From NCBI GenBank assembly GCA_902799345.1, contig CADBZW010000026.1, positions 1 to 55,234 of the forward strand: a DNA stretch of 55,234 nt, read 5' to 3'. The stretch's first letter is position 1. Each line of letters begins with the position of its first letter. The notes below the pieces were generated by a model that worked only from the letters and a program-made list of their open reading frames with translations, had not been told where the DNA came from and ran no database searches. The translations under genes and the position numbers were made by a program. Source of the stretch: an uncultured Bacteroidia bacterium. Its GTDB lineage: Bacteria; Bacteroidota; Bacteroidia; Bacteroidales; F082. This document shows positions 1 through 55,234 of the stretch, one piece after another.

Positions 1-95
1 TCGAAGGACTAAAACAACAATAAACAAATCAATAAACACTAAAGAAATGGCTACGATTTATGACTTTAAGGCCCTGAACAACAAGGGCGAAGAAG
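1..95. repeat. Terminal direct repeat, left copy
   Basis: These 95 bases are identical to the last 95 bases of the window. They cover the end of the OhrR-type gene, the spacer and the first 49 bases of the peroxidase gene. An exact end overlap of this size inside an operon is what a circular contig leaves when it is written out linearly. It is not a typical mobile-element terminal repeat. The unique circle would be 55,139 bp. Confidence 0.95.
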
Positions 96-595
96 TGGAT
101 ATGGCCCAATACAAGGGCAAGGTCCTCATGATTGTCAACACCGCCTCGAAGTGCGGTTTCACTCCTCAATACGACGGCTTGGAAGCCCTCTACAAGAAGT
201 ACAAAGACCAAGGTCTGGTGATTCTCGGCTTCCCCTGCGACCAATTCAAGCACCAGGAGCCCGGCTCCGATGAGGAAATCGCTGAGTTCTGCCGCCTCAA
301 CCACGGCGTCACCTTCCCGCTGATGAAGAAAATCGACGTCTTCGGTGAGAATGCCCACCCCATCTTCAAATATCTGACTCAGCAAGTGCCGACCGAAGAA
401 GTCCACGGACTGAAAGACAAGGCTACAATGATGCTTGTCGACGGCTTGAGCAAATCTGAGGGCCGCGAAGAAGGTGGCGTGCGCTGGAACTTTACCAAAT
501 TCCTCATCTCCAAGGACGGCAGCGTCATCAAGCGTTTCGCGCCCGTGGCCAAGCCCGAGGACATGGAGGCTGATATTGAAGCTATGCTTAAATAA
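47..595 (+). CDS. gpx: Glutathione peroxidase-family (thiol) peroxidase, cytosolic
   Basis: A 182-aa peroxidase of the glutathione peroxidase family, which reduces organic hydroperoxides and hydrogen peroxide. Visible landmarks are the peroxidatic Cys36 in NTASKCG, the FPCDQF segment with the active-site Gln66 (most relatives have Asn instead of Asp65), Cys82 in EFCRLN at the position of the yeast Gpx3 resolving cysteine, and the active-site Trp-Asn in VRWNF. The Cys36/Cys82 pair points to thioredoxin rather than glutathione as reductant. There is no signal peptide, so it is cytosolic. If the window is a circle, the gene lies 23 bases downstream of the OhrR-type regulator at 54719-55162 and is probably controlled by it. 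A 59-aa winged-helix gene follows. A second, lipoprotein form of the enzyme lies at 40499-41176. Confidence 0.95.
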   Translation: MATIYDFKALNNKGEEVDMAQYKGKVLMIVNTASKCGFTPQYDGLEALYKKYKDQGLVILGFPCDQFKHQEPGSDEEIAEFCRLNHGVTFPLMKKIDVFGENAHPIFKYLTQQVPTEEVHGLKDKATMMLVDGLSKSEGREEGGVRWNFTKFLISKDGSVIKRFAPVAKPEDMEADIEAMLK

Positions 596-622
596 GATAA
601 CTAACACTAAAACTAAACAACA

Positions 623-802
623 ATGGAAGCAAAAGATCAAGTTCTGCAAGCTATGCGCGAGATTGGCGCACCCGTCAACGCGGGAAAAATCGCTGAAGTC
701 ACCGGCCTCGACCGCAAAGTGGTGGATAAAGCCTTCGACGCCTTGAAGAAGGAAGGCGCCATCGTCTCTCCCGTCCGCTGCAAATGGGAACCGGCGAAAT
801 AA
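623..802 (+). CDS. Small winged-helix protein (59 aa), paralogue of 9025-9198
   Basis: A 59-aa ORF whose whole length reads as a mini winged helix: a first helix (DQVLQAMREIG), a helix-turn-helix (AGKIAEVTGL to FDALKKEG) and a beta wing ending in the basic-aromatic tail VRCKWEPAK. It starts 27 bases after the peroxidase stop and is followed by a hairpin terminator, so it probably closes the OhrR-peroxidase operon. A clear paralogue sits at 9025-9198, sharing KKEGAIVSPVRCKWEPAK at its C-terminus and also following a redox enzyme (flavin reductase). A role in DNA binding is inferred from fold only. The lone Cys in the wing (VRCKW) is conserved in both copies and could be redox active, which is speculation. 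Confidence 0.8.
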   Translation: MEAKDQVLQAMREIGAPVNAGKIAEVTGLDRKVVDKAFDALKKEGAIVSPVRCKWEPAK

Positions 803-822
803 CGCCGCGACATCAATGAACG

Positions 823-866
823 AGACCGCTGCAAGGGCTTATACGTCTTTGCGGCGGTCTTTGTTG
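823..866 (+). terminator. Hairpin terminator after the peroxidase operon
   Basis: AGACCGC (823-829) pairs with GCGGTCT (854-860). The stem continues inward through TGCAAG and CTTTGCG and is followed by a short T-rich tract. It sits 20 bases after the stop of the small winged-helix gene. Confidence 0.7.
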
Positions 867-1077
867 AAAAAGCGTACTCAGATATGCCCTGGCTTTACGG
901 GAGCGGTCACTTTGGCTACCACGCCTCCTGCTCTTGGAGACGATTTTGGTGGTTTGGTGTTTGAAAACTTCGGCCATCAGGAAGCAGGTATCTACTTCAT
1001 CCCAGTTGTGACAACGAAAGGCGTCGAGTCCATAAGGGTGATCGTAAGATAATCAATAAATTCTTTTGGAAAAAATC
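867..1077. other. Intergenic stretch with no assignable gene
   Basis: Between two hairpin terminators lie about 210 bases that are open in several frames. A plus-strand frame runs 816-1052, and two minus-strand frames also read without stops for tens of codons. None starts with a convincing initiation region and I recognise no family. It may be a worn remnant of a gene. I see no promoter box here. Confidence 0.3.
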
Positions 1078-1117
1078 AGAGAGCCGTTGCCTCTTTCGAG
1101 CAACGGCTCTCTTTTTC
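1078..1117. terminator. Strong terminator downstream of the minus-strand acylation operon
   Basis: AGAGAGCCGTTGC (1078-1090) and GCAACGGCTCTCT (1100-1112) form a perfect 13-bp stem with a 9-base loop. It is followed by TTTTTCT on the plus strand and preceded by an A run, so it can act in both directions. It lies just beyond the stop codon of the GNAT gene at 1136. Confidence 0.85.
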
Positions 1118-1135
1118 TAGAATGTAGAGCAGTTA

Positions 1136-2257
1136 TTAAGCCATAACAGCCCTTTTGTAGGCGCGCCGCCGCATGAAAGGCGTTGTCTTGTAGTCGCCGA
1201 AGAGCGACTGCACCTTGTAGTTTTCCTCCAGCTGAGGATTCATGATGATGGTGTCGATGCCGCGCTTGATGCAGTTCTCATGAAGGTATTTGAACAACAG
1301 CACGGGTATGCCACATTGTTGATATTCAGGCATCACACCCATGATCAACGCTTCAAGGGTGTCGTTTTTCTTCAAGGCCTTCAAGATGTTGATGAAGCCG
1401 AACGGGAATAGGCGCCCGTTGGACTTCTTCACCGCTTTGGATAGCGAAGGCACGCAGAAGACGAAGCCGATAGGCTTGTCGTTGTCATCGACAGCCAGGG
1501 CGACAAAGTCCTTGTCGAGGATGGGGACGTAGGTCTTCAGGTAGGCGTCAATCTGCTTGTCGGTCAAAGGCGAAAAGCCATTCAAGGGTGCGAAGGCCTC
1601 GTTATACATGTGGAAGATCTCCCTTCCGTATCGGTTGCCCATCTCTTTCATGCTGTGTGGTTGCACCACGTGCACCTTGAACCGATCTTCAATCAAGTTG
1701 GCGAACTGGAACATGGATGGCAGCTCCTTGCTTACCTCCAGCGTCCGCTGGGTCCAGTCGACGTCTTTCGTGAAGCCGAGATGCTCCAACATCTCACCAT
1801 AATAAGGATAGTTGTATAGGCAGGTGAAAGGGGAGAGGTGCTCGTAACCTTCCACCAGGAGGCCTTCCTTGTCCATATCGGTGAATCCCCAAGGGCCGTG
1901 CATCTCGGTGCGTCCGTGTTGTTGGCCCCAGTCCGCAACGGTAGCGATCAAGGCGCGCAGCACTTCTTCGTCTTCGATGAAGTCGAGCCAGCCGAAACGG
2001 ACGATGTTCTCAGCGTCGTCGGCCTTGTGGTTGATGATAGCGGCGACGCGTCCCACGATTTCGTTGTCACGGTAAGCCAAGAAGCAGTCGGCCTCGCAGA
2101 AGTCGTAGGCTCCGTTTTTCTCGGGGTTGAAGGTATCGTATTCGTCGCCTTCAAGGGCGGGTACCCAATTGGGGCAGTCTTTGTATAGATGCAGTGGAAA
2201 AGTCACAAACTTTTTCAATTGCTTGTGACTTTCCACTTTTTCGATGCGGATGCTCAT
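1136..2257 (-). CDS. GNAT-fold N-acyl/acetyltransferase (373 aa), last gene of ligase-ACP-GNAT operon
   Basis: A 373-aa protein with a two-part GNAT layout: an N-terminal half with LAYRDNEIVGRVAAIINHK (a core GNAT strand pair) and a C-terminal half with MGVMPEYQQCGIP, a degenerate acyl-CoA binding loop. It is a paralogue of 15991-17148 (shared RLFPFGF / LKALKKNDT blocks). It begins 3 bases after the acyl carrier protein stop, which follows an acyl ligase, so the three genes are one operon. Such an arrangement suggests transfer of an activated acyl chain from the carrier protein to an amine. Comparable ligase/ACP/GNAT sets occur in bacterial ceramide and amino-acid lipid synthesis, but the substrate here is inference. 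The start is an ATG directly after the ACP stop. Confidence 0.75.
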   Translation of the reverse strand: MSIRIEKVESHKQLKKFVTFPLHLYKDCPNWVPALEGDEYDTFNPEKNGAYDFCEADCFLAYRDNEIVGRVAAIINHKADDAENIVRFGWLDFIEDEEVLRALIATVADWGQQHGRTEMHGPWGFTDMDKEGLLVEGYEHLSPFTCLYNYPYYGEMLEHLGFTKDVDWTQRTLEVSKELPSMFQFANLIEDRFKVHVVQPHSMKEMGNRYGREIFHMYNEAFAPLNGFSPLTDKQIDAYLKTYVPILDKDFVALAVDDNDKPIGFVFCVPSLSKAVKKSNGRLFPFGFINILKALKKNDTLEALIMGVMPEYQQCGIPVLLFKYLHENCIKRGIDTIIMNPQLEENYKVQSLFGDYKTTPFMRRRAYKRAVMA

Positions 2258-2260
2258 AGC

Positions 2261-2503
2261 TTAAAGAGTTGAATGTGCACTGACATAGTCAATGACTTCG
2301 CCAACGGTGGTGAACTTGGGATTGCCTTCGAACTTGAAGCCAAACTTGTTCTCGATGGCGAGGCTCAGCAGCAAGATGGTCAGTGAGTCCAAGCCCACGT
2401 CACGCACAAGCTGCGAGTCGTCGTTGATTGTGCTGAAATCAGCGGATGGCTTGATGAGTTTCAGGATCTCTTTCAGCTCGTTGAAGATGTTCTCTCTTTC
2501 CAT
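2261..2503 (-). CDS. Acyl carrier protein
   Basis: An 80-aa acidic protein of the acyl carrier protein family. The phosphopantetheine attachment site is Ser40 in GLDSLT, inside the usual four-helix pattern. It lies 3 bases after the acyl ligase and 3 bases before the GNAT gene, so it is almost certainly the dedicated carrier for the chain the ligase activates. It is too divergent and in the wrong context to be the housekeeping fatty-acid carrier, since no fab genes are near. The function as a dedicated carrier is inferred from context. Confidence 0.9.
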   Translation of the reverse strand: MERENIFNELKEILKLIKPSADFSTINDDSQLVRDVGLDSLTILLLSLAIENKFGFKFEGNPKFTTVGEVIDYVSAHSTL

Positions 2504-2506
2504 GGC

Positions 2507-4024
2507 TTATTGGTTTCTTGAGACTTTCATGGCACCAGTGCGTTTGAAGTCCTCTTTGCGCACGGTGATTTTGCTTACTTGGTGGGTGGTGGGCAGCGTC
2601 GCGTTGATTTTGCCGACCAGATCCTTGAAATAGGCTTCCACATCTTCCCAAGGACCGTTGCCGAACTCTTCCATGCGAGGCAGGATTTCAATGGCAATCA
2701 CCTTACGGCCGTCCATTTCGTCTTCCTTGACGAGGCAGTCGCGGAGTTTCGGGTCCTTGTAGAAAGGCTCTTCGATGCTCTCGGGGCTGACGTTCTCGCC
2801 GTTGGAGAGGATGATGAGGTTCTTGATGCGTCCAACAATATACATGTAGCCTTCTTCGTCGAAGCGCACGAGGTCGCCGGTCTTGATCCAGCCGTCCTCG
2901 GTGAGGGTCTCAGCGGTCTTTTCAGGGTCGCCATAGTAGCCGAGGAATACGTTGTCGCCACGGAACCACAACTCACCATCGACCACTTTCGCCTCTTGTC
3001 CAGGATAAAGCTTGCCGACTGAGGTAGGACGTGACTTCACATCGATATTACCGGTGGTGAGGTTGGCACCTTCGGTCATGCCATATCCCGCAAAGAGTTG
3101 GATGCCAAGCTCGTCGAACTCACCGATCAGTTTCGGAGGAACGTTGGCGGCACCCGAGATGATGAATCCCAGTTGTCCACCCAGGAAGGGTTTTCCATAC
3201 ATCTTGACCAGGCCCAACAGGATCTCGCAGATACCGGGGACGGCGACAAGGCAGGTGGGGCGGATGACGGGGAACTTCGTGACCGTCTCTTTGGTGTTGC
3301 CGGCAGAGAACCAAGCACCACCTTCCATCAGGACGGACAATGTGCCGCGGACGAGGCCAAACACATGGCTGAGAGGCAATACGCAGGGATAACGGTGATG
3401 GCCAAACTGGCTGCCTGGGGCATAGACGCCGTTCAAGGCACCACGCATCAAGGCGCGATGAGGCAGGACAGCACCTTTAGGAGCGCCCGTGGTGCCACCT
3501 GTGAAGAAGATGGCGGCAGGTTCTTCCTTGTCGACCGTGGCCACAGGAGCGGCATGGTCGGCACAATCGGTGATGGCGATAGCCTTGCTAGGCACGCCCT
3601 TCACGGCCTCGGCGAAGTCCTTGCCGTAAGCCAACACCTTTACGCCAAACTTCATGCAGCAGCCCATGATGGCTTGCGGAGGAAGCTGCGAAGGCAGGTT
3701 GATGGCCACATAACCAGCCGAGGTGACGGCGAGGAACATCTCAACCGCGTCGACGGTAATGTTGTCGAGAATGGCGACTTTATCACCTTTTTGCAGGCCT
3801 AATTCGTTCAATAAGGCACGTTTACGGGCTATGAGGTCACAGGTTTGCTTATAGGTTAAAGTGTTCACCGTGTCGGACAAGCAAGGCAGGTCAGCCCACT
3901 TTTGTTCTATCCACGTCACAAATTCGGGAAATGTGGGGATAAACTTCAATTGTGCAAGTTCCTCGGCGGGAAGCATGCTCGGAAAATAATCCTTGTTCGT
4001 AATAATTGATTGGTTGTCAAACAT
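2507..4024 (-). CDS. Acyl-AMP ligase (acyl-CoA/acyl-ACP synthetase family)
   Basis: A 505-aa adenylate-forming enzyme. Visible motifs are the phosphate loop FFTGGTTGAPKG, the adenine-binding YGMTEGAN, the TGD motif in GWIKTGDL, the hinge GRIKNLIILSNGENVSPE and the catalytic C-terminal lysine in GAMKVSRN. The frame stays open upstream to 4177, but that extension is basic, aromatic and unlike the family. I therefore place the start at the ATG at 4024 (MFDNQS), after an A/T-rich leader. It would adenylate a fatty acid and load it on the adjacent acyl carrier protein, which is inferred from the operon. It is divergent from the ClbS-like gene, with about 240 bases between them. Confidence 0.9.
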   Translation of the reverse strand: MFDNQSIITNKDYFPSMLPAEELAQLKFIPTFPEFVTWIEQKWADLPCLSDTVNTLTYKQTCDLIARKRALLNELGLQKGDKVAILDNITVDAVEMFLAVTSAGYVAINLPSQLPPQAIMGCCMKFGVKVLAYGKDFAEAVKGVPSKAIAITDCADHAAPVATVDKEEPAAIFFTGGTTGAPKGAVLPHRALMRGALNGVYAPGSQFGHHRYPCVLPLSHVFGLVRGTLSVLMEGGAWFSAGNTKETVTKFPVIRPTCLVAVPGICEILLGLVKMYGKPFLGGQLGFIISGAANVPPKLIGEFDELGIQLFAGYGMTEGANLTTGNIDVKSRPTSVGKLYPGQEAKVVDGELWFRGDNVFLGYYGDPEKTAETLTEDGWIKTGDLVRFDEEGYMYIVGRIKNLIILSNGENVSPESIEEPFYKDPKLRDCLVKEDEMDGRKVIAIEILPRMEEFGNGPWEDVEAYFKDLVGKINATLPTTHQVSKITVRKEDFKRTGAMKVSRNQ

Positions 4025-4229
4025 ATAATAAAAATTTAACTGGTCGTTTTTCAAACGATAAAAATACAAAAAATTATTGAAATGAAATGTTTGTATAACA
4101 AAAAAACGCCTTAGATGATACATAGTGCTATGATTGAGGACTTTACGATAACGTCTTATGATGATGCAATTTTGCATTACAGATAGTTGCGGCCAAGATA
4201 AAAATGTGACGAAGTCTTTTGGTTTTTTC

Positions 4230-4237
4230 TATCTTTG
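4230..4237 (+). promoter_or_regulatory. Bacteroidota -7 box for the ClbS-like gene
   Basis: TATCTTTG matches the phylum's TAnnTTTG -7 element and lies 31 bases before the chosen ATG at 4269. No clear -33 TTTG at the usual spacing was found. Confidence 0.65.
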
Positions 4238-4268
4238 CAGAATCAAATTTACTATACCACTAATAACC

Positions 4269-4811
4269 ATGTCCAACCCAACCAACAAACAAGAGCTGCT
4301 CGCCGCCATGGCTGACGGCTATGCCAAACTGAATGAGCAAATTGCCAAGATGAGCGAAGAAGCCATATCAGCTTCCTTTGACTTCGCCGCCGACCCAAAG
4401 AAATGCGGTGTGCGTTGGCAATACGACCGCTGCCTCCGTGACCTGTTGATCCACCTTTACGAGTGGCAGGTGTTGATGCGCGAGTTTGTGAACAACATCC
4501 GCGAAGGTCACCCGCGAGACTATCTGCCCGACGAGTACCGCAAGAACTACCACGAGATGGACAAGATGCTGGTGGAGAAGCATCAAAACACACCTTTGGA
4601 GGAAGCCAAACGGCTATTGCATGAGACCCATGAGGAGATGCTTCGCCTTGCCGAGAGCTTTACCGAGGAGGAACTCTTCACCAAGGGCTACTATAAAAAC
4701 ACCTACACCACCGACATGGCGGCTTACTTTGTGAGTGTCACTTCAAGTCCTTACGGGCAGGCGGTGAAGTTGCTGAAGACGCATCAGAAAAACCACAAAA
4801 CGGCGAATTGA
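4269..4811 (+). CDS. ClbS/DfsB family four-helix protein
   Basis: A 180-aa protein of the ClbS/DfsB (DUF1706) family. The family includes ClbS, the colibactin self-resistance protein that opens the reactive cyclopropane, and DinB-like relatives. Matching landmarks are the opening [19 protein letters not shown], the helix [14 protein letters not shown], and the C-terminal Y-T-T-D-MAAYF segment followed by SSPYG, which corresponds to the W-T-R-G...SPY end of ClbS. The frame is open to 4158, but the ATG at 4269 follows the promoter box and begins the family homology, so I chose it. DUF1905 and acetyltransferase genes follow. Whether it acts on colibactin, another electrophile or an unrelated thiol-type substrate cannot be read from sequence. 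Confidence 0.8.
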
Positions 4812-4831
4812 ACGAATTAAACGAATTACTC

Positions 4832-5104
4832 ATGGCCGCTGTTGAACAATATGAATTCGATGCCATCATCATCCAAAACGAGGACATGGATGCCGCTTAT
4901 GTTGAGGTGCCTTTCGACATCAAGGCGCTCTTTGGCAAAGGTAGGCTGGCGGTCCATGCCACCTTCGATGGCGTGCCATACGACGGACAAATCGTCAAGA
5001 TGGGGACGCCTTGCTTCATCATCGGTGTACGGAAGGACATCCGGAAACAGATAGGCAAGTCTTTCGGCGACACGGTGCATGTGACGTTTTGTGAACGAAA
5101 ATAA
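4832..5104 (+). CDS. DUF1905 domain protein
   Basis: A 90-aa protein that is one DUF1905 domain ([22 protein letters not shown] at the front, [19 protein letters not shown], then GDTVHVTF at the end). The family is a small beta-barrel of unknown activity. The frame could start at TTG 4808, overlapping the previous stop by four bases, but I prefer the ATG at 4832. It is transcribed with the ClbS-like gene. I do not infer a function. Confidence 0.8.
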
Positions 5105-5113
5105 CACGACTAT

Positions 5114-5669
5114 ATGACCAACTTGGAAAAATGTAACGCAGGAATAGAGTATTCGTATGCCGACGAGGAACTGATCGCCCTCAAGACCGAGGCCATTCGG
5201 CAGTGTGAGATCTTCAACGCCATCGACGGGCGCGACTACATGGCGCAATACCGCCACCTGCAGCAGATGCTAGGTAGGGTGGGGGAGCGCGTGTGGATTG
5301 CCAAGACTTTCAACTGCGACCGAGGCAAGAACATCTTTATCGGCGACGACTTCACCGGTAACCACAACCTCACCATCCTCGACATCCGCGAGGTCTATAT
5401 CGGCAACCATGTGATGATTGGGCCGAACACGCTGATTACCACCGTCGGGCATCCCCTATCGCCGCAGGGAATATCATGCCTTGGCCAAGCCCGTGCGCAT
5501 CGGCAACGATGTCTGGATTGGTGGCAACGTTACCATCCTTCCCGGTGTGACCATCGGCAACAACGTGGTGGTAGCCGCAGGGGCTGTGATTAACAAAGAC
5601 GTTCCTGATAACACTTTAGTGGGCGGTGTGCCGGCGAGGGTTATTAAGACTATTGAGGATGATGTTTGA
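5114..5669 (+). pseudogene. Frameshifted maltose/sugar O-acetyltransferase (left-handed beta-helix)
   Basis: Together two overlapping frames encode one complete maltose-acetyltransferase-type enzyme. The first frame (from ATG 5114) carries the N-terminal Mac domain, the first hexapeptide turns and the catalytic TVGHP histidine. At about 5467-5472 the reading shifts, and the second frame continues with [20 protein letters not shown] and the rest of the hexapeptide repeats to 5669. One extra or two missing bases explain it. Everything else looks intact, so this is either a recent inactivation or a sequencing error. It ends 7 bases from the convergent gene at 5677. Confidence 0.75.
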
Positions 5670-5676
5670 ATAGCAC

Positions 5677-6897
5677 TCACCTCTGATGTAACGTTACCCC
5701 CTCCACCTGGCCTTTACTGTCAAGAGTATAATAGGCACAAAAGAAATCAGCGGGGATTGGCGGATTATAGACCACTGCAATAACGTAACGGTCGTCGACC
5801 TGCTCCACCCACTGGATGTAACCATACTTTCCGAAGTTGCGGCCTCGTGCCGACATATCCTGCTCTATGGCAGCCATCATCATATCTATTCCGTCGATAC
5901 GATTCAAGTAAATTGGATCAAGGCGACCTAAATACTTTACATTTCCAATATATACCAACCGTCCTTTGGCATCGAATCCATGACAGATAGTGTCAGAATA
6001 TATTTTGTAATAATCGCCTTTTTTATACCTTTTCCGTTTTGAAACCCCGCTGCCATCCTTTTTCTCGCGATACGCCCAAATATACTTCGTGGAAAAATGC
6101 TGATATCCACTAATCCCAACCGTATCTATTTGTGACAGAACCGCTTTTTTCACGGCAGTCGGCAATTGTTCAAAACTATATGGCTCTTGTATAGGCCACC
6201 ATATTTGAAACAACGTCTTCTGGTAAACCCCACGAGGCTCGTTGTTACGCCCGTCCACTTCGTGGATGGTTGGACCATTGACATCATAAGTAAGCAATTT
6301 GCCTCTGGTGAGATTCAGATCGGCATTCCAAAAGTTGTCATCTCCGTCAAAAACTGTCATATAGTGGAGATCAGGACGGGATCGGAATGGGAAAAATTCT
6401 TTATCTTCAGGCATCACTTCACTATTGTGTATGCAATTGATATGTACGCAGGTGTCGCCTTCGAGATTGAGGTAAAAGACATACTGCCGAATATATTGAT
6501 AAAAGTAAGGAGCGGTAAAAGCCCTTTGGATGATTTGCGCAGAATCGGCGCGCCTGTCCAAGACTTTGGCCAACATGTTTTCCGCACGTTGCACATCTTG
6601 AAGCCCAACCTCGCAGCAGTCCTCAAATTGATGCCCCAATAATATCCCAACTAAAAACACACAATCTTTCGCCTCAATCAAATAGCCGACCGTCCCTTCA
6701 GCGTTTCGGCATTCCGTGAATCTATAGTTCGTGTCAGGTTGAAGAAATAGGGAACCCGACTGCTGACGTTCCTTGTCGAAATCAATTTCAACTGGCACCA
6801 TCTCCGAAATCGTCACAGGTTCCAAATGCGGAGGCTCTTGTGCACTAACATGTTGCATAAGAAGCAAAAAGAGCAAGAAAACAAGAATCCTTTTCAT
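5677..6897 (-). CDS. Secreted protein of unknown function (406 aa)
   Basis: I do not recognise a family. The protein starts with a classical Sec signal peptide (MKRILVFLLFLLLMQHVSAQ, cleavage likely after VSA). The mature part is mixed alpha/beta, rich in aromatic and acidic residues, with cysteines near residues 63-95 and 150-160 that could form disulfides in the periplasm. It stands alone, convergent with the acetyltransferase and divergent from the flavoprotein gene. A TATATTTG promoter box lies upstream at 6924-6931. The A+T-rich codon use in the middle of the gene differs a little from its neighbours. Confidence 0.8.
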   Translation of the reverse strand: MKRILVFLLFLLLMQHVSAQEPPHLEPVTISEMVPVEIDFDKERQQSGSLFLQPDTNYRFTECRNAEGTVGYLIEAKDCVFLVGILLGHQFEDCCEVGLQDVQRAENMLAKVLDRRADSAQIIQRAFTAPYFYQYIRQYVFYLNLEGDTCVHINCIHNSEVMPEDKEFFPFRSRPDLHYMTVFDGDDNFWNADLNLTRGKLLTYDVNGPTIHEVDGRNNEPRGVYQKTLFQIWWPIQEPYSFEQLPTAVKKAVLSQIDTVGISGYQHFSTKYIWAYREKKDGSGVSKRKRYKKGDYYKIYSDTICHGFDAKGRLVYIGNVKYLGRLDPIYLNRIDGIDMMMAAIEQDMSARGRNFGKYGYIQWVEQVDDRYVIAVVYNPPIPADFFCAYYTLDSKGQVEGVTLHQR

Positions 6898-6923
6898 GGT
6901 ATGGTGTAGTTTTTTCGTCGCTG

Positions 6924-6931
6924 CAAATATA
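6924..6931 (-). promoter_or_regulatory. -7 box for the 406-aa secreted protein
   Basis: Read on the minus strand this is TATATTTG, followed by C, 26 bases before the ATG at 6897. Confidence 0.6.
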
Positions 6932-6951
6932 CCAATTTCGACGAAATTCCC

Positions 6952-6959
6952 TATCTTTG
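6952..6959 (+). promoter_or_regulatory. -7 box facing the flavoprotein gene
   Basis: TATCTTTG on the plus strand, divergent from the box at 6924-6931. The transcript would have a leader of about 150 bases, containing the palindrome at 7036-7068, before the gene at 7119. Confidence 0.6.
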
Positions 6960-7035
6960 CGTTTTCACAAATAACACATCATAAGTGGATGAGCAAATTT
7001 AGTTTACATAATAGACTGCTAGACTCCGAGACTGC

Positions 7036-7068
7036 GGGACTGCGAGTCGAACAAATACTCGAAGTCCC
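7036..7068. repeat. Palindromic intergenic repeat
   Basis: GGGACTGCGAGT (7036-7047) and ACTCGAAGTCCC (7057-7068) pair at 11 of 12 positions around a 9-base loop. The flanks repeat the same GACT/GGGACT words (7022-7080). It lies in the leader of the flavoprotein gene. The 33-codon ORF that crosses it (6989-7090) looks like a by-product of the repeat. Confidence 0.6.
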
Positions 7069-7118
7069 GTGTCCCGAAGTCAAAGAATAATGCAGTTTAA
7101 TTTTGAACAGTTACTTAA

Positions 7119-7766
7119 ATGAAAAAAATCATCATCATCGACGGAGGCCCACGTGCCACCTTCAACACGGCCTCCATGCTACAGAAGTTTGCCGAAGGAG
7201 CAAGTTCGGTAAGCAATGAAATCGAGGTGAAGAGCGTTCGCCTCTATGCCCTCGACTACAAAGGCTGCATGTCGTGCATGGCCTGCAAAATCAAAGGCAA
7301 AGCCTCGCAAGTGTGCAAATACAAGGATGCCTTGACTCCTGTCTTAGAAGAAATTGCACAAGCCGATGGACTGGTGTTAGGTTCACCCAACTATTTCGGC
7401 GAGATTACTGGCCAAATGCGGGCTTTCTTGGAGCGTTTGGCCTTCCCTTGGCTCTCCTACAACGACTACAGCATCACCGCCCCGAAGCGGATGCCCGTGG
7501 TGCTGGTGGAGACGCAAAACGGTGGCGTGGGAGGCAGTAACTGCAACGGCTATGGCACGATGGAGTCTTGCATTGCCAAAGCCCTCGGACAACCGGAGAA
7601 ACTGTTCGCCAACAATACCTACCAAGTGAAGAACTACGCCAATTTTGAGTTGGAAGGATTCTCGGAGGAAGCCAAACGCCAGTATCGCGAAGAGCACTGG
7701 GAAGAAGACCTACAAAAGGCCTTCGATGCTGGCAAGCGCATGGCGGAAACAATCATTAAGGCGTGA
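7119..7766 (+). CDS. Flavodoxin-fold NAD(P)H-dependent oxidoreductase, iron-sulfur flavoprotein type
   Basis: A 215-aa flavodoxin-like reductase. It opens with a beta-strand and phosphate loop (IIIIDGGPRATFNTA), then has a compact cysteine cluster CMSCMAC followed nine residues later by another Cys. It then has LGSPNYFGEITGQM, the usual flavin-contacting loop of this family. The cysteine spacing resembles iron-sulfur flavoproteins (CX2CX2CX5C) but with a longer last gap. It overlaps the next gene by one base, so the two are co-translated. Two further relatives lie at 43174 and 43801. The substrate is unknown; electron transfer to small quinones or nitro compounds is typical of the family. Confidence 0.85.
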   Translation: MKKIIIIDGGPRATFNTASMLQKFAEGASSVSNEIEVKSVRLYALDYKGCMSCMACKIKGKASQVCKYKDALTPVLEEIAQADGLVLGSPNYFGEITGQMRAFLERLAFPWLSYNDYSITAPKRMPVVLVETQNGGVGGSNCNGYGTMESCIAKALGQPEKLFANNTYQVKNYANFELEGFSEEAKRQYREEHWEEDLQKAFDAGKRMAETIIKA

Positions 7767-8365
7767 TGAGAAAGATTTTACTGATATTAGCCATAGCCTG
7801 TTCCTTCAACCTTTTTGGCCAATCCATCGACACGATAGCGATGCGCTCGGCCATCGAGAGGCAGTTGGTGACCTATCCCGAATCCACCTTGCAGGACATC
7901 TACAAGAGTTTCTACCAGGAGCATTTTGGTCCTGGCCATATCATCAACGACACGGCCTCGGCGCGACATTATCTGATGCGTGAACTCTCGGAAATGGGTG
8001 AAACACAATCACCTTATTTTGAGCCAACGGGCAGCCAAGGCGATTACGTCCGAGTTTATCTCTCCGCCGTCGCCGACAGCTTGATTACCGTCGAGCAACT
8101 CTTGGATGCTTTTGTCAGAAGTGCCAATTCGAGGCAAGAGCCAGCAGTCAGTTGGATGGAGAAATGGGAAACCATCATCAGCATCATCCAAGCGAATAAG
8201 ATTGAATTAGAAGGTTTTGAGACCGACCTCCCCCTGCTGACCGAAGCCGCCAGAAACAACCAAGCCGTGCATCATAGCAGCCGCTATAACGAGGCGTATC
8301 ACCCGCATTACCGCATCGTGGAGCGCGGCATTTTTGAGATAGAATTAAAACCCTCTTTGAAATAG
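7766..8365 (+). CDS. Secreted protein of unknown function (199 aa)
   Basis: A short Sec signal peptide (RKILLILAIACSFNLFGQS) precedes about 180 residues rich in helices. Landmarks are YKSFYQEHFGPGHII and, near the end, HHSSRYNEAYHPHYRIV, a histidine/tyrosine-rich stretch that could bind metal. I know proteins with this layout only as conserved hypotheticals. The ATG at 7766 overlaps the flavoprotein stop (TGATG), so the two genes are coupled. The function is not inferred. Confidence 0.75.
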   Translation: MRKILLILAIACSFNLFGQSIDTIAMRSAIERQLVTYPESTLQDIYKSFYQEHFGPGHIINDTASARHYLMRELSEMGETQSPYFEPTGSQGDYVRVYLSAVADSLITVEQLLDAFVRSANSRQEPAVSWMEKWETIISIIQANKIELEGFETDLPLLTEAARNNQAVHHSSRYNEAYHPHYRIVERGIFEIELKPSLK

Positions 8366-8410
8366 TATCAAATCCATTGTCAATTATAAATTATCAATTC
8401 TCAATTTATT

Positions 8411-8974
8411 ATGAAACAACCCATTAAAGTTACAGAAGCCATTTTCCCAATGCCCGTTTTGCTCGTGGCTACCTACAACGAAGATGGCACAATCGACGTG
8501 ATGAACGCCGCCTGGGGCACCATGCTCGACCGCAACCGCGTAGCCCTCAACCTGACCGAAACCCACAAGACCGTGGAGAACATCAAACGACGCAAGGGCT
8601 TTGTTGTCCATATCGCCGATGCCGCCCATGTGGTGGAGGCCGACTATTTCGGCGTCGTGTCGGGCAAGACCGAAAAGGACAAATTCGCCAAGACTGGTCT
8701 CACCGCGACCAAATCCTCATTGGTAGACGCTCCCGTCATCAACGAATTGCCTATCGCAATGGAGTGTGAGTTCGTTGAATACCAAAGCGATGACACGGGA
8801 CTTGGCGTCATCGGAAAGGTGCTGCAGACCTCTGTCGAGGCCAGCAAGATGAAGGACGGCAAAGTAGATGTGGAAGCCCTGCAAGCCATCGCCTTCGACC
8901 CTTACACGCACGGCTATTATCAAGTCTCGAAGCGCGTTGGTGAGGCCTTCAAGGACGGCTTGAAACTAAAGTAA
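8411..8974 (+). CDS. Flavin reductase domain protein (flavoredoxin type)
   Basis: A 187-aa protein of the flavin reductase-like family (FMN-binding split barrel). Recognisable parts are the opening PMPVLLVATYNEDGTIDVMN, the NIKRRKGFVVHIAD strand and the KTGLTATKSS...APVINE segment that lines the flavin site. Flavoredoxins of this type bind FMN and take part in anaerobic electron transfer. It follows the secreted 199-aa gene by 45 A/T-rich bases and precedes the second small winged-helix gene, mirroring the peroxidase/winged-helix pair at 47-802. Confidence 0.9.
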   Translation: MKQPIKVTEAIFPMPVLLVATYNEDGTIDVMNAAWGTMLDRNRVALNLTETHKTVENIKRRKGFVVHIADAAHVVEADYFGVVSGKTEKDKFAKTGLTATKSSLVDAPVINELPIAMECEFVEYQSDDTGLGVIGKVLQTSVEASKMKDGKVDVEALQAIAFDPYTHGYYQVSKRVGEAFKDGLKLK

Positions 8975-9024
8975 GCAATTATAAACTTTAAAATAGATAC
9001 TTAATAAATAACACAAATCATACT

Positions 9025-9198
9025 ATGAAAGAGCAAGTTTTACTAGCCATGCGCGAGGCTGGCAAACCCGTTTCGGCTGGCGACGTCACCAAGGCCTTGA
9101 ACGCCGACCGCAAGGAAGTCGACAAGGCTTTCGCCGAACTGAAAAAGGAAGGTGCCATCGTGTCGCCCGTCCGCTGCAAGTGGGAGCCTGCCAAATAA
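9025..9198 (+). CDS. Small winged-helix protein (57 aa), paralogue of 623-802
   Basis: A 57-aa ORF with the same organisation as the gene at 623-802: helix EQVLLAMREAG, helix-turn-helix AGDVTKALNADRKEVDKAF, wing KKEGAIVSPVRCKWEPAK. The last 18 residues are identical between the two proteins, while the DNA differs at many synonymous positions, so the pair is old and under protein-level selection. It follows the flavin reductase by 50 bases and is followed by a hairpin terminator. It is probably a DNA-binding or protein-interaction module; targets are unknown. Confidence 0.8.
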   Translation: MKEQVLLAMREAGKPVSAGDVTKALNADRKEVDKAFAELKKEGAIVSPVRCKWEPAK

Positions 9199-9223
9199 GC
9201 CACTGGTAACGAGCCATCAGATC

Positions 9224-9262
9224 GAAGTGCATCAGATGACAAGCTGGTGCACTTCTTGTGTT
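9224..9262 (+). terminator. Hairpin terminator after the small winged-helix gene
   Basis: GAAGTGCA (9224-9231) pairs with TGCACTTC (9248-9255), followed by a T-rich tail. It ends the flavin reductase unit. Confidence 0.65.
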
Positions 9263-9278
9263 ATTTGAAGAAATCCCG

Positions 9279-9286
9279 TATCTTTG
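9279..9286 (+). promoter_or_regulatory. -7 box for the permease operon
   Basis: TATCTTTG followed by CA lies 39 bases before the permease ATG at 9326 and directly after the preceding terminator. Confidence 0.65.
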
Positions 9287-9325
9287 CAACTGGTAACAAA
9301 AACCGGTTTATAACCAAATTTTGCC

Positions 9326-10567
9326 ATGAGCCTTCAGAGTTTCTTTGCTTCGTTTCTGCACATTATCAATGAGATGAGTCCTTATTTGTTGTTGGGATTT
9401 CTCATTGCGGGGATTTTGCACGTTTTTGTGCCAAAAAACTTCTACGCCAAGTATTTGTCGCGAAACAACAGGTTTTCGGTGCTTTGGGCGGCTCTATTGG
9501 GCATCCCACTTCCCTTGTGCTCATGCGGGGTCATTCCCACAGCCATCGGATTGAAAAACGAGCGCGCCTCGAAAGGGGCCGTGGCTTCGTTCCTCATCGC
9601 GACGCCACAAACGGGCATCGATTCCATCTTGGCCACCTTTTCGCTGATGGGCTTGGGGTTTGCCATCGTGCGCCCCGTGGCGGCTTTGGTTACAGGAGTT
9701 TGTGGCGGTTTGCTGGTGAACCGTTTCGTGAAAGATGAAGAATACGACAACGCAGCGGCCACCACCTGCAGCGTAGAACACGGCAACCGAATCTGGCGCG
9801 TGTTCAAGTACGCCTATTTCGATATGATTCAGGACATTGGCCTGCGCCTCGTCATCGGTCTGCTCTTGGCCGCATTGATTAACGTGGCCGTTCCCGACGA
9901 GTTTTTCCTTACCTTCGGCAACCATCCTTTGCTGCAAATGTTGGTCATCCTCGCCATCGCCGTGCCGATGTACATCTGCTCTACGGGCAGCATCCCCGTG
10001 GCGGCGGCACTGATGATGAAAGGCTTGTCGCCAGGCGCGGCCTTGGTGATGCTGATGGCGGGTCCGGCGGTCAATTTGGCCTCCATCCTTGTGGTGAACA
10101 AATCGCTTGGGCGGCGTTTCACCACGATTTATCTGCTCACGATCATCGTCTTTTCCGTTCTCTTCGGATTGCTCATCAACGCCTTGGGCATTGGTGCCAA
10201 CCTTGTTGCGCCCGCTGCCCAAAACGTCGGTTGTTGCTCCACCACGGTGCACCATCCAAGTGTGTTCCGCAGCATTTGTTCTGTACTTTTAGTCACATTT
10301 ATCATAATCGCATTAAGTATGAAACTCTTTGACAAATTCAAGAAACAAGAGGCCGTTGAAGGCACGACGACCTACACCGTTGAGGGTATGCACTGCAACC
10401 ACTGCAAGGCTGCCGTCGAGAAAGCCGTGGGCGAAATCAAGGGCGTGACCGCAGCCGAGGTTAATCTTGGCGCAAAAACCGTGACGGTCACGGGCACTGC
10501 CACTGCCGACGAAGTTCAAAAAGCCGTCGAAAAGGCAGGTTTCGAGTTTAAGGGAGAGAACAAGTAA
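9326..10567 (+). CDS. SO_0444-type metal permease with C-terminal HMA domain
   Basis: A 413-aa inner-membrane protein. Residues 1 to about 335 are a permease of the ArsP_1/SO_0444 family (about eight membrane spans, with signatures PLPLCSCGVIP and GPAVNLASI). The last 65 residues or so are a heavy-metal-associated domain with the ligand motif GMHCNHC. Additional cysteines (NVGCCST) lie in a loop before the last span. Members of the family have been linked to copper/zinc or arsenical export. The fused HMA domain suggests a soft-metal substrate delivered from the cytosol. The radical SAM gene follows after 43 bases. The exact metal is not determined. Confidence 0.88.
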   Translation: MSLQSFFASFLHIINEMSPYLLLGFLIAGILHVFVPKNFYAKYLSRNNRFSVLWAALLGIPLPLCSCGVIPTAIGLKNERASKGAVASFLIATPQTGIDSILATFSLMGLGFAIVRPVAALVTGVCGGLLVNRFVKDEEYDNAAATTCSVEHGNRIWRVFKYAYFDMIQDIGLRLVIGLLLAALINVAVPDEFFLTFGNHPLLQMLVILAIAVPMYICSTGSIPVAAALMMKGLSPGAALVMLMAGPAVNLASILVVNKSLGRRFTTIYLLTIIVFSVLFGLLINALGIGANLVAPAAQNVGCCSTTVHHPSVFRSICSVLLVTFIIIALSMKLFDKFKKQEAVEGTTTYTVEGMHCNHCKAAVEKAVGEIKGVTAAEVNLGAKTVTVTGTATADEVQKAVEKAGFEFKGENK

Positions 10568-10610
10568 ATGGAATAAAACACATTGAACAGCGCCAAAAAC
10601 AAGAAGCAGC

Positions 10611-11516
10611 ATGGTGAAGATACAAGAGATTGAAGTAAAGTCGGTGATGACGAAGTCAAACCTGCCGGTGGCCGACTTCTCGGTGAATCCATACGTGGGT
10701 TGTCTGCACGGCTGCAAGTACTGCTACGCCTCGTTCATGAAGCGGTTTACGAATCATCCGGAGCCGTGGGGCGAGTTCATCGACGTGAAGTACTGGCCAG
10801 AAATCAAGAATGCCAAGCGGTATGCGGGCAAGGAAGCCTTCTTCGGCTCCGTGACCGACTGCTACCAGCCACATGAGGCCAAATACAAGCGGACACGCGC
10901 CCTGCTGGAACAGCTACAAGACAGTGGCATCAGCGTGAGCATCGCCACGAAATCGGACCTCGTGTTGCGCGACCTCGACCTCATCAAGACCTTCCCCCAT
11001 GCCCGTGTGTCGTGGAGTATCAACACGCTCGACGAGTCGTTTCGCCGCGAGATGGACGTGGCCGTCAGCATCGAACGCCGACTGGAGGCCATGCGTCAGT
11101 TCTACGAGGCAGGCGTTGAGACCACCTGCTTCATTTCTCCGATATTTCCTGGCATCACCGACGTGGAGGCCATCATCGAACGGGCCAAGGGCTTCTGCAA
11201 TTTAGTGTGGCTCGAGAACCTGAACCTGCGGGGCGACTACAAGGGAAAGATTCTCGCCTGGATTCACGAAAACCACCCCGAACTGGACCAGCTCTACCAC
11301 GACATCTATACCCGCAAAGACCGCTCCTACTGGATGCAGCTCGATATGCAGATGCGAGCCTTCTGCAAGGCAGAGGGGCTTCCCTACGTCCGCAACGATG
11401 ACTCCGTACGCTCTAAGCATGGCCAGCCACCCGTGGTGGTCAACTATTTCTACCATGAAGAAATTATCCCATCGGCCAGGAAGGAACAACTGAGGCAAAC
11501 GAGGACATGTTGTTAG
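10611..11516 (+). CDS. Radical SAM protein of the SPL-like family
   Basis: A 301-aa radical SAM enzyme. The [4Fe-4S] motif is C31-x3-C35-x2-C38 (GCLHGCKYCY). The following FFGSVTDCYQPHEAKYKRTRALLE stretch and the C-terminal layout match the group annotated as spore-photoproduct-lyase-like, which is widespread outside spore formers and has no settled function. The C-terminus carries two adjacent cysteines (RTCC). It sits between the metal permease and the exported amidohydrolase on the same strand. Co-transcription with the permease is likely. I do not infer a substrate. Confidence 0.85.
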   Translation: MVKIQEIEVKSVMTKSNLPVADFSVNPYVGCLHGCKYCYASFMKRFTNHPEPWGEFIDVKYWPEIKNAKRYAGKEAFFGSVTDCYQPHEAKYKRTRALLEQLQDSGISVSIATKSDLVLRDLDLIKTFPHARVSWSINTLDESFRREMDVAVSIERRLEAMRQFYEAGVETTCFISPIFPGITDVEAIIERAKGFCNLVWLENLNLRGDYKGKILAWIHENHPELDQLYHDIYTRKDRSYWMQLDMQMRAFCKAEGLPYVRNDDSVRSKHGQPPVVVNYFYHEEIIPSARKEQLRQTRTCC

Positions 11517-11582
11517 CGTTTTCACCGTCACAATGTGTCTTTTGATTTCCATGCATTATTTCGAAACAATCAAGAACCGAAA

Positions 11583-12911
11583 ATGAAGAAAAGCATCATA
11601 ACACTTTTGATCATGGCCTTCTCAGCAATCCAATCCATCGCCCAAATCGACCTCCACAGCCATGCCATCACGAAGGACTACATTGATTATATCAAGGCCA
11701 ACGGGGCGGAGATGGACGAAGGCTTCCCTATTCCCGCTTGGAGCGTGGAGAAGCACTTAGCTTTCATGGATGAGGCTGGCATCCAGACCGCTGTGCTGAC
11801 CATGCCTGCGCCACAGCCTTGGTTTGGCGACGCGGAGGCTTCGGCAGCGGTTTGCCGTAGCTACAACGAGGAATGCGCCGCACTCAAGGCACGCTATCCC
11901 GGACGTTTCATGTTTTGTGCAGCCTTGCCCTTGCCCGACGTGAACGCCGCCTTGCGAGAAGCAAAATACGCCTTGGAGGTTTTGGGTGCCGAAGGCATCA
12001 AACTGGCGACCAACAGCTACGGCCAATACCTCGGCGACCCCGTTTTGGACACGCTGATGGCCTACCTCGACACGAAAAACGCCGTCGTCATCCTGCATCC
12101 GCACAAGCCCTCGGCGGTCAATGAGCAACTGATTGCCGACGTGCCGTTGGCCAGTTATGAATACTTGGCTGAGACCACGCGCACGGTGCTTAACATGGTA
12201 GCCCACAATGTGTTGGTGCGCTATCCACATCTGAGAGTCGTTGTGCCGCATTGCGGCTCGTTACTGCCTAACGCTTTGCCCCGTTTCCGTTCCCTCCTGC
12301 CCGTGATGGTGAAACAAGGCATGATGCAGCCTGTGGATGTCGACGCCAACCTGTCACGGCTCTATTACGACCTTGCAGGCGCGCCCACCGATGAAGTTCT
12401 CGACGCCCTACTGACCATCACCACGTCCGACCACATCCTCTATGGCAGCGACTATCCGTATGTGGCCGAACCCGTACTCATCAGCGGGAAGCAGGCCTTG
12501 GAGAACCGCCTTGCCTCGCACGGGTTGAATCCGCAAGATGTATTCACAGACAACGCCCGACGTCTTTTTGGCGAGAGCCTGCCATTGCGACAATACGGGG
12601 AACGCATCGTCCGCCTCGCCGAAATCGAAGTGGAGCCTTCGATGCTCGAGGATTATCTTGCCTTCGCGAAGGAAGTAGGGGAGACCTCGACGAAAGTGGA
12701 GCCTGGCGTGCTGACCCTTTTCTCGATGCAGGCCAAGGAAGACCCCTGCAAAATCTACATTCTCGAAATCTACGCTAACCAAGCGGCCTACCAAAGCCAC
12801 ATCCAGACCGCGCACTTCAGGAAATACAAGGAAGGCACGGCCAAGATGGTGAAGTCGCTGAAGCTAATTGACACCATGCCACTGGTGGGGACGGGGAACA
12901 TGGTCAAATAG
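11583..12911 (+). CDS. Exported amidohydrolase fused to an antibiotic-biosynthesis-monooxygenase (ABM) domain
   Basis: A 442-aa protein. Residues 1-20 form a signal peptide (ending SIAQ). The next 320 or so are an amidohydrolase-2/ACMSD-like TIM barrel with metal-binding HSH near the start, LHPHKP in the middle and GSDYPY near the end. Residues from about 345 form an ABM-type ferredoxin-like domain (CKIYILEIYANQAAYQSH, KSLKLIDTMPL), as in YgiN-like quinol monooxygenases. The combination in one exported polypeptide is unusual and suggests metabolism of small aromatic or quinone compounds in the periplasm. The frame is open from 11535, but the signal peptide fixes the start at 11583. It is convergent with an AraC gene. 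Confidence 0.85.
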   Translation: MKKSIITLLIMAFSAIQSIAQIDLHSHAITKDYIDYIKANGAEMDEGFPIPAWSVEKHLAFMDEAGIQTAVLTMPAPQPWFGDAEASAAVCRSYNEECAALKARYPGRFMFCAALPLPDVNAALREAKYALEVLGAEGIKLATNSYGQYLGDPVLDTLMAYLDTKNAVVILHPHKPSAVNEQLIADVPLASYEYLAETTRTVLNMVAHNVLVRYPHLRVVVPHCGSLLPNALPRFRSLLPVMVKQGMMQPVDVDANLSRLYYDLAGAPTDEVLDALLTITTSDHILYGSDYPYVAEPVLISGKQALENRLASHGLNPQDVFTDNARRLFGESLPLRQYGERIVRLAEIEVEPSMLEDYLAFAKEVGETSTKVEPGVLTLFSMQAKEDPCKIYILEIYANQAAYQSHIQTAHFRKYKEGTAKMVKSLKLIDTMPLVGTGNMVK

Positions 12912-12919
12912 TAAAGATG

Positions 12920-12960
12920 ATCTGCAATTCGGGCAAAGCTTTGGTTTGCGGATTTTTCTT
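12920..12960. terminator. Terminator of the recurrent ATCCGCAA...TTGCGGAT family
   Basis: ATCTGCAA pairs with TTTGCGGAT around a loop reading TTCGGGCAAAGCTTTGG, followed by TTTTTCTTT. It separates the convergent amidohydrolase and AraC genes. It is one of at least six related hairpins in the window. Confidence 0.8.
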
Positions 12961-12964
12961 TATA

Positions 12965-13840
12965 TCACGACTGTGTCCTTATATACGATTCGCTTCGGAA
13001 CTCGAGAGGCGATTTTCCAAGGTGCTTTTTGGTGTATTTGCAAAAGAAGCTGACATCGGGGAAGTGAAGCTTGAAAGCGATCTCTTTTACGCTCAACTCC
13101 GTCTGGCTGAGATAATAACTGATGTTGCGAACGGTTGCTTCAGTGATCAGGTCCATCGCGGTACGTCCGCTCTTCGCTTTGCAGACGGCACTTAAATATT
13201 TCGGAGAGACCCGTAGTTGCTCGGCAAAGGCCCGGACGCTTCTGTAGGTGTTGTCGGGACGGCCAAGCAAGGTGACAAACTCTTTGAGAAGCTGGTCCTT
13301 CCGTGAATTCTCGGCAACAGGCGCATCAGCAGGGGCAAAGTCTTCGGGCATCAATCCGCTTACTTCATGCAACACCTCAACAGCTAAAGATTGGGCAGTG
13401 AGCTTGATGATGCGTTGCCGATAGAGGTTGTTGTCGTCCTCCATATAGGTGGTCATCAAGTTGAAGTAGGCCTGAAAAAGCTTGTTTTGGTATTTCGAGA
13501 GATGAACGACGGGGTTTTGGATGATGTAGTTAAATTTTTGCCACCAATGTGAATCAAGATGCAACACGCTTGTCAACATGTCGTCAAAAAGCTGTTCACT
13601 AGCGCAGATGATCTTGCTTTGGAGGTCGGGACTGCGCATATAAAGTCCAACCAGGTTACGCGGCGTACACAAGATAAGGTCGCCATGTCTGGCCTGATAT
13701 TGTTGGCCGTTAATGGAAAATTGGATGACGCCCTTCTCGCAATACATGGCAAGAATATAACCCGATATTAAAGTTTCCTTGGAAGGAGTAATCTCATCGG
13801 GATTGTCGGTGATAATCAAGTCGGCGAATTGCTTTAGCAT
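12965..13840 (-). CDS. AraC-family transcriptional regulator
   Basis: A 291-aa regulator: an N-terminal cupin-like sensing half (FSINGQQYQARHGDLILC) and a C-terminal double helix-turn-helix (AEQLRVSPKYLSAVCK and IAFKLHFPDVSFFCKYTKKHLGKSP). It faces the CDP-alcohol transferase operon across 174 bases and ends against the amidohydrolase, so either is a plausible target. A GGAAAT/ATTTCC inverted repeat at 13888-13905 in the divergent region is a possible binding site. Confidence 0.92.
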   Translation of the reverse strand: MLKQFADLIITDNPDEITPSKETLISGYILAMYCEKGVIQFSINGQQYQARHGDLILCTPRNLVGLYMRSPDLQSKIICASEQLFDDMLTSVLHLDSHWWQKFNYIIQNPVVHLSKYQNKLFQAYFNLMTTYMEDDNNLYRQRIIKLTAQSLAVEVLHEVSGLMPEDFAPADAPVAENSRKDQLLKEFVTLLGRPDNTYRSVRAFAEQLRVSPKYLSAVCKAKSGRTAMDLITEATVRNISYYLSQTELSVKEIAFKLHFPDVSFFCKYTKKHLGKSPLEFRSESYIRTQS

Positions 13841-13989
13841 CTTGGTTGTTTTAAACGGTGCAAAATAACAACCTATTTCTGAAATATGGAAATGTTTTTA
13901 TTTCCTTTTCTGTGTTCCATTTGTCTCCAATTGGAAAAATCGACAATAAATTATTCCGTTTTGACAGTGTTCGTCACCATTAGATAGTC

Positions 13990-13997
13990 TATTTTTG
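13990..13997 (+). promoter_or_regulatory. -7 box for the lipid operon
   Basis: TATTTTTG followed by CAG lies 17 bases before the ATG at 14015. Confidence 0.65.
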
Positions 13998-14014
13998 CAG
14001 CGAAAATAACCATC

Positions 14015-14731
14015 ATGATGGAAGAAAACCAGAAAAAAGAACAATCTGTGAGGATTCAAACCTCACTGCTGAATGGGTTGGAGAAAAAGGCCTTGGTTTG
14101 GCTGGCCGAGCGGCAACCCAAGTGGGCCGGTTCGGACATGCTGACCTTTGTGGGGTCTATCGGCGCAGTTGTCATTGCCTTGGGTTTTGCGCTGTCGAAC
14201 ATTAGCGTGTATTTCCTTTGGCTGACCATAGCGGGATTTGTCATCAATTGGTATGGCGACTCATTGGACGGCACATTAGCTAGGGTCAGGAAGCAACAGC
14301 GGCCCGTCTATGGCTTCTATATCGACCACACGGTTGATGCCATCAACGAAGCGTTCATGTTCTTGGGCGCGGGCATGTCGCCTTTCATGCGGTTCGACAT
14401 CGCGTGTGTGCTTCTGGTGGTCTATCTTATGCTGACCCTCAACGTGTCGATGAACGCGCATCTGAAAGGCGAATTCCGGTTGACATACGCGAAGCTTGGC
14501 CCTACCGAGTTCCGGCTGATTTGCATCATCGCATGCCTCATCCTGATGTTTGCTCAGGGCCTGCGCGAAATCGTTATTGAGATGCCTTGGTTCGGCGGGG
14601 TGCTTTCTTTGGGCTTGCTTGACATCATCGGCGTGGTCATTTTGCTCGCTTTGGTCGTCATCTACCTTGTCACCATCATCCAAGACGCACGCTATTACGC
14701 CAAAATCGACCCGAAACACAAGAATGGATAA
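14015..14731 (+). CDS. CDP-alcohol phosphatidyltransferase family membrane protein
   Basis: A 238-aa integral membrane protein with the CDP-alcohol transferase signature: GDSLDGTLAR, then GFYIDHTVD, giving the aspartates that bind the metal and CDP. By my count nine residues separate AR from G, one more than the published pattern allows, so the enzyme is a variant. The family moves phosphatidyl groups from CDP-diacylglycerol to an alcohol such as inositol phosphate, glycerol phosphate or serine. It heads an operon with a GtrA-like protein, an acyltransferase, a GNAT enzyme and a patatin, so a special membrane lipid is the likely product. The alcohol acceptor cannot be told. A second ATG at 14018 is an alternative start. 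Confidence 0.85.
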   Translation: MMEENQKKEQSVRIQTSLLNGLEKKALVWLAERQPKWAGSDMLTFVGSIGAVVIALGFALSNISVYFLWLTIAGFVINWYGDSLDGTLARVRKQQRPVYGFYIDHTVDAINEAFMFLGAGMSPFMRFDIACVLLVVYLMLTLNVSMNAHLKGEFRLTYAKLGPTEFRLICIIACLILMFAQGLREIVIEMPWFGGVLSLGLLDIIGVVILLALVVIYLVTIIQDARYYAKIDPKHKNG

Positions 14732-15161
14732 GCTGAAAGAACTAATAGTGAAGCGTTTACCGAAGTTCTTTGCCGGAAACCTTTTTGGGACGGCCATTGA
14801 CACTTTGGTGTTGTGGCTGTTCTCCCATCTCGTTTTTCATGACTATGTGGGGCAGGTCATCGTCTCGCCAATCATATCGTTCGAATGTGCGGTGATGGCA
14901 AATTTCGTCTTTTCATATTATGTGACTTGGAAGGATCGTATCAGCCAGCTTTCATCACGGTCGTTCTTCAGGCATTACTTGGGCTACAACGCTTCATGCA
15001 CAGGAACATTCCTTTTGAAATTGGGCATTTTGATGCTGATCCAATGGCTGACGAAATGGGACGTGGTGATTTGCAACCTTTTGGCGTTGTGCGTTTCGGG
15101 CGTGGTGAATTTCTTGATGGATAATTTCGTTGTTTTCAAAAAGAAAGCGGAGGAAGTCTGA
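14724..15161 (+). CDS. GtrA-like membrane protein
   Basis: A 145-aa protein with four hydrophobic spans in GtrA-like order (FFAGNLFGTAIDTLVLWLF at the start, NFLMDNFVVFKK at the end). Family members help move polyprenyl-linked sugars or other lipid intermediates across the membrane. The ATG at 14724 overlaps the end of the transferase gene by eight bases. An upstream extension to 14550 exists only because the frame is open inside that gene. Its last base is shared with the start of the acyltransferase gene. Confidence 0.8.
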   Translation: MDKLKELIVKRLPKFFAGNLFGTAIDTLVLWLFSHLVFHDYVGQVIVSPIISFECAVMANFVFSYYVTWKDRISQLSSRSFFRHYLGYNASCTGTFLLKLGILMLIQWLTKWDVVICNLLALCVSGVVNFLMDNFVVFKKKAEEV

Positions 15162-15985
15162 TGCCACTAATCACGATGAAAGAAATAGAGGGCCTTTCGC
15201 CTATATTCAAGGGCGAGAAAGGCAACAAAACGGCCAAGAGGCTCATGCGGCTGATGGGTATCGACCGCTTGGCGGAGCATTATGAGAAGTTCGAACACTT
15301 GTCGGGACCCGATTTCGTAGCTGCCTTCCTTAAAGATGTCGGCGTGGAATATCAAGTGGAGGGTATTGAAAACCTGCTTTCATTGACCGATGGGCCTTTC
15401 ATCACGGTCAGCAACCATCCCTACGGCGCCTTGGACGGTTTGATTCTCCTTGATCTGGTCGGCCACGCCCGTTCCGATTTCAAAGTGATGGCCAACAAGT
15501 TCCTCTCCATGGTGAAAACCATTAAGGACAGTTTCATTAGCGTGGTGCCGCTTACCGACGACTCGAAAGGTGTGTCGGTCGACAGCATCCGTGGCGTTCG
15601 CTCAGCTATTTCCCAATTGAATGACGGTCATCCCTTGGGCTTGTTCCCCGCAGGTGCTGTCTCCAATTTCCATTGGAACGATTTCAGGATCTACGACCGC
15701 GAGTGGCAGGCATCGGCATTACGCCTCATACAGAAGATGAAAGTGCCCGTGCTTCCCATCCGTTTCTTTGACCACAATTCCACTTTCTTTTATTTCTTGG
15801 GATTGTTGGGATGGAAAGTCCGTTCGATGCGGCTTCCCAAAGAGATACTGAATAAGGCTGGTCGCGAAATTCGGGTGGGAATCGGCCCCGTTATCAGCGT
15901 AGAGGAGCAACAGGAATGCGCAAACTGGAAAGACCTTGGGATTAAATTGAGAGAAGCCGTCTATGGCATGGACAAAAAAATGTGA
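15161..15985 (+). CDS. Lysophospholipid-type acyltransferase (PlsC/hemolysin-like)
   Basis: A 274-aa acyltransferase. The catalytic block is NHPYGALDG, the variant with five residues between His and Asp seen in GlsA/hemolysin-like O-acyltransferases of Bacteroidales, followed by LGLFPAGAVS, which corresponds to the acceptor-binding FPEG block. It begins one base before the GtrA stop and nearly touches the GNAT gene, so all are translated together. In Bacteroides an enzyme of this shape paired with a GNAT makes glycine lipids. That this pair does the same is a guess. Confidence 0.82.
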   Translation: MPLITMKEIEGLSPIFKGEKGNKTAKRLMRLMGIDRLAEHYEKFEHLSGPDFVAAFLKDVGVEYQVEGIENLLSLTDGPFITVSNHPYGALDGLILLDLVGHARSDFKVMANKFLSMVKTIKDSFISVVPLTDDSKGVSVDSIRGVRSAISQLNDGHPLGLFPAGAVSNFHWNDFRIYDREWQASALRLIQKMKVPVLPIRFFDHNSTFFYFLGLLGWKVRSMRLPKEILNKAGREIRVGIGPVISVEEQQECANWKDLGIKLREAVYGMDKKM

Positions 15986-15990
15986 AGAAT

Positions 15991-17148
15991 ATGAAGATAA
16001 AAGTCAAAGAAGTTACTACAAAAAAAGAGTTGCGGGAGTTCGTCCATTTTCCAAACGAGCTTTACAAAGACAACCCATATTACGTGCCGCAAATCGAGTC
16101 GATGGACCGTGACACGCTAACGCCATCAAAAAACCACGCCTTCGAGGTGTGCGAGGGTAAGTATTGGTTGGCTTATGATGAACAAGATAAGATTGTAGGG
16201 CGTGTGGCAGGCATCATCAACCACCGTTACAATGAGAAAGTGGGCGAGAAAACCTGCCGTTTCGGTTGGATTGACTTTATCGACAATCGTGACGTTTCCG
16301 AAGCGCTCATGAATACGGTGGAAGCATACGCTCTTGAAAAGGGTATGGAAAAGGTTTGTGGGCCTTTGGGATTCCTTGAGTTTGACGCTGCCGGCATATT
16401 GGTGGATGGCTTTGACAGGCTTCCTACAGCCTACGGCAAATACAACGCCCCATATTATGAGTACCATCTATGGTCGATGGGTTATCGTAAAGATGTTGAT
16501 TTTGTGGAATACCTCATCAAAGTGCCGGATGTAATCCCTGAGCGTTATGCTCGCGCAGCCAAAATCGTGGCGGAGAAATATCAATTGCATGAAGCTCCTA
16601 TCGGTAACCGGAAAGACATAGACCCTTATCTCAACGGAGTTTTTCAATGCTTGAATTCCGCCTACTCGAAACTCCATGGTTTTACGGAGCTGTCTCCAGG
16701 TCAGTGCGAAGACTTAGGAAAGCAGTTCCTTAGCAATATCAACGTCGATTACCTCAGCATCATTCTCGACAGCAATAACCAAGTGGTGGCTTTTGGAGTG
16801 GCACTCCCATCGCTTTCGAAGGCCATGCAAAAGGCAAAAGGCCGAATGTTTCCTTTCGGGTGGTACCACATGTTGAAGGCCTTGAAGAAAAACGACACGA
16901 TTGACCTTTTATTGATTGCCATCGACGAACACTATCAAAACAAGGGTTTGAATGCCATGATTTTCAACAAATTCGCTCAAGGCATCGTAAAGAACGGAAT
17001 CAAGTACATCGAGTCCACTCGCGAATTGGAGGACAACACCCAAGTGCAGAATCTTTGGCATTACCTTGAGCACGACTTGGTGAAAAGGGCGAGGACATAC
17101 ATCAAACCATTAAAAGAACAAAAGCATGAAAACAAACCTGCTGAATAA
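15991..17148 (+). CDS. GNAT-fold N-acyl/acetyltransferase, paralogue of 1136-2257
   Basis: A 385-aa paralogue of the GNAT gene at 1136-2257. Shared blocks include the opening FxHFPxxLYKDxPxxVP pattern, KIVGRVAGIINHRYN, RMFPFGWYHMLKALKKNDT and a degenerate acetyl-CoA loop YQNKGLN. An in-frame GTG at 15982 overlaps the acyltransferase stop, but I chose the ATG at 15991. Here it sits with membrane-lipid enzymes, whereas its paralogue sits with an acyl carrier protein and ligase. The two probably acylate related amines with chains from different donors. Confidence 0.78.
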   Translation: MKIKVKEVTTKKELREFVHFPNELYKDNPYYVPQIESMDRDTLTPSKNHAFEVCEGKYWLAYDEQDKIVGRVAGIINHRYNEKVGEKTCRFGWIDFIDNRDVSEALMNTVEAYALEKGMEKVCGPLGFLEFDAAGILVDGFDRLPTAYGKYNAPYYEYHLWSMGYRKDVDFVEYLIKVPDVIPERYARAAKIVAEKYQLHEAPIGNRKDIDPYLNGVFQCLNSAYSKLHGFTELSPGQCEDLGKQFLSNINVDYLSIILDSNNQVVAFGVALPSLSKAMQKAKGRMFPFGWYHMLKALKKNDTIDLLLIAIDEHYQNKGLNAMIFNKFAQGIVKNGIKYIESTRELEDNTQVQNLWHYLEHDLVKRARTYIKPLKEQKHENKPAE

Positions 17149-17153
17149 AATCT

Positions 17154-17304
17154 GTGCCCGAAAACGATGCGTTGATTCGCTTTGCGCTAATGGCTCCCCC
17201 TACCTATGAACAGGTTGATAAAGAGATTGATTTGATTGAAGAGAGGGGAGAAGAATATATTGCGAAACTCTTATTGTATTTGCGACATCTTAAACCATTC
17301 GACT
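17154..17304 (+). other. Short open stretch between GNAT and patatin genes
   Basis: From GTG 17154 a frame reads protein-like for about 45 codons (APPTYEQVDKEIDLIEERGEEY) and then runs into the patatin gene in another frame. It could be the remnant of a small helical protein. A weak TGTATTTG box near 17275-17282 may serve the patatin gene. I do not call it a gene. Confidence 0.3.
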
Positions 17305-18222
17305 ATGGCAGCAAAAAAATATCCGTTAGGCATTGCTTTCAGTGGTGGTGGAGCTAAGGCTGCAGCCCACTGTGGTGCGCTTCAGGCGCTAAAGGAGTAC
17401 GGCATTCAGCCTGACATAGTATCGGGTACCAGTGCAGGTGCACTTGTAGCGGTACTCTACGCGTCAGGCTTTACTCCAAAACAAATGGTTGAAACCTTTC
17501 TGGGATTGAACTTCTTCAAGGACATTGTCACACCAAGTGTGCCAAAAGGAGGATTGTTTGATTCGCGTCCATTGACGGAACTGATTAAAAAAATGCTGCC
17601 TTACTGCCGTTTGGAAGAGCTGCCTATACCGACCTTCATCATCGCATCCGACATTGAACATGGTGTGCCAAAAGTATTCACTAAAGGAGAAATTGCTCCG
17701 CGTGTGGTGGCCTCTTGTTCCATCCCGGTCATCTTCCAACCGACATGCATCAATGGAATCCACTATGTCGATGGCGGAGCGTTCCAAAACTTGCCCGTGT
17801 CGGCCATTCGCCAAAAATGCGAGAAGGTCTTTGCGCTCAACCTGAATCATTTGGAAGAAGACAAATACAAAGATAATATCATATCGGTGGCTTACCGTTC
17901 GTTTATGATGATGATGGTAACAAACGTGGCTGCCGACACAGCCCAAGCGGACCTCTGCATTGAGCTTGACACCTTCGGTTGCACGGCTTACGATATGTCG
18001 AAAATTGAAGAGCTGTTTTTCCGTGGCTATGAGAGTACCGTGAAAGTCTTGGAAGAGAATGGTTACCAGCGTGTTATACAAAAGTATGCCATAAGCTTCT
18101 CCAAGAAAAAACTCAAGAGAGACGACATAAAGAGCCCTGAAATGACGTTCCACAATACTATACTAAAAGGGATGACGGCCATTAAGTCTATAAGTAAAGG
18201 CAGCACCAAAAAAGAGGAATGA
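17305..18222 (+). CDS. Patatin-like phospholipase
   Basis: A 305-aa patatin. The glycine-rich oxyanion loop is SGGGAK (residues 13-18), the nucleophile is Ser43 in GTSAG and the catalytic Asp156 is in DGGAF, so it should be active. It has no signal peptide or C-terminal barrel, which makes it a cytosolic or membrane-associated lipid hydrolase rather than a secreted toxin. The frame is open from 17236, but homology starts at the ATG 17305. It follows the lipid operon on the same strand and probably remodels the same lipids. Its stop is directly followed by a broken glycosyltransferase start. Confidence 0.9.
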   Translation: MAAKKYPLGIAFSGGGAKAAAHCGALQALKEYGIQPDIVSGTSAGALVAVLYASGFTPKQMVETFLGLNFFKDIVTPSVPKGGLFDSRPLTELIKKMLPYCRLEELPIPTFIIASDIEHGVPKVFTKGEIAPRVVASCSIPVIFQPTCINGIHYVDGGAFQNLPVSAIRQKCEKVFALNLNHLEEDKYKDNIISVAYRSFMMMMVTNVAADTAQADLCIELDTFGCTAYDMSKIEELFFRGYESTVKVLEENGYQRVIQKYAISFSKKKLKRDDIKSPEMTFHNTILKGMTAIKSISKGSTKKEE

Positions 18223-18225
18223 GCT

Positions 18226-18341
18226 ATGAAAGTTGGTCTTTTCATCGATACTTGGTTTGTAACCATCACAAGGAAGGCATGGCCAAAAAGTTCAAAAACC
18301 TAAAACTTATTGACGTCAACCCGCTGGCAGGGATGAAATAA
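18226..18341 (+). pseudogene. Deletion scar: glycosyltransferase start joined to ABM-domain end
   Basis: From the ATG at 18226 the first ten codons read MKVGLFIDTW, identical in protein to the start of the full glycosyltransferase at 23021. The homology then stops at about 18255. From 18264 another frame reads HHKEGMAKKF then KNLKLIDVNPL to a stop at 18341, which matches the C-terminal end of ABM domains such as that at 11583-12911 (KSLKLIDTMPL). Two unrelated genes were thus joined by a deletion that removed the rest of both. The glycosyltransferase probably once belonged to this lipid operon. Confidence 0.7.
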
Positions 18342-18380
18342 GCCTTCAAAGGATATTTCAGTTGTTATTGCACAAATAAA

Positions 18381-18397
18381 TTCGCAAAATTTGCGAA
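18381..18397. promoter_or_regulatory. Inverted repeat, probable HigA operator
   Basis: TTCGCAAA and TTTGCGAA form a perfect 8-bp inverted repeat with one central base, 16 bases upstream of the -7 box at 18414. The position would let the HigA antitoxin block its own promoter. Confidence 0.6.
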
Positions 18398-18413
18398 CTA
18401 TTGAAAAATGTAT

Positions 18414-18421
18414 TATTTTTG
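18414..18421 (+). promoter_or_regulatory. -7 box of the higBA operon
   Basis: TATTTTTG followed by CA, 20 bases before the higB ATG. Confidence 0.65.
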
Positions 18422-18441
18422 CACCGATTATTTGTTGCAGC

Positions 18442-18756
18442 ATGGAAATACAATTCGAGAAAGATTATTTGCGAGAGCTTTATTATGACGGCAAGACTAA
18501 CGACAAGCAACATCGTTATCAGCCGCAAATAGTAAAGAAATATATCCGTGTGGTTGACATTCTCGATTCTGTTGACAAAGTGACAGATCTCTACCGTTTT
18601 AATGCCTTGCATTATGAGAAACTAACCGGAGACAAGGCGGGTCTAGAGTCGGTGCGTGTTAATGATCAATATCGGATAGAGTTTGTGTCGTCAGAGGAAC
18701 CAGGAAAAAGCATTACCATTTGCAATATTATAGAATTGTCGAACCATTATAAATAA
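18442..18756 (+). CDS. higB: HigB-type toxin (RelE/ParE superfamily)
   Basis: A 104-aa RelE-fold toxin of the HigB group: MEIQFEKDYLRELYYDGK at the start, a central YRFNALHYEKLTGD-type helix region and VRVNDQYRIEF, where the basic and aromatic residues of the catalytic face lie. HigB toxins cut mRNA on the ribosome. The toxin-first order, 8-base gap to the antitoxin and operator upstream are typical of higBA. The frame is open from 18391, but the ATG at 18442 follows the promoter box and begins the homology. Confidence 0.9.
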   Translation: MEIQFEKDYLRELYYDGKTNDKQHRYQPQIVKKYIRVVDILDSVDKVTDLYRFNALHYEKLTGDKAGLESVRVNDQYRIEFVSSEEPGKSITICNIIELSNHYK

Positions 18757-18764
18757 AAAGAGTT

Positions 18765-19076
18765 ATGGGAAATTTGGGCTATGGAGCATTCCCCACACAT
18801 CCTGGAGAGGTGTTGAAAGACGAAATAGAGGCTCGAGGCATCACACAACGTCAATTGGCCGAAAGCATTGGTCTTACCTATTCGGTAGTCAATGAGATAT
18901 TGAATGGACGTCGTTCACTGACAGCCAAGACTGCGCTCATGTTTGAGGCGGCACTCGATATCCCTGCCGATGCTTTGATGTATCTTCAAATGAAATACAA
19001 TATGCAGACCACGCGTAAGGACAAGTCGGTAGCCGATGTGTTGAAAGGAATTAGAAAGATTGCTGCGGTGCTTTGA
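18765..19076 (+). CDS. higA: HigA-type antitoxin
   Basis: A 103-aa XRE-type antitoxin. The family opening AFPTHPGEVLKDEIEARGI is followed by the helix-turn-helix TQRQLAESIGLTYSVVNEILNGRR and a helix that ends DIPADALMYLQMKYN. It neutralises HigB and represses the operon through its helix-turn-helix, probably at the inverted repeat 18381-18397. A toxin-antitoxin pair in a region with many deletions could help stabilise what remains, which is inference. Confidence 0.93.
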   Translation: MGNLGYGAFPTHPGEVLKDEIEARGITQRQLAESIGLTYSVVNEILNGRRSLTAKTALMFEAALDIPADALMYLQMKYNMQTTRKDKSVADVLKGIRKIAAVL

Positions 19077-19139
19077 TCTTTGTTATTTCACCCAAAATGC
19101 CATCGAAAAACTACAACGGATTAACTTAACAACAAAACA

Positions 19140-20174
19140 ATGAAGAAATTAGCAATAATCCTTTTGTGTGCTTTTGCCTTTGCCGCCTGCACCAATAACC
19201 AACCTGAAGACAACAAAAACAATCAAAATGACACGAATATGGAAAACACAGCAAAAGTCTATCTGACTCGTAACATCAGCCCTGAAGCTTTGGTGAATAT
19301 CTACAAGGCTTTGGGCGTGGAAGCTAAAGGCCGCGTGGCCGTGAAAATCTCGACAGGGGAGGGGAGTAACCCCAACTACCTGAAGCCCGAACTCATCAAA
19401 GACCTTGTGCATGAAGTAGATGGCACCATCGTGGAGTGCAATACAGCCTACGGCAACGGCCCTGGCGACGAGAAGGACGAGCGCAACAACTCAGCCGTCC
19501 ACTGGGAAGTGATTCGCAGACATGGCTTCACCAATTATTTCCCCGTCGATATCATGGATGAGTACGACGAAATCCGCATCCCCGTGAAGGACCAGCGACA
19601 CATCAAGTACGACATCGTGGGCGGACACATGGCCAACTACGATTTCATGATTGCCCTCAACCACTTCAAGGGACACCCGATGGGCGGATACGGCGGCGCA
19701 CTGAAGAACCTCAGTATCGGCTGTGCCAGCAGCAACGGCAAGGCATATATCCACTCCTCGGGAAAGATGGAAAAACTCGATATGGCCAAGCTTTGGACTC
19801 CTGAGTACATCGGTGATCAGGACGGCTTCCTTGAAAGCATGGCGGCGGCAGCCCAAGCTGTGACAAACTACTTCAACAAGAGACAGGGCATCATCTACAT
19901 CAGCGTGATGAACAACATGAGCATCGACTGCGACTGCGTCGACCATCCCGCCCCCGTGAAGCTTGAGGACTACGGCATCCTCGCCAGCACCGACCCCGTC
20001 GCTCTCGACCAGGCTTGCGTAGACATCATCAACAACCAGGAAGTGACCGCCAAAAACGACCCCACCGACCTGCTCAGCCGAATCGACAAGCAACACGGCA
20101 CCCACACCATCGAGCACGCTGAAGCCATCGGATTGGGAACCAGGAAATACACCATTGTCAGCATTGACAAGTAA
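19140..20174 (+). CDS. DUF362 lipoprotein (copy 1)
   Basis: A 344-aa DUF362 protein with a lipoprotein signal (lipidated Cys17 in AFAAC). An N/Q/D-rich linker leads to an internal Met34 (MENTAKVYLTR) where the DUF362 domain begins. Domain landmarks are HFKGHPMGGYGGALKN, a paired-cysteine CDC motif and STDPVALDQAC. The paralogue at 25463 shares all of these, including the internal MENT...KVY. Cytosolic relatives would start at that Met, so the export signal looks added later. The domain is uncharacterised, and the cysteines may hold a metal or iron-sulfur site. It is followed with no gap by an MBL hydrolase whose GTG start directly follows the stop. Confidence 0.87.
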   Translation: MKKLAIILLCAFAFAACTNNQPEDNKNNQNDTNMENTAKVYLTRNISPEALVNIYKALGVEAKGRVAVKISTGEGSNPNYLKPELIKDLVHEVDGTIVECNTAYGNGPGDEKDERNNSAVHWEVIRRHGFTNYFPVDIMDEYDEIRIPVKDQRHIKYDIVGGHMANYDFMIALNHFKGHPMGGYGGALKNLSIGCASSNGKAYIHSSGKMEKLDMAKLWTPEYIGDQDGFLESMAAAAQAVTNYFNKRQGIIYISVMNNMSIDCDCVDHPAPVKLEDYGILASTDPVALDQACVDIINNQEVTAKNDPTDLLSRIDKQHGTHTIEHAEAIGLGTRKYTIVSIDK

Positions 20175-21188
20175 GTGAAGCCAGCTGACTTTATCAAACA
20201 ATTTGGACGCTCCGCCCGAGGCGAACGCCTTGAACGCATCCGAAAGTCGCCTCATTTTGTGAACGACAAGTTCCAGAATGAGGAACCGACTACGCTGTTC
20301 ACGGGTCAAGGCGGCATGATGAAGAATCTTGGCAAGTTCCTCTTTGGGAAAAAGCCGAAAAATAGGATCCCAAAACTGGGTGAGGTCCCTGTTGTCAAGA
20401 CCGACTTGAATTGCTTGCCCGAATCTGGTGATTTCTACCTATGGTTCGGGCATAGCTCTTTTTTGCTTCGTTTGGATGGGAAGACCATCCTCGTCGACCC
20501 CGTGTTCTACAAAGGATCGCCCGTTTCGTTCGTCAATCGGGCCTTTCCTGGGACGGACCTTTACAAGCCTAAGGACATGCCCAAGGAAATCGACTTTCTC
20601 CTCATCTCGCACGACCACTGGGACCACTTGGATTACCAGACGGTCATCGAGTTGAAAGACAGAGTAAAGAAGGTAGTTTGTCCCTTGGGCGTGGGCGAGA
20701 ACTTTGAATACTGGGGCTACGACAAGCAGCAACTCATCGAGTTGGACTGGTATGAAAGTGCCTCCTCCGACGGCTTGACCTTCCATTGCCTGCCCACCCA
20801 GCATTTTTCGGGTCGAGGCTTTTGGAAAGCCAAGACGATGCCGGCCTCTTGGCTAATGGAATCATCGGGAAGGAAGGTCTTTTTCTCGGGTGATGGTGGC
20901 AACAGCAGTCGCTTCAAACGCTTCGGGGAACAGTTTCCCGACATCGACCTTGCCATCATGGAGAACGGCCAATACGACACCAACTGGAGCCAAATCCACA
21001 CCATGCCCGAACACTTGGGTCAAGCCGTTGCTGAACTTGGCGCCCGGCGTTTCGTCACCGTTCACCACTCCAAGTTCTGCCTCTCGAACCATCCGTGGGA
21101 CGAACCTAGGAAAAACGAATGCAAGGCGGCAGAGCAATTTGGGCTTCAGCTGGTCACTTGTCAGATTGGTGAGCTGGTGGGGCTGTGA
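20175..21188 (+). CDS. MBL-fold metallohydrolase (UlaG/NAPE-PLD-like, cytosolic)
   Basis: A 337-aa metallo-beta-lactamase-fold hydrolase. The metal-binding HxHxDH motif is SHDHWDHLDY. Other ligand regions are WFGHSS (the opening strand), LPTQHFS, FSGDGG and TVHHSKF. This layout is that of the UlaG/N-acyl-phosphatidylethanolamine phospholipase D-like group. The start is a GTG immediately after the DUF362 stop, because the next ATG would remove conserved residues. A membrane-anchored paralogue lies at 53508-54596. Its 3' end overlaps the convergent ThiF-family gene by 35 bases. The substrate is unknown; an N-acyl lipid would suit the lipid genes nearby. Confidence 0.87.
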   Translation: MKPADFIKQFGRSARGERLERIRKSPHFVNDKFQNEEPTTLFTGQGGMMKNLGKFLFGKKPKNRIPKLGEVPVVKTDLNCLPESGDFYLWFGHSSFLLRLDGKTILVDPVFYKGSPVSFVNRAFPGTDLYKPKDMPKEIDFLLISHDHWDHLDYQTVIELKDRVKKVVCPLGVGENFEYWGYDKQQLIELDWYESASSDGLTFHCLPTQHFSGRGFWKAKTMPASWLMESSGRKVFFSGDGGNSSRFKRFGEQFPDIDLAIMENGQYDTNWSQIHTMPEHLGQAVAELGARRFVTVHHSKFCLSNHPWDEPRKNECKAAEQFGLQLVTCQIGELVGL

Positions 21189-21981
21189 CATACAAGTCAT
21201 TCATCACCAATCCAGCAAGCATGAAGCCAAAGATGGCCGTGATATGGGCCGAGGTGCCGTTGATTTGGGCTTTCGAGGAGCACCATTCGTGATTGATGAG
21301 GTCGGGATTGCCAGCAGCGATGATGGCCTTGGGACACATGCAGGCATTAGTGCCACAGGTGGTTTCAGCACCTTTGTTAGGCAACACTTCGGGCGAGAAC
21401 ACACAAAGGAACTTTTTCTTCGGATAGGTTTTCGCTTTTCTGAGACGCTTGCGCATCATGCTGGCCAAGGGACAGCCCTTCACCTCCCAAAACTCCGCCA
21501 CCTGTATCTTGGTCGGATCCATTTTGAGCGCAGCACCCATGGCAGAGAAAAGCTTGCCCGGGCATTCGGTGGCGTGCAAAATAAGGTGTATCTTGTCCTT
21601 GAGACTGTCGATGGCATCGATGATGTAGTCGTAGGTCTCGAGTTGGAACTTCTCGGCGTTCTCGGCGGAATAAATCTCCTGAATGGCGTTGATTTCGGCC
21701 TGTGGATTGATTTCTAAAAGGCGTTCCTTCAGCACCTCCACCTTGACCAATCCCACCGTTTTGGTGGTAGCTTGCAACTGTCGGTTGACATTGGTTATGC
21801 ATACGCGGTCGCTGTCCACAATGGTGAGGTGGCTGATGCCGCTTCGCACCAAGCTCTCGGCGCACCAACTGCCCACTCCCCCAACGCCAAAGATGATGAC
21901 GCGCTTACTCATGACGCGCTCCATCGTCTCCTCACCCAAAAGCAGGTTCAAACGGTTGAATATGGGATTATGTGCACTCAT
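21154..21981 (-). CDS. tcdA: TcdA-like ThiF/E1-family tRNA threonylcarbamoyladenosine dehydratase
   Basis: A 275-aa E1-like enzyme. The nucleotide loop is GVGGVGSWCAESL, followed by DSDRVCITNVNRQ, the adenylation face of ThiF/TcdA proteins. A cysteine cluster (CGTNACMCPK) lies in the second half. TcdA cyclises the t6A base of tRNAs, a core housekeeping reaction, which argues for chromosomal origin of this segment. The frame is open to 22128, but the ATG at 21981 sits just behind a TATCTTTG box. It overlaps the convergent MBL gene by 35 bases. Confidence 0.85.
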   Translation of the reverse strand: MSAHNPIFNRLNLLLGEETMERVMSKRVIIFGVGGVGSWCAESLVRSGISHLTIVDSDRVCITNVNRQLQATTKTVGLVKVEVLKERLLEINPQAEINAIQEIYSAENAEKFQLETYDYIIDAIDSLKDKIHLILHATECPGKLFSAMGAALKMDPTKIQVAEFWEVKGCPLASMMRKRLRKAKTYPKKKFLCVFSPEVLPNKGAETTCGTNACMCPKAIIAAGNPDLINHEWCSSKAQINGTSAHITAIFGFMLAGLVMNDLYVTAPPAHQSDK

Positions 21982-21999
21982 AGAATGGTTTTGAGGCGG

Positions 22000-22007
22000 C
22001 AAAGATA
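22000..22007 (-). promoter_or_regulatory. -7 box for the TcdA-like gene
   Basis: TATCTTTG on the minus strand, 18 bases upstream of the ATG. Confidence 0.65.
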
Positions 22008-22064
22008 GTGGTTTTAGGCGAATTATCTCTTTTTGCAATATGTTTTGGTGCGAATTAGTCATCC

Positions 22065-22883
22065 TCAACCCTTTGGTTGCAGACTCCGCCGATATTCGCT
22101 GGGCGATTGTCCAAGATGTTTGGTGCAATATCGACTGAAATAACTCAACGAGGTAAAGTTCATGCGGTCGGCGATTTGGGTGAGCGAGAGGCGTTCATCG
22201 TCCAAAAAGCCTTTCAAGATGGGTACAGTAGCACGGTTAATATAGCTACTGACGCTGTGGCCTGTTACGCGTTTGACCGTGGCAGAGAGGTACTTCGGTG
22301 AGACATTCAGTCGCTCAGCATAGTAGCGCACCTCGCGCTCGGTGCGACTGATGCCTGTAGCGAGCAAAGCCATCAGTTGTTTGACGATATAAGCCGTTCG
22401 GTCGCTGTGGGTGTCGGTGGCATCACGTTGTGCATGAGGCTCGAAGATGTCGTACATCATCGTCAAACATAGGCTGCCCATCAGCTCGCGGTAGAACAGC
22501 AGGTGGCGGTCGCCCATGCGGTCACGAAGACGGTGAAAATCGGCAAGCATAATGGCCACCTGCTCGTCGGTAAGTTTAATGACGGGGTCTTGGTTGAGCG
22601 AGATGCTTCCTCCAATGCTGTAATTATTCGATGGCAGCAGACTTTGCAAGAACCTATAGTCGGCGGCAAACCACTCCACCTTCATTCCGGGGGCTGCGGC
22701 AAGGTTTTTGGCGCGGCTCGGATTTGGCATCACCACCAAATCGTTTTTTGCCAAGTGATAACAACGTTCGTTAAACACAAAACTGCCTTCACCTTCTGTA
22801 CATAGCAAATGCATACAAGTGTGACTCAATTTGGGGTCACTCATCCCGAGGAAATCTGTAGCGTACTGAAAATCAATTTTCAT
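22065..22883 (-). CDS. AraC-family transcriptional regulator
   Basis: A 272-aa regulator with an N-terminal cupin-like half (LLCTEGEGSFVFNERCYHLAKNDLVVM) and a C-terminal double helix-turn-helix (AERLNVSPKYLSATVK; IADRMNFTSLSYFSRYCTKHLGQSP). It is divergent from the glycosyltransferase gene with 137 bases between. A TAATTTTG box lies only four bases from its ATG, so its mRNA is probably leaderless. It is one of three AraC genes that border the redox clusters in this window. Confidence 0.92.
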   Translation of the reverse strand: MKIDFQYATDFLGMSDPKLSHTCMHLLCTEGEGSFVFNERCYHLAKNDLVVMPNPSRAKNLAAAPGMKVEWFAADYRFLQSLLPSNNYSIGGSISLNQDPVIKLTDEQVAIMLADFHRLRDRMGDRHLLFYRELMGSLCLTMMYDIFEPHAQRDATDTHSDRTAYIVKQLMALLATGISRTEREVRYYAERLNVSPKYLSATVKRVTGHSVSSYINRATVPILKGFLDDERLSLTQIADRMNFTSLSYFSRYCTKHLGQSPSEYRRSLQPKG

Positions 22884-22887
22884 GGAG

Positions 22888-22895
22888 CAAAATTA
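22888..22895 (-). promoter_or_regulatory. -7 box abutting the AraC start (leaderless)
   Basis: Minus-strand TAATTTTG ends four bases before the ATG at 22883, leaving essentially no 5' leader. Confidence 0.55.
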
Positions 22896-22957
22896 CAAAT
22901 TATTTCTTTTCTCTTTCACCCATCTCGTTGACTTCGCTTTGATGGCTTGTTTTTTTG

Positions 22958-22965
22958 TAATTTTG
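22958..22965 (+). promoter_or_regulatory. -7 box for the glycosyltransferase
   Basis: TAATTTTG followed by CAG. A TTTG at 22938-22941 lies 16 bases upstream, somewhat short for the phylum's -33 element. The ATG is at 23021. Confidence 0.6.
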
Positions 22966-23020
22966 CAGCCCTTAAAACACGGATTATTTTCAGAGATTGC
23001 CATAAGTAATACGATCAGTT

Positions 23021-24193
23021 ATGAAAGTTGGACTCTTCATTGATACATGGTACCCCATGGTGGACGGGGTGATCAAAGTGGTGGACAATTACGCCCGCCG
23101 ATTGGTGCAATATTGCGAAGTGATGGTGTTTTGCCCGGAGACCAAAGGATTTGATGGAAAGGAGGATGCAAAGTTGCCGTATCAAGTTATACGATGCTCA
23201 TCACTGCCGCTCATCACAAGCGATTACGAATTTCCTACGCCCGCTTTAGACCCTCGATTCGAAGCGCTGCTACTCAAGAGCGATATCGACATCGTCCATA
23301 TCCATTCTCCCTTTACGGTAGGTATGTCGGGAGTCCTGTATGCCAAAATACACAAGCTTCCCGTGGTTGCTACCCTGCATTCGCAGTACAAGCAGGATTT
23401 TGAGAGGTCGCTCAAACTCAAGTTAGCCTCGAACATGGCGATGGATACCATTATGCGTGTGTTCAACGCTTGCGACGAATGCTGGGCCGTGAATGGGGAC
23501 ATCAAGAACCTCTATGTCCAAGAATACGGTCTGACTGCTCCCTGCAAGGTGCGCCTTAACGCCACCGACCATCATCCTGTGTTAGATTCCGCCGTCGCAG
23601 CTCGTATTGTCAACGAGAAATACGGCATCCCTGTCGACGCCACGGTTTTTCTTTTCGTAGGAAGAATCAATTTCATCAAGAACATCGACTTCATCGTTCG
23701 TGCTTTAGCGAAAGCTAAGGCGATGGGTCTGCATAACTTTAGGATGCTGTTTGCGGGCAAAGGACAGGATGAGGAGAAACTCGCCGCTCTCGTGAAAGAA
23801 AAGGGTCTGACCGAAGAAGTGGTCATGTGCGGTCTGACAGAAAAAGAGATGCTGGAGAATCTCTATTCCCGTGCCAAGCTATTCCTGTTTCCATCGCTCT
23901 ACGATGCCAACTCATTAGTACAGATTGAGGCAGCTTGTCAGGGTACGCCCACCGTATTCTTGAGAGGTGCCCGTACAGCCGCTACTGTCACCCCTGGCGT
24001 CAATGGCTATGTATGCCCACCAGACGAGGACAGCTATGCTCGGATGATCATGGATATCATGGCCGACTCAGAGACATACGAACGTATTTCCACTGCCGCC
24101 CGCCGTGACCTTTACCTCAACTGGGATGATGTTGTACGAGACGTTTACGCAGACTATAACACATTCATCGAGGTTAGGCGCAAAAATAGTTGA
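23021..24193 (+). CDS. Glycosyltransferase family 4
   Basis: A 390-aa GT4/GT-B glycosyltransferase. The N-terminal MKVGLFIDTWYPMVDGV is the glycine loop of the acceptor domain, and DIVHIHSPF and FLFVGRINFIKN mark the inter-domain and donor regions. LFPSLYDANSLVQIEAACQG is the donor-binding E-x7-E block, with Asn-Ser-Leu in place of a more usual Thr-Phe-Gly. Enzymes of this shape glucosylate diacylglycerol or make phosphatidyl-inositol mannosides. The truncated copy at 18226 after the patatin gene suggests an original link to the lipid operon. The sugar and acceptor are not known. Confidence 0.88.
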   Translation: MKVGLFIDTWYPMVDGVIKVVDNYARRLVQYCEVMVFCPETKGFDGKEDAKLPYQVIRCSSLPLITSDYEFPTPALDPRFEALLLKSDIDIVHIHSPFTVGMSGVLYAKIHKLPVVATLHSQYKQDFERSLKLKLASNMAMDTIMRVFNACDECWAVNGDIKNLYVQEYGLTAPCKVRLNATDHHPVLDSAVAARIVNEKYGIPVDATVFLFVGRINFIKNIDFIVRALAKAKAMGLHNFRMLFAGKGQDEEKLAALVKEKGLTEEVVMCGLTEKEMLENLYSRAKLFLFPSLYDANSLVQIEAACQGTPTVFLRGARTAATVTPGVNGYVCPPDEDSYARMIMDIMADSETYERISTAARRDLYLNWDDVVRDVYADYNTFIEVRRKNS

Positions 24194-24246
24194 ATTTGTG
24201 AAAATAATGATGATTTTTGTGAAACTTATATCCCGGTAAGTTGCTG

Positions 24247-24254
24247 TATTTTTG
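24247..24254 (+). promoter_or_regulatory. -7 box for the acetyltransferase-flavodoxin-DUF362 unit
   Basis: TATTTTTG followed by CATCG, 25 bases before the ATG at 24280. Confidence 0.65.
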
Positions 24255-24279
24255 CATCGTAATTCAAAACCTGACAACG

Positions 24280-24813
24280 ATGCAAGAACAAAGAGTTGAC
24301 CCCAGGCTGACCACAGCCGAAGAACACGCGGAAGGCGTACGCCAAGCGCAAGTCCTTTTCAAACTGAACCACACGATGCCCTACACCGATGAGTATAACG
24401 CTCTCGTGCGCGAGCTCTTCGGCGACAACCTCGGCGAAGGCGGTTGGGTGATGCCCGGTCTCACTGGCGTCTGTTTCGACCGTGTACACATCGGGAAGAA
24501 TGTGATGATCATGAACAACTGCTTGATGATGGCCCGCGGCGGCATCACCATCGACGAGGGTGCCATGATTGCCGCCAACGCGCAACTCATCTCCAATAAC
24601 CACGACCTCTACGACCGCCAGATCCTTCTCTGCAAGCCCGTCCACATCTGCGAAAACGCTTGGATTGGTGCTGGCGCCACCATCTTGCCCGGCGTGACGG
24701 TCGGCAAGAACGCAGTCGTGGCCGCTGGTGCTGTGGTCACCAAAGATGTGGCACCCAATACCATCGTGGGTGGAAATCCTGCAAAATTCATCAAAAACAT
24801 TGTAGAACTATGA
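24280..24813 (+). CDS. Left-handed beta-helix O-acetyltransferase (sugar acetyltransferase family)
   Basis: A 177-aa hexapeptide-repeat acyltransferase. The N-terminal helices correspond to the Mac domain, then imperfect hexapeptide turns lead to IGAGATILPGVTVGKNAVVAAGAV and the closing NTIVGGNPAK. The usual catalytic HP is replaced by NNHDL. It begins the operon whose next gene, a lipoprotein flavodoxin, overlaps its stop by four bases. Related genes are at 5114 (frameshifted) and 37559. The acceptor may be a sugar or another hydroxyl compound. Confidence 0.86.
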   Translation: MQEQRVDPRLTTAEEHAEGVRQAQVLFKLNHTMPYTDEYNALVRELFGDNLGEGGWVMPGLTGVCFDRVHIGKNVMIMNNCLMMARGGITIDEGAMIAANAQLISNNHDLYDRQILLCKPVHICENAWIGAGATILPGVTVGKNAVVAAGAVVTKDVAPNTIVGGNPAKFIKNIVEL

Positions 24814-25439
24814 AAAGAATCATTACCGCAATCCTGGCGCTCCTCATAGCCACCAGCTGCAATGCACAAAACAACAAGGTAGAGACGTTGCGTGCAACGT
24901 CTATGAAAAACGACAAATCACAAAAACAGAACAATATGAACAAATCCATCGTCATTTTCTTCTCCCATGCGGGCGACAACTACAGCGTGGGCAACATCGA
25001 GGTCGGCAACACCAAGATCGTGGCCGACTACATCAGCGAAATCAAGGGTGCCGACCAGTTTGAGATCATCACCCACAAGTACGACGGCATGGCCTATATG
25101 CCACTCATCGAATTGGCCAAGGAAGAGGCCAACAAGGGCGAACTGCCGCCTTACGAAGGCACCGCCCCCGACCTCAGCCAATACGATACCGTCTTCATCG
25201 GAGGCCCAGTCTGGTGGGGCACCTATCCGCAGGTGATGTTCACACTATTCAAGGACATCAACCTCGACGGCAAGACCGTCATCCCCTTTACTACTCACGA
25301 AGGCAGCGGCCTCGCCTCCTGCGCCAGCGACGTGAAAAAAGCTTTCCCGAAGGCCAAGGTCACAGGCGAGTTCAGCATCTATGGGCACGAAGTCCGTACG
25401 GGCCGTGCAAAGGTTGAGAAATGGTTGAAGAGTCTTTAA
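24810..25439 (+). CDS. Lipoprotein flavodoxin
   Basis: A 209-aa flavodoxin with a lipoprotein signal (lipidated Cys17 in LIATSC). After a linker of about 25 residues the flavodoxin domain begins at an internal Met43 (MNKSIVIFFSHAGDNYSVGN), the usual N-terminus of cytosolic relatives. VFIGGPVWWGTYP is the second flavin loop. An exported flavodoxin is uncommon because FMN is normally loaded in the cytosol. The linker contains the palindromic repeat at 24883-24902. The ATG overlaps the preceding stop (ATGA). DUF362 copy 2 follows. A second lipoprotein flavodoxin is at 41190. Confidence 0.86.
   Translation: MKRIITAILALLIATSCNAQNNKVETLRATSMKNDKSQKQNNMNKSIVIFFSHAGDNYSVGNIEVGNTKIVADYISEIKGADQFEIITHKYDGMAYMPLIELAKEEANKGELPPYEGTAPDLSQYDTVFIGGPVWWGTYPQVMFTLFKDINLDGKTVIPFTTHEGSGLASCASDVKKAFPKAKVTGEFSIYGHEVRTGRAKVEKWLKSL
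24883..24902. repeat. Palindromic repeat inside the flavodoxin linker
   Basis: AGACGTTGC GT GCAACGTCT is a perfect 9-bp inverted repeat. It resembles the AGACGTTGC(A/G)TGCAACGTCT palindrome dispersed in many Bacteroidales intergenic regions. Here it is translated in frame as part of the low-complexity linker. Confidence 0.65.
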
Positions 25440-25462
25440 TAACAAATTAAATACTTGACAAT

Positions 25463-26491
25463 ATGAAAGTTAGAAAACTTTTAGTCCTCACTGCCATGCT
25501 CTTGTCAATGGCCAACACAAGCTGCCAAAACAAGAACGGCAATCCAACAGCCGAACAACAAGAACAAACCGAACCAACAACACCTAATATGGAAAACACT
25601 TCAAAAGTCTATTTCACTAGTGAAATCAGCCCCGAAGCACTCATTAACATCTACAAGGCTCTTGGCGTAGAAGCCGAAGGCCGTGTGGCCGTGAAAATCT
25701 CCACCGGTGAGGCCGGCAATAACAACCACTTGAAGGCCAACTTGATTGGTCCTCTGGTGCAGTTGGTGAACGGCAAGATTGTGGAATGCAACACCGCATA
25801 CGCTGGCAAACGAATGCTTACCGAAGACCACCTGAAGGTCATCGAGGAGCACGGCTTCAACACCATCGGTGGCGTGGACATTATGGATGCCGACGGCGAA
25901 ATCAAAATCCCTGTGCGCGACACCACTTATATGCGCTACAACATCGTGGGAAAGAGCATCGAGAACTATGACTTCATGATCAACCTCGCCCACTTCAAGG
26001 GACACCAGATGGGTGGCTTTGGTGGTGTGCTGAAGAACGCCAGCATCGGCGTGGCTTCGCGCAACGGCAAGACCTACATCCACACTAACGGCCAATGCGA
26101 GGATTACACCCATCTTTGGGATTACATCCAGCCCGAGAACCAGGACAAATTCCTCGAATGCATGGCCAATGCCGCTGCTGCAGTTCACGACTATTTCAGG
26201 GGCAAGGTTCTCTATATCAATGTCATGAACAATATGAGCATCGACTGCGACTGCAACGGCAATCCCACTCCAGTGGCACTACAAGACATGGGCATCCTGG
26301 CCAGTACCGACCCCGTAGCTCTCGACCAGGCCTGCATCGACCTCGTCCTTGGTCAAGAGCAAACCGCCGACAACGATGTGGCTTCAATGAAAGAACGCAT
26401 TGAGAGCCGCCATGGCATTCACACCGTTGAGCACGCTGAAAAGATCGGTCTCGGTAGCCGCCAATACACTATTGTCAACATTGACAAATAA
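25463..26491 (+). CDS. DUF362 lipoprotein (copy 2)
   Basis: A 342-aa paralogue of 19140-20174. The lipid-bearing residue is Cys21 (ANTSC), then a Q/E/T-rich linker and the internal Met43 (MENTSKVYFTS). Landmarks HFKGHQMGGFGGVLKN, the CDC pair and STDPVALDQAC are all kept. It lacks a short insertion found in copy 1 between residues 100 and 120 (the GDEKDERNN segment). It is the third gene of the acetyltransferase-flavodoxin unit and is followed by a broken dehydrogenase gene. Its pairing with a flavodoxin suggests electron transfer outside the cytoplasm, which is inference. Confidence 0.87.
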   Translation: MKVRKLLVLTAMLLSMANTSCQNKNGNPTAEQQEQTEPTTPNMENTSKVYFTSEISPEALINIYKALGVEAEGRVAVKISTGEAGNNNHLKANLIGPLVQLVNGKIVECNTAYAGKRMLTEDHLKVIEEHGFNTIGGVDIMDADGEIKIPVRDTTYMRYNIVGKSIENYDFMINLAHFKGHQMGGFGGVLKNASIGVASRNGKTYIHTNGQCEDYTHLWDYIQPENQDKFLECMANAAAAVHDYFRGKVLYINVMNNMSIDCDCNGNPTPVALQDMGILASTDPVALDQACIDLVLGQEQTADNDVASMKERIESRHGIHTVEHAEKIGLGSRQYTIVNIDK

Positions 26492-26514
26492 ACAACAAAC
26501 AAAACAAAAGAACA

Positions 26515-26652
26515 ATGTATTTCGACAGAAACGAACATAAACAAGTAGTAGCACTCTTAGGTGCCGGCAGTATGGGAACCGCCATTGTGCGCCGCATTGG
26601 CGCAGGCAAGAAAATCCTTTTAGGCGACATCAGCGAGAAGACATTGGACGAC
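26515..26652 (+). pseudogene. N-terminal remnant of an SDR/NAD-binding dehydrogenase
   Basis: From ATG 26515, 46 codons read as the nucleotide-binding start of a short-chain dehydrogenase (VVALLGAGSMGTAIVRRI, ILLGDISEKTL). After 26652 homology ends and A/T-rich DNA follows. About 240 codons are missing. It was probably the last gene of the DUF362 operon. Confidence 0.7.
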
Positions 26653-26710
26653 GGAGGTTCCTATCTCCTGTTTTTCAAAGGCAAAAGAATAGGAAAAAGT
26701 GAAAAAATGT

Positions 26711-26746
26711 CCGCAAAATGTATAAATCGCGTTTTGCGGATTTTTC
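26711..26746 (+). terminator. Hairpin terminator after the SDR remnant
   Basis: CCGCAAAA pairs with TTTTGCGG and is followed by ATTTTTCG. The stem words are those of the recurrent terminator family, but the loop differs. A weak TTTCTTTG box follows at about 26748-26755 for the next gene. Confidence 0.75.
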
Positions 26747-26776
26747 GTTTCTTTGCATTCAAAATCTCACATCAAA

Positions 26777-27895
26777 ATGAAATCACATACCATCATCATC
26801 GCAGCCTTGGCGACATCGCTCGCAGCCTGCACACCGAAGACCGAAACGAAACAAGACAAAGACATAAACACACTGACATTCAACAAGGAACAAGCCGCTG
26901 CCATGGCCGCAATAGCCTGCAACGAGGCCAAAGCCGACTATACCGCCTTGGCCAAAGCCATCAACGAGGGCATGGATGCCGGACTCACCGTCAGCCAGAC
27001 CAAGGAAGCCCTTTCGCAACTTTATGCCTACACGGGATTCCCGCGCTCGCTCAACGCATTGGGCACTTTGCAGAAAGTGATTGCAGACCGCGAAGCCAAG
27101 GGCTTGAAAACCGAAATAGGGGAGGAGGCCTCGCCGTTGCCGGGCAACTATGACGCTTTGGCACAAGGCACCGAGGTGCAGACCCAACTCAGCGGCCAGC
27201 CTTTCAACTATGCCTTCTGTCCCGCCGAGGACTATTACCTGAAGGCCCACCTCTTCGGTGACATCTTCGCCCGCGACAACCTCACCTTCGCCGACCGCGA
27301 GCTTATCACCGTGAGTGCCCTCAGCGGCCTCGAGAACGTGATGCCGCAACTCATCGCTCATGTGCGCGGTGCCTTGAACATGGGCTTGACCGAAGCCCAG
27401 CTTCGCGACATTGCCGAAGCCTTGAAAGCCAATGGCTTGCAATCGGAAGCCTCGCGCACGGAAGCCGCCATCGCTATGGTGGTCGACGGTCAGGACAAGC
27501 CTTATTCGACCTCGGTTTGGCCTCTTGGTGAACCCAATACGGCATACGCGCAGTATTTCATTGGCAACAGCCATCTTGCCATTCTCGACCCCACAAGCGG
27601 CCTCTGCAACGTCAGTTTTGAGCCGGGATGCCGCAACAACTGGCACGTCCACCACGGCGCGGTGCAGATGCTCATCTGCGTGAGCGGTCGCGGCTGGTAT
27701 CAGGAATGGGGCAAGGAACCCGTTGAGCTGAAGCCGGGCGTGGTTGTCGCCGTCCCCGAAGGCGTGAAGCACTGGCACGGTGCCGCCGCCGACTCGTGGA
27801 TGCAGCACCTCACTTACCACGCCAACGTCCAGCCTGGCAACAGCAACGAATGGCTTGAGCCTGTGGATGACGAGTGGTATGGGAAGCTGAAATGA
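26777..27895 (+). CDS. Lipoprotein with two carboxymuconolactone decarboxylase-like domains and a cupin
   Basis: A 372-aa lipoprotein (Cys18 in SLAACT). Residues of about 40-120 and 140-230 are CMD/AhpD-like helical domains. The second carries DRELITVSALSGL and MPQLIAHVRGALNMGLT, without the AhpD CxxC pair. Residues of about 250-350 are a cupin with metal ligands NNWHVHHG, and PEGVKHWHGA further on. CMD-cupin fusions occur next to flavodoxins, hydrolases and AraC regulators in many bacteria, usually cytosolic; this one is exported. The hydrolase gene follows after 33 bases. It might process a small lactone or aldehyde, which is inferred from family and context. Confidence 0.87.
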   Translation: MKSHTIIIAALATSLAACTPKTETKQDKDINTLTFNKEQAAAMAAIACNEAKADYTALAKAINEGMDAGLTVSQTKEALSQLYAYTGFPRSLNALGTLQKVIADREAKGLKTEIGEEASPLPGNYDALAQGTEVQTQLSGQPFNYAFCPAEDYYLKAHLFGDIFARDNLTFADRELITVSALSGLENVMPQLIAHVRGALNMGLTEAQLRDIAEALKANGLQSEASRTEAAIAMVVDGQDKPYSTSVWPLGEPNTAYAQYFIGNSHLAILDPTSGLCNVSFEPGCRNNWHVHHGAVQMLICVSGRGWYQEWGKEPVELKPGVVVAVPEGVKHWHGAAADSWMQHLTYHANVQPGNSNEWLEPVDDEWYGKLK

Positions 27896-27928
27896 ATTAA
27901 AAGTCAACTCCAATTAAAGACAATCGAT

Positions 27929-28999
27929 ATGAAATCAATCCAAATCACAGTATACATGGCCATAGCCGCACTCGCGATGTCGGCTTGCTGCCAACAAAAA
28001 GAAGAGACTTTGGCTCAACCCCAAGGCCTCGTCATCGAGAAACAAGGCGTTTTTTCGTCGGGCGGGCGGGTCACCGACCCGATTCCTGGTGAATACGACG
28101 CCACCCAAAACTGGATGGATGCCACCCGCAAGGGCACAACAACCCATGTCGACCACGCCAACACATTCTACCAGATTCCCGCCGGTGGCAACGGCATCCC
28201 AGTGGTGTTTCTGCACGGCTACGGACAGACGCGCACAGGCTGGCAATCCACGCCCGACGGTCGTGAAGGTTGGGCAGACCTCTTCCTGGAGAAAGGCTAC
28301 TCCACTTTCCTTGTCGACCAGCCGCGCCGTGGCGCCGCCGCTGCCACTGAGTTCATCGTCACCGATGAAGGCGACGTGGACGGACCGAAGTTCAAGGTTG
28401 GCGAGCAGGCTTGGTACACCCACTTCCGTATCGGTCGCGTGGCGCCCGAGCGTTACGAAGGCTCCCAGTTCCCAGCTGGTGCCGATGCCCAGACCCAGTT
28501 CTTCTGCCAGATGACCCCCAACTCGGGCAACTATGACGAAGCCCTCTTCGGCCAAGCGTTGAGCGACGTGCTCGCCGACGTACAGAAGATGACGGGCAAG
28601 AAAAGTGTCTATGTCACCCACTCGCAAGGCGGTCGCGTCGGTTGGGCCACCGATGCCACCAACATCGCGGCCATCGTGGCCGTGGAGCCGGGTTTCGCCC
28701 CGATGGTAGGCTCGCCTGAGTACCAAAAGTTTGTCGAAGCCAAGGTGCCGATGCTCTTCCTCTTTGGCGACAACATCATGAACGGTCCTGAAGACATCCA
28801 ATCCACGGGGTTCTGGCAAATGGTGCTGAACCAGTGCCGCGACTTCGCCGAGCACTACAACGCCGATGGTGGCGATGCCACCGTCATCCACCTTCCCGAC
28901 CAAGGCATCCACGGCAACAGCCATTTCATGTTCCAGGAGATGAACAACGCCGAGATTGCAGACTTGGTTTTCGAGTGGCTGAAAACGAAAGGATTATAA
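27929..28999 (+). CDS. Lipoprotein alpha/beta hydrolase (esterase-like)
   Basis: A 356-aa alpha/beta hydrolase with a lipoprotein signal (Cys19 in AMSAC, next to a second Cys). The oxyanion HG is in VVFLHGYGQTRTGW, the nucleophile Ser in VTHSQGGRVGW and the catalytic His in the GIHGNSHF segment. It is co-directional with the CMD-cupin gene. Relatives hydrolyse esters or lactones and recur in the same AraC-type clusters. The substrate is unknown. Confidence 0.87.
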   Translation: MKSIQITVYMAIAALAMSACCQQKEETLAQPQGLVIEKQGVFSSGGRVTDPIPGEYDATQNWMDATRKGTTTHVDHANTFYQIPAGGNGIPVVFLHGYGQTRTGWQSTPDGREGWADLFLEKGYSTFLVDQPRRGAAAATEFIVTDEGDVDGPKFKVGEQAWYTHFRIGRVAPERYEGSQFPAGADAQTQFFCQMTPNSGNYDEALFGQALSDVLADVQKMTGKKSVYVTHSQGGRVGWATDATNIAAIVAVEPGFAPMVGSPEYQKFVEAKVPMLFLFGDNIMNGPEDIQSTGFWQMVLNQCRDFAEHYNADGGDATVIHLPDQGIHGNSHFMFQEMNNAEIADLVFEWLKTKGL

Positions 29000-29015
29000 G
29001 CAAAACATCAAATCT

Positions 29016-29525
29016 ATGGAAACACAAAAAATAGTATTTGTAAACAAGCAATTGAACACCAGATTGGCGGGGTTGCTTCGCCTGCCCGAAAATATCTGTC
29101 TTAGCAACAATTATCCTGCCATCGTCGTCACGGGACCGATGCTGTCGGTGAAGGAACAAGCGCAGTCGGTCTATGCCGAGCGGCTGTCCGAAGCAGGCTA
29201 TGTCACCTTGGTCTTCGACGGCACGTATTTTGGCGAAAGCGAGGGTGAGCCGCGTCAGCAGGAACTGCCCGACGTTAAGGAGAGCGACATCGAGGGGGCT
29301 GTGGATTATCTGGCAAGTCTGCCCTATGTAGATGCTGAGCGCATTGGCGGTCTTGGCATCTGTGGCTCTGGCTCGTATATGTCGGTGGCAGGTGTGAAGG
29401 AGCCTCGGCTGAAAGCCGTCACGGCCATCGTCCCCGCCATTGCCGATATCTCAAAATCGGCCATGGCCGGATTCTTCCGTCCCGAGGACGAGGTGAAGGC
29501 TGCAATGCCGCATACGGAGCCGTGA
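29016..29525 (+). pseudogene. 3'-truncated dienelactone-hydrolase-like gene
   Basis: The first 165 codons encode the front half of a cytosolic alpha/beta hydrolase related to 36431-37552: VVTGPMLSVKEQ, DGTYFGESEGEPR and the nucleophile elbow GICGSG with Cys in the Ser place. After about 29505 the frame leaves the family and runs into a DUF1016 gene fragment, so the catalytic Asp and His are lost. The start is complete and could still be translated to a 169-aa product. Confidence 0.75.
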
Positions 29526-29861
29526 ACACCGTGATGATTGAGACCTATTGGCGCATAGGACAACGCATCGTGGAGCAAGAGCAAAAAGGCAAGGAACGAG
29601 CGGATTACGGCACGCAATTGATAGAGATGCTATCTCAAGAACTGACCCGAACCTACGGAAAAGGATTCAGCGGCAGGTATTTGCGCGCTTTTCGACATTT
29701 TTATTTAGTCGTTCCCTACATTGAAATTTGGAAATCGCGATTTCCAAATCTAGCAATTATTTGCCAGCAAATATAAACTCTATTTGCCCACCGAGGAAGA
29801 ACTGCGCCGCGAGATTGAGCAACAAAAGGAATTGTATAGATTGCAACAAGAGAATAAGTAG
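29510..29861 (+). pseudogene. Internally deleted DUF1016/YhcG nuclease gene
   Basis: From 29510 the frame reads as the DUF1016 N-terminus (AYGAVNTVMIETYWRIGQRIVE, YGTQLIEMLSQELT, GKGFSGRYLRAFRHFY) up to about 29745. From 29760 another frame gives the family's C-terminal end (FASKYKLYLPTEEELRREIE) with stop at 29861. The whole nuclease core between them is gone. YhcG-type proteins are found with restriction systems and in mobile regions, so this is a trace of a lost accessory locus. Confidence 0.72.
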
Positions 29862-29937
29862 CCACAACTTCACGCTATCCACCCTAGCAAGGATTTCTGT
29901 CGTGTTGGATGTGCCGCTGATTTCGATTCCGAATTAA
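29862..29937 (+). pseudogene. Possible C-terminal fragment of an XRE-type regulator
   Basis: A short frame ending at 29937 reads NFTLSTLARISVVLDVPL, the usual last helix of XRE regulators. Nothing upstream in this frame is similar. It abuts the DUF1016 remnant, which makes three gene fragments in about 900 bases. Confidence 0.45.
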
Positions 29938-30000
29938 GGCTACAGATTCCAAAATAGAATAGGGATGAGTGGGCATAGCTACTATTTCATTTCCATACAC

Positions 30001-30050
30001 ACAAAAACCATCCTCCCAATCCAATTTTGCAATTGGTAATGAGAGGATGT
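30001..30050 (-). terminator. Terminator of the surface lipoprotein operon
   Basis: On the minus strand ATCCTC...CCAATT pairs with AATTGG...GAGGAT with minor mismatches and is followed by GGTTTTTGTG. It lies 23 bases past the stop at 30073. Confidence 0.75.
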
Positions 30051-30072
30051 ATTTACCGCCATTTAGGAATTT

Positions 30073-31434
30073 TTACTGAACAAGGCGGACTGAGAGTCCA
30101 GGACAACGGTATGGAGCACCATTGATATGAAGACCATCATGATAAATAGTCACAGGCCACGCGCAACTGCTACCTTCGCATGAAGCCGACCAGTAATAGC
30201 CACCGTAACCCACGTAGTTGACCGAAGTTTCATCGCGCTGGCCTGCAGCAGGAAGAAAGACCGCTCCATGTCCCTCAAGTGAGTTTGTCCATGTCGAAGA
30301 ACTGATTATGTTGCTGCTGTAGATTGCTTCGCCTTGGTTAACACAATTCAAGGTGTAAAAATTATTACTCCAATTGTCGGGCAATAAGATAACGCCATTT
30401 ATATTGTTCACCTGCGCCTTGGCAAAGCGAATCCCAGAGTTGGTAGTGCGCGTATTGAAAACATACCTCCATTCATCAACTGTCAATGTACGCCATTGGT
30501 GACTTTGGTTACCCCCATTTGAGATAGCATTGTAATAGCCCCAATCGGAGTTAGCATAATTGCCTGTCAAATTATGATTTCCATATGGCCCATAACATTC
30601 TGGACAAGAATTGTTGGAATCCCAAGGATGATAATAAGTGTTCCCGCAATTCCAACCACTTGTACCCCAACCAAAAAGATCAATATAGCCACTATACGAC
30701 GAAGAGATATTGCTGTTTGCACTGCCAATGCAATCATACTGATTGGTTGCAAAACGCCAAGTATTTGTTGAAGCTTTAAATTGCAAGTTTCCTTGAGAAA
30801 AATGAACCTGCTGTGTGGCACTTACAGAGAAACTTCCAGGAAACACACCATTAGGCCAAATTGGGGTATTATCAAAATGCGCAACCAAACTTCTATTGCT
30901 AGTCACTGTAAATGTATAAGTGGCAGTAATGGAGACTTGGCTGCCATTCACCGTCCAATTGGTGAAAGTGTAGCCACTGTTGGCATAAGCATGCACTGTG
31001 CACGACTGGCCGTAGGTATAGGTGCCGCCACCACTCACTGTTCCACCAGCGCTTGGGCTAGCTGAAACACTAATGGTGTAGCTATTGGCTTGGAAATGGG
31101 CAACGTATGAAGCCGACTCCGTCACTGTGAAAGTGTAGGAGACATTGGTGGATACCTGGGTGCCGTTCTTTGTCCATTTGACAAAGGTGTAACCTGTTGC
31201 ATGGTTTGCTGTCAAGGTACAACTTTGCCCGTAAGTATAAGTGCCGCCGCCGCTTACCGTTCCACCGTTGCTTGGATTAGCAGAAGCACTGATGGTGTAG
31301 CTTTGTGCCTGGAATTGCGCAACAAGGGTACGGTTACCAGTTACGTTGAATGTATAACTGGTATTTGTTGAAACCTGTGTTCCATTTTCCGTCCATTTTA
31401 GGAAATTATAACCTGTAGCCTTGGTTGCACTCAC
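30073..31434 (-). CDS. C-terminal part of a frameshifted surface lipoprotein (InlB-like repeats and C-terminal paralogous domain)
   Basis: This frame continues the protein that begins at 33068, after a one-base loss near 31430. It holds the rest of the first and all of the second and third InlB-B-like repeats, each with the pattern NGGTVSGGGTYTYGQSC, then GYTFxxWTxNG and RTLVAQF. About 240 residues follow that resemble the C-terminal 'major paralogous' or DUF1566-type domain of Bacteroidota/Fibrobacter surface proteins (LFGWGTSGWNCG, LTVDEWRYVFNTR, YYWSAS, GLSVRLVQ at the end). The GTG at its front is not a plausible start. With the first part the intact protein would have about 1000 residues. 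Confidence 0.75.
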   Translation of the reverse strand: MSATKATGYNFLKWTENGTQVSTNTSYTFNVTGNRTLVAQFQAQSYTISASANPSNGGTVSGGGTYTYGQSCTLTANHATGYTFVKWTKNGTQVSTNVSYTFTVTESASYVAHFQANSYTISVSASPSAGGTVSGGGTYTYGQSCTVHAYANSGYTFTNWTVNGSQVSITATYTFTVTSNRSLVAHFDNTPIWPNGVFPGSFSVSATQQVHFSQGNLQFKASTNTWRFATNQYDCIGSANSNISSSYSGYIDLFGWGTSGWNCGNTYYHPWDSNNSCPECYGPYGNHNLTGNYANSDWGYYNAISNGGNQSHQWRTLTVDEWRYVFNTRTTNSGIRFAKAQVNNINGVILLPDNWSNNFYTLNCVNQGEAIYSSNIISSSTWTNSLEGHGAVFLPAAGQRDETSVNYVGYGGYYWSASCEGSSCAWPVTIYHDGLHINGAPYRCPGLSVRLVQ

Positions 31435-33068
31435 CTACATGATTGACCTTGCTGGTATGTGCCACCACCCGTCACTGTGCCACCGTTTGTGGGATTGGCG
31501 GAAACGCTAATGGTATAGGTGGGTGTTTGGGAAGTCTTGAAATTCACTTCTTCACCATACGCTGGGCCTTGGCTGTTAATGGCGTAGGCTCTCACATAAT
31601 AAGTGGCGTTGGGTGTCAGTCCCGTCATATTTGTCGTGAACTCGCCCGTGCCAGTTCCGCTGTTGGCATGGCTTCCGCTAATGGTTGGGTTGTGGCTCGT
31701 GCTCCAGCAGATGCCGCGCTCGGTGACAGAGGCACCACCATCGCTGATAACATTGCCTCCTCCAGTAGCAGTAGTGTTACCGATGTTGGTCACGCTGGCT
31801 GTAGTTACGCCTGGGACTGAAATGGACAGGGTAGTAAATTCCACTTCATCACCATAAGCGGGTTCCACCCCATTAATGGCGTAGGCTCGCACATAATATG
31901 TGGTATTAGCGGTTAGGTTGGTCATTGCTGCGGTAAATTCACCCGTGCCATCGCCTGTCTCAACATGCGTCCCATTTATTGTGGGTTCATGGTGAGTGCT
32001 CCAACACAAGCCGCGCTCCGTAACATCACTGCCACCATCGTTAGTCACATTGCCGCTGCCCATAGCAGATGTGGTGGTAATGTTGGTCACGATGCCAATC
32101 GAGACCGTAGGTGGATTGGCTCCCGTGACAAAATCCACTTCTTCGCCGTTGATGGCGTAGGCACGAACATAGTATTTAGTATGTGCGTTCAAGCCAGTGA
32201 TGTTGCAAGTAAAACTACCCATTCCTTCGCCTGCCTGCACCTTGTGGTTGTTGACGGTCGGGCTGTGGTTCGAACTCCAGCACACGCCACGTTCGGTCAC
32301 CTCGGTGCCACCGTCGTTAATCACCTCACCACCACATTTTGCAGAAGTTTGAGTAATGTTAGTTACAGGGACTGTAGTTACCTCGGGCAAGTCAAAATCC
32401 AATGTAGTGAAGTCTTTTTCCCCTCCGTAAGCCACGCCTTTGCTGTTTTTTGCGTAGGCACGAACATAATAGGTTGTGTTGGCAGAAAGACTAGACAAAT
32501 TGCAGGCGAATTCGCCCAATCCACTTCCCGAAGAGACATGGCTCTCGTTTATGGTTGGATTATGATTCGTGCTCCAGCACACGCCACGTTCGGTGATGTT
32601 GGCACCACCGTCGCCAGTGACATGGCCGCCACACGAGGCCGTTGTAGTTCCAATATTTTCCACTTCGGAAGTTTTCACAATTGGGAGCTCGTTGTCACGA
32701 GTAGTGAAAGTCACTTTGCCACTCGTTCCAGTGCCTCCTGCGTTTTTGGCAAAAGCCTCATAAACGTAAGTGGTATTAGGTTGAAGGTTGTTCAATTCAG
32801 CGGAATAGACACCGACACCACTGCCGCAGAAGACGGTGTCAAGGCTTCCGCCCGACAGTCCGTAAACGAAACCTCTTGACTTTACCTCTGCGCCACCTTG
32901 GTCTGTCACCTCGGCTGACACGCCAGCACTTGTATAATTGAGTGTAATGGCACCATCATTGACCTTAACAGTGGGGACTTCTATTTTCTCCTTTTGGCAA
33001 GTTATCAGTCCAAACGCAACAACAGCCATAATTACAAATGCTATTATCCTTCTATAATTGTTTTTCAT
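31431..33068 (-). CDS. N-terminal part of a frameshifted surface lipoprotein with FN3-like repeats
   Basis: The protein starts with a lipoprotein signal (Cys24 in GLITC). It carries five beta-sandwich repeats with the pattern TERGVCWSTxHxPT and TYYVRAYAxN, typical of Bacteroidota FN3-like arrays, then the beginning of the first InlB-B-like repeat. It stops at TGA after TYQQGQSC, where the sister repeats continue with TLTA. The downstream frame at 30073-31434 supplies the continuation, so one base is missing. The site is not a homopolymer, which makes simple phase variation less likely. It lies 12 bases downstream of the vWA-like lipoprotein gene. A role in surface display or adhesion is inferred. 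Confidence 0.8.
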   Translation of the reverse strand: MKNNYRRIIAFVIMAVVAFGLITCQKEKIEVPTVKVNDGAITLNYTSAGVSAEVTDQGGAEVKSRGFVYGLSGGSLDTVFCGSGVGVYSAELNNLQPNTTYVYEAFAKNAGGTGTSGKVTFTTRDNELPIVKTSEVENIGTTTASCGGHVTGDGGANITERGVCWSTNHNPTINESHVSSGSGLGEFACNLSSLSANTTYYVRAYAKNSKGVAYGGEKDFTTLDFDLPEVTTVPVTNITQTSAKCGGEVINDGGTEVTERGVCWSSNHSPTVNNHKVQAGEGMGSFTCNITGLNAHTKYYVRAYAINGEEVDFVTGANPPTVSIGIVTNITTTSAMGSGNVTNDGGSDVTERGLCWSTHHEPTINGTHVETGDGTGEFTAAMTNLTANTTYYVRAYAINGVEPAYGDEVEFTTLSISVPGVTTASVTNIGNTTATGGGNVISDGGASVTERGICWSTSHNPTISGSHANSGTGTGEFTTNMTGLTPNATYYVRAYAINSQGPAYGEEVNFKTSQTPTYTISVSANPTNGGTVTGGGTYQQGQSCR

Positions 33069-33080
33069 AAGGCTTTACAA

Positions 33081-34280
33081 TTAATTAGTTTTCAAAACAT
33101 CGACAAATTCCTTGGCGTAAGTCTTCAGTAGTCTGAATTTGTCTTGTCCCAATGATTGGGAACAGTCCAAGTTCAGCATGACGAGAGAACTATAATAATT
33201 GTTGGTAATCTCCGTGTTTCCCGATGAGGTGAACTCGGTGTTGTGACGCCAGACATTCGCGTTGGCGTTGTACTTCCACTCTTGCAAATGGGCAATGGTT
33301 TGGTTGTTGAACTCGCTATTGTCGGCATTTCCCATGCCTTCAAACTCGAAAACGGCAAAAGGAGGATTCATTTCCACGGCTGTTACCGTAGTTCCGCTTG
33401 TGCTTGTTACGCCTCTGTATTGCACATTGGTAAGTACACCTACACCATTGCTGTTTGTAATGTATACGCCTTCAATATACTTTTGGGATTGCAAGGCATC
33501 GTTTGGCTCAACGGTAGTAATGTCAAAGGTGAATCGCACTCGGGTATTGGGGTCGGGCGCAGGTGGACGCAAAGTCATGATAGCATTTGTGTTTTTTTCA
33601 TGCAACTTCTCAGCAATTTCCCTAAAAGCCTCGCGTACTTCATCAAAACTGGTCACATTGTGTACATAGGTGTCAAAGTCTTCGTCAGGTAAAGATGAAA
33701 TGCCGTTCAGGTTGTTCAAAAACACGGGAATATCGTAACTCTCTACATCATTGCCTTGAATACCGATAGTGTGAGCACCGATTTTCTTGGTGCCAATCTT
33801 TTCGTTTCTTATGCGTTGTGTCACCGCTTGGAGATATTCCGTTCCACTATTATAATTAGTATTCATCGTATATGAGCCTTCATCCAAACCATCAGTAAAG
33901 TTCACGATAGAGACATTAATCAAATCTTGTGGAATTCCATTTGAGGCAAGCATGTCAAGAGAGGTGTTCACCGCATGATAAAGCAGTGTGGCGCCGCCCA
34001 TTTCCAAACCATCAATGAAATCTTTTGTCTGCTGGATGGTCGCTGCATCAAGGCGGGTAATGGGTCTGGTGTAAAGCTGTTGGTTGAAACCGATGACACC
34101 AAGATACATACCAGCAGGAAGAGAGCCTCCATTACCACCGCTTCCGTTGCCCCCACCATTTCCGCCATTATTACCTCCATTGTTTGGATCATTCGGGTCA
34201 TCCGGTTTTGTGCATCCAGCGGCACAAAATACCGCTACCGTTAGCATTAAGGCCGCTAAAGCCTTCGTGAATTTCTTCAT
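33081..34280 (-). CDS. vWA-like lipoprotein
   Basis: A 399-aa lipoprotein (Cys23 in FCAAGC) with an Asn/Gly-rich linker of about 30 residues. A von Willebrand A-like domain follows: VNFTDGLDEGSY carries the second metal-site motif, while the usual first DxSxS appears as GVIGFNQQL, so metal binding is doubtful. The C-terminal 150 residues are beta-rich and unassigned. It is the first gene of a two-gene operon with the repeat lipoprotein, which suggests a surface complex. The leader upstream is unusually long (see 34281-34740). Confidence 0.8.
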   Translation of the reverse strand: MKKFTKALAALMLTVAVFCAAGCTKPDDPNDPNNGGNNGGNGGGNGSGGNGGSLPAGMYLGVIGFNQQLYTRPITRLDAATIQQTKDFIDGLEMGGATLLYHAVNTSLDMLASNGIPQDLINVSIVNFTDGLDEGSYTMNTNYNSGTEYLQAVTQRIRNEKIGTKKIGAHTIGIQGNDVESYDIPVFLNNLNGISSLPDEDFDTYVHNVTSFDEVREAFREIAEKLHEKNTNAIMTLRPPAPDPNTRVRFTFDITTVEPNDALQSQKYIEGVYITNSNGVGVLTNVQYRGVTSTSGTTVTAVEMNPPFAVFEFEGMGNADNSEFNNQTIAHLQEWKYNANANVWRHNTEFTSSGNTEITNNYYSSLVMLNLDCSQSLGQDKFRLLKTYAKEFVDVLKTN

Positions 34281-34740
34281 ATCTGTTGAGTTTTAATGTG
34301 ATTTCAAATCCTTTTGTTGGTCGACTCCTTAACCAACCGATTCAACCATCATTAAAACACAAAAGAAAAGCGCGGGAGTCAAAACCTTGCTTATCCCACC
34401 GCTTAGGCCTTCGCATTGCCTATCTCTCGAGGATAAACAATGCCGATGCCCACGCTTCGTTTATATATACAAATGTATATACGAAACAATGGACGTCGAA
34501 CATTGTCCTACCGTGCGAGAGAATTGAGTTTGCGAAGTTCAAGCGGTCGCAGATAAAACGTCAGTTCAACGTCTTTCCATTATGTTTGCCAAATGCATTT
34601 TGCGCGTTTGGCATTGCAAAGAAACGAAAAATAATTGAAACAAAGGTCTAAAAAGATGAAAATGTACTGTTTTGTAGACCAAAACAAAATCCAAGGCGAA
34701 GCAAAGCTCCCTCAAAAACAGAGAAATTGTGTAAAACATT
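34281..34740 (-). other. Gene-free stretch, probable long structured leader of the vWA operon
   Basis: About 460 bases without a convincing ORF. On the minus strand a TTTCTTTG box lies near 34611-34618, with TTTG about 16 bases further upstream, which would give a leader of about 330 bases. It contains a hairpin at 34413-34443 (GCATTG...CAATGC with an inner TATC/GATA stem), an A/T palindrome at 34459-34478 (TATATA...TGTATATA) and a TGCCAAA/TTTGGCA inverted repeat at about 34590-34606. I see no known riboswitch consensus. Confidence 0.4.
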
Positions 34741-34777
34741 CCGCAATTCAGGCAAAATCTTGTCTTGCGGATTTTTC
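34741..34777. terminator. Terminator of the recurrent CCGCAA family
   Basis: CCGCAA pairs with TTGCGG, the loop reads TTCAGGCAAAATCTTGTC and ATTTTTC follows. It lies 10 bases beyond the stop of the minus-strand AraC gene. Confidence 0.75.
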
Positions 34778-34787
34778 AATTCAAGTC

Positions 34788-35681
34788 TTATTTCCCCAAA
34801 TACTCGCTAGGCGTAAGCCCAGTCATCTTCTTGAAGAGGCGGGTGAAATGATGGGGAAAATCGAAGCCCAGGAGGCGCGAGGTCTCGCTGATGTTGTGGC
34901 CGTTCATGAGCAGGCTCTTGGCTTGGTTGATGACATAGTTGTGGATGTAGCCGATGGCCGTGCCGCCTGTCGCCTTGTGGACGATGTCGCCGAAATAACG
35001 CGACGAATAGGCCAGTTCCGAAGCGCAATAGGCAACGGTGGGCAAGCCTTGTGACAACTGTCGATTCTCGCGGAAATACTGTTGCAGCAGGTCGTGAAAG
35101 CGTTTCAAGAGGTCGCTGCCGCCATTATCTTCCTCAGAGAGTTGCCGCTGATAGATGCGGTTGCAGTATTCCAGTATCAGGTGCAGATAGCCCAACAGGA
35201 TGCTTCTGAGCGAGGGCGAGTCGTCGTGAGTCACCAACTCTTGCCGCATCTGGGCGAGCAGCTGTGTGATGCAGTCCCATTCGTCAGGCTCCATCCGAAG
35301 CGAGCCAGCGAAGAAATAAGAGAAATACTGATAGCGGTCTATCTGGCGTTCCAGTTCAGAGCCATGCAGCAGTTCGGGCGACCACAAAAGCGCCCATCCG
35401 CTCAGCGAGATGCGTTCCCCATTGTCTTCCAAGCCGCCAATCTGTCCAGGCTCCACGGCAATAATCGAGGCATCGCTCACCTGCAAGGTCTTCATGCCGT
35501 AAGAGAGGCCCTCAGGGAATTGGCGTTGGATAAAAAGTCCATAAACGCCGTAGTTGTTCAGGCTATGGCGGAAGGGAGCCAATTCGTCGAAGTGGATGAT
35601 GCTGATCAGCGGATGCAGCACAGGAGCCTCCACATATCGGACAAAGTCATTGGGACTATCAACTTTCAGGATCTTCTTCAT
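34788..35681 (-). CDS. AraC-family transcriptional regulator
   Basis: A 297-aa regulator: a sensing half with FIQRQFPEGLSYGM and LSGWALLWSPELLHGS, then a double helix-turn-helix (ASELAYSSRYFGDIVHKATG; SRLLGFDFPHHFTRLFKKMTG). This AraC subtype borders flavodoxin, oxidoreductase and hydrolase genes in many genomes. It is divergent from the cyclophilin-like/hydrolase/acetyltransferase unit and probably controls it. The frame is open to 35699, but the ATG at 35681 lies seven bases behind a TACCTTTG box, which implies an almost leaderless mRNA. Confidence 0.9.
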   Translation of the reverse strand: MKKILKVDSPNDFVRYVEAPVLHPLISIIHFDELAPFRHSLNNYGVYGLFIQRQFPEGLSYGMKTLQVSDASIIAVEPGQIGGLEDNGERISLSGWALLWSPELLHGSELERQIDRYQYFSYFFAGSLRMEPDEWDCITQLLAQMRQELVTHDDSPSLRSILLGYLHLILEYCNRIYQRQLSEEDNGGSDLLKRFHDLLQQYFRENRQLSQGLPTVAYCASELAYSSRYFGDIVHKATGGTAIGYIHNYVINQAKSLLMNGHNISETSRLLGFDFPHHFTRLFKKMTGLTPSEYLGK

Positions 35682-35688
35682 CGTGGGG

Positions 35689-35696
35689 CAAAGGTA
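35689..35696 (-). promoter_or_regulatory. -7 box abutting the AraC start
   Basis: Minus-strand TACCTTTG with only seven bases to the ATG at 35681. Confidence 0.6.
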
Positions 35697-35814
35697 CAAT
35701 AAAAATGGGAAAATTTAGGAAAAATGGTATTATTATTTGCAAATATCCTATAAATTCAGCGGAATTGGTATATATACAGCCAATTTGTGTAATACCTCTA
35801 TTAAAAAACAAGTG

Positions 35815-35822
35815 TACTTTTG
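35815..35822 (+). promoter_or_regulatory. -7 box for the cyclophilin-like/hydrolase unit
   Basis: TACTTTTG followed by CAAT, 25 bases before the ATG at 35848. The 118 bases between this box and the divergent AraC box would hold the AraC site. Confidence 0.65.
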
Positions 35823-35847
35823 CAATCGGATTTAGAATTAGGCCTAA

Positions 35848-36426
35848 ATGAAAAAGATGCTTTGGTTATTTGCAGCAATACTGATTACGGGTTGCTCTAA
35901 GAACAGCGAGTCTTTTGCGCAGACAATGGAAGAGAAAATGTATATCACCATAGGAGACGAGACGCATACCGTCACAATGGAAGACAATGTCGGCACGCGC
36001 GCCTTGGTAGCCGCATTGCAAACGGACAACATCACCTACCTGGCACACGACTACGGCAACTTCGAGAAGGTGGGCTATGTCGGGCAGTCATTCCCGACGG
36101 CAGATCATCAAACCACCACTTCTGCGGGCGACCTTGTGTTATACAACGGCGACAACATCTGTATTTTCTATGGCAGCAATTCGTGGTCCTATACGCGCAT
36201 CGGCAAACTCGACAACCTATCGGCTGACGAGGTGCGTCGGTTCGTCAAGGCAGGTGAAGGCGAGGTAAGCGTCACACTTTCCTTGCAGCCCATCCATACT
36301 GGAATCCAAGAACTTACTCCTGATGAAAACAACGATGGAACATCCTACACCATTACGGGACAGATTGCGCCAAAAGGCTACAAAGGCATAGTGATTCAAA
36401 ACGGGAAAAAAAGAATAAATCAATGA
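35848..36426 (+). CDS. Cyclophilin-like fold lipoprotein
   Basis: A 192-aa lipoprotein (Cys16 in LITGC). The domain matches the cyclophilin-like family of small beta barrels: MYITIGDETHTVTMEDN, then DYGNFEKVGYVGQSFP, GDLVLYNGDNICIFYGSNSW and IGKLDN. Members are usually cytosolic and sit beside AraC regulators and flavodoxins; prolyl isomerase activity has not been shown for them. The extra C-terminal 25 residues after TSYTITGQ are beta-strand-like. The hydrolase follows after 4 bases. Confidence 0.85.
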   Translation: MKKMLWLFAAILITGCSKNSESFAQTMEEKMYITIGDETHTVTMEDNVGTRALVAALQTDNITYLAHDYGNFEKVGYVGQSFPTADHQTTTSAGDLVLYNGDNICIFYGSNSWSYTRIGKLDNLSADEVRRFVKAGEGEVSVTLSLQPIHTGIQELTPDENNDGTSYTITGQIAPKGYKGIVIQNGKKRINQ

Positions 36427-36430
36427 TATC

Positions 36431-37552
36431 ATGAAAAAAATTCTCATCCTTGCAGCAGTGGCAACACTCATGACCGCCTGCAACAACCAACCGCAAACAA
36501 CAGAAACAGAAGAAACAAAAGAACCCAAAGAAGAAATGAAGCAAGAACTGAACCTCACGCAGGAGTGGGACAAGGTGTTCCCGCTGAGCGACAAAGTGAG
36601 CCACCGCAAGGTGACGTTTGAAACCCAATACGGCCTGACGTTGGCAGCAGATCTTTACACGCCGAAGGATGCAGAAGGCAAATTGGCGGCCATCGCCGTG
36701 AGTGGGCCTTTTGGTGCCGTCAAGGAGCAGTCGAGCGGCCTATACGCTATGAAGATGGCAGAGCGTGGCTTCGTGGCACTGGCCTTCGACCCGTCCTTTA
36801 CTGGTGAGAGCAGCGGTGAACCTCGTCGCACGGCCTCGCCCGACATCAACACCGAAGATTTCATGGCGGCAGTTGATTTCCTGTCGAAACTGGACAACGT
36901 AGATGCCGAACGCATCGGCATCATCGGTATCTGTGGCTGGGGTGGTATCGCCCTCAACGCTGCCGCCACCGACACCCGCATCAAGGCTACCGTGGCCTCC
37001 ACGATGTACGACATGACCCGCATCAGCGGCAACGGTTACTACGACAGCGAAGACAAAGAAGAGTCGCGCCACGCTGCCCGCGAGGCCATGGGCAAGCAAC
37101 GCCTCTCCGACCCAACGGCAATGGCTGGCGGTGTCATCGACCCGCTGCCTGATGAGGTTCCGCAGTTTGTGAAAGATTACCATGCTTATTACAAGACCCC
37201 GCGCGGCTATCACAAGCGCAGCGGCAACAGCAACGACGGCTGGCGCGTCATCGGCACGCAGGCTTACGCCAATGCTCGTTTCCTCTATTACATCAACGAG
37301 ATCCGCTCTGCCGTCCTTGTGATGCATGGTGAGGAAGCCCACTCGCGCTATTTCGGCGAGGCCGCTTACAAATACATGGTTGAAGGCCAGGCAGAAGGCT
37401 ACAACTTCATCGGCAAGCCGAATCCCAACCCCGAAAACAAGCAACTGCTCATCATCCCAGGTGCCACCCACTGCGACCTTTACGACGGTGGCGAGGGCAA
37501 TTACATTCCGTGGGATACATTGGCGGAATTTTTCACTAAAAACCTGAAATAA
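36431..37552 (+). CDS. Lipoprotein dienelactone-hydrolase-like enzyme with Cys nucleophile
   Basis: A 373-aa alpha/beta hydrolase with a lipoprotein signal (Cys17 in LMTAC) and a Glu/Thr-rich linker. The fold is marked by AVSGPFGAVKEQ, FDPSFTGESSGEPR, the nucleophile elbow GICGWGG and PGATHCDLYDG, where the catalytic His lies. Cys occupies the nucleophile position, as in dienelactone hydrolase, instead of Ser. The truncated cytosolic relative at 29016 has the same GICG. The acetyltransferase gene follows after 6 bases. The substrate is unknown. Confidence 0.87.
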   Translation: MKKILILAAVATLMTACNNQPQTTETEETKEPKEEMKQELNLTQEWDKVFPLSDKVSHRKVTFETQYGLTLAADLYTPKDAEGKLAAIAVSGPFGAVKEQSSGLYAMKMAERGFVALAFDPSFTGESSGEPRRTASPDINTEDFMAAVDFLSKLDNVDAERIGIIGICGWGGIALNAAATDTRIKATVASTMYDMTRISGNGYYDSEDKEESRHAAREAMGKQRLSDPTAMAGGVIDPLPDEVPQFVKDYHAYYKTPRGYHKRSGNSNDGWRVIGTQAYANARFLYYINEIRSAVLVMHGEEAHSRYFGEAAYKYMVEGQAEGYNFIGKPNPNPENKQLLIIPGATHCDLYDGGEGNYIPWDTLAEFFTKNLK

Positions 37553-37558
37553 AGCAAG

Positions 37559-38095
37559 ATGGACGAACGACCCACAGGAAAGACCTACGTCGGCAGCGAT
37601 GAACTCTATGCCGATGTGCAGCGTTGCATGAAACTGGTTGCCGAGATGAACACCGGCTACCACACCGAGGCCGAGGTGCGTGCGTACCTGCGACAAATCA
37701 CAGGCTCCGACATCGACGACACCGTGCGTGTGTTTCCGCCGTTCAACATCAACTACGGCAAGAAGACCACTTTCGGCAAGGACAGTTTCGTCAACTTCGG
37801 CTGCACCTTTTTGGCACTTGGTGGCATCACGATTGAGGAAGGCGTTTTCATTGCGCCTCATGTGGTTTTGGCCTCAGAATACCATCCCGAAGATCCTGAA
37901 ACAAGACATTCGTTGCTCACCAAGCCCATCGTCATCAAGAAGAACGCCTGGATTGGTGCCAACGCCACGATATTGGCGGGTGTCACCATCGGCGAAAACG
38001 CCATCGTGGCCGCCGGTGCCGTGGTGGGAAAGGATGTCCCCGACAACACCATCGTGGGTGGCGTCCCTGCCAAGGTGATTAGGATAATCAAATAA
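37559..38095 (+). CDS. Left-handed beta-helix O-acetyltransferase
   Basis: A 178-aa sugar-acetyltransferase-type protein. Hexapeptide turns begin around [12 protein letters not shown] and end with [29 protein letters not shown] and [12 protein letters not shown]. The active-site region reads ASEYHPEDP. It ends the cyclophilin-like/hydrolase operon and is followed by a terminator of the recurrent family. It is similar to 24280-24813, which heads another redox operon, so such an enzyme may be a standing part of these units. Confidence 0.87.
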
Positions 38096-38116
38096 GAGAC
38101 AAAGTGAAACGACGGA

Positions 38117-38156
38117 ATCCGCAATTCAAGCGAAGGCTTGGGGTGCGGTTTTTTTG
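38117..38156 (+). terminator. Terminator of the recurrent family, directly followed by a promoter
   Basis: ATCCGCA pairs with TGCGGTT, the loop reads ATTCAAGCGAAGGCTTGGGG and seven Ts follow. The next base begins the TACCTTTG box. Confidence 0.8.
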
Positions 38157-38164
38157 TACCTTTG
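38157..38164 (+). promoter_or_regulatory. -7 box of the broken cat-like gene
   Basis: TACCTTTG lies directly after the preceding terminator's T run, 16 bases before ATG 38181. Confidence 0.6.
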
Positions 38165-38180
38165 CGGCAAAACGACAGAA

Positions 38181-38674
38181 ATGAAGAAAGAGATTGACCC
38201 TAAAGAATCACCGCGCGGACGGGCGTTTGAGCTGTGGAAAACGGCTGGCATGCCGAAAGTGACGATAGTCAAAACCTTCTGTACGACCAGTTGGCAGTGA
38301 TGACTGTCGTGAAGACCTTGAACGGTGACGCCCACCTTTGTGACATTCCGTTTTCAGCGGATCTTCGCCAGTTCAATGAAGATTATTTGCGCTTGACGCG
38401 CCAGGTACACGAAACAAACGAAGACCACCTTCTTGGTGACGACTATATGGCTATCGACACCTCGGCCTTGGCAGAATGCGAGATTGACGGTGTGGTGAGT
38501 GTCTATTCCGAGCTGTTCACCAATCCCTTCTTGGCTTGGGGCAAATACCATCAAGGGCTGTTCAAAACGACATTGCCCATCTCGTTCCAGTTTCATCATG
38601 CCCAGATGGACGGCTTCGAAGCCGCCCGTTTTCTCAACGGCCTTCAGGAGGTGATCTACAAACTGAATATTTGA
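38181..38674 (+). pseudogene. Internally deleted chloramphenicol acetyltransferase-like gene
   Basis: The frame from ATG 38181 gives the Cat-like N-terminus (MKKEIDPKESPRGRAFELW) and stops after about 39 codons. A second frame from about 38270 gives the rest (LLYDQLAVMTVVKT, CDIPFSADLRQFNEDYLRLT) to the active-site HHAQMDG and the stop at 38674. Roughly 45-50 codons between the two are missing and the frame is broken. The junction word CAAAACCTT fits both flanks, suggesting deletion between short direct repeats. In intact relatives HH...DG carries the catalytic His. Confidence 0.75.
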
Positions 38675-38739
38675 TTGTTTGTTGATGATTTTCTGCCAAC
38701 AATCTTTCTTTCAATGTTTTTCAGCTTAACTATTATTCT

Positions 38740-38747
38740 TATCTTTG
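38740..38747 (+). promoter_or_regulatory. -7 box for the MBL-rubredoxin gene
   Basis: TATCTTTG followed by CAC, 18 bases before ATG 38766. Confidence 0.7.
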
Positions 38748-38765
38748 CACTTTCGCTAAATATTT

Positions 38766-39713
38766 ATGTATATGGACATCAAAGCAGTAAAATTCAGAAA
38801 AGACGGGTTCTATACCCAGCCCTTTGCCTTTGGCGGCGAGGAAGGCCCCGATAAGTTCGACCGCAACATCCGCTATCGCGGCAGCTTGCAGAACTATGTG
38901 ATTGACACGGGCTCGGAGGTTATTTTGGTGGATACTGGTCTCCCTGCTGGCACACCGGAGGAAAACCCCGACGAGAACTCGCTTGCTTTCACCGGCAAGG
39001 ACATCTGCAGCTATATGGATGCCTTGGCCGCTTTGGGTTACAAGCCCGAACAAGTGACCAAAATCCTGCTCACGCATAAGCATGCTGACCATTCAGGCGA
39101 ACTCCGTTCGTTCCCGAATGCGAAGATCTATGTGAATGCCGACGAAATGCAGGCAGCCGAGTTGCAGGGCTTACCCAACCTGGTGCCAGTGACCTTCACC
39201 GATGGGGCATATCACAACTTCCCCGATAGTCAGAAGATCTGTGACGGTGTGTGGTTTATCAAGGCCAAAGGGCACACCAATGGCAACAGCCTCGTGATTG
39301 CTGAGAACGAAGGTCTATACTATATGTTCCAAGGCGACATCACATACGTGGATGAGGCTCTTTATGAGAACAAACTTTCGGTGGTGTATGATGACCTGTC
39401 AGCCGCCCGCGAGACCTTGGACCGCGTGCGCGAGTTCGTACGCAATAATCCCACGGTTTATCTATCCACTCACTCGCCACAAGGCTATGAGAACTTGGAA
39501 GCCAAACGCGTGATGGACATCGACCACCCCGTGCCAACCACCCTTGCCGAAGTGAAATTCACAAAAAAAGAAGCCTCTGGCAAATACATCTGCTCCATCT
39601 GCGGTTATGTCTATGACCCCGCTGAGCACGATGGCGTGGCCTTCGAAGACCTTCCCGACGACTGGAAATGCCCGCGCTGCAAGCAAGGCAAGGAGAAGTT
39701 CAATAAGGCGTGA
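38766..39713 (+). CDS. MBL-fold hydrolase fused to C-terminal rubredoxin
   Basis: A 315-aa protein. Residues 1 to about 255 are a metallo-beta-lactamase-fold hydrolase with HxHxDH in [17 protein letters not shown] before it and GHTNGN after it. Residues from about 272 are a rubredoxin with iron ligands CSICGY and CPRCK and the typical PEDLPDDW-like core ([11 protein letters not shown]). A rubredoxin joined to an MBL fold recalls flavo-diiron proteins, but no flavodoxin domain is present and the MBL motif is of the hydrolase type. It has no signal peptide. A redox-coupled lactonase or an oxygen/NO-linked enzyme are both possible. A second ATG at 38772 is an alternative start. Confidence 0.88.
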
Positions 39714-39719
39714 ATAGCT

Positions 39720-39773
39720 ATCAGCTTTCAGCCGTCAGCTATCAGCTTGGTAGCAACGAGGCTGAAAGCTGAT
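39720..39773. repeat. Palindromic intergenic repeat (ATCAGCTTTCAGCC hairpin)
   Basis: ATCAGCTTTCAGCC (39720-39733) and GGCTGAAAGCTGAT (39760-39773) are perfect complements. The same words recur around them (GTCAGCTATCAGC, GCTGACTGCTGAC) up to 39788. It is probably a dispersed repeat that also ends the upstream transcript. Confidence 0.7.
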
Positions 39774-39818
39774 TGCTGACTGCTGACAGCCAAAAACCGC
39801 ATCTAAACAATTCTGTTC

Positions 39819-40472
39819 ATGGTCTTAAACTACCAAATTTCCAGTCCAGAGACGATGGAGCGAGCCATTTGCGAGCTAGGCATCGTCCCGTTTTTCACCA
39901 GCGCCATCTCGGGCTATTCCATCAAGGAACTCACCCAGCCGGGGTTTTGGTTTGACGGCGAGGAGGACTCGCTCGGGCCGTGGGACTGGAAGATCGACTG
40001 CCTCCAAAACGGCGGCATCGCCTACGGGAAGTTCCTCTGCGGTGGAAAAGCCGCCTTCGCAACCATTCCTTTTTACCGCGAACTGATGAACATCCGCTGT
40101 GCCACGACAACGCCCGATAAGAACGGCGAGCGCATCATGGAGTATCTCGAAAAGCAAGGCAGCATCACCATCAAGGAGGTGCGCGCTTTACTTGGCGTGA
40201 AGAAAGGCCAAGCCGATGCGGCTATAGGCAAGCTGATGCAACAGTGTCGTGTCGTCACGGGAGCCATCGAACGGGTGTATCGAGGGCCCGAACAGGTTTA
40301 CAACGGCTGGCAGGTGTCGTATTTCTGCACACCTGAGTCGCTCTTCGAAGACTTCACCACGCTCCACACCGACCGCACCCCCGAGGAGTCGCTGGAGTTT
40401 TTAGTCGACCACATCACGAAACTGACGGATGGAATGGCTTCTCGGAAGCAGGTTTTAAAGGTGCTGAAATAA
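39819..40472 (+). CDS. AlkZ/YcaQ-related winged-helix protein
   Basis: A 217-aa protein with the opening VPFFTSAISGYSIKELTQPGFWF and GPWDWK, found in short proteins annotated as AlkZ-related. A winged-helix block follows (SITIKEVRALLGVKKGQADAAIGKLMQQC). AlkZ/YcaQ glycosylases remove bulky or cross-linked bases. These short relatives lack most of that enzyme and have no known activity. It may respond to alkylation damage, which would fit the ClbS-like gene elsewhere in the window, but this is inference. The gene stands alone between a palindromic repeat and the lipoprotein peroxidase. Confidence 0.65.
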   Translation: MVLNYQISSPETMERAICELGIVPFFTSAISGYSIKELTQPGFWFDGEEDSLGPWDWKIDCLQNGGIAYGKFLCGGKAAFATIPFYRELMNIRCATTTPDKNGERIMEYLEKQGSITIKEVRALLGVKKGQADAAIGKLMQQCRVVTGAIERVYRGPEQVYNGWQVSYFCTPESLFEDFTTLHTDRTPEESLEFLVDHITKLTDGMASRKQVLKVLK

Positions 40473-40498
40473 CTATAAAATCTTAATCCTAATTCAAT

Positions 40499-41176
40499 AT
40501 GAAAAAACTATTCTTTCTCGCAGCAGTGGCACTAATGATGGCTACGGGCTGCAACAACCAGAACAACAAGACCGCACAAGTTGCGGCAGAACCTGAGCCT
40601 GTGGTCGAGCAGGCCAGTGGCATCTATGACATCACGGTAAAAGACATGGACGGAAGCGATGTGTCGTTGGCCAACTACAAAGGCAAGGTGCTGCTCATCG
40701 TCAACGTGGCCAGCAAGTGCGGACTGACTCCGCAGTACGAAGGCCTTGAGGCCCTTTATCAAAAGTACAAGGACCAAGGTCTGGAGATTCTTGGTTTCCC
40801 CTGCAACCAATTCTTGGGTCAAGAGCCTGGCACCAACGAGGAGATCCAAGGTTTCTGCTCGCTAAACTACAACGTCACCTTCCCGCTGTTCGACAAGATT
40901 GATGTCAACGGTGAGGCTGAGAGCCCACTCTACACCTACCTCAAGAAAGAAGCACCTTTCCAGGGCTATCCCGAGGGCACCGAGGAGTTTGCCGCGCAAC
41001 TCGACCAAATCCACCAAAAGACCGGCACTGGCTTCGATCAAGGCGATGCCATCCGCTGGAACTTCGGCAAGTTCCTGGTCTCCAAAGACGGCAAGACCAT
41101 CCTCCGCTTCGAGCCAATGGTGACGCCTGACATGATGGAGGAAGACATACAGGAGTTTTTGAAAGTCAATGAATAA
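40499..41176 (+). CDS. Lipoprotein glutathione peroxidase-family (thiol) peroxidase
   Basis: A 225-aa peroxidase with a lipoprotein signal (Cys18 in MATGC) and a Gln/Glu/Ala-rich linker of about 22 residues. The catalytic domain has Cys74 in NVASKCG, FPCNQF, Cys120 in GFCSLNYN and the WNFGKF active-site Trp-Asn, spaced exactly as in the cytosolic gene at 47-595. It carries an insertion of about 20 residues (FAAQLDQIHQKTG region). Peroxide would be reduced outside the cytoplasm, so an exported thiol reductant is needed. The lipoprotein flavodoxin follows after 13 bases. Confidence 0.92.
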   Translation: MKKLFFLAAVALMMATGCNNQNNKTAQVAAEPEPVVEQASGIYDITVKDMDGSDVSLANYKGKVLLIVNVASKCGLTPQYEGLEALYQKYKDQGLEILGFPCNQFLGQEPGTNEEIQGFCSLNYNVTFPLFDKIDVNGEAESPLYTYLKKEAPFQGYPEGTEEFAAQLDQIHQKTGTGFDQGDAIRWNFGKFLVSKDGKTILRFEPMVTPDMMEEDIQEFLKVNE

Positions 41177-41189
41177 AATTTGATTCAAA

Positions 41190-42038
41190 ATGAAAAGATT
41201 ACTCGTTCTCGCCATCGTAGCGATGGCCGTCGTTTCATGCGGTCCGAAAAAGGAAAACCAAAAGGAAGAAGTCCCAAAGGCAGAAACCCCAAAAGTGTTG
41301 GTGCTCTACTATTCTCAAACGTCGAACACGAAAGCCGTAGCGACCGAAATCGCCACACGGCTCGGTGCCGACATGGAGGAGATTGTCCCCACGAAACCCT
41401 ACGATGAGGATTTCCAAGCTACCATCGAACGTTGCAAGCAAGATCGTGAACAAGGCATTGCTACCGAGATTCAGCCGTTGGCCGCCGACATCGCCAAATA
41501 CGATGTGGTTTTCCTCGGCTATCCCGTGTGGTTCGGCACATACGCGCCGCCCGTGATTACCTACTTGAGTCAAGTGGACCTGAGCGGCAAGAAAGTTGTC
41601 CCGTTCTGCACCTTCGGCAGCGGCGGACTGGAGTCGAGCATGAAGGATTTGGCCGAAGCACAACCTAAAGCGGAAATTCTTCCCGGCTATGGTGTGCGTG
41701 CCGCCCGACTCGATGCCGCACCCAAAGAAATCGACCAATTCTTGAAGGCAAACGGTTTCATTGAAGGAGCGTTCGTTAAGCTGGAGGATTTTTCTGATCA
41801 ACATCCTGTAAATGAAGAGGAAGCAGCTATCTTCAATGCTGCCGTCGATGGCTATCAAATGCTTCATGCTCAGGCCAAAGCTGTGGCTTCGCGTTCCATT
41901 CCTGGAGGCACGGAATATCTGTTCACAGCCGAGGATCTTCCGCGCGAGGACAATCCTGGGATGCCTACGGGAGAGTTGAAGGTTTATGTGACCGTCGCAG
42001 AAGGCGAAAATCCTGTGTTTACGCGAGTGGTCAGGTAA
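41190..42038 (+). CDS. Lipoprotein flavodoxin with C-terminal extension
   Basis: A 282-aa lipoprotein (Cys17 in AVVSC) whose residues 35 to about 190 are a flavodoxin: LVLYYSQTSNTKAVA is a canonical FMN phosphate loop and VFLGYPVWFGTYAPP the second flavin loop. The last 90 residues or so are an extension I do not recognise (NAAVDGYQMLHAQAKAVASRS, then ELKVYVTVAEGENP). It is co-transcribed with the exported peroxidase, which suggests an electron-transfer partnership in the periplasm; this is inference. It is followed by a truncated DUF454 gene. Confidence 0.86.
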   Translation: MKRLLVLAIVAMAVVSCGPKKENQKEEVPKAETPKVLVLYYSQTSNTKAVATEIATRLGADMEEIVPTKPYDEDFQATIERCKQDREQGIATEIQPLAADIAKYDVVFLGYPVWFGTYAPPVITYLSQVDLSGKKVVPFCTFGSGGLESSMKDLAEAQPKAEILPGYGVRAARLDAAPKEIDQFLKANGFIEGAFVKLEDFSDQHPVNEEEAAIFNAAVDGYQMLHAQAKAVASRSIPGGTEYLFTAEDLPREDNPGMPTGELKVYVTVAEGENPVFTRVVR

Positions 42039-42049
42039 GCCAAGATTAA

Positions 42050-42210
42050 GTGAAACGCATTGTTTACATAGTTTTAGGTTTGCTTTGCGTAGGTCTAGGA
42101 GCCTTAGGTGTGGTGGTGCCGGGATTGCCCACCACACCTTCGTACCCATCGCTGGTGCCGTCGGCGTGCTGACGGTCATTTTTGCGGTGCCTAATGCGAA
42201 GGAAGAATAA
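42050..42210 (+). pseudogene. DUF454 (YbaN-like) gene remnant
   Basis: From GTG 42050 about 30 codons read as the first membrane span and LPTTP motif of DUF454 proteins (IVYIVLGLLCVGLGALGVVV, then GLPTTP). The frame then leaves the family and stops at 42172. Another frame gives a hydrophobic end (GAVGVLTVIFAVPNAKEE) to a stop at 42210. Most of the gene is deleted. Confidence 0.6.
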
Positions 42211-42224
42211 AACCATACTGCATC

Positions 42225-43115
42225 TTGAAAAGCAATAAACGAACACTTTTAGGTTTTGCAGCGGGAATCGTGGCCGGAGTTTCATACGGCTTGAATCCGC
42301 TGTTTGGCAAGCCGTTGCTGGATGGTGGCGTGCCGGTATTGTCCATGCTGTTTTTCCGTTATGCCATTTCGGCCCTGCTTTTGGGCGGGTGGATGTTGCT
42401 GCGGAAAGAGTCCTTCAAAGCGACGTGGAAAGAGTTTCGGCTGCTGATTGTACTCGGAATCCTGTTTGCAGCCAGCAGCGTCACCTTATTTGAGTCCTAC
42501 AAGTTTATTCCTGCTGGATTGGCCACTACCTTGGTGTATCTCTATCCCATCTTCGTGGCCATTATCATGCTGTTCCTAAAGGTCTATCCCACATGGCAGG
42601 TGTGGCTGAGCATTGCCGCCACTGTGGGCGGCGTGGTGGTGCTCAGTTGGCCAGGTGGTGGTGTGACGCTGCATTGGGCAGGGATGGTGTTGGCCGCCCT
42701 GTCGGCTCTCAGCTATTCCTTCTTCTTGATCATCGTCAACCGTTCGCAGCGCATCAAGCACATTTCGGAACACGCGCTGACCTTTTACGCCTTGGTAGTC
42801 GGTGCAACTTTGTTTTTAACGTATCAAATCATCGATGGAACGCCTATCCTTAATGGCATCGACCAGCCATCGGAGGTGCTGAACCTCATTGGTTTGGCCA
42901 TCTTCCCCACGATGATTTCCATGCTAACCATTTCGATGTCGACGCGGTTGATCGGCCCGACCAAGACTGCGGTTTTAGGCGTGTTTGAGCCACTAACAGG
43001 CATACTCGTAGGAACGCTGATGTTCGCCGAACCAATGACCCCTAATATCCTTATCGGCATTGCCATCTGTATCGCCGCTGTGCTATTTATGGTGGTTAGC
43101 GAGCGGAAAGCCTAA
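42225..43115 (+). CDS. EamA-family (DMT) transporter
   Basis: A 296-aa inner-membrane protein with ten predicted spans arranged as two EamA repeats (GFAAGIVAGVSYGLNPLFGKP; GMVLAALSALSYSFFLIIVN). The first repeat ends with AGLATTLVYLYPIFVA and the second with TKTAVLGVFEPLTGILVG, the usual pore-lining helices. It exports or imports metabolites such as amino acids; the substrate is unknown. The only sensible start is TTG at 42225, just after the DUF454 remnant, because the first ATG would delete the first span. A terminator follows at 43126. Confidence 0.85.
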   Translation: MKSNKRTLLGFAAGIVAGVSYGLNPLFGKPLLDGGVPVLSMLFFRYAISALLLGGWMLLRKESFKATWKEFRLLIVLGILFAASSVTLFESYKFIPAGLATTLVYLYPIFVAIIMLFLKVYPTWQVWLSIAATVGGVVVLSWPGGGVTLHWAGMVLAALSALSYSFFLIIVNRSQRIKHISEHALTFYALVVGATLFLTYQIIDGTPILNGIDQPSEVLNLIGLAIFPTMISMLTISMSTRLIGPTKTAVLGVFEPLTGILVGTLMFAEPMTPNILIGIAICIAAVLFMVVSERKA

Positions 43116-43125
43116 AGTCCTATTG

Positions 43126-43146
43126 TCTCATTAGAATGAGATTTTT
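43126..43146 (+). terminator. Hairpin terminator after the EamA gene
   Basis: TCTCATT pairs with AATGAGA across a 2-base loop and is followed by TTTTTC. A promoter box starts three bases later. Confidence 0.65.
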
Positions 43147-43148
43147 CA

Positions 43149-43156
43149 TACCTTTG
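43149..43156 (+). promoter_or_regulatory. -7 box for the twin flavoprotein genes
   Basis: TACCTTTG followed by CAG, 17 bases before ATG 43174. Confidence 0.65.
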
Positions 43157-43173
43157 CAGCAAATTAATTAAAA

Positions 43174-43791
43174 ATGAAAGCACTCCTTATCAACGGCAGC
43201 CCACACGCCAACGGCTGCACCTTCACCGCCTTGAACATCGTGACGGAAGAATTACAGAAAAACGGCATAGAGACCGAAATCATCCACATCGGGAACAAGG
43301 ATATCCGTGGCTGCATCGCCTGCGGCAAATGCTCCGAATTGGGGCATTGCGTGTTCAACGATATGGTGAACGAAGTGGCGCCCAAGTTTGAGCAAGCCGA
43401 CGGCCTTGTGGTCGGCTCGCCGGTGTATTACGCCGGCCCCAACGGAACGCTCACCAATCTGCTCGACCGCTTGTTTTTCAGCACCCCGTTCGACAAACGA
43501 ATGAAGGTGGGCGCAGCCGTCGTTTCAGCACGACGTGGCGGCACCACAGCCGCTTTCGATAGGCTCAACAAGTATTTCACCATCAGCGAGATGCCCATCG
43601 CGAGCAGCCGCTATTGGAATATGGTGCATGGCCATACCGCTGAAGACGTGATGCAAGACGAAGAAGGTGTGCAAATCATGCGCATCCTGGGTCGCAATAT
43701 GGCCTTCCTCATCCGCGCCATCGCTGCCGAGCGCGAGCGCAACGGACTGCCTGAAAAGGAAGTGACGAAATATACCAATTTCATCCGATAA
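43174..43791 (+). CDS. Flavodoxin-fold reductase with CX2CX2CX5C cluster
   Basis: A 205-aa NADPH-dependent FMN reductase-like protein. The phosphate loop is LLINGSPHANGCT, and the iron-sulfur flavoprotein-type cluster CIACGKCSELGHC is complete. VGSPVYYAGPNGTLTNLLDR is the flavin/substrate loop. Such proteins bind FMN and one [4Fe-4S] cluster and move electrons in anaerobes. It is the first of two tandem homologues separated by 9 bases. The substrate is unknown. Confidence 0.88.
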   Translation: MKALLINGSPHANGCTFTALNIVTEELQKNGIETEIIHIGNKDIRGCIACGKCSELGHCVFNDMVNEVAPKFEQADGLVVGSPVYYAGPNGTLTNLLDRLFFSTPFDKRMKVGAAVVSARRGGTTAAFDRLNKYFTISEMPIASSRYWNMVHGHTAEDVMQDEEGVQIMRILGRNMAFLIRAIAAERERNGLPEKEVTKYTNFIR

Positions 43792-43800
43792 GTCTTAGCT

Positions 43801-44337
43801 ATGAAAAAAGTAATCGTAATCTCAACCAGCCTCCGCCCCGGCTCCAACAGCCATGCTTTAGCGGAGCAATTTGCCAAGGGCGCGGAAGCCGCCGGCCATC
43901 AGGTAGAACTCGTCTCGCTCAGAGGCAAGGAAATCAAGTTTTGCATCGGCTGCCTTTCATGTCAAAAGACGGGTGCCTGCGTCATCAAGGACGATGTGCC
44001 CGCCATTATGGAGAGTGTGTTCAACGCCGATGTGGTGTGCTGGGCAACACCTATCTATTATTACGAGATGAGCGGCCAGATGAAGACCCTTATCGACCGC
44101 ATGAACGCGATGTATCCCAAAGATTACAGTTTCCGCGACGTGTATCTGCTGGCCACCGCCACTGAAAACGAGGATGGAACTCCCAAACGAGCCGAAACAG
44201 GCCTCACTGGTTGGATTGACTGCTTCCCCAAGAGCCGCCTTGCTGGAACGCTCTTCTGCGGCGGAGTGACCATGCCTCGCGACATTGAGGGCAACGGTAA
44301 GTTGCAGGAGGCATACGAACTGGGCAAAAACGTGTAA
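43801..44337 (+). CDS. Flavodoxin-fold reductase with CX2CX2CX5C cluster
   Basis: A 178-aa homologue of the previous gene: VISTSLRPGSNSHALA loop, cysteines CIGCLSCQKTGAC and the ATPIYYYEMSGQMKTLIDRM loop. It lies 9 bases after its partner, so the two may form a heterodimer or act in sequence. A terminator of the recurrent family follows. A third, more distant member is at 7119. Confidence 0.88.
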   Translation: MKKVIVISTSLRPGSNSHALAEQFAKGAEAAGHQVELVSLRGKEIKFCIGCLSCQKTGACVIKDDVPAIMESVFNADVVCWATPIYYYEMSGQMKTLIDRMNAMYPKDYSFRDVYLLATATENEDGTPKRAETGLTGWIDCFPKSRLAGTLFCGGVTMPRDIEGNGKLQEAYELGKNV

Positions 44338-44355
44338 ATCTCCGACTATGTATAT

Positions 44356-44392
44356 ATTCCGCAACTCGGGCGAAGGCTTGGGTTGCGGATTT
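44356..44392 (+). terminator. Terminator of the recurrent CCGCAA family
   Basis: CCGCAAC pairs with GTTGCGG, the loop reads TCGGGCGAAGGCTTGG and ATTT follows. It is almost identical in loop to the copies at 51882 and 38117. Confidence 0.75.
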
Positions 44393-44464
44393 CAAATTAA
44401 GATTTTCTAATTGCGTCTAAGAATCATCTAATCGGCAAAGCAAAAGTTTGTAGTGTTTTTCGCA

Positions 44465-44472
44465 TACTTTTG
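44465..44472 (+). promoter_or_regulatory. -7 box abutting the TolC-like start
   Basis: TACTTTTG followed by CCCC, then the ATG at 44477, only four bases after the box. Transcription would start at or next to the A of ATG. Confidence 0.6.
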
Positions 44473-44476
44473 CCCC

Positions 44477-45748
44477 ATGATTTGGAACAACCTCTTATTT
44501 GGCGCAGCAATGCTGTTCACAACACCAACAACGGGAGATAGCATCCCGATGCAACTTACAGTAAATCAAGCGGAACATCTCCTCTATCAGCGCAACCCTC
44601 AACTTATAATGGCCAGACTTGAAGTCGAAAAGGCTGAAGCACTATTCCTCCAAGAAAAAAAGTGGAGCAATCCGGAGGTAAGCTTTCTGTATAACGTGTA
44701 CAATCCTCTTACCGGGATTTATTTTGATGCCAGCAGCGATGGTGAGACCGACATCGAAATTGAGCAATCCATTCCGCTTTTCGGACAACGCAAAGAGCGC
44801 ATCCAAAAACAAGGAGCGATGGTTGACTTTGCGACACTCCAAACGGAATGGACCGAGTACCAAATCCGAATGGACTTGCACCGCCTTCTGGCCGAAAACT
44901 ACTTTTTGCAAGAGAAAACGAGAGTTTTTGACAAGGAAATCAATTCGGTTGAACACATCCTCCAAGCTTACAGGAAGCAGGCCGAGCAAGGCAATCTGTC
45001 GCAATTGGAGGTATCGCGAATGGAAGCCTTGAAACTCAGACTTGTCGGAGAGCGGAATCAATTTATCAGTCAACTTTTTGAGCGTAAGAACGACCTTAGA
45101 TTGATGCTCTGCTTGGATGATTTGTCCTTTTTTATAATTTTTCCATATCCATGGACTGAAAATCATTCGGGTGACAGACATTTTCAATCCTTTCTGTCAC
45201 CCTCCGATTGTTTTATTGACAGCCGCCCTGACTTGATGGCACTGCAATCGCTATCAAAAGCCGCCGAACACGACCTGCGACTACAACAGGCCAATGCCCT
45301 GCCTCGACTTAGCGTAAAAGCCGAATATGACAAAAACGGTAATATTTGCCATAATTTCTTTGGTATTGGAGCGACACTTTCCCTTCCAATATTTGACCGC
45401 AACCAAGGCAATATCCGACAGTCGAAAGCGGAATGGAACCGTGTTCAAATTGAGGCCGAAAGTGCGCAAAGGCAGGCAAATGCCCAAATCCAGTTGTGCT
45501 ACGAGAACCTGATGCGCCAACAAGCCTTGCTTGAAGAAGCACAAGGGATGAGCCTTGTCGACTGGTCGCCGGAAACCGCAGAACGACAGCTTCTTAACCG
45601 CAACATCTCCATGCTTGAATTCATCGACCTTTATGATGCCTGGCGCGAGACACAATTGTTGATTATCGATGCAAGAAACGATTTGATGCAAGCAATCATA
45701 GACCTTAATGAAGCCTCTGGAAAGGAAATCATCAACATTAAACAATAG
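44477..45748 (+). CDS. TolC-family outer-membrane efflux protein
   Basis: A 423-aa outer-membrane factor of the TolC/CusC type, with the two-fold helical hairpin pattern (LTVNQAEHLLYQRNPQLIMARLEV near the start; LKAEYDKNG-like strands and LPIFDRNQGNIRQSKAEW in the second half). The signal peptide is weak (LLFGAAMLFTTPTTG). The family's usual C-terminal repeat is present but the protein is shorter than E. coli TolC. The frame is open to 44453, but the promoter box covers that region, so the start is ATG 44477 and the mRNA is likely leaderless. It heads the metal-efflux operon. Confidence 0.85.
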   Translation: MIWNNLLFGAAMLFTTPTTGDSIPMQLTVNQAEHLLYQRNPQLIMARLEVEKAEALFLQEKKWSNPEVSFLYNVYNPLTGIYFDASSDGETDIEIEQSIPLFGQRKERIQKQGAMVDFATLQTEWTEYQIRMDLHRLLAENYFLQEKTRVFDKEINSVEHILQAYRKQAEQGNLSQLEVSRMEALKLRLVGERNQFISQLFERKNDLRLMLCLDDLSFFIIFPYPWTENHSGDRHFQSFLSPSDCFIDSRPDLMALQSLSKAAEHDLRLQQANALPRLSVKAEYDKNGNICHNFFGIGATLSLPIFDRNQGNIRQSKAEWNRVQIEAESAQRQANAQIQLCYENLMRQQALLEEAQGMSLVDWSPETAERQLLNRNISMLEFIDLYDAWRETQLLIIDARNDLMQAIIDLNEASGKEIINIKQ

Positions 45749-45762
45749 GAAATAGTATTTTT

Positions 45763-46839
45763 ATGAACAAGTATCGAGCGGCTTATCTGCCAACTATTTT
45801 TCTGACATTCATTTTGTTATTAGGATGCAAGGAAGAACCTGAAATCAGCCTACAAGCTACAGAAGACGAACTCTTTGAAACAGTTTCCTGGATTGAGGTC
45901 GCGGAAAGACCCATGCAAGAGTATTTGCTATTAAGCGGCGACATCGTGGCAAACGAACAATTGGTAAGCCATGTGGTGACACCCATCAGTGGCAAGTTGT
46001 CAAATATCACCACTGAAGCTGGAGATAAAATAGTTCGTGGTACCCGATTGGCTACTATTCGTAGTACTGAAGTGTCAGATTATCAAAAGGCTCTGAAATC
46101 CTTGGAGTCAGAAGTGCGTACCGCCACACGGGACTATAACATGAAAGAGCAACTTTTGCACGATGGGATGGCCTCGGAAAAAGAGGTCAGCGAAGCCCAT
46201 GAACGTCTAATCGTTGCCCAAGCAACACTCAACCAACATCTTAACATTGGAAGTATCAACGGTTTTGATACGCTTTCGACGGCTACACTCCTTGCGCCTG
46301 TCAGCGGAACGGTTCTGGAACGGAAGGTCTGTAACAACCAATATATTGAGGCGGGAACCGAGGCGTTCATTCTTGCCGATTTGGGTCAGGTTTGGGTTAT
46401 TGCCGATGTGTATGAGAGCGACATCAGTCGCATTAGCGAGGGCGCAATCGTAACAGTTCAATCGATGGCTTGGCCCAATGAGTTATTTGCAGGCCGTATC
46501 AACAAAATATATGGTGCTCTCGATGCCGAGAGCAAGACAATGAAAATACGGATTGATTTGGACAACCCTGATTTGAAACTTCGTCCAGGCATGTTCGCCA
46601 GCGTTATGGTCACGCAAAATGAAATGGAGCAATACATGCTTTGTGTGCCTGCACAGTCGGTCATTTTCGAGAATGGACATCGATATGTCATTGTCAAAGA
46701 CGGTTTGACCTGCCGACGACAAGAAGTGAAAGTCGCTCGTGAAGCTGATGGATGGGTATATATCAAAGACGGTGTCAGTCTGGGAGAAATAGTGGCTAAT
46801 CGAAATGCATTATTGATGTTCAACAGGTTAGGGCAATGA
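45763..46839 (+). CDS. RND efflux periplasmic adaptor (CusB/HlyD family)
   Basis: A 358-aa lipoprotein (Cys22 in ILLLGC) with the adaptor pattern: a barrel-sandwich half-motif (VTPISGKLSNITTEAGDKIVRGTRLATI), a coiled-coil hairpin (about residues 105-150), the second half-motif (LLAPVSGTVLERKV) and a beta-barrel (VWVIADVYESDISRISEGA). There is no extra histidine- or methionine-rich metal-binding segment. Its stop overlaps the pump's ATG by four bases, so adaptor and pump are co-translated. Confidence 0.9.
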   Translation: MNKYRAAYLPTIFLTFILLLGCKEEPEISLQATEDELFETVSWIEVAERPMQEYLLLSGDIVANEQLVSHVVTPISGKLSNITTEAGDKIVRGTRLATIRSTEVSDYQKALKSLESEVRTATRDYNMKEQLLHDGMASEKEVSEAHERLIVAQATLNQHLNIGSINGFDTLSTATLLAPVSGTVLERKVCNNQYIEAGTEAFILADLGQVWVIADVYESDISRISEGAIVTVQSMAWPNELFAGRINKIYGALDAESKTMKIRIDLDNPDLKLRPGMFASVMVTQNEMEQYMLCVPAQSVIFENGHRYVIVKDGLTCRRQEVKVAREADGWVYIKDGVSLGEIVANRNALLMFNRLGQ

Positions 46840-49800
46840 ACAATTTCATCGATCGTATCGTCAGTGGCTCGCTGCGCCACAAGTATTTGATTCTTGCTTT
46901 GACCGCGCTACTTGCTGTCATCGGGGTAATTAGTTTCATTGACACACCTGTGGACGCCTTTCCTGATGTTACAAACACGAAAGTGACTATCATCACGCAG
47001 TGGCAGGGGCGATCGGCGGAAGAAATCGAGAAATTCGTCACCATTCCCATCGAAATCGCGATGAACTCGGTGCAACAAAAGACAGATATCCGCTCCACCA
47101 CGCTTTTCGGCCTCAGCGTCGTTACCGTCATCTTTGAAGACCATGCCGATGCGCAGTTTGCCCGCCAACAAGTCTACAACATGCTCGCCGATGCCGACTT
47201 GCCCGAAGGCACAACGCCAGAAGTGCAACCGCTGTATGGGCCTACGGGCGAAGTGTATCGTTACACTATCCGTAGCGACCGCCATTCCGTCCGTGAGTTG
47301 AAGACTTTACAAGATTGGACCATTGAGCGGAAGTTGCGTTCAGTTCCCGGCATTGCCGACATCGTGAGTTTCGGAGGTGAAGTGAAGACTTTCGAAGCAA
47401 GCGTCAACCCGAACCAATTGGCGCAATATGACATATCGCCCATTGAACTTTACGAAGCCATAGCAAACAGCAATATCAACGTGGGCGGTGATGTCATCGA
47501 AAAAAACAGCCAAGCTTACGTAGTGCGAGGTCTTGGCCTTATTAACGACGTGGAGGAAATCGGCAACATCGTTGTAAAGAACATCAACGGTACGCCGATC
47601 CTGGTGCGGAACTTGGCACGAGTTGGGGAATCGTGCCAGCCGCGCCTCGGCCAAGTTGGGCGGAACAATGAAAACGACGTGGTGGAAAGCATCGTCGTCA
47701 TGCGCAAAGGCGAAAATCCAGAGAAAGTCATTGCCGCCTTGAAAGCCAAACTGAAGGAAATCGAACGGGAACTCCCTGAAGGCGTGACGATAGAGCCGTT
47801 CTACGACCGCGAGGACTTGGTGAACCTCGCCGTTCACACGGTGCTGCACAATGTGCTGGAAGGCATCCTGCTCGTCACCCTCGTCGTGCTGCTTTTCATG
47901 CGCGATTGGCGCACGACCCTCATCGTAGCTTCAGTCATTCCCTTAGCCTTGCTTTTCGCATTCATCTGCCTTCACACCTTCGGCATGAACGCCAATCTAC
48001 TCTCGCTCGGAGCCATCGACTTTGGCATCATCATCGACGGCGCGGTGGTGATGGTGGAAGCACTCTTCGTCATGCTTGACGAACGCGCCCGGGAAATGGG
48101 CATGGCCGCCTTCAACCGATGGAGCAAAGCTGGAGCCATTCGCCATACTGCCCGCGAAAAAGCCAAGAGCGTGGCCTTCGCCAAGCTCATTATTATCACA
48201 GCACTCATCCCTATCTTTTCGTTCCAAAAGGTTGAAGGAAAAATGTTTTCGCCTTTGGCGTTCACTTTAGGCTTCGCCCTGCTTGGCGCACTCTTTTTCA
48301 CCTTGACTTTAGTTCCAGTCCTATCCTCGTTGTTGCTCAACAAAAACGTCAAGGAAAAGAAAAACCGTTTTTTGGACGTAGTCAACAGATGCGCCGACAA
48401 AGCCTTTTCATTCCTTCACAAGCACCGACTTCAAACCATCGTTGCAGCAGCTGTCCTTATGCTAATGGGATTGTCGGTCTTTTTCCTGCTTGGCACCGAA
48501 TTCCTGCCGCAGATGGATGAAGGCAGCATCTACATCCGTGCCACATTGCCGCAAAGTGTGTCGTTGACGGAAAGTGTGCGCCTTGCCGATGAACTGCGTG
48601 CCAAAGTGGATGCTTTTCCAGAGGTAAGCGAAGTGATGACACAGACAGGTCGTCCAAACGACGGCACCGATGCTACGGGATTCTACAACATCGAACTCTT
48701 TGTGAAACTGAGCGGCAAAGGCAATCGGACGAAAGACGAACTTATAGCTGCCATCGACAAGTCACTATCGGTCTATCCAGGCATTGACTTCAACTTCTCG
48801 CAACCTATCTCCGACAATGTGGAAGAGGCAGTCAGCGGAGTCAAGGGAGCAATTGTCGCAAAAGTATACGGGCCAGATTTGTATGAAAGCGAGCGGTTGG
48901 CCACGCAAATCTTTCGCACAATGAAACCCATTGATGGCATTACAGACCTTGGTGTCATCAGAAACATCGGTCAACCCGAGTTGCAGATTGACATCGACGA
49001 GACTCGTTTGGCGCGCTACGGTGTTGAAAAAGATGCCGTTCAGCGTACCATTGAAATGGCCATTGGCGGCAAAGCCGCCTCACAGGTTTATGAAGACGAG
49101 CGCCATTTCGACCTCATTGTGCGTTATGACCCGCAATTCCGCAGTGACGAGCAACAGATTGCCAAAATCAAGGTGCAGGCCAGCGATGGGACGATGATTC
49201 CCATCTCCGAGTTGGCTGACATCCACACCATCACAGGGCCACTCATCGTTTACCGAGAGAACCACGAGCGTTATTGTGCCGTGAAGTTCAGTGTGAGGGG
49301 GCGCGACATGGGCTCTGCCGTTGACGAATCGCGGAAAAAAGTAGCCGAAGCCGTCAACCTTCCCCCGGGTTATCGTATCGAATGGAGCGGCGACTTCGAG
49401 AACCAAAAACGGGCCTCAAAGCGTTTGGCGCAAGTCGTCCCTATCAGTATCTTGCTCATTTTTGGCATTTTGTTTATCCTTTTCGGTAGCGGTCGCGATG
49501 CCTTGTTGGTTCTGCTCAACGTACCGGCAGCAGCCGTCGGAGGCCTTCTCATCCTATGGATTACAGGGTTCAACTTCAGCATTTCGGCAGGCATTGGATT
49601 CATCTGTCTTTTCGGTATCTGCATCCAAAATGGTGTCATCATGCTCACCGACATCAAACAATTCATCCGGCAACGACAACCGCTGAAAACAGCCGTCGCC
49701 AATGGTATGCGTTCCCGTGTCCGTGCCATCCTCATGACTGCGATGATGGCAACCTTGGGCCTTCTACCCGCAGCCTTGAGTCACGGCATAGGCAGCGAAA

Positions 49801-49946
49801 GCCAACGGCCTCTTGCCATCGTCATCATCGGCGGTTTGGTCACGGCCACCTTGTTCACGCTTTTCATCTTTCCCCTCATCGTGGAAACCGTTTACGGCAA
49901 GCGTGTTTTCGACAAGAACGGGAAACTGAGGCACAAGAAACTCTAA
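46836..49946 (+). CDS. czcA: CzcA-type heavy-metal RND efflux pump
   Basis: A 1036-aa RND pump with twelve predicted spans and two large periplasmic loops. The transmembrane-4 motif DFGIIIDGAVVMVE is the proton-relay signature of the Co/Zn/Cd (HME1) class rather than the Cu/Ag class. Other landmarks are DAFPDVTNTKVTI near the N-terminus, GTEFLPQMDEGSI in the second half and a C-terminal SHGIGSESQRPLAIVIIGG. It pumps divalent cations from periplasm or cytosol through the TolC-like channel. It overlaps the adaptor gene and is followed by the two-component system after 63 bases. Confidence 0.93.
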   Translation: MNNFIDRIVSGSLRHKYLILALTALLAVIGVISFIDTPVDAFPDVTNTKVTIITQWQGRSAEEIEKFVTIPIEIAMNSVQQKTDIRSTTLFGLSVVTVIFEDHADAQFARQQVYNMLADADLPEGTTPEVQPLYGPTGEVYRYTIRSDRHSVRELKTLQDWTIERKLRSVPGIADIVSFGGEVKTFEASVNPNQLAQYDISPIELYEAIANSNINVGGDVIEKNSQAYVVRGLGLINDVEEIGNIVVKNINGTPILVRNLARVGESCQPRLGQVGRNNENDVVESIVVMRKGENPEKVIAALKAKLKEIERELPEGVTIEPFYDREDLVNLAVHTVLHNVLEGILLVTLVVLLFMRDWRTTLIVASVIPLALLFAFICLHTFGMNANLLSLGAIDFGIIIDGAVVMVEALFVMLDERAREMGMAAFNRWSKAGAIRHTAREKAKSVAFAKLIIITALIPIFSFQKVEGKMFSPLAFTLGFALLGALFFTLTLVPVLSSLLLNKNVKEKKNRFLDVVNRCADKAFSFLHKHRLQTIVAAAVLMLMGLSVFFLLGTEFLPQMDEGSIYIRATLPQSVSLTESVRLADELRAKVDAFPEVSEVMTQTGRPNDGTDATGFYNIELFVKLSGKGNRTKDELIAAIDKSLSVYPGIDFNFSQPISDNVEEAVSGVKGAIVAKVYGPDLYESERLATQIFRTMKPIDGITDLGVIRNIGQPELQIDIDETRLARYGVEKDAVQRTIEMAIGGKAASQVYEDERHFDLIVRYDPQFRSDEQQIAKIKVQASDGTMIPISELADIHTITGPLIVYRENHERYCAVKFSVRGRDMGSAVDESRKKVAEAVNLPPGYRIEWSGDFENQKRASKRLAQVVPISILLIFGILFILFGSGRDALLVLLNVPAAAVGGLLILWITGFNFSISAGIGFICLFGICIQNGVIMLTDIKQFIRQRQPLKTAVANGMRSRVRAILMTAMMATLGLLPAALSHGIGSESQRPLAIVIIGGLVTATLFTLFIFPLIVETVYGKRVFDKNGKLRHKKL

Positions 49947-50009
49947 TCAGATACAATATGCCGACAAAAGAAAAGTTAATGACAATAGATTTTTGATAAT
50001 GTTTGCAAC

Positions 50010-50702
50010 ATGCCCAACCAAAAGCACATATTGATTGCTGAAGACGAAGAAGGCATCCGCGATTTCATCCAATGTGGGCTGACCGACTTCGGTTATTCCG
50101 TGACTACTGCAACCGATGGACTTCAGGCGTGGAAGCACCTTGCCAATACCCAATTTGACCTTGTCGTCCTCGACATCCGCATGCCTGGTATGTCGGGTAC
50201 GGAAGTCTGCAAAAAACTACGCGCCCTCCAAGGTTACGCCACACCTGTAATGATGCTGACCGCATTAGGCACCACTGACGACATTGTGATGGGACTCCAT
50301 GCCGGCGCAGACGATTACATGGTCAAACCGTTTAAATTCATGGAGTTGCTTGCCCGAATCGAAGCATTGTTGCGAAGAGTGGAAGCAATGGAAAAAAGCA
50401 AAACGACAAGCTATGCCAACCTGCAAATCGATCCAGTTTCCCACAAAGCCATACGAGGAAAGGTTAGCATTGACCTGACTACAAAGGAATTCAGGCTCTT
50501 GGAATACTTCATCTCCCATCAAAACGAAGTGTTATCGAGGCGGCAGATTCTCAAAGATGTGTGGGACAAGAATTTCGACACCAACACAAATGTGGTCGAT
50601 GTGTATGTCAAATATCTTCGTACCAAAATTGACGAACCTTTTGAGCAACGGCTCATCCATAGCATTGTTGGCATTGGCTATGTTTTTGGAATAAAAGAAT
50701 GA
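50010..50702 (+). CDS. OmpR/PhoB-type response regulator
   Basis: A 230-aa regulator: receiver domain with acidic pocket AEDEEG, phosphoacceptor Asp55 (VVLDIRMPG), the Thr/Ala switch MLTALG and the Lys in DDYMVKPF, followed by a winged helix (LTTKEFRLLEYFISHQNEVLSRRQIL, NVVDVYVKYLRTKID). Its stop overlaps the kinase ATG by four bases. Its place directly after the CzcA pump makes it the likely metal-responsive activator of that operon, like CzcR or CusR. Confidence 0.93.
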   Translation: MPNQKHILIAEDEEGIRDFIQCGLTDFGYSVTTATDGLQAWKHLANTQFDLVVLDIRMPGMSGTEVCKKLRALQGYATPVMMLTALGTTDDIVMGLHAGADDYMVKPFKFMELLARIEALLRRVEAMEKSKTTSYANLQIDPVSHKAIRGKVSIDLTTKEFRLLEYFISHQNEVLSRRQILKDVWDKNFDTNTNVVDVYVKYLRTKIDEPFEQRLIHSIVGIGYVFGIKE

Positions 50703-51868
50703 ATCCGGGGCGTAAAATATCGTTCGTCTATTCAAGCATCACTATCGGGTTGGTGCTCTTGGCAGGTGGAGTGTTTTTCATCCTTTCATCGCATTACACG
50801 GAGGTCTTGTATTTCAGATACTTAAACGAAAAAGCACAGATTGTGGCGATGGAACGTTTTGAGAAAGACGAACTTGACTCGATCAGATACCAAAACGTGG
50901 TATGGCGCAGGCAGCATTCCATCCCGACCTCAAAGGAAATCTTCATCAACACCGCTGACCTCGGCAACGCCAACAAACAATTGTCAGAATACCTTGACAA
51001 TCAACAGCTAAAATCCATTTACGACGGCAATGTCATCAATTTCAAGCATGACGACGAGGTCGGTTCAGCAATTCTTTACTACGACAACGAAGGTACTTTT
51101 GCCGTCATTGTTTTGAGCCACAATCCATACGGCGACGAGATTGCCCGAACCATTGGCTGGGCATTAATCATTCTCATTCTATTGACATCCCTAATCCTTT
51201 TTCTCTTCAGCCGACTCTATGCAATCCGAATGGTGAACCGCATCGATGCCGATTACCAAGCGGAAAAGTTGTTTGTTAACAACGCTTCTCACGAAATCAA
51301 CAATCCACTGACTGCCATCCGGGGCGAATGCGAGGTGGCATTGATGCGCGACCGAAGTGGCGATGATTATCGAAAATCATTGCAACGCATTTCGAAGGAG
51401 ACAGAGCGCATCGTCAACATCATCCAGCACCTGCTGCTTTTCTCGCACGAGAAAGAAAGAAACACCGAAAAAGTGACCGTCTCACAATTCCTTCAGCAAT
51501 TTGCAGGTGAACAGACTCATGTCATCATCGAAAGCGACTTCGAGGTTTCAATGAAAGAAGAACTACTGCAAATCGCCATCCGCAACCTCATCGACAACGC
51601 TCATAAATACAGTAACGGGCAACCTGTCATTGTCCTCTCAACCGATCCGCGCAAAATCGAAATCATAGACCAAGGCATAGGCATCCCTAAAGCCGATCTG
51701 CCACGTGTATTTTCGCCATTTTATCGGGCTGGCAACACGGAGGGGATAAAAGGCAACGGCATCGGCTTGGCTTTGACCAAATCTATACTTGAAAAAAACG
51801 GTGCTAGCATAAAAGTACAATCAGCCGAAAACCATGGGACTACGGTTTCCATCAAATTCCCAAAGTAA
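50699..51868 (+). CDS. Membrane sensor histidine kinase
   Basis: A 389-aa kinase with an N-terminal span (about residues 9-30), a periplasmic sensing part of about 115 residues, a second span (about 148-172), a short linker without a clear HAMP domain, the HisKA box FVNNASHEINNPLTAI (phosphorylated His) and ATP-binding boxes NLIDNAHKYS, DQGIGIP and GNGIGLAL. The periplasmic part has no obvious Cys/His metal cluster. It is the partner of the response regulator at 50010. Confidence 0.93.
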   Translation: MNPGRKISFVYSSITIGLVLLAGGVFFILSSHYTEVLYFRYLNEKAQIVAMERFEKDELDSIRYQNVVWRRQHSIPTSKEIFINTADLGNANKQLSEYLDNQQLKSIYDGNVINFKHDDEVGSAILYYDNEGTFAVIVLSHNPYGDEIARTIGWALIILILLTSLILFLFSRLYAIRMVNRIDADYQAEKLFVNNASHEINNPLTAIRGECEVALMRDRSGDDYRKSLQRISKETERIVNIIQHLLLFSHEKERNTEKVTVSQFLQQFAGEQTHVIIESDFEVSMKEELLQIAIRNLIDNAHKYSNGQPVIVLSTDPRKIEIIDQGIGIPKADLPRVFSPFYRAGNTEGIKGNGIGLALTKSILEKNGASIKVQSAENHGTTVSIKFPK

Positions 51869-51881
51869 GATTGGAATTAGC

Positions 51882-51920
51882 AATCCGCAACTTGGGCAAA
51901 TGCTTGGGTTGCGGATTGTT
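51882..51920. terminator. Terminator of the recurrent family after the metal-efflux operon
   Basis: ATCCGCAAC pairs with GTTGCGGAT, the loop reads TTGGGCAAATGCTTGG and TGTTTTG follows. It lies between the convergent kinase and GNAT genes. Confidence 0.8.
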
Positions 51921-51942
51921 TTGTGTCTAGGCTGTACAATTA

Positions 51943-52386
51943 TTACTCCATCCCCATCAGCATCACCCGTTCCTCTTTCTTGAAGCCGATTTTTTCATAG
52001 AAAGCAGGCAAGACACCCTCGCAGGCGGTGATCAGATGGAAACCCACAATGCCCTGCGCTTTGAGGTCGGCGAGGCATTGCTCCAGCAAACGGGTAGCGA
52101 TGCCTTGCCGTTGGTATTGGGGTGCAACGGCGAGGTCGTTGATCTCGAAGGTGCGGCCATAATGGAACAGCATGGAAGTGCCCAAAATGAAACCGGCCAC
52201 CTCTCCTTCTATTATGCATTCCAAGCCGTAATGCTGATGGCTTTCAAGTAGTTCTCGGACATGGATAGTGGCGTCTTCCACCGACCAGTTGTCGTTCCAA
52301 GGCTCGCCTGAAAACGCCGCCGCATAGATGGCGCCATATTGGTTCAAATGCTCAATAGTGATGGGGCTGATGATGAGGTTTTGCAT
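51943..52386 (-). CDS. GNAT-family N-acetyltransferase
   Basis: A 147-aa single-domain GNAT enzyme. The acetyl-CoA loop is clear (QYQRQGIATRLLEQCL), with INDLAVAP before it and AFYEKIGFKKEE at the end. It is unlike the two long GNAT paralogues. The frame is open to 52443, but ATG 52386 follows a TATCTTTG box at 15 bases. It is divergent from the MerR gene, whose product may control both. The substrate is unknown; small-molecule or protein acetylation is equally possible. Confidence 0.87.
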   Translation of the reverse strand: MQNLIISPITIEHLNQYGAIYAAAFSGEPWNDNWSVEDATIHVRELLESHQHYGLECIIEGEVAGFILGTSMLFHYGRTFEINDLAVAPQYQRQGIATRLLEQCLADLKAQGIVGFHLITACEGVLPAFYEKIGFKKEERVMLMGME

Positions 52387-52401
52387 AAGGGATATTTTCG
52401 G

Positions 52402-52409
52402 CAAAGATA
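52402..52409 (-). promoter_or_regulatory. -7 box for the GNAT gene
   Basis: Minus-strand TATCTTTG, 15 bases from the ATG at 52386. Confidence 0.65.
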
Positions 52410-52430
52410 GTGGTTTATTGCGAATATTCG

Positions 52431-52438
52431 TACCTTTG
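52431..52438 (+). promoter_or_regulatory. Upstream -7 box before merR, next to a palindrome
   Basis: TACCTTTG followed by CAC. The ten bases before it (52421-52430, CGAATATTCG) are a perfect palindrome, lying between this box and the divergent GNAT box. It is probably a second, distal promoter for the MerR gene. Confidence 0.55.
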
Positions 52439-52517
52439 CACAATCACAAAGAGACCTGTAAGGCATTGCCACAGCCGAAGCCGAAAAAGAAAAATATGAA
52501 ATAAATGAATTTTTCTC

Positions 52518-52550
52518 TTGACTCGTCCCTTGGGGCAAGATTTAACTTTG
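52518..52550 (+). promoter_or_regulatory. MerR-type promoter/operator with 19-base spacer
   Basis: TTGACT (52518-52523) and TAACTTTG (52543-52550) are separated by exactly 19 bases that hold an imperfect inverted repeat, CTCGTCCC / GGGGCAAG (6 of 8 matching). MerR regulators bind such overlong spacers and untwist them. It starts 28 bases before the merR ATG, so the gene is probably autoregulated. Confidence 0.65.
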
Positions 52551-52577
52551 CAGCCGCTTAAGCATAAAAATCGTACG

Positions 52578-53402
52578 ATGAGCAACAAAACAAAGTTAAA
52601 AATCGGAGAGTTCTCCAAGATGATGCAAGTGACTGTGAAGACCTTGCGCCATTACGAGCAGAAGGGACTACTCCTGCCTGACGAGGTGGACGAGTGGACG
52701 GGCTACCGCTACTACAGCATCGACCAGATGCAGACGCTGCAATCCATCCGCGACCTGCAACGGCTCGGGTTCTCGCTGGATGAAATCAAGGAACTGTACG
52801 AAGACGGTTCGCACACACCCGACATCCGGCAGATGGACGAGAAGATCAAGGAAACGGAAAGGCAGCTGAAGCAACTGATTGCCCGCCGTGACCAACTGCT
52901 CAATTGGAGGGACTCTCGCAAACAAATCACTAAAATGGAAAAATTCAGCATCCAATCACTGCCCGAAATCATCGTGGCAAGCCATCGTGAAGTCATCCCT
53001 AACTATGCCGCCCTTGGCCCGCTGTGCGTCAACGTCATCGGCCCTGAGATGCAGCGCCTCGGCTGCAAGTGTCCGCCGCCTGGTTACTGCTTCACCATTG
53101 AGCATGACAATGAGTACAAGCCGACAAACATCGACATCGAGTACTGTGAACAGGTAGAAGAGATGGGCACCGATAGTGCCATCATCCAGTTCAAGCGTTT
53201 GCCCGCCGTGCCCAAGGCGCTCTGCATGAAGCACGTCGGCCCATACGAGCGTTTCTATGAGTCGTACACCGAAGCTTTCCGCTACATTGAAGAACAAGGT
53301 TACAAGATTGCAGACCATCCCCGCACTTGCTACATCGACGGTGCCTGGAACCAAGAAGACCCCGAGAAATGGCTGTCAGTGATTCAGATTCCGATAGAGT
53401 AA
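52578..53402 (+). CDS. MerR-family regulator with GyrI-like ligand-binding domain (BmrR type)
   Basis: A 274-aa regulator. Residues 7-75 are a MerR winged helix (IGEFSKMMQVTVKTLRHYEQKGLLLP, TGYRYYSIDQM), then a coiled coil (about 90-115) and a C-terminal AraC-effector/GyrI-like domain from about 120 (ESLPEIIVASHREVI-like start, KALCMKHVGPYERFYESY). This is the layout of BmrR, which senses lipophilic cations and activates drug export. There is no metal-binding Cys pattern. The frame is open upstream to 52518, but the ATG at 52578 follows the MerR-type promoter. Targets may include the divergent GNAT gene and itself. Confidence 0.9.
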   Translation: MSNKTKLKIGEFSKMMQVTVKTLRHYEQKGLLLPDEVDEWTGYRYYSIDQMQTLQSIRDLQRLGFSLDEIKELYEDGSHTPDIRQMDEKIKETERQLKQLIARRDQLLNWRDSRKQITKMEKFSIQSLPEIIVASHREVIPNYAALGPLCVNVIGPEMQRLGCKCPPPGYCFTIEHDNEYKPTNIDIEYCEQVEEMGTDSAIIQFKRLPAVPKALCMKHVGPYERFYESYTEAFRYIEEQGYKIADHPRTCYIDGAWNQEDPEKWLSVIQIPIE

Positions 53403-53424
53403 TCATTTTTATGGCAGGAGCCTC

Positions 53425-53457
53425 AAGCCGTGGCCTTCGGGTTGCGGCTTTTTTTTG
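53425..53457 (+). terminator. Terminator after the MerR gene
   Basis: AAGCCG pairs with CGGCTT across TGGCCTTCGGGTTG and is followed by seven Ts. A TAGTTTTG promoter box begins right behind it. Confidence 0.8.
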
Positions 53458-53465
53458 TAGTTTTG
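53458..53465 (+). promoter_or_regulatory. -7 box for the membrane-anchored MBL gene
   Basis: TAGTTTTG followed by CAC, directly after a terminator and 42 bases before ATG 53508. Confidence 0.6.
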
Positions 53466-53507
53466 CACATGCGTAGAACATCACAATTTCTTCGCCTACC
53501 CTAATTC

Positions 53508-54596
53508 ATGAACAAATCCATGAAAATACTACTCATCATCCTTGCTGTCATTTCGGTGATTGCCATTGTCGGCATAATCATCCTGAATCACCCCTGTTTC
53601 GGCAGACGGACGTCGAAGGAGCGCAAAGCCCGTATTGAGGCCTCGCCGAACTATCGCGACGGGCAGTTCCAAAACCAAATCCCCACACCGCAATTCACTG
53701 GCGACAAGTCCATGTTCAGGGCGCTGTGGGATTTCCTTACAGATAGCAGGAAAGACAGGACACCCAAAGAAGCCGTGCCTGCCGTAAAAACCGACTTGAA
53801 GGCATTGGGCGCCGGCCCTTCGACCCTTGGAGGGTCCTCAGGGACCGGCAAGGACTGGCTTGTGTGGTTCGGGCATTCATCCTATTTGTTCTGCTTGGAC
53901 GGCAAGCGCTATCTGGTGGACCCAGTGCTAAAGATGGAGTTGCCCGTGACGGTGATGATGCATCCGTTTAAGGGTACGGACATCTATTCGCCCGACGACA
54001 TGCCCGAAATTGACGTGCTGATTGTCACCCACGAGCATTGGGACCATTTGGATTATGCCACTTTGCGCGACTTGAAGGACAAAGTGAAGCATGTGGTGTG
54101 TCCGCTAGGCGTGGCGGAGTATTTGGAATACTGGGGATACGACCCGCAACACATCACCGAAATGGACTGGTACGAGAAGGCTGATAATATCACCTGCTTA
54201 CCTACGCGTCACTTCTCAAATCGTCTGTTCAAAAGGAACCAGACATTATGGGCATCCTTTATGGTCGAGTCGGGCGGCAGAAAGGTGTATGTGGGTGGTG
54301 ACGGCGGTTATGACGGTCGTTTCAAGGAAATCTATGAACGATTCGGTTCGGTGGATTTGGCCTTGATGGAGAACGGACAATACAACAAGGACTGGGCCAA
54401 CATCCATTTGATGCCCGCAGACCTTGAACAAGCCATTTTGGACTTGCACCCAAAACAAGTGTTCACCGTGCATCATGACAAGTTTAGTCTTGCGCCACAC
54501 GCTTGGACGGAACCCGATAGCGTCGCGCACGACATCGCCGAACGCGACTCCATTTGTTTGCTTGACCAACCTATTGGGACAGTCGTCTATTTTTAA
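53508..54596 (+). CDS. Membrane-anchored MBL-fold metallohydrolase, paralogue of 20175-21188
   Basis: A 362-aa relative of the cytosolic MBL enzyme at 20175. It has an N-terminal membrane anchor (residues 5-27, ILLIILAVISVIAIVGIIIL), then the same domain: WFGHSSYLF, VTHEHWDHLDY (HxHxDH), CPLGVAEYLEYWGYD, LPTRHFS, GGDGGYDGRF and TVHHDKF. Between VKTDL and WLVWFGH it has about ten extra residues (GAGPSTLGGSSG), encoded by the palindromic repeat at 53811-53849. The group includes N-acyl-phosphatidylethanolamine phospholipase D-like enzymes. The membrane anchor fits a lipid substrate, which remains inference. Confidence 0.87.
   Translation: MNKSMKILLIILAVISVIAIVGIIILNHPCFGRRTSKERKARIEASPNYRDGQFQNQIPTPQFTGDKSMFRALWDFLTDSRKDRTPKEAVPAVKTDLKALGAGPSTLGGSSGTGKDWLVWFGHSSYLFCLDGKRYLVDPVLKMELPVTVMMHPFKGTDIYSPDDMPEIDVLIVTHEHWDHLDYATLRDLKDKVKHVVCPLGVAEYLEYWGYDPQHITEMDWYEKADNITCLPTRHFSNRLFKRNQTLWASFMVESGGRKVYVGGDGGYDGRFKEIYERFGSVDLALMENGQYNKDWANIHLMPADLEQAILDLHPKQVFTVHHDKFSLAPHAWTEPDSVAHDIAERDSICLLDQPIGTVVYF
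53811..53849. repeat. Palindromic repeat inserted in frame in the MBL gene
   Basis: GCCGG-CCCTTCGACCC and GGGTCCTCAGGGA-CCGGC form an imperfect hairpin across TTGGA. The words CCCTTCGAC and CTCAGGGACC are those of a palindrome dispersed in many bacterial genomes. The paralogue at 20175 lacks it, and the insertion keeps the frame and adds about ten residues. Confidence 0.65.
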
Positions 54597-54602
54597 TCTC
54601 AA

Positions 54603-54643
54603 AATCCTCTACTCGGGCAAAAACTGGGGTTGCGGATTTTTTT
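54603..54643 (+). terminator. Terminator of the recurrent family after the MBL gene
   Basis: AATCC pairs with GGATT, the loop reads CTCGGGCAAAAACTGGGGTTGC and seven Ts follow. The left arm has lost the GCAA word present in the other copies. Confidence 0.65.
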
Positions 54644-54656
54644 CAACTTTTTTAAA

Positions 54657-54706
54657 ATATCGTTTGCGATATAAAAATAAAGTTGTATATTTGCATCGTG
54701 AACGAT
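54657..54706 (+). promoter_or_regulatory. OhrR-gene promoter with two flanking inverted repeats
   Basis: ATATCG-TTTG-CGATAT (54657-54672) is a perfect inverted repeat and ATCGT-GA-ACGAT (54695-54706) a second one. The -7 box TATATTTG (54686-54693) lies between them. Both share the CGAT word. The arrangement suggests autorepression by OhrR at two sites. Confidence 0.65.
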
Positions 54707-54718
54707 ATAAATTGAAAG

Positions 54719-55162
54719 ATGGCATACGAACAACTCAAATTGGACAATCAACTTTGCTTCCGGCTTTACACGGCGGCGCGCCTCACGATGGGAACTTATC
54801 ACCCTTATCTTGACCCGCTTGGCATCACCTACCCGCAATACCTTGTATTATTAGTCTTGTGGGAGCAGGACAAGCAACCGGTGAACGACATCGCGCACAA
54901 GCTGTTTTTGGAAACCAACACCGTCACGCCGCTCCTGCAGCGCATGGAAAAAGCAGGGTTGGTCAAGCGTGCCAAAGGTAAGGAAGACACCCGCCAACGC
55001 ATCGTCTCGTTGACGAAAAAAGGCATCGCCATGCGCGAGCAGGCCAAGCACATCCCCGACTGCCTTAGTGACGAAATCATCAAAATCTCGGGCGAAGAGG
55101 AAGAATTTGTCAGAATGATCCCCACGCTCGACAAACTTATCGAAGGACTAAAACAACAATAA
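54719..55162 (+). CDS. ohrR: OhrR-type MarR-family organic-peroxide sensor
   Basis: A 147-aa MarR protein with the OhrR N-terminus: the reactive Cys13 in LDNQLCFRLYTAAR and the Tyr-rich GITYPQYLVLLVLWE that polarises it. The winged helix is VNDIAHKLFLETNTVTPLLQRMEKAG with wing KEDTRQRIVSLT. A second Cys115 lies about 100 residues on, the spacing of the two-cysteine Xanthomonas OhrR. Oxidation of Cys13 would release DNA. The gene downstream across the contig ends is a thiol peroxidase, 23 bases away, so here OhrR appears to control a peroxidase rather than Ohr. Confidence 0.9.
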   Translation: MAYEQLKLDNQLCFRLYTAARLTMGTYHPYLDPLGITYPQYLVLLVLWEQDKQPVNDIAHKLFLETNTVTPLLQRMEKAGLVKRAKGKEDTRQRIVSLTKKGIAMREQAKHIPDCLSDEIIKISGEEEEFVRMIPTLDKLIEGLKQQ

Positions 55163-55234
55163 ACAAATCAATAAACACTAAAGAAATGGCTACGATTTAT
55201 GACTTTAAGGCCCTGAACAACAAGGGCGAAGAAG
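55140..55234. repeat. Terminal direct repeat, right copy
   Basis: Identical to bases 1-95. It contains the end of the OhrR gene, the spacer and the start of the peroxidase gene. Confidence 0.95.
55186..55234 (+). CDS. gpx: Peroxidase gene start, cut by the window end (same as 47-95)
   Basis: The first 16 codons of the glutathione peroxidase gene, identical to 47-95. It is the same gene seen again at the overlap, not a second copy. Confidence 0.9.
   Translation, partial: MATIYDFKALNNKGEE

Follow-up and report, generated by a model that had tools for sequence, protein, structure and literature searches.

We found that two genes in a cluster of predicted lipoproteins from an uncultured Bacteroidales bacterium, one for a flavodoxin (F1) and one for an alpha/beta hydrolase (AB3), each likely yield two products from two in-frame ATGs, one a lipoprotein of the cell envelope and the other an enzyme of the cytosol (probability roughly 0.6). 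In the F1, CMD-cupin and AB3 families, a Met at the edge of the enzyme domain is retained and is preceded by DNA that resembles a translation start, which indicates that this start codon is probably still used. Based on these results we infer that the second AUG is in current use and that both products work.

The window, that is, the whole stretch of DNA analysed, is 55,234 nucleotides long. All nine gene calls between 19140 and 42038 are real, and each matches its family profile (Pfam). F1 and F2 scored 71.4 and 84.4 bits against Flavodoxin_4, and D1 and D2 scored 152.8 and 153.7 bits against DUF362 (cut-off 24 in each case). The start of the CMD gene was corrected to 26777. The features are as follows, with lipoproteins as predicted by a lipobox rule (below).

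47..595, + strand: GPx with no signal (lipobox rule) in the 46 bases upstream, which end at the contig edge; comparator for Met-bearing lipoprotein GPx relatives
19140..20174, + strand: D1, DUF362 lipoprotein (Pfam; lipobox FAAC), internal ATG at 19239 (MENTAKVY)
22065..22883, - strand: AraC-type regulator adjoining the first gene group (HTH_18/HTH_AraC)
24280..24813, + strand: hexapeptide acetyltransferase (LbetaH; Hexapep), overlapping the start of F1
24810..25439, + strand: F1, Flavodoxin_4 lipoprotein (Pfam; lipobox ATSC)
24936..24938, + strand: F1 internal ATG, predicted second start, whose product would be 167 aa (context score, Met conservation)
25463..26491, + strand: D2, DUF362 lipoprotein (Pfam; lipobox rule), internal ATG at 25589 (MENTSKVY)
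26777..27895, + strand: CMD, CMD plus Cupin_2 lipoprotein (Pfam; lipobox LAAC), ATA (Ile) at 26864
27929..28999, + strand: AB1, alpha/beta hydrolase (Abhydrolase_6) lipoprotein without a domain-edge Met (Pfam; lipobox rule)
34788..35699, - strand: second AraC-type regulator (HTH_18/HTH_AraC)
35848..36426, + strand: CYC, cyclophilin-like (Cyclophil_like2) lipoprotein, Met at 35926 (Pfam; lipobox rule)
36431..37552, + strand: AB3, S15/DLH-type alpha/beta hydrolase lipoprotein (Pfam; lipobox MTAC)
36536..36538, + strand: AB3 internal ATG, predicted second start (context score, Met conservation)
37559..38095, + strand: second hexapeptide acetyltransferase, a cluster member (Hexapep)
40499..41176, + strand: GPX, glutathione-peroxidase-type (GSHPx) lipoprotein without a domain-edge Met (Pfam; lipobox rule)
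41190..42038, + strand: F2, long Flavodoxin_4 lipoprotein without a domain-edge Met (Pfam; lipobox rule)

An earlier, sequence-only reading of this DNA described the nine enzymes as lipoproteins in an AraC-type cluster, and both parts of that description held. Two AraC-type genes (HTH_18/HTH_AraC) lie near the nine predicted lipoproteins, and 9/9 enzymes carry a predicted lipoprotein signal by a simple, home-made and crude lipobox rule, used instead of SignalP (K or R in the n-region, a hydrophobic stretch, and a lipobox Cys). By the same rule, the neighbouring hydrolase at 29016 and the GPx at 47 had no lipoprotein signal. The same reading also took these families to be normally cytosolic, which is untrue of the Bacteroidales relatives examined, except for GPx. 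Export signals were present in 90 of 92 DUF362 relatives, 27 of 30 AB3 relatives and 17 of 36 GPx relatives. Most relatives examined carry predicted signals, and signal-bearing enzymes are, on this evidence, not peculiar to the window. Parts of the nine-gene set recur with export signals in other genomes, and relatives of the hexapeptide acetyltransferase also adjoin cluster members in other genomes. The one common export tag that had been proposed was not found: signals differ between families, and a single shared tag was rejected because relatives switch between lipoprotein and ordinary Sec signals. In AB3 the type of signal varies from genus to genus. In F1 the residues after the lipid Cys (NAQ, NGQ, SGQ or HGQ) are common to most lipoprotein forms at ≥70% identity, which suggests one old F1 signal.

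The internal ATGs at 19239, 24936 and 25589, described earlier as fossil starts of cytosolic genes, are real and lie at the start of the domain; the word fossil fails for the DUF362 pair (below). There are further internal ATGs at 35926 (CYC) and 36536 (AB3). In the window CMD the codon at 26864 is ATA (Ile); the lipoprotein relatives carry ATG at this position. Among family lipoproteins (window included), a Met at most 9 residues before the domain was found in 28/30 for F1, 16/17 for CMD and 13/13 for AB3. The background Met rate in 63 other lipoproteins was 1.75-2.1% per residue. That is, judged from these alignments, the domain-edge Met is above chance in all three families. The Met was kept in 25 of 26 exported F1 proteins (≥60% identity), 14 of 15 CMD proteins and 12 of 12 AB3 lipoproteins (window included), and its one loss in F1 was in L085. 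Fourfold sites on the same trees changed 4.0 (F1), 3.7 (CMD) and 4.0 (AB3) times per site, and retention of the Met is, by this measure, beyond neutral expectation. In these counts identical reading frames were counted once, thinned relatives were treated as independent in the statistics, and a few of the Mets counted for conservation and context fall within a Sec-signal tail (L089, L096, L122 and L126). In metagenome AB3 proteins the Met was present in 61/61 distinct linkers, from 117/120 proteins; P0127 and P0177 missed the anchor pattern and both show the Met. A putative second in-frame start codon is thus conserved in the F1, CMD and AB3 families, and is lost in the window CMD. No such conservation of the domain-edge Met was seen in F2-long, in AB1 or across DUF362 as a whole.

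The DNA before these ATGs resembles that of true starts. According to PMC6847099, Bacteroidota messages have no Shine-Dalgarno sequence, A-rich, unstructured DNA before the AUG favours initiation, and A at -3 is a main determinant. We found A at -12 and -13 before 82% and 77%, respectively, of 73 internal ATGs. The corresponding values were 68% and 75% for first ATGs of family lipoproteins, 59% and 63% for first ATGs of other lipoproteins, 33% and 20% for control-linker codons, and 29% and 12% for interior Met codons. A occupied position -3 in 49% of all 73 internal ATGs and in 16% of those in CMD; among first ATGs the values were 72% (family) and 44% (control). In a test of synonymous choice, the codon at -13 ended in A before 37 of 43 internal ATGs (11.4 expected given the amino acid). 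Controls gave 16 of 50 (10.7 expected) for the 63 other lipoproteins and 13 of 39 (9.4 expected) for 42 Met-less DUF362 linkers. The excess of A was broad in this first sample, with all third positions from -1 to -31 raised.

We also scored contexts with a start-context model trained on other genes. Internal ATGs were separated from linker codons with an AUC of 0.93 (F1), 0.94 (AB3) and 0.83 (CMD); the value for family first ATGs was 0.94. CMD internal contexts scored lower (median 1.9). The F1 ATG at 24936 was in the 78th percentile of true starts and the 99.8th of control-linker codons, and the AB3 ATG at 36536 was in the 95.9th percentile of control-linker codons. On the latter scale the DUF362 ATGs were in the 91st (D1, 19239) and 97th (D2, 25589) percentiles. 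Lipoproteins in general showed no sign of twin starts: of 48 in-linker ATGs in other lipoproteins, 3 scored above the 95th percentile, and one gene held two of these. CYC was rejected as a twin-start gene, as its Met at 35926 has no start-like context in the model. Overall, a start-like nucleotide context is present, is weaker for CMD and absent for CYC, and A at -3 is not raised in CMD.

A second AB3 sample used 48 of 50 new places, leaving out G326 (contig start) and G258:C7 (internal stop); L251 (contig end) was dropped. Its genomes may overlap those behind named contigs of the earlier sample. By inspection, the Met was kept in 35 of 41 exported copies: 22/22 lipoproteins and 13/19 Sec-signal forms (the latter by inspection). 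L248, L256, L258, L271 and L272 were not counted, since the Met lies in the Sec-signal tail or, in the case of L248, follows a long linker and is just two residues from the anchor. Copies L264 and L269, with a Met also at -2, were retained. Six rows were called signal-less, but by eye two of them (L260 and L265) seem to carry a signal; the anchor of L273 is probably wrong. The Met was within the pre-set range of -5 to -9 in 29 of 41 copies, counted from the listing. A was present at -12 and -13 in 80% and 72% of 40 contexts. The peak at -13 that had been predicted beforehand was absent from this sample; the excess of A was broad and was stronger at -16 than at -13. Repeated recent gain of signals could mimic part of the AB3 pattern.

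The DUF362 genes have a different history. Only two clades have the MEN/MES form, one of 8 (D1 genes) and one of 13 (D2) members. The sister proteins listed are exported without the Met; their identity to the window proteins is 77.8% for one and 87.5-93.9% for the other eight. These Met-less sisters indicate that the DUF362 Met was gained and is younger than the signal, and this lineage appears to have gained an ATG in each of two paralogues. A cytosolic ancestor of DUF362 was not found: matches (E up to 1e-40) were obtained in 2 of 247 genomes across the phylum, one of which was the window's own genome. The other matching relative, L276, seems on inspection to begin with a Sec signal.

The main rival explanation is that the internal ATGs are indeed fossils: an export signal was put before a cytosolic gene, perhaps on many occasions, leaving the former start Met and its A-rich leader in place but inert. 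We regard this as unlikely. Relatives without a signal start at the position of the Met and its A-rich leader, as do the apparently signal-less AB3 copy L267 and GPx copies. The GPx at 47 has MATIYDF where the lipoprotein L174 has KKMATIYDF (L174 reads CTQNNKKMATIYDF), and differences in AB3 signal type between genera make repeated gain plausible. However, the F1 signal seems to be one and old, yet the Met and the third-position A at -13 persist on trees where fourfold sites have turned over about 4 times. The order of events in DUF362, with the signal before the Met, also argues against a fossil.

It is quite improbable that the Met is retained for what the residue itself contributes to folding or packing at the edge of the domain, and not as a start. 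Residues after the Met are also conserved in close AB3 relatives, with MKQ in 57 of the 61 distinct metagenome linkers. Against this, the distance from Met to domain shifts (-4 or -5 in F1; -2 to -11 in AB3) and linker length varies too, which indicates that it is the codon, and not a fixed place in the structure, that is conserved. Residues 1-3 of the F1 model are coil before the first strand, and a role in folding leaves the synonymous bias toward A upstream unexplained. Even less probable, in our view, is that the A-rich linker serves otherwise, by keeping RNA structure low for the first start or through the composition of the tether, and that the internal ATG is incidental. The breadth of the excess of A in the first sample, and its failure to be highest at -13 in the second, fit such a role, but little or no excess is seen in the 42 DUF362 linkers, or in the 63 other lipoproteins at a comparable distance from the Cys. 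A separate internal transcript was rejected. TAnnTTTG, which we take to be the Bacteroidota promoter word, occurs inside the signal or linker in 2 of 74 genes, compared to 24 of 74 in the 200 bases before the first ATG (a longer stretch), and its rarity gives no support for a second promoter.

We therefore prefer two starts in one message for F1 and AB3. The stretch of A-rich DNA coding for the hydrophilic tether of the lipoprotein would then have a second role, as the region where ribosomes initiate at the second AUG. Translation from the first AUG would give a precursor with Sec signal and lipobox, and from the second AUG the bare enzyme, in the cytosol. The sequence-only reading had set translation from the internal ATGs against its proposal of export; such translation is probably half the truth, as both starts look usable. 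By the alignments, CMD-cupin is a third family with the putative twin-start pattern, and the absence of the ATG from the window CMD indicates that this gene can do without a second start. F2, AB1 and the window GPX seem to make an exported product only. Copies that apparently lack a signal (AB3 L267, GPx) begin at the same position as the internal Met, which fits two starts as well. The window's own genome (91% complete), at the cut-offs used, did not reveal another CMD, a separate F1 lacking a signal, or any further AB3 of full length.

More broadly, and tentatively, Bacteroidales may use starts without a Shine-Dalgarno sequence, hidden in the tether, to have the same redox and detoxification enzymes on either side of the inner membrane; the tether would then serve as a ribosome landing site. 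Such starts would still be arising, with parallel gains in DUF362 and a loss in CMD-cupin; we put this a little short of an even chance. Annotation assigns each gene a single protein and a single compartment, and twin starts, if true, would make two of each. Exported 'cytosolic' enzymes in Bacteroidales would then no longer be puzzling: the cytosolic form would acquire FMN as such proteins usually do, and the same domain would serve a second time in the exported form. Twin starts would also account for the abundance of Asn, Lys, Gln, Glu and Thr codons in the tethers of these proteins, and would offer a genome-readable case of choice of translation start in a phylum without Shine-Dalgarno signals. 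We did not find exported flavodoxin sets, twin starts in Bacteroidota or such lipoprotein gene sets in the literature searched, where several queries matched nothing.

The candidate starts share A at -12 and -13 and an A-rich upstream region with the Kozak-like initiation of Bacteroidota (PMC6847099). Unlike those starts, they are second in-frame ATGs inside a coding linker, and A at -3 is weaker and is rare in CMD. DUF362 (PF04015) is in the same Pfam clan as the LarA superfamily (DUF2088), according to PMC11770544. The predicted model of D2 may resemble the LarA fold, with nickel-pincer lactate racemase structures the nearest by Foldseek (best E 1.2e-5, TM 0.44; TM by query 0.41-0.48 for ten hits, E up to 0.001). 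The window DUF362 proteins differ from LarA-type enzymes in being predicted lipoproteins. There was no convincing sequence match between DUF362 and solved structures (best E 0.0082, an antibody fragment). The F1 model has a flavodoxin fold (pLDDT 94.5; third-ranked PDB hit 3klb), and F1 shares a family match and fold with Flavodoxin_4 (PF12682) and its solved relatives 3klb, 4ici and 4j8p. The structure 3klb is FMN-bound by its title, and F1 is similar to FMN-bound structures in sequence and fold. F1 differs from the Flavodoxin_4 structures by its lipoprotein signal and by an N-terminal loop insertion (SHAGDNYSVGNIEVGNT).

Dual targeting by alternative start codons occurs in eukaryotes and in a few bacterial genes, with the long form exported and the short form cytosolic. 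The logic of one gene and two forms would be the same for F1 and AB3; here it would be common to several genes of one cluster.

Nine gene products encoded between 19140 and 42038 carry lipoprotein-type signals, as the sequence-only reading had noted. Signals were called with a home-made lipobox/hydrophobicity rule, not SignalP. The genes and the regulators among them are:

19140 and 25463, DUF362 proteins (D1 and D2), lipoprotein-type signal
24810 and 41190, Flavodoxin_4 proteins (F1 and F2), lipoprotein-type signal
26777, CMD-cupin protein (CMD), lipoprotein-type signal
27929 and 36431, alpha/beta hydrolases (AB1 and AB3), lipoprotein-type signal
35848, cyclophilin-like protein (CYC), lipoprotein-type signal
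40499, glutathione-peroxidase-type protein (GPX), lipoprotein-type signal
22065-22883 and 34788-35699, two AraC-type genes, on the strand opposite to the nine-gene set

Two hexapeptide acetyltransferases also accompany the set. The window is the entire contig C26 of a 3.13-Mb assembly of 51 contigs. Named relatives of D2 (94-97% identity) are from uncultured Bacteroidales or Bacteroidia, and many are RUG isolates, which we take to be rumen genomes.

Several other genes in the window were recorded. A metallo-beta-lactamase domain is fused to a C-terminal rubredoxin domain, without an obvious signal, at 38766-39713 in the same gene region. Two stretches look like remnants: a short, signal-less DLH-type hydrolase about half the length of AB3 (29016-29525), and a short frame at 26515-26700 that has no Pfam match but is similar to the beginning of a nucleotide-binding protein. 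In the GPx lipoprotein, the first 46 residues (40499-40636) show a weak similarity to the lipoprotein model of the PG1828 family, at 22.5 bits against a cut-off of 50. A signal-less GPx gene at 1-595 recurs in L209, at the end of contig C21 of the same genome; its presence at two contig ends is probably due either to a repeat or to the assembly having broken within or next to a single gene.

We compared signals and the presence of a Met at the domain edge among relatives, counting distinct reading frames that passed the anchor alignment; these came from the loci of the first sample, to which the window belongs. Some of the frames without a signal are truncated by contig ends or are split.

Signals by the home-made rule (lipoprotein/Sec-type/none), and Met in lipoproteins and in Sec-type forms (for F1, CMD and AB3, at most 9 residues before the domain, with a few of the Sec-type cases in the signal tail)
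F1: 30/4/6; Met 28/30 and 4/4
CMD: 17/4/2; Met 16/17 and 3/4
AB3: 13/14/3; Met 13/13 and 9/14
F2: 17/11/3; Met 9/17 and 4/11
D1: 8/2/1; Met 7/8 and 0/2
D2: 69/11/1; Met 14/69 and 3/11
CYC: 9/1/2; Met 6/9 and 1/1
GPX: 5/12/19; Met 3/5 and 5/12
AB1: 2/2/0; Met 0/2 and 0/2

For most of these families, export is thus the norm among the relatives examined. The description of the families as normally cytosolic therefore does not fit these relatives, GPx excepted. The set of exported enzymes is genuine, and widespread in these relatives. Partial sets recur: L212 has, within ~8 kb, AraC, an acetyltransferase, F1, CMD, CYC, a second acetyltransferase, a flavodoxin and AB3, and L211 has F1, AB3, an acetyltransferase, CYC, a cupin and CMD within ~4.4 kb. 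The remaining stretches of the 13 examined had 1-6 matches each to functions of the set. In 13 of 80 DUF362 loci F1 immediately precedes D2 in the same orientation, and 45 of the 80 have no other set family on the available stretch. All nine together were not seen in the loci examined.

A notable feature of the exported set is a probable second start in some of its genes. In F1, CMD and AB3 the Met at the domain edge is conserved in the sequences compared. Met makes up 1.75-2.1% per residue after the Cys in 63 unrelated lipoproteins from the same loci. On domain-DNA trees, the number of changes per 4-fold site was 4.0 for F1, 3.7 for CMD and 4.0 for AB3 lipoproteins, and Met presence changed 1, 1 and 0 times. 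Across all exported AB3 the figures were 9.4 per 4-fold site vs 1 for the Met, which was kept in 22/24, two in signal tails; of the D2 lipoproteins, 15/69 have a Met. Of the 15 CMD lipoproteins on the tree, only that of the window has lost the ATG and has ATA (Ile) instead. The linker varies in length (20-34 residues in F1, 9-26 in AB3 lipoproteins) and the Met of F1 and AB3 shifts relative to the fold, which speaks against the Met having a fixed role in the structure. In the predicted F1 structure, residues 1-3 are coil ahead of the first strand. One AB3 relative, P0210, has Ser for the lipobox Cys and retains the internal Met.

The DNA before these ATGs resembles that of starts. Flavobacterium johnsoniae initiates without Shine-Dalgarno sequences, and initiation there is promoted by A at -3, -6, -12 and -13 (PMC6847099). 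Upstream of 73 internal ATGs from F1, CMD and AB3, A was found at -12/-13 in 82%/77%, compared with 68%/75% for first ATGs of family lipoproteins, 59%/63% for those of control lipoproteins (unrelated, from the same loci), 33%/20% for control-linker codons and 29%/12% for interior Met codons. The picture at -3 was weaker: 49% overall (F1 66%, AB3 55%, CMD 16%), with 72% for family first ATGs, 44% for control first ATGs and 31% for control-linker codons. Position -13 is a third codon position, so A there can be tested independently of the amino acid. In a thinned set of 53 sequences, 37/43 had an A-ending codon at -13, where codon usage predicts 11.4 (P 2.5e-19, treating sequences as independent). 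In this first sample A-ending codons were raised at every third position from -1 to -31. Control lipoproteins had a slight excess at most (best P 0.0055 of 11 positions; 16/50 vs 10.7 expected at -13), and Met-less DUF362 linkers practically none (best P 0.027 of 11).

Internal ATGs of F1 and AB3 score like true starts in a start model that was built from other genes (control first ATGs). AUCs against linker codons were 0.93 for F1, 0.94 for AB3, 0.94 for family first ATGs and 0.90 for the training set; other internal ATGs gave 0.91 (GPX), 0.83 (CMD), 0.83 (F2-type), 0.84 (DUF362) and 0.54 (CYC). Of the window's own internal ATGs, those of F1, D2 and AB3 exceeded the 95th percentile for control-linker codons, a level passed by 3/48 in-linker ATGs of control lipoproteins; those of D1 and CYC were at the 91st and 47th.

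The AB3 pattern was found again in other sequences. Among metagenome proteins 118/120 had the anchor pattern, 117 of these 118 with a lipoprotein signal, and Met was present in 61/61 distinct linkers. For a second sample, from 50 places in genomes outside the first (48 stretches taken, 47 analysed), predictions were fixed before sequences were fetched. It comprised 22 lipoproteins, 19 Sec-type forms and 6 forms called signal-less. Met was present in 22/22 lipoproteins and in 18/19 Sec-type forms by script, or 13/19 after discarding 5 by inspection, giving 35/41 exported AB3 by inspection; by manual count, 29/41 had it inside the pre-set range of -5 to -9. A at -12/-13 (80%/72% of 40 contexts) matched the prediction. 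A-ending codons were in excess at -13 (21/25 vs 12.1 expected, P 8.3e-5), but the predicted peak there failed in this sample because -16 was stronger (16/19 vs 6.0). An apparently signal-less AB3 copy in L267 starts at the corresponding Met (MDTLSLRQEW).

Based on these sequences we favor the interpretation that the internal ATGs are live twin starts, the first ATG giving a lipoprotein and the internal ATG a cytosolic enzyme. The alternative, that they are fossil starts that are slowly decaying, is less favored. F1 speaks most clearly for live use: most members of the clade have the residues after its lipid Cys in common, which implies a single old signal, yet the ATG and its A-rich context survive in freely changing linkers. 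In L005 (around 8892), a TGA that shares bases with the internal ATG (ATGA) closes the F1 signal frame. F1 is thereby split into a short lipopeptide frame and a flavodoxin frame, 98% identical, for which the assembled sequence allows a start only at the internal ATG or just upstream; the split comes from a single metagenome assembly and may be an error in it. We found no account of such second starts in an open-access full-text library, where part of the queries gave no return; one may exist elsewhere.

The DUF362 Met has a different history from the fossil start that had been proposed for it. It lies at most 8 residues before the domain in 26/92 sequences on the tree. The MEN/MES form occurs only in two clades, one of 8 D1 and one of 13 D2 sequences, each with the window gene; the other five Met-bearing sequences are singletons, three with the Met in a Sec signal tail. 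The sisters listed (L024 for D1, 77.8% identity to the window protein; eight for D2, 87.5-93.9%) are all Met-less lipoproteins. The signal thus appears older than the Met, and a fossil start is ruled out here. D1 and D2 in the window match at 26/30 bases around the internal ATG (19236-19265 and 25586-25615), vs 18/57 before and 107/153 after, a pattern that would fit a short gene conversion.

How an exported flavodoxin obtains FMN had been raised as a question. Matches to ApbE (one) and FMN_bind (three) in the genome make extracytosolic flavin handling plausible. Three FMN_red-type flavoproteins without obvious signals are encoded at 43174-44337 and 7119-7766, two of them near exported F2; they are possible cytosolic partners. 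Both the sequence and the predicted fold of the F1 domain match flavoproteins from Bacteroides, of which one is FMN-bound. The predicted DUF362 structure (pLDDT 92.2) is nearest to LarA-type nickel-pincer racemases, in agreement with the Pfam clan that DUF362 and LarA share (PMC11770544). This likeness does not imply a cofactor.
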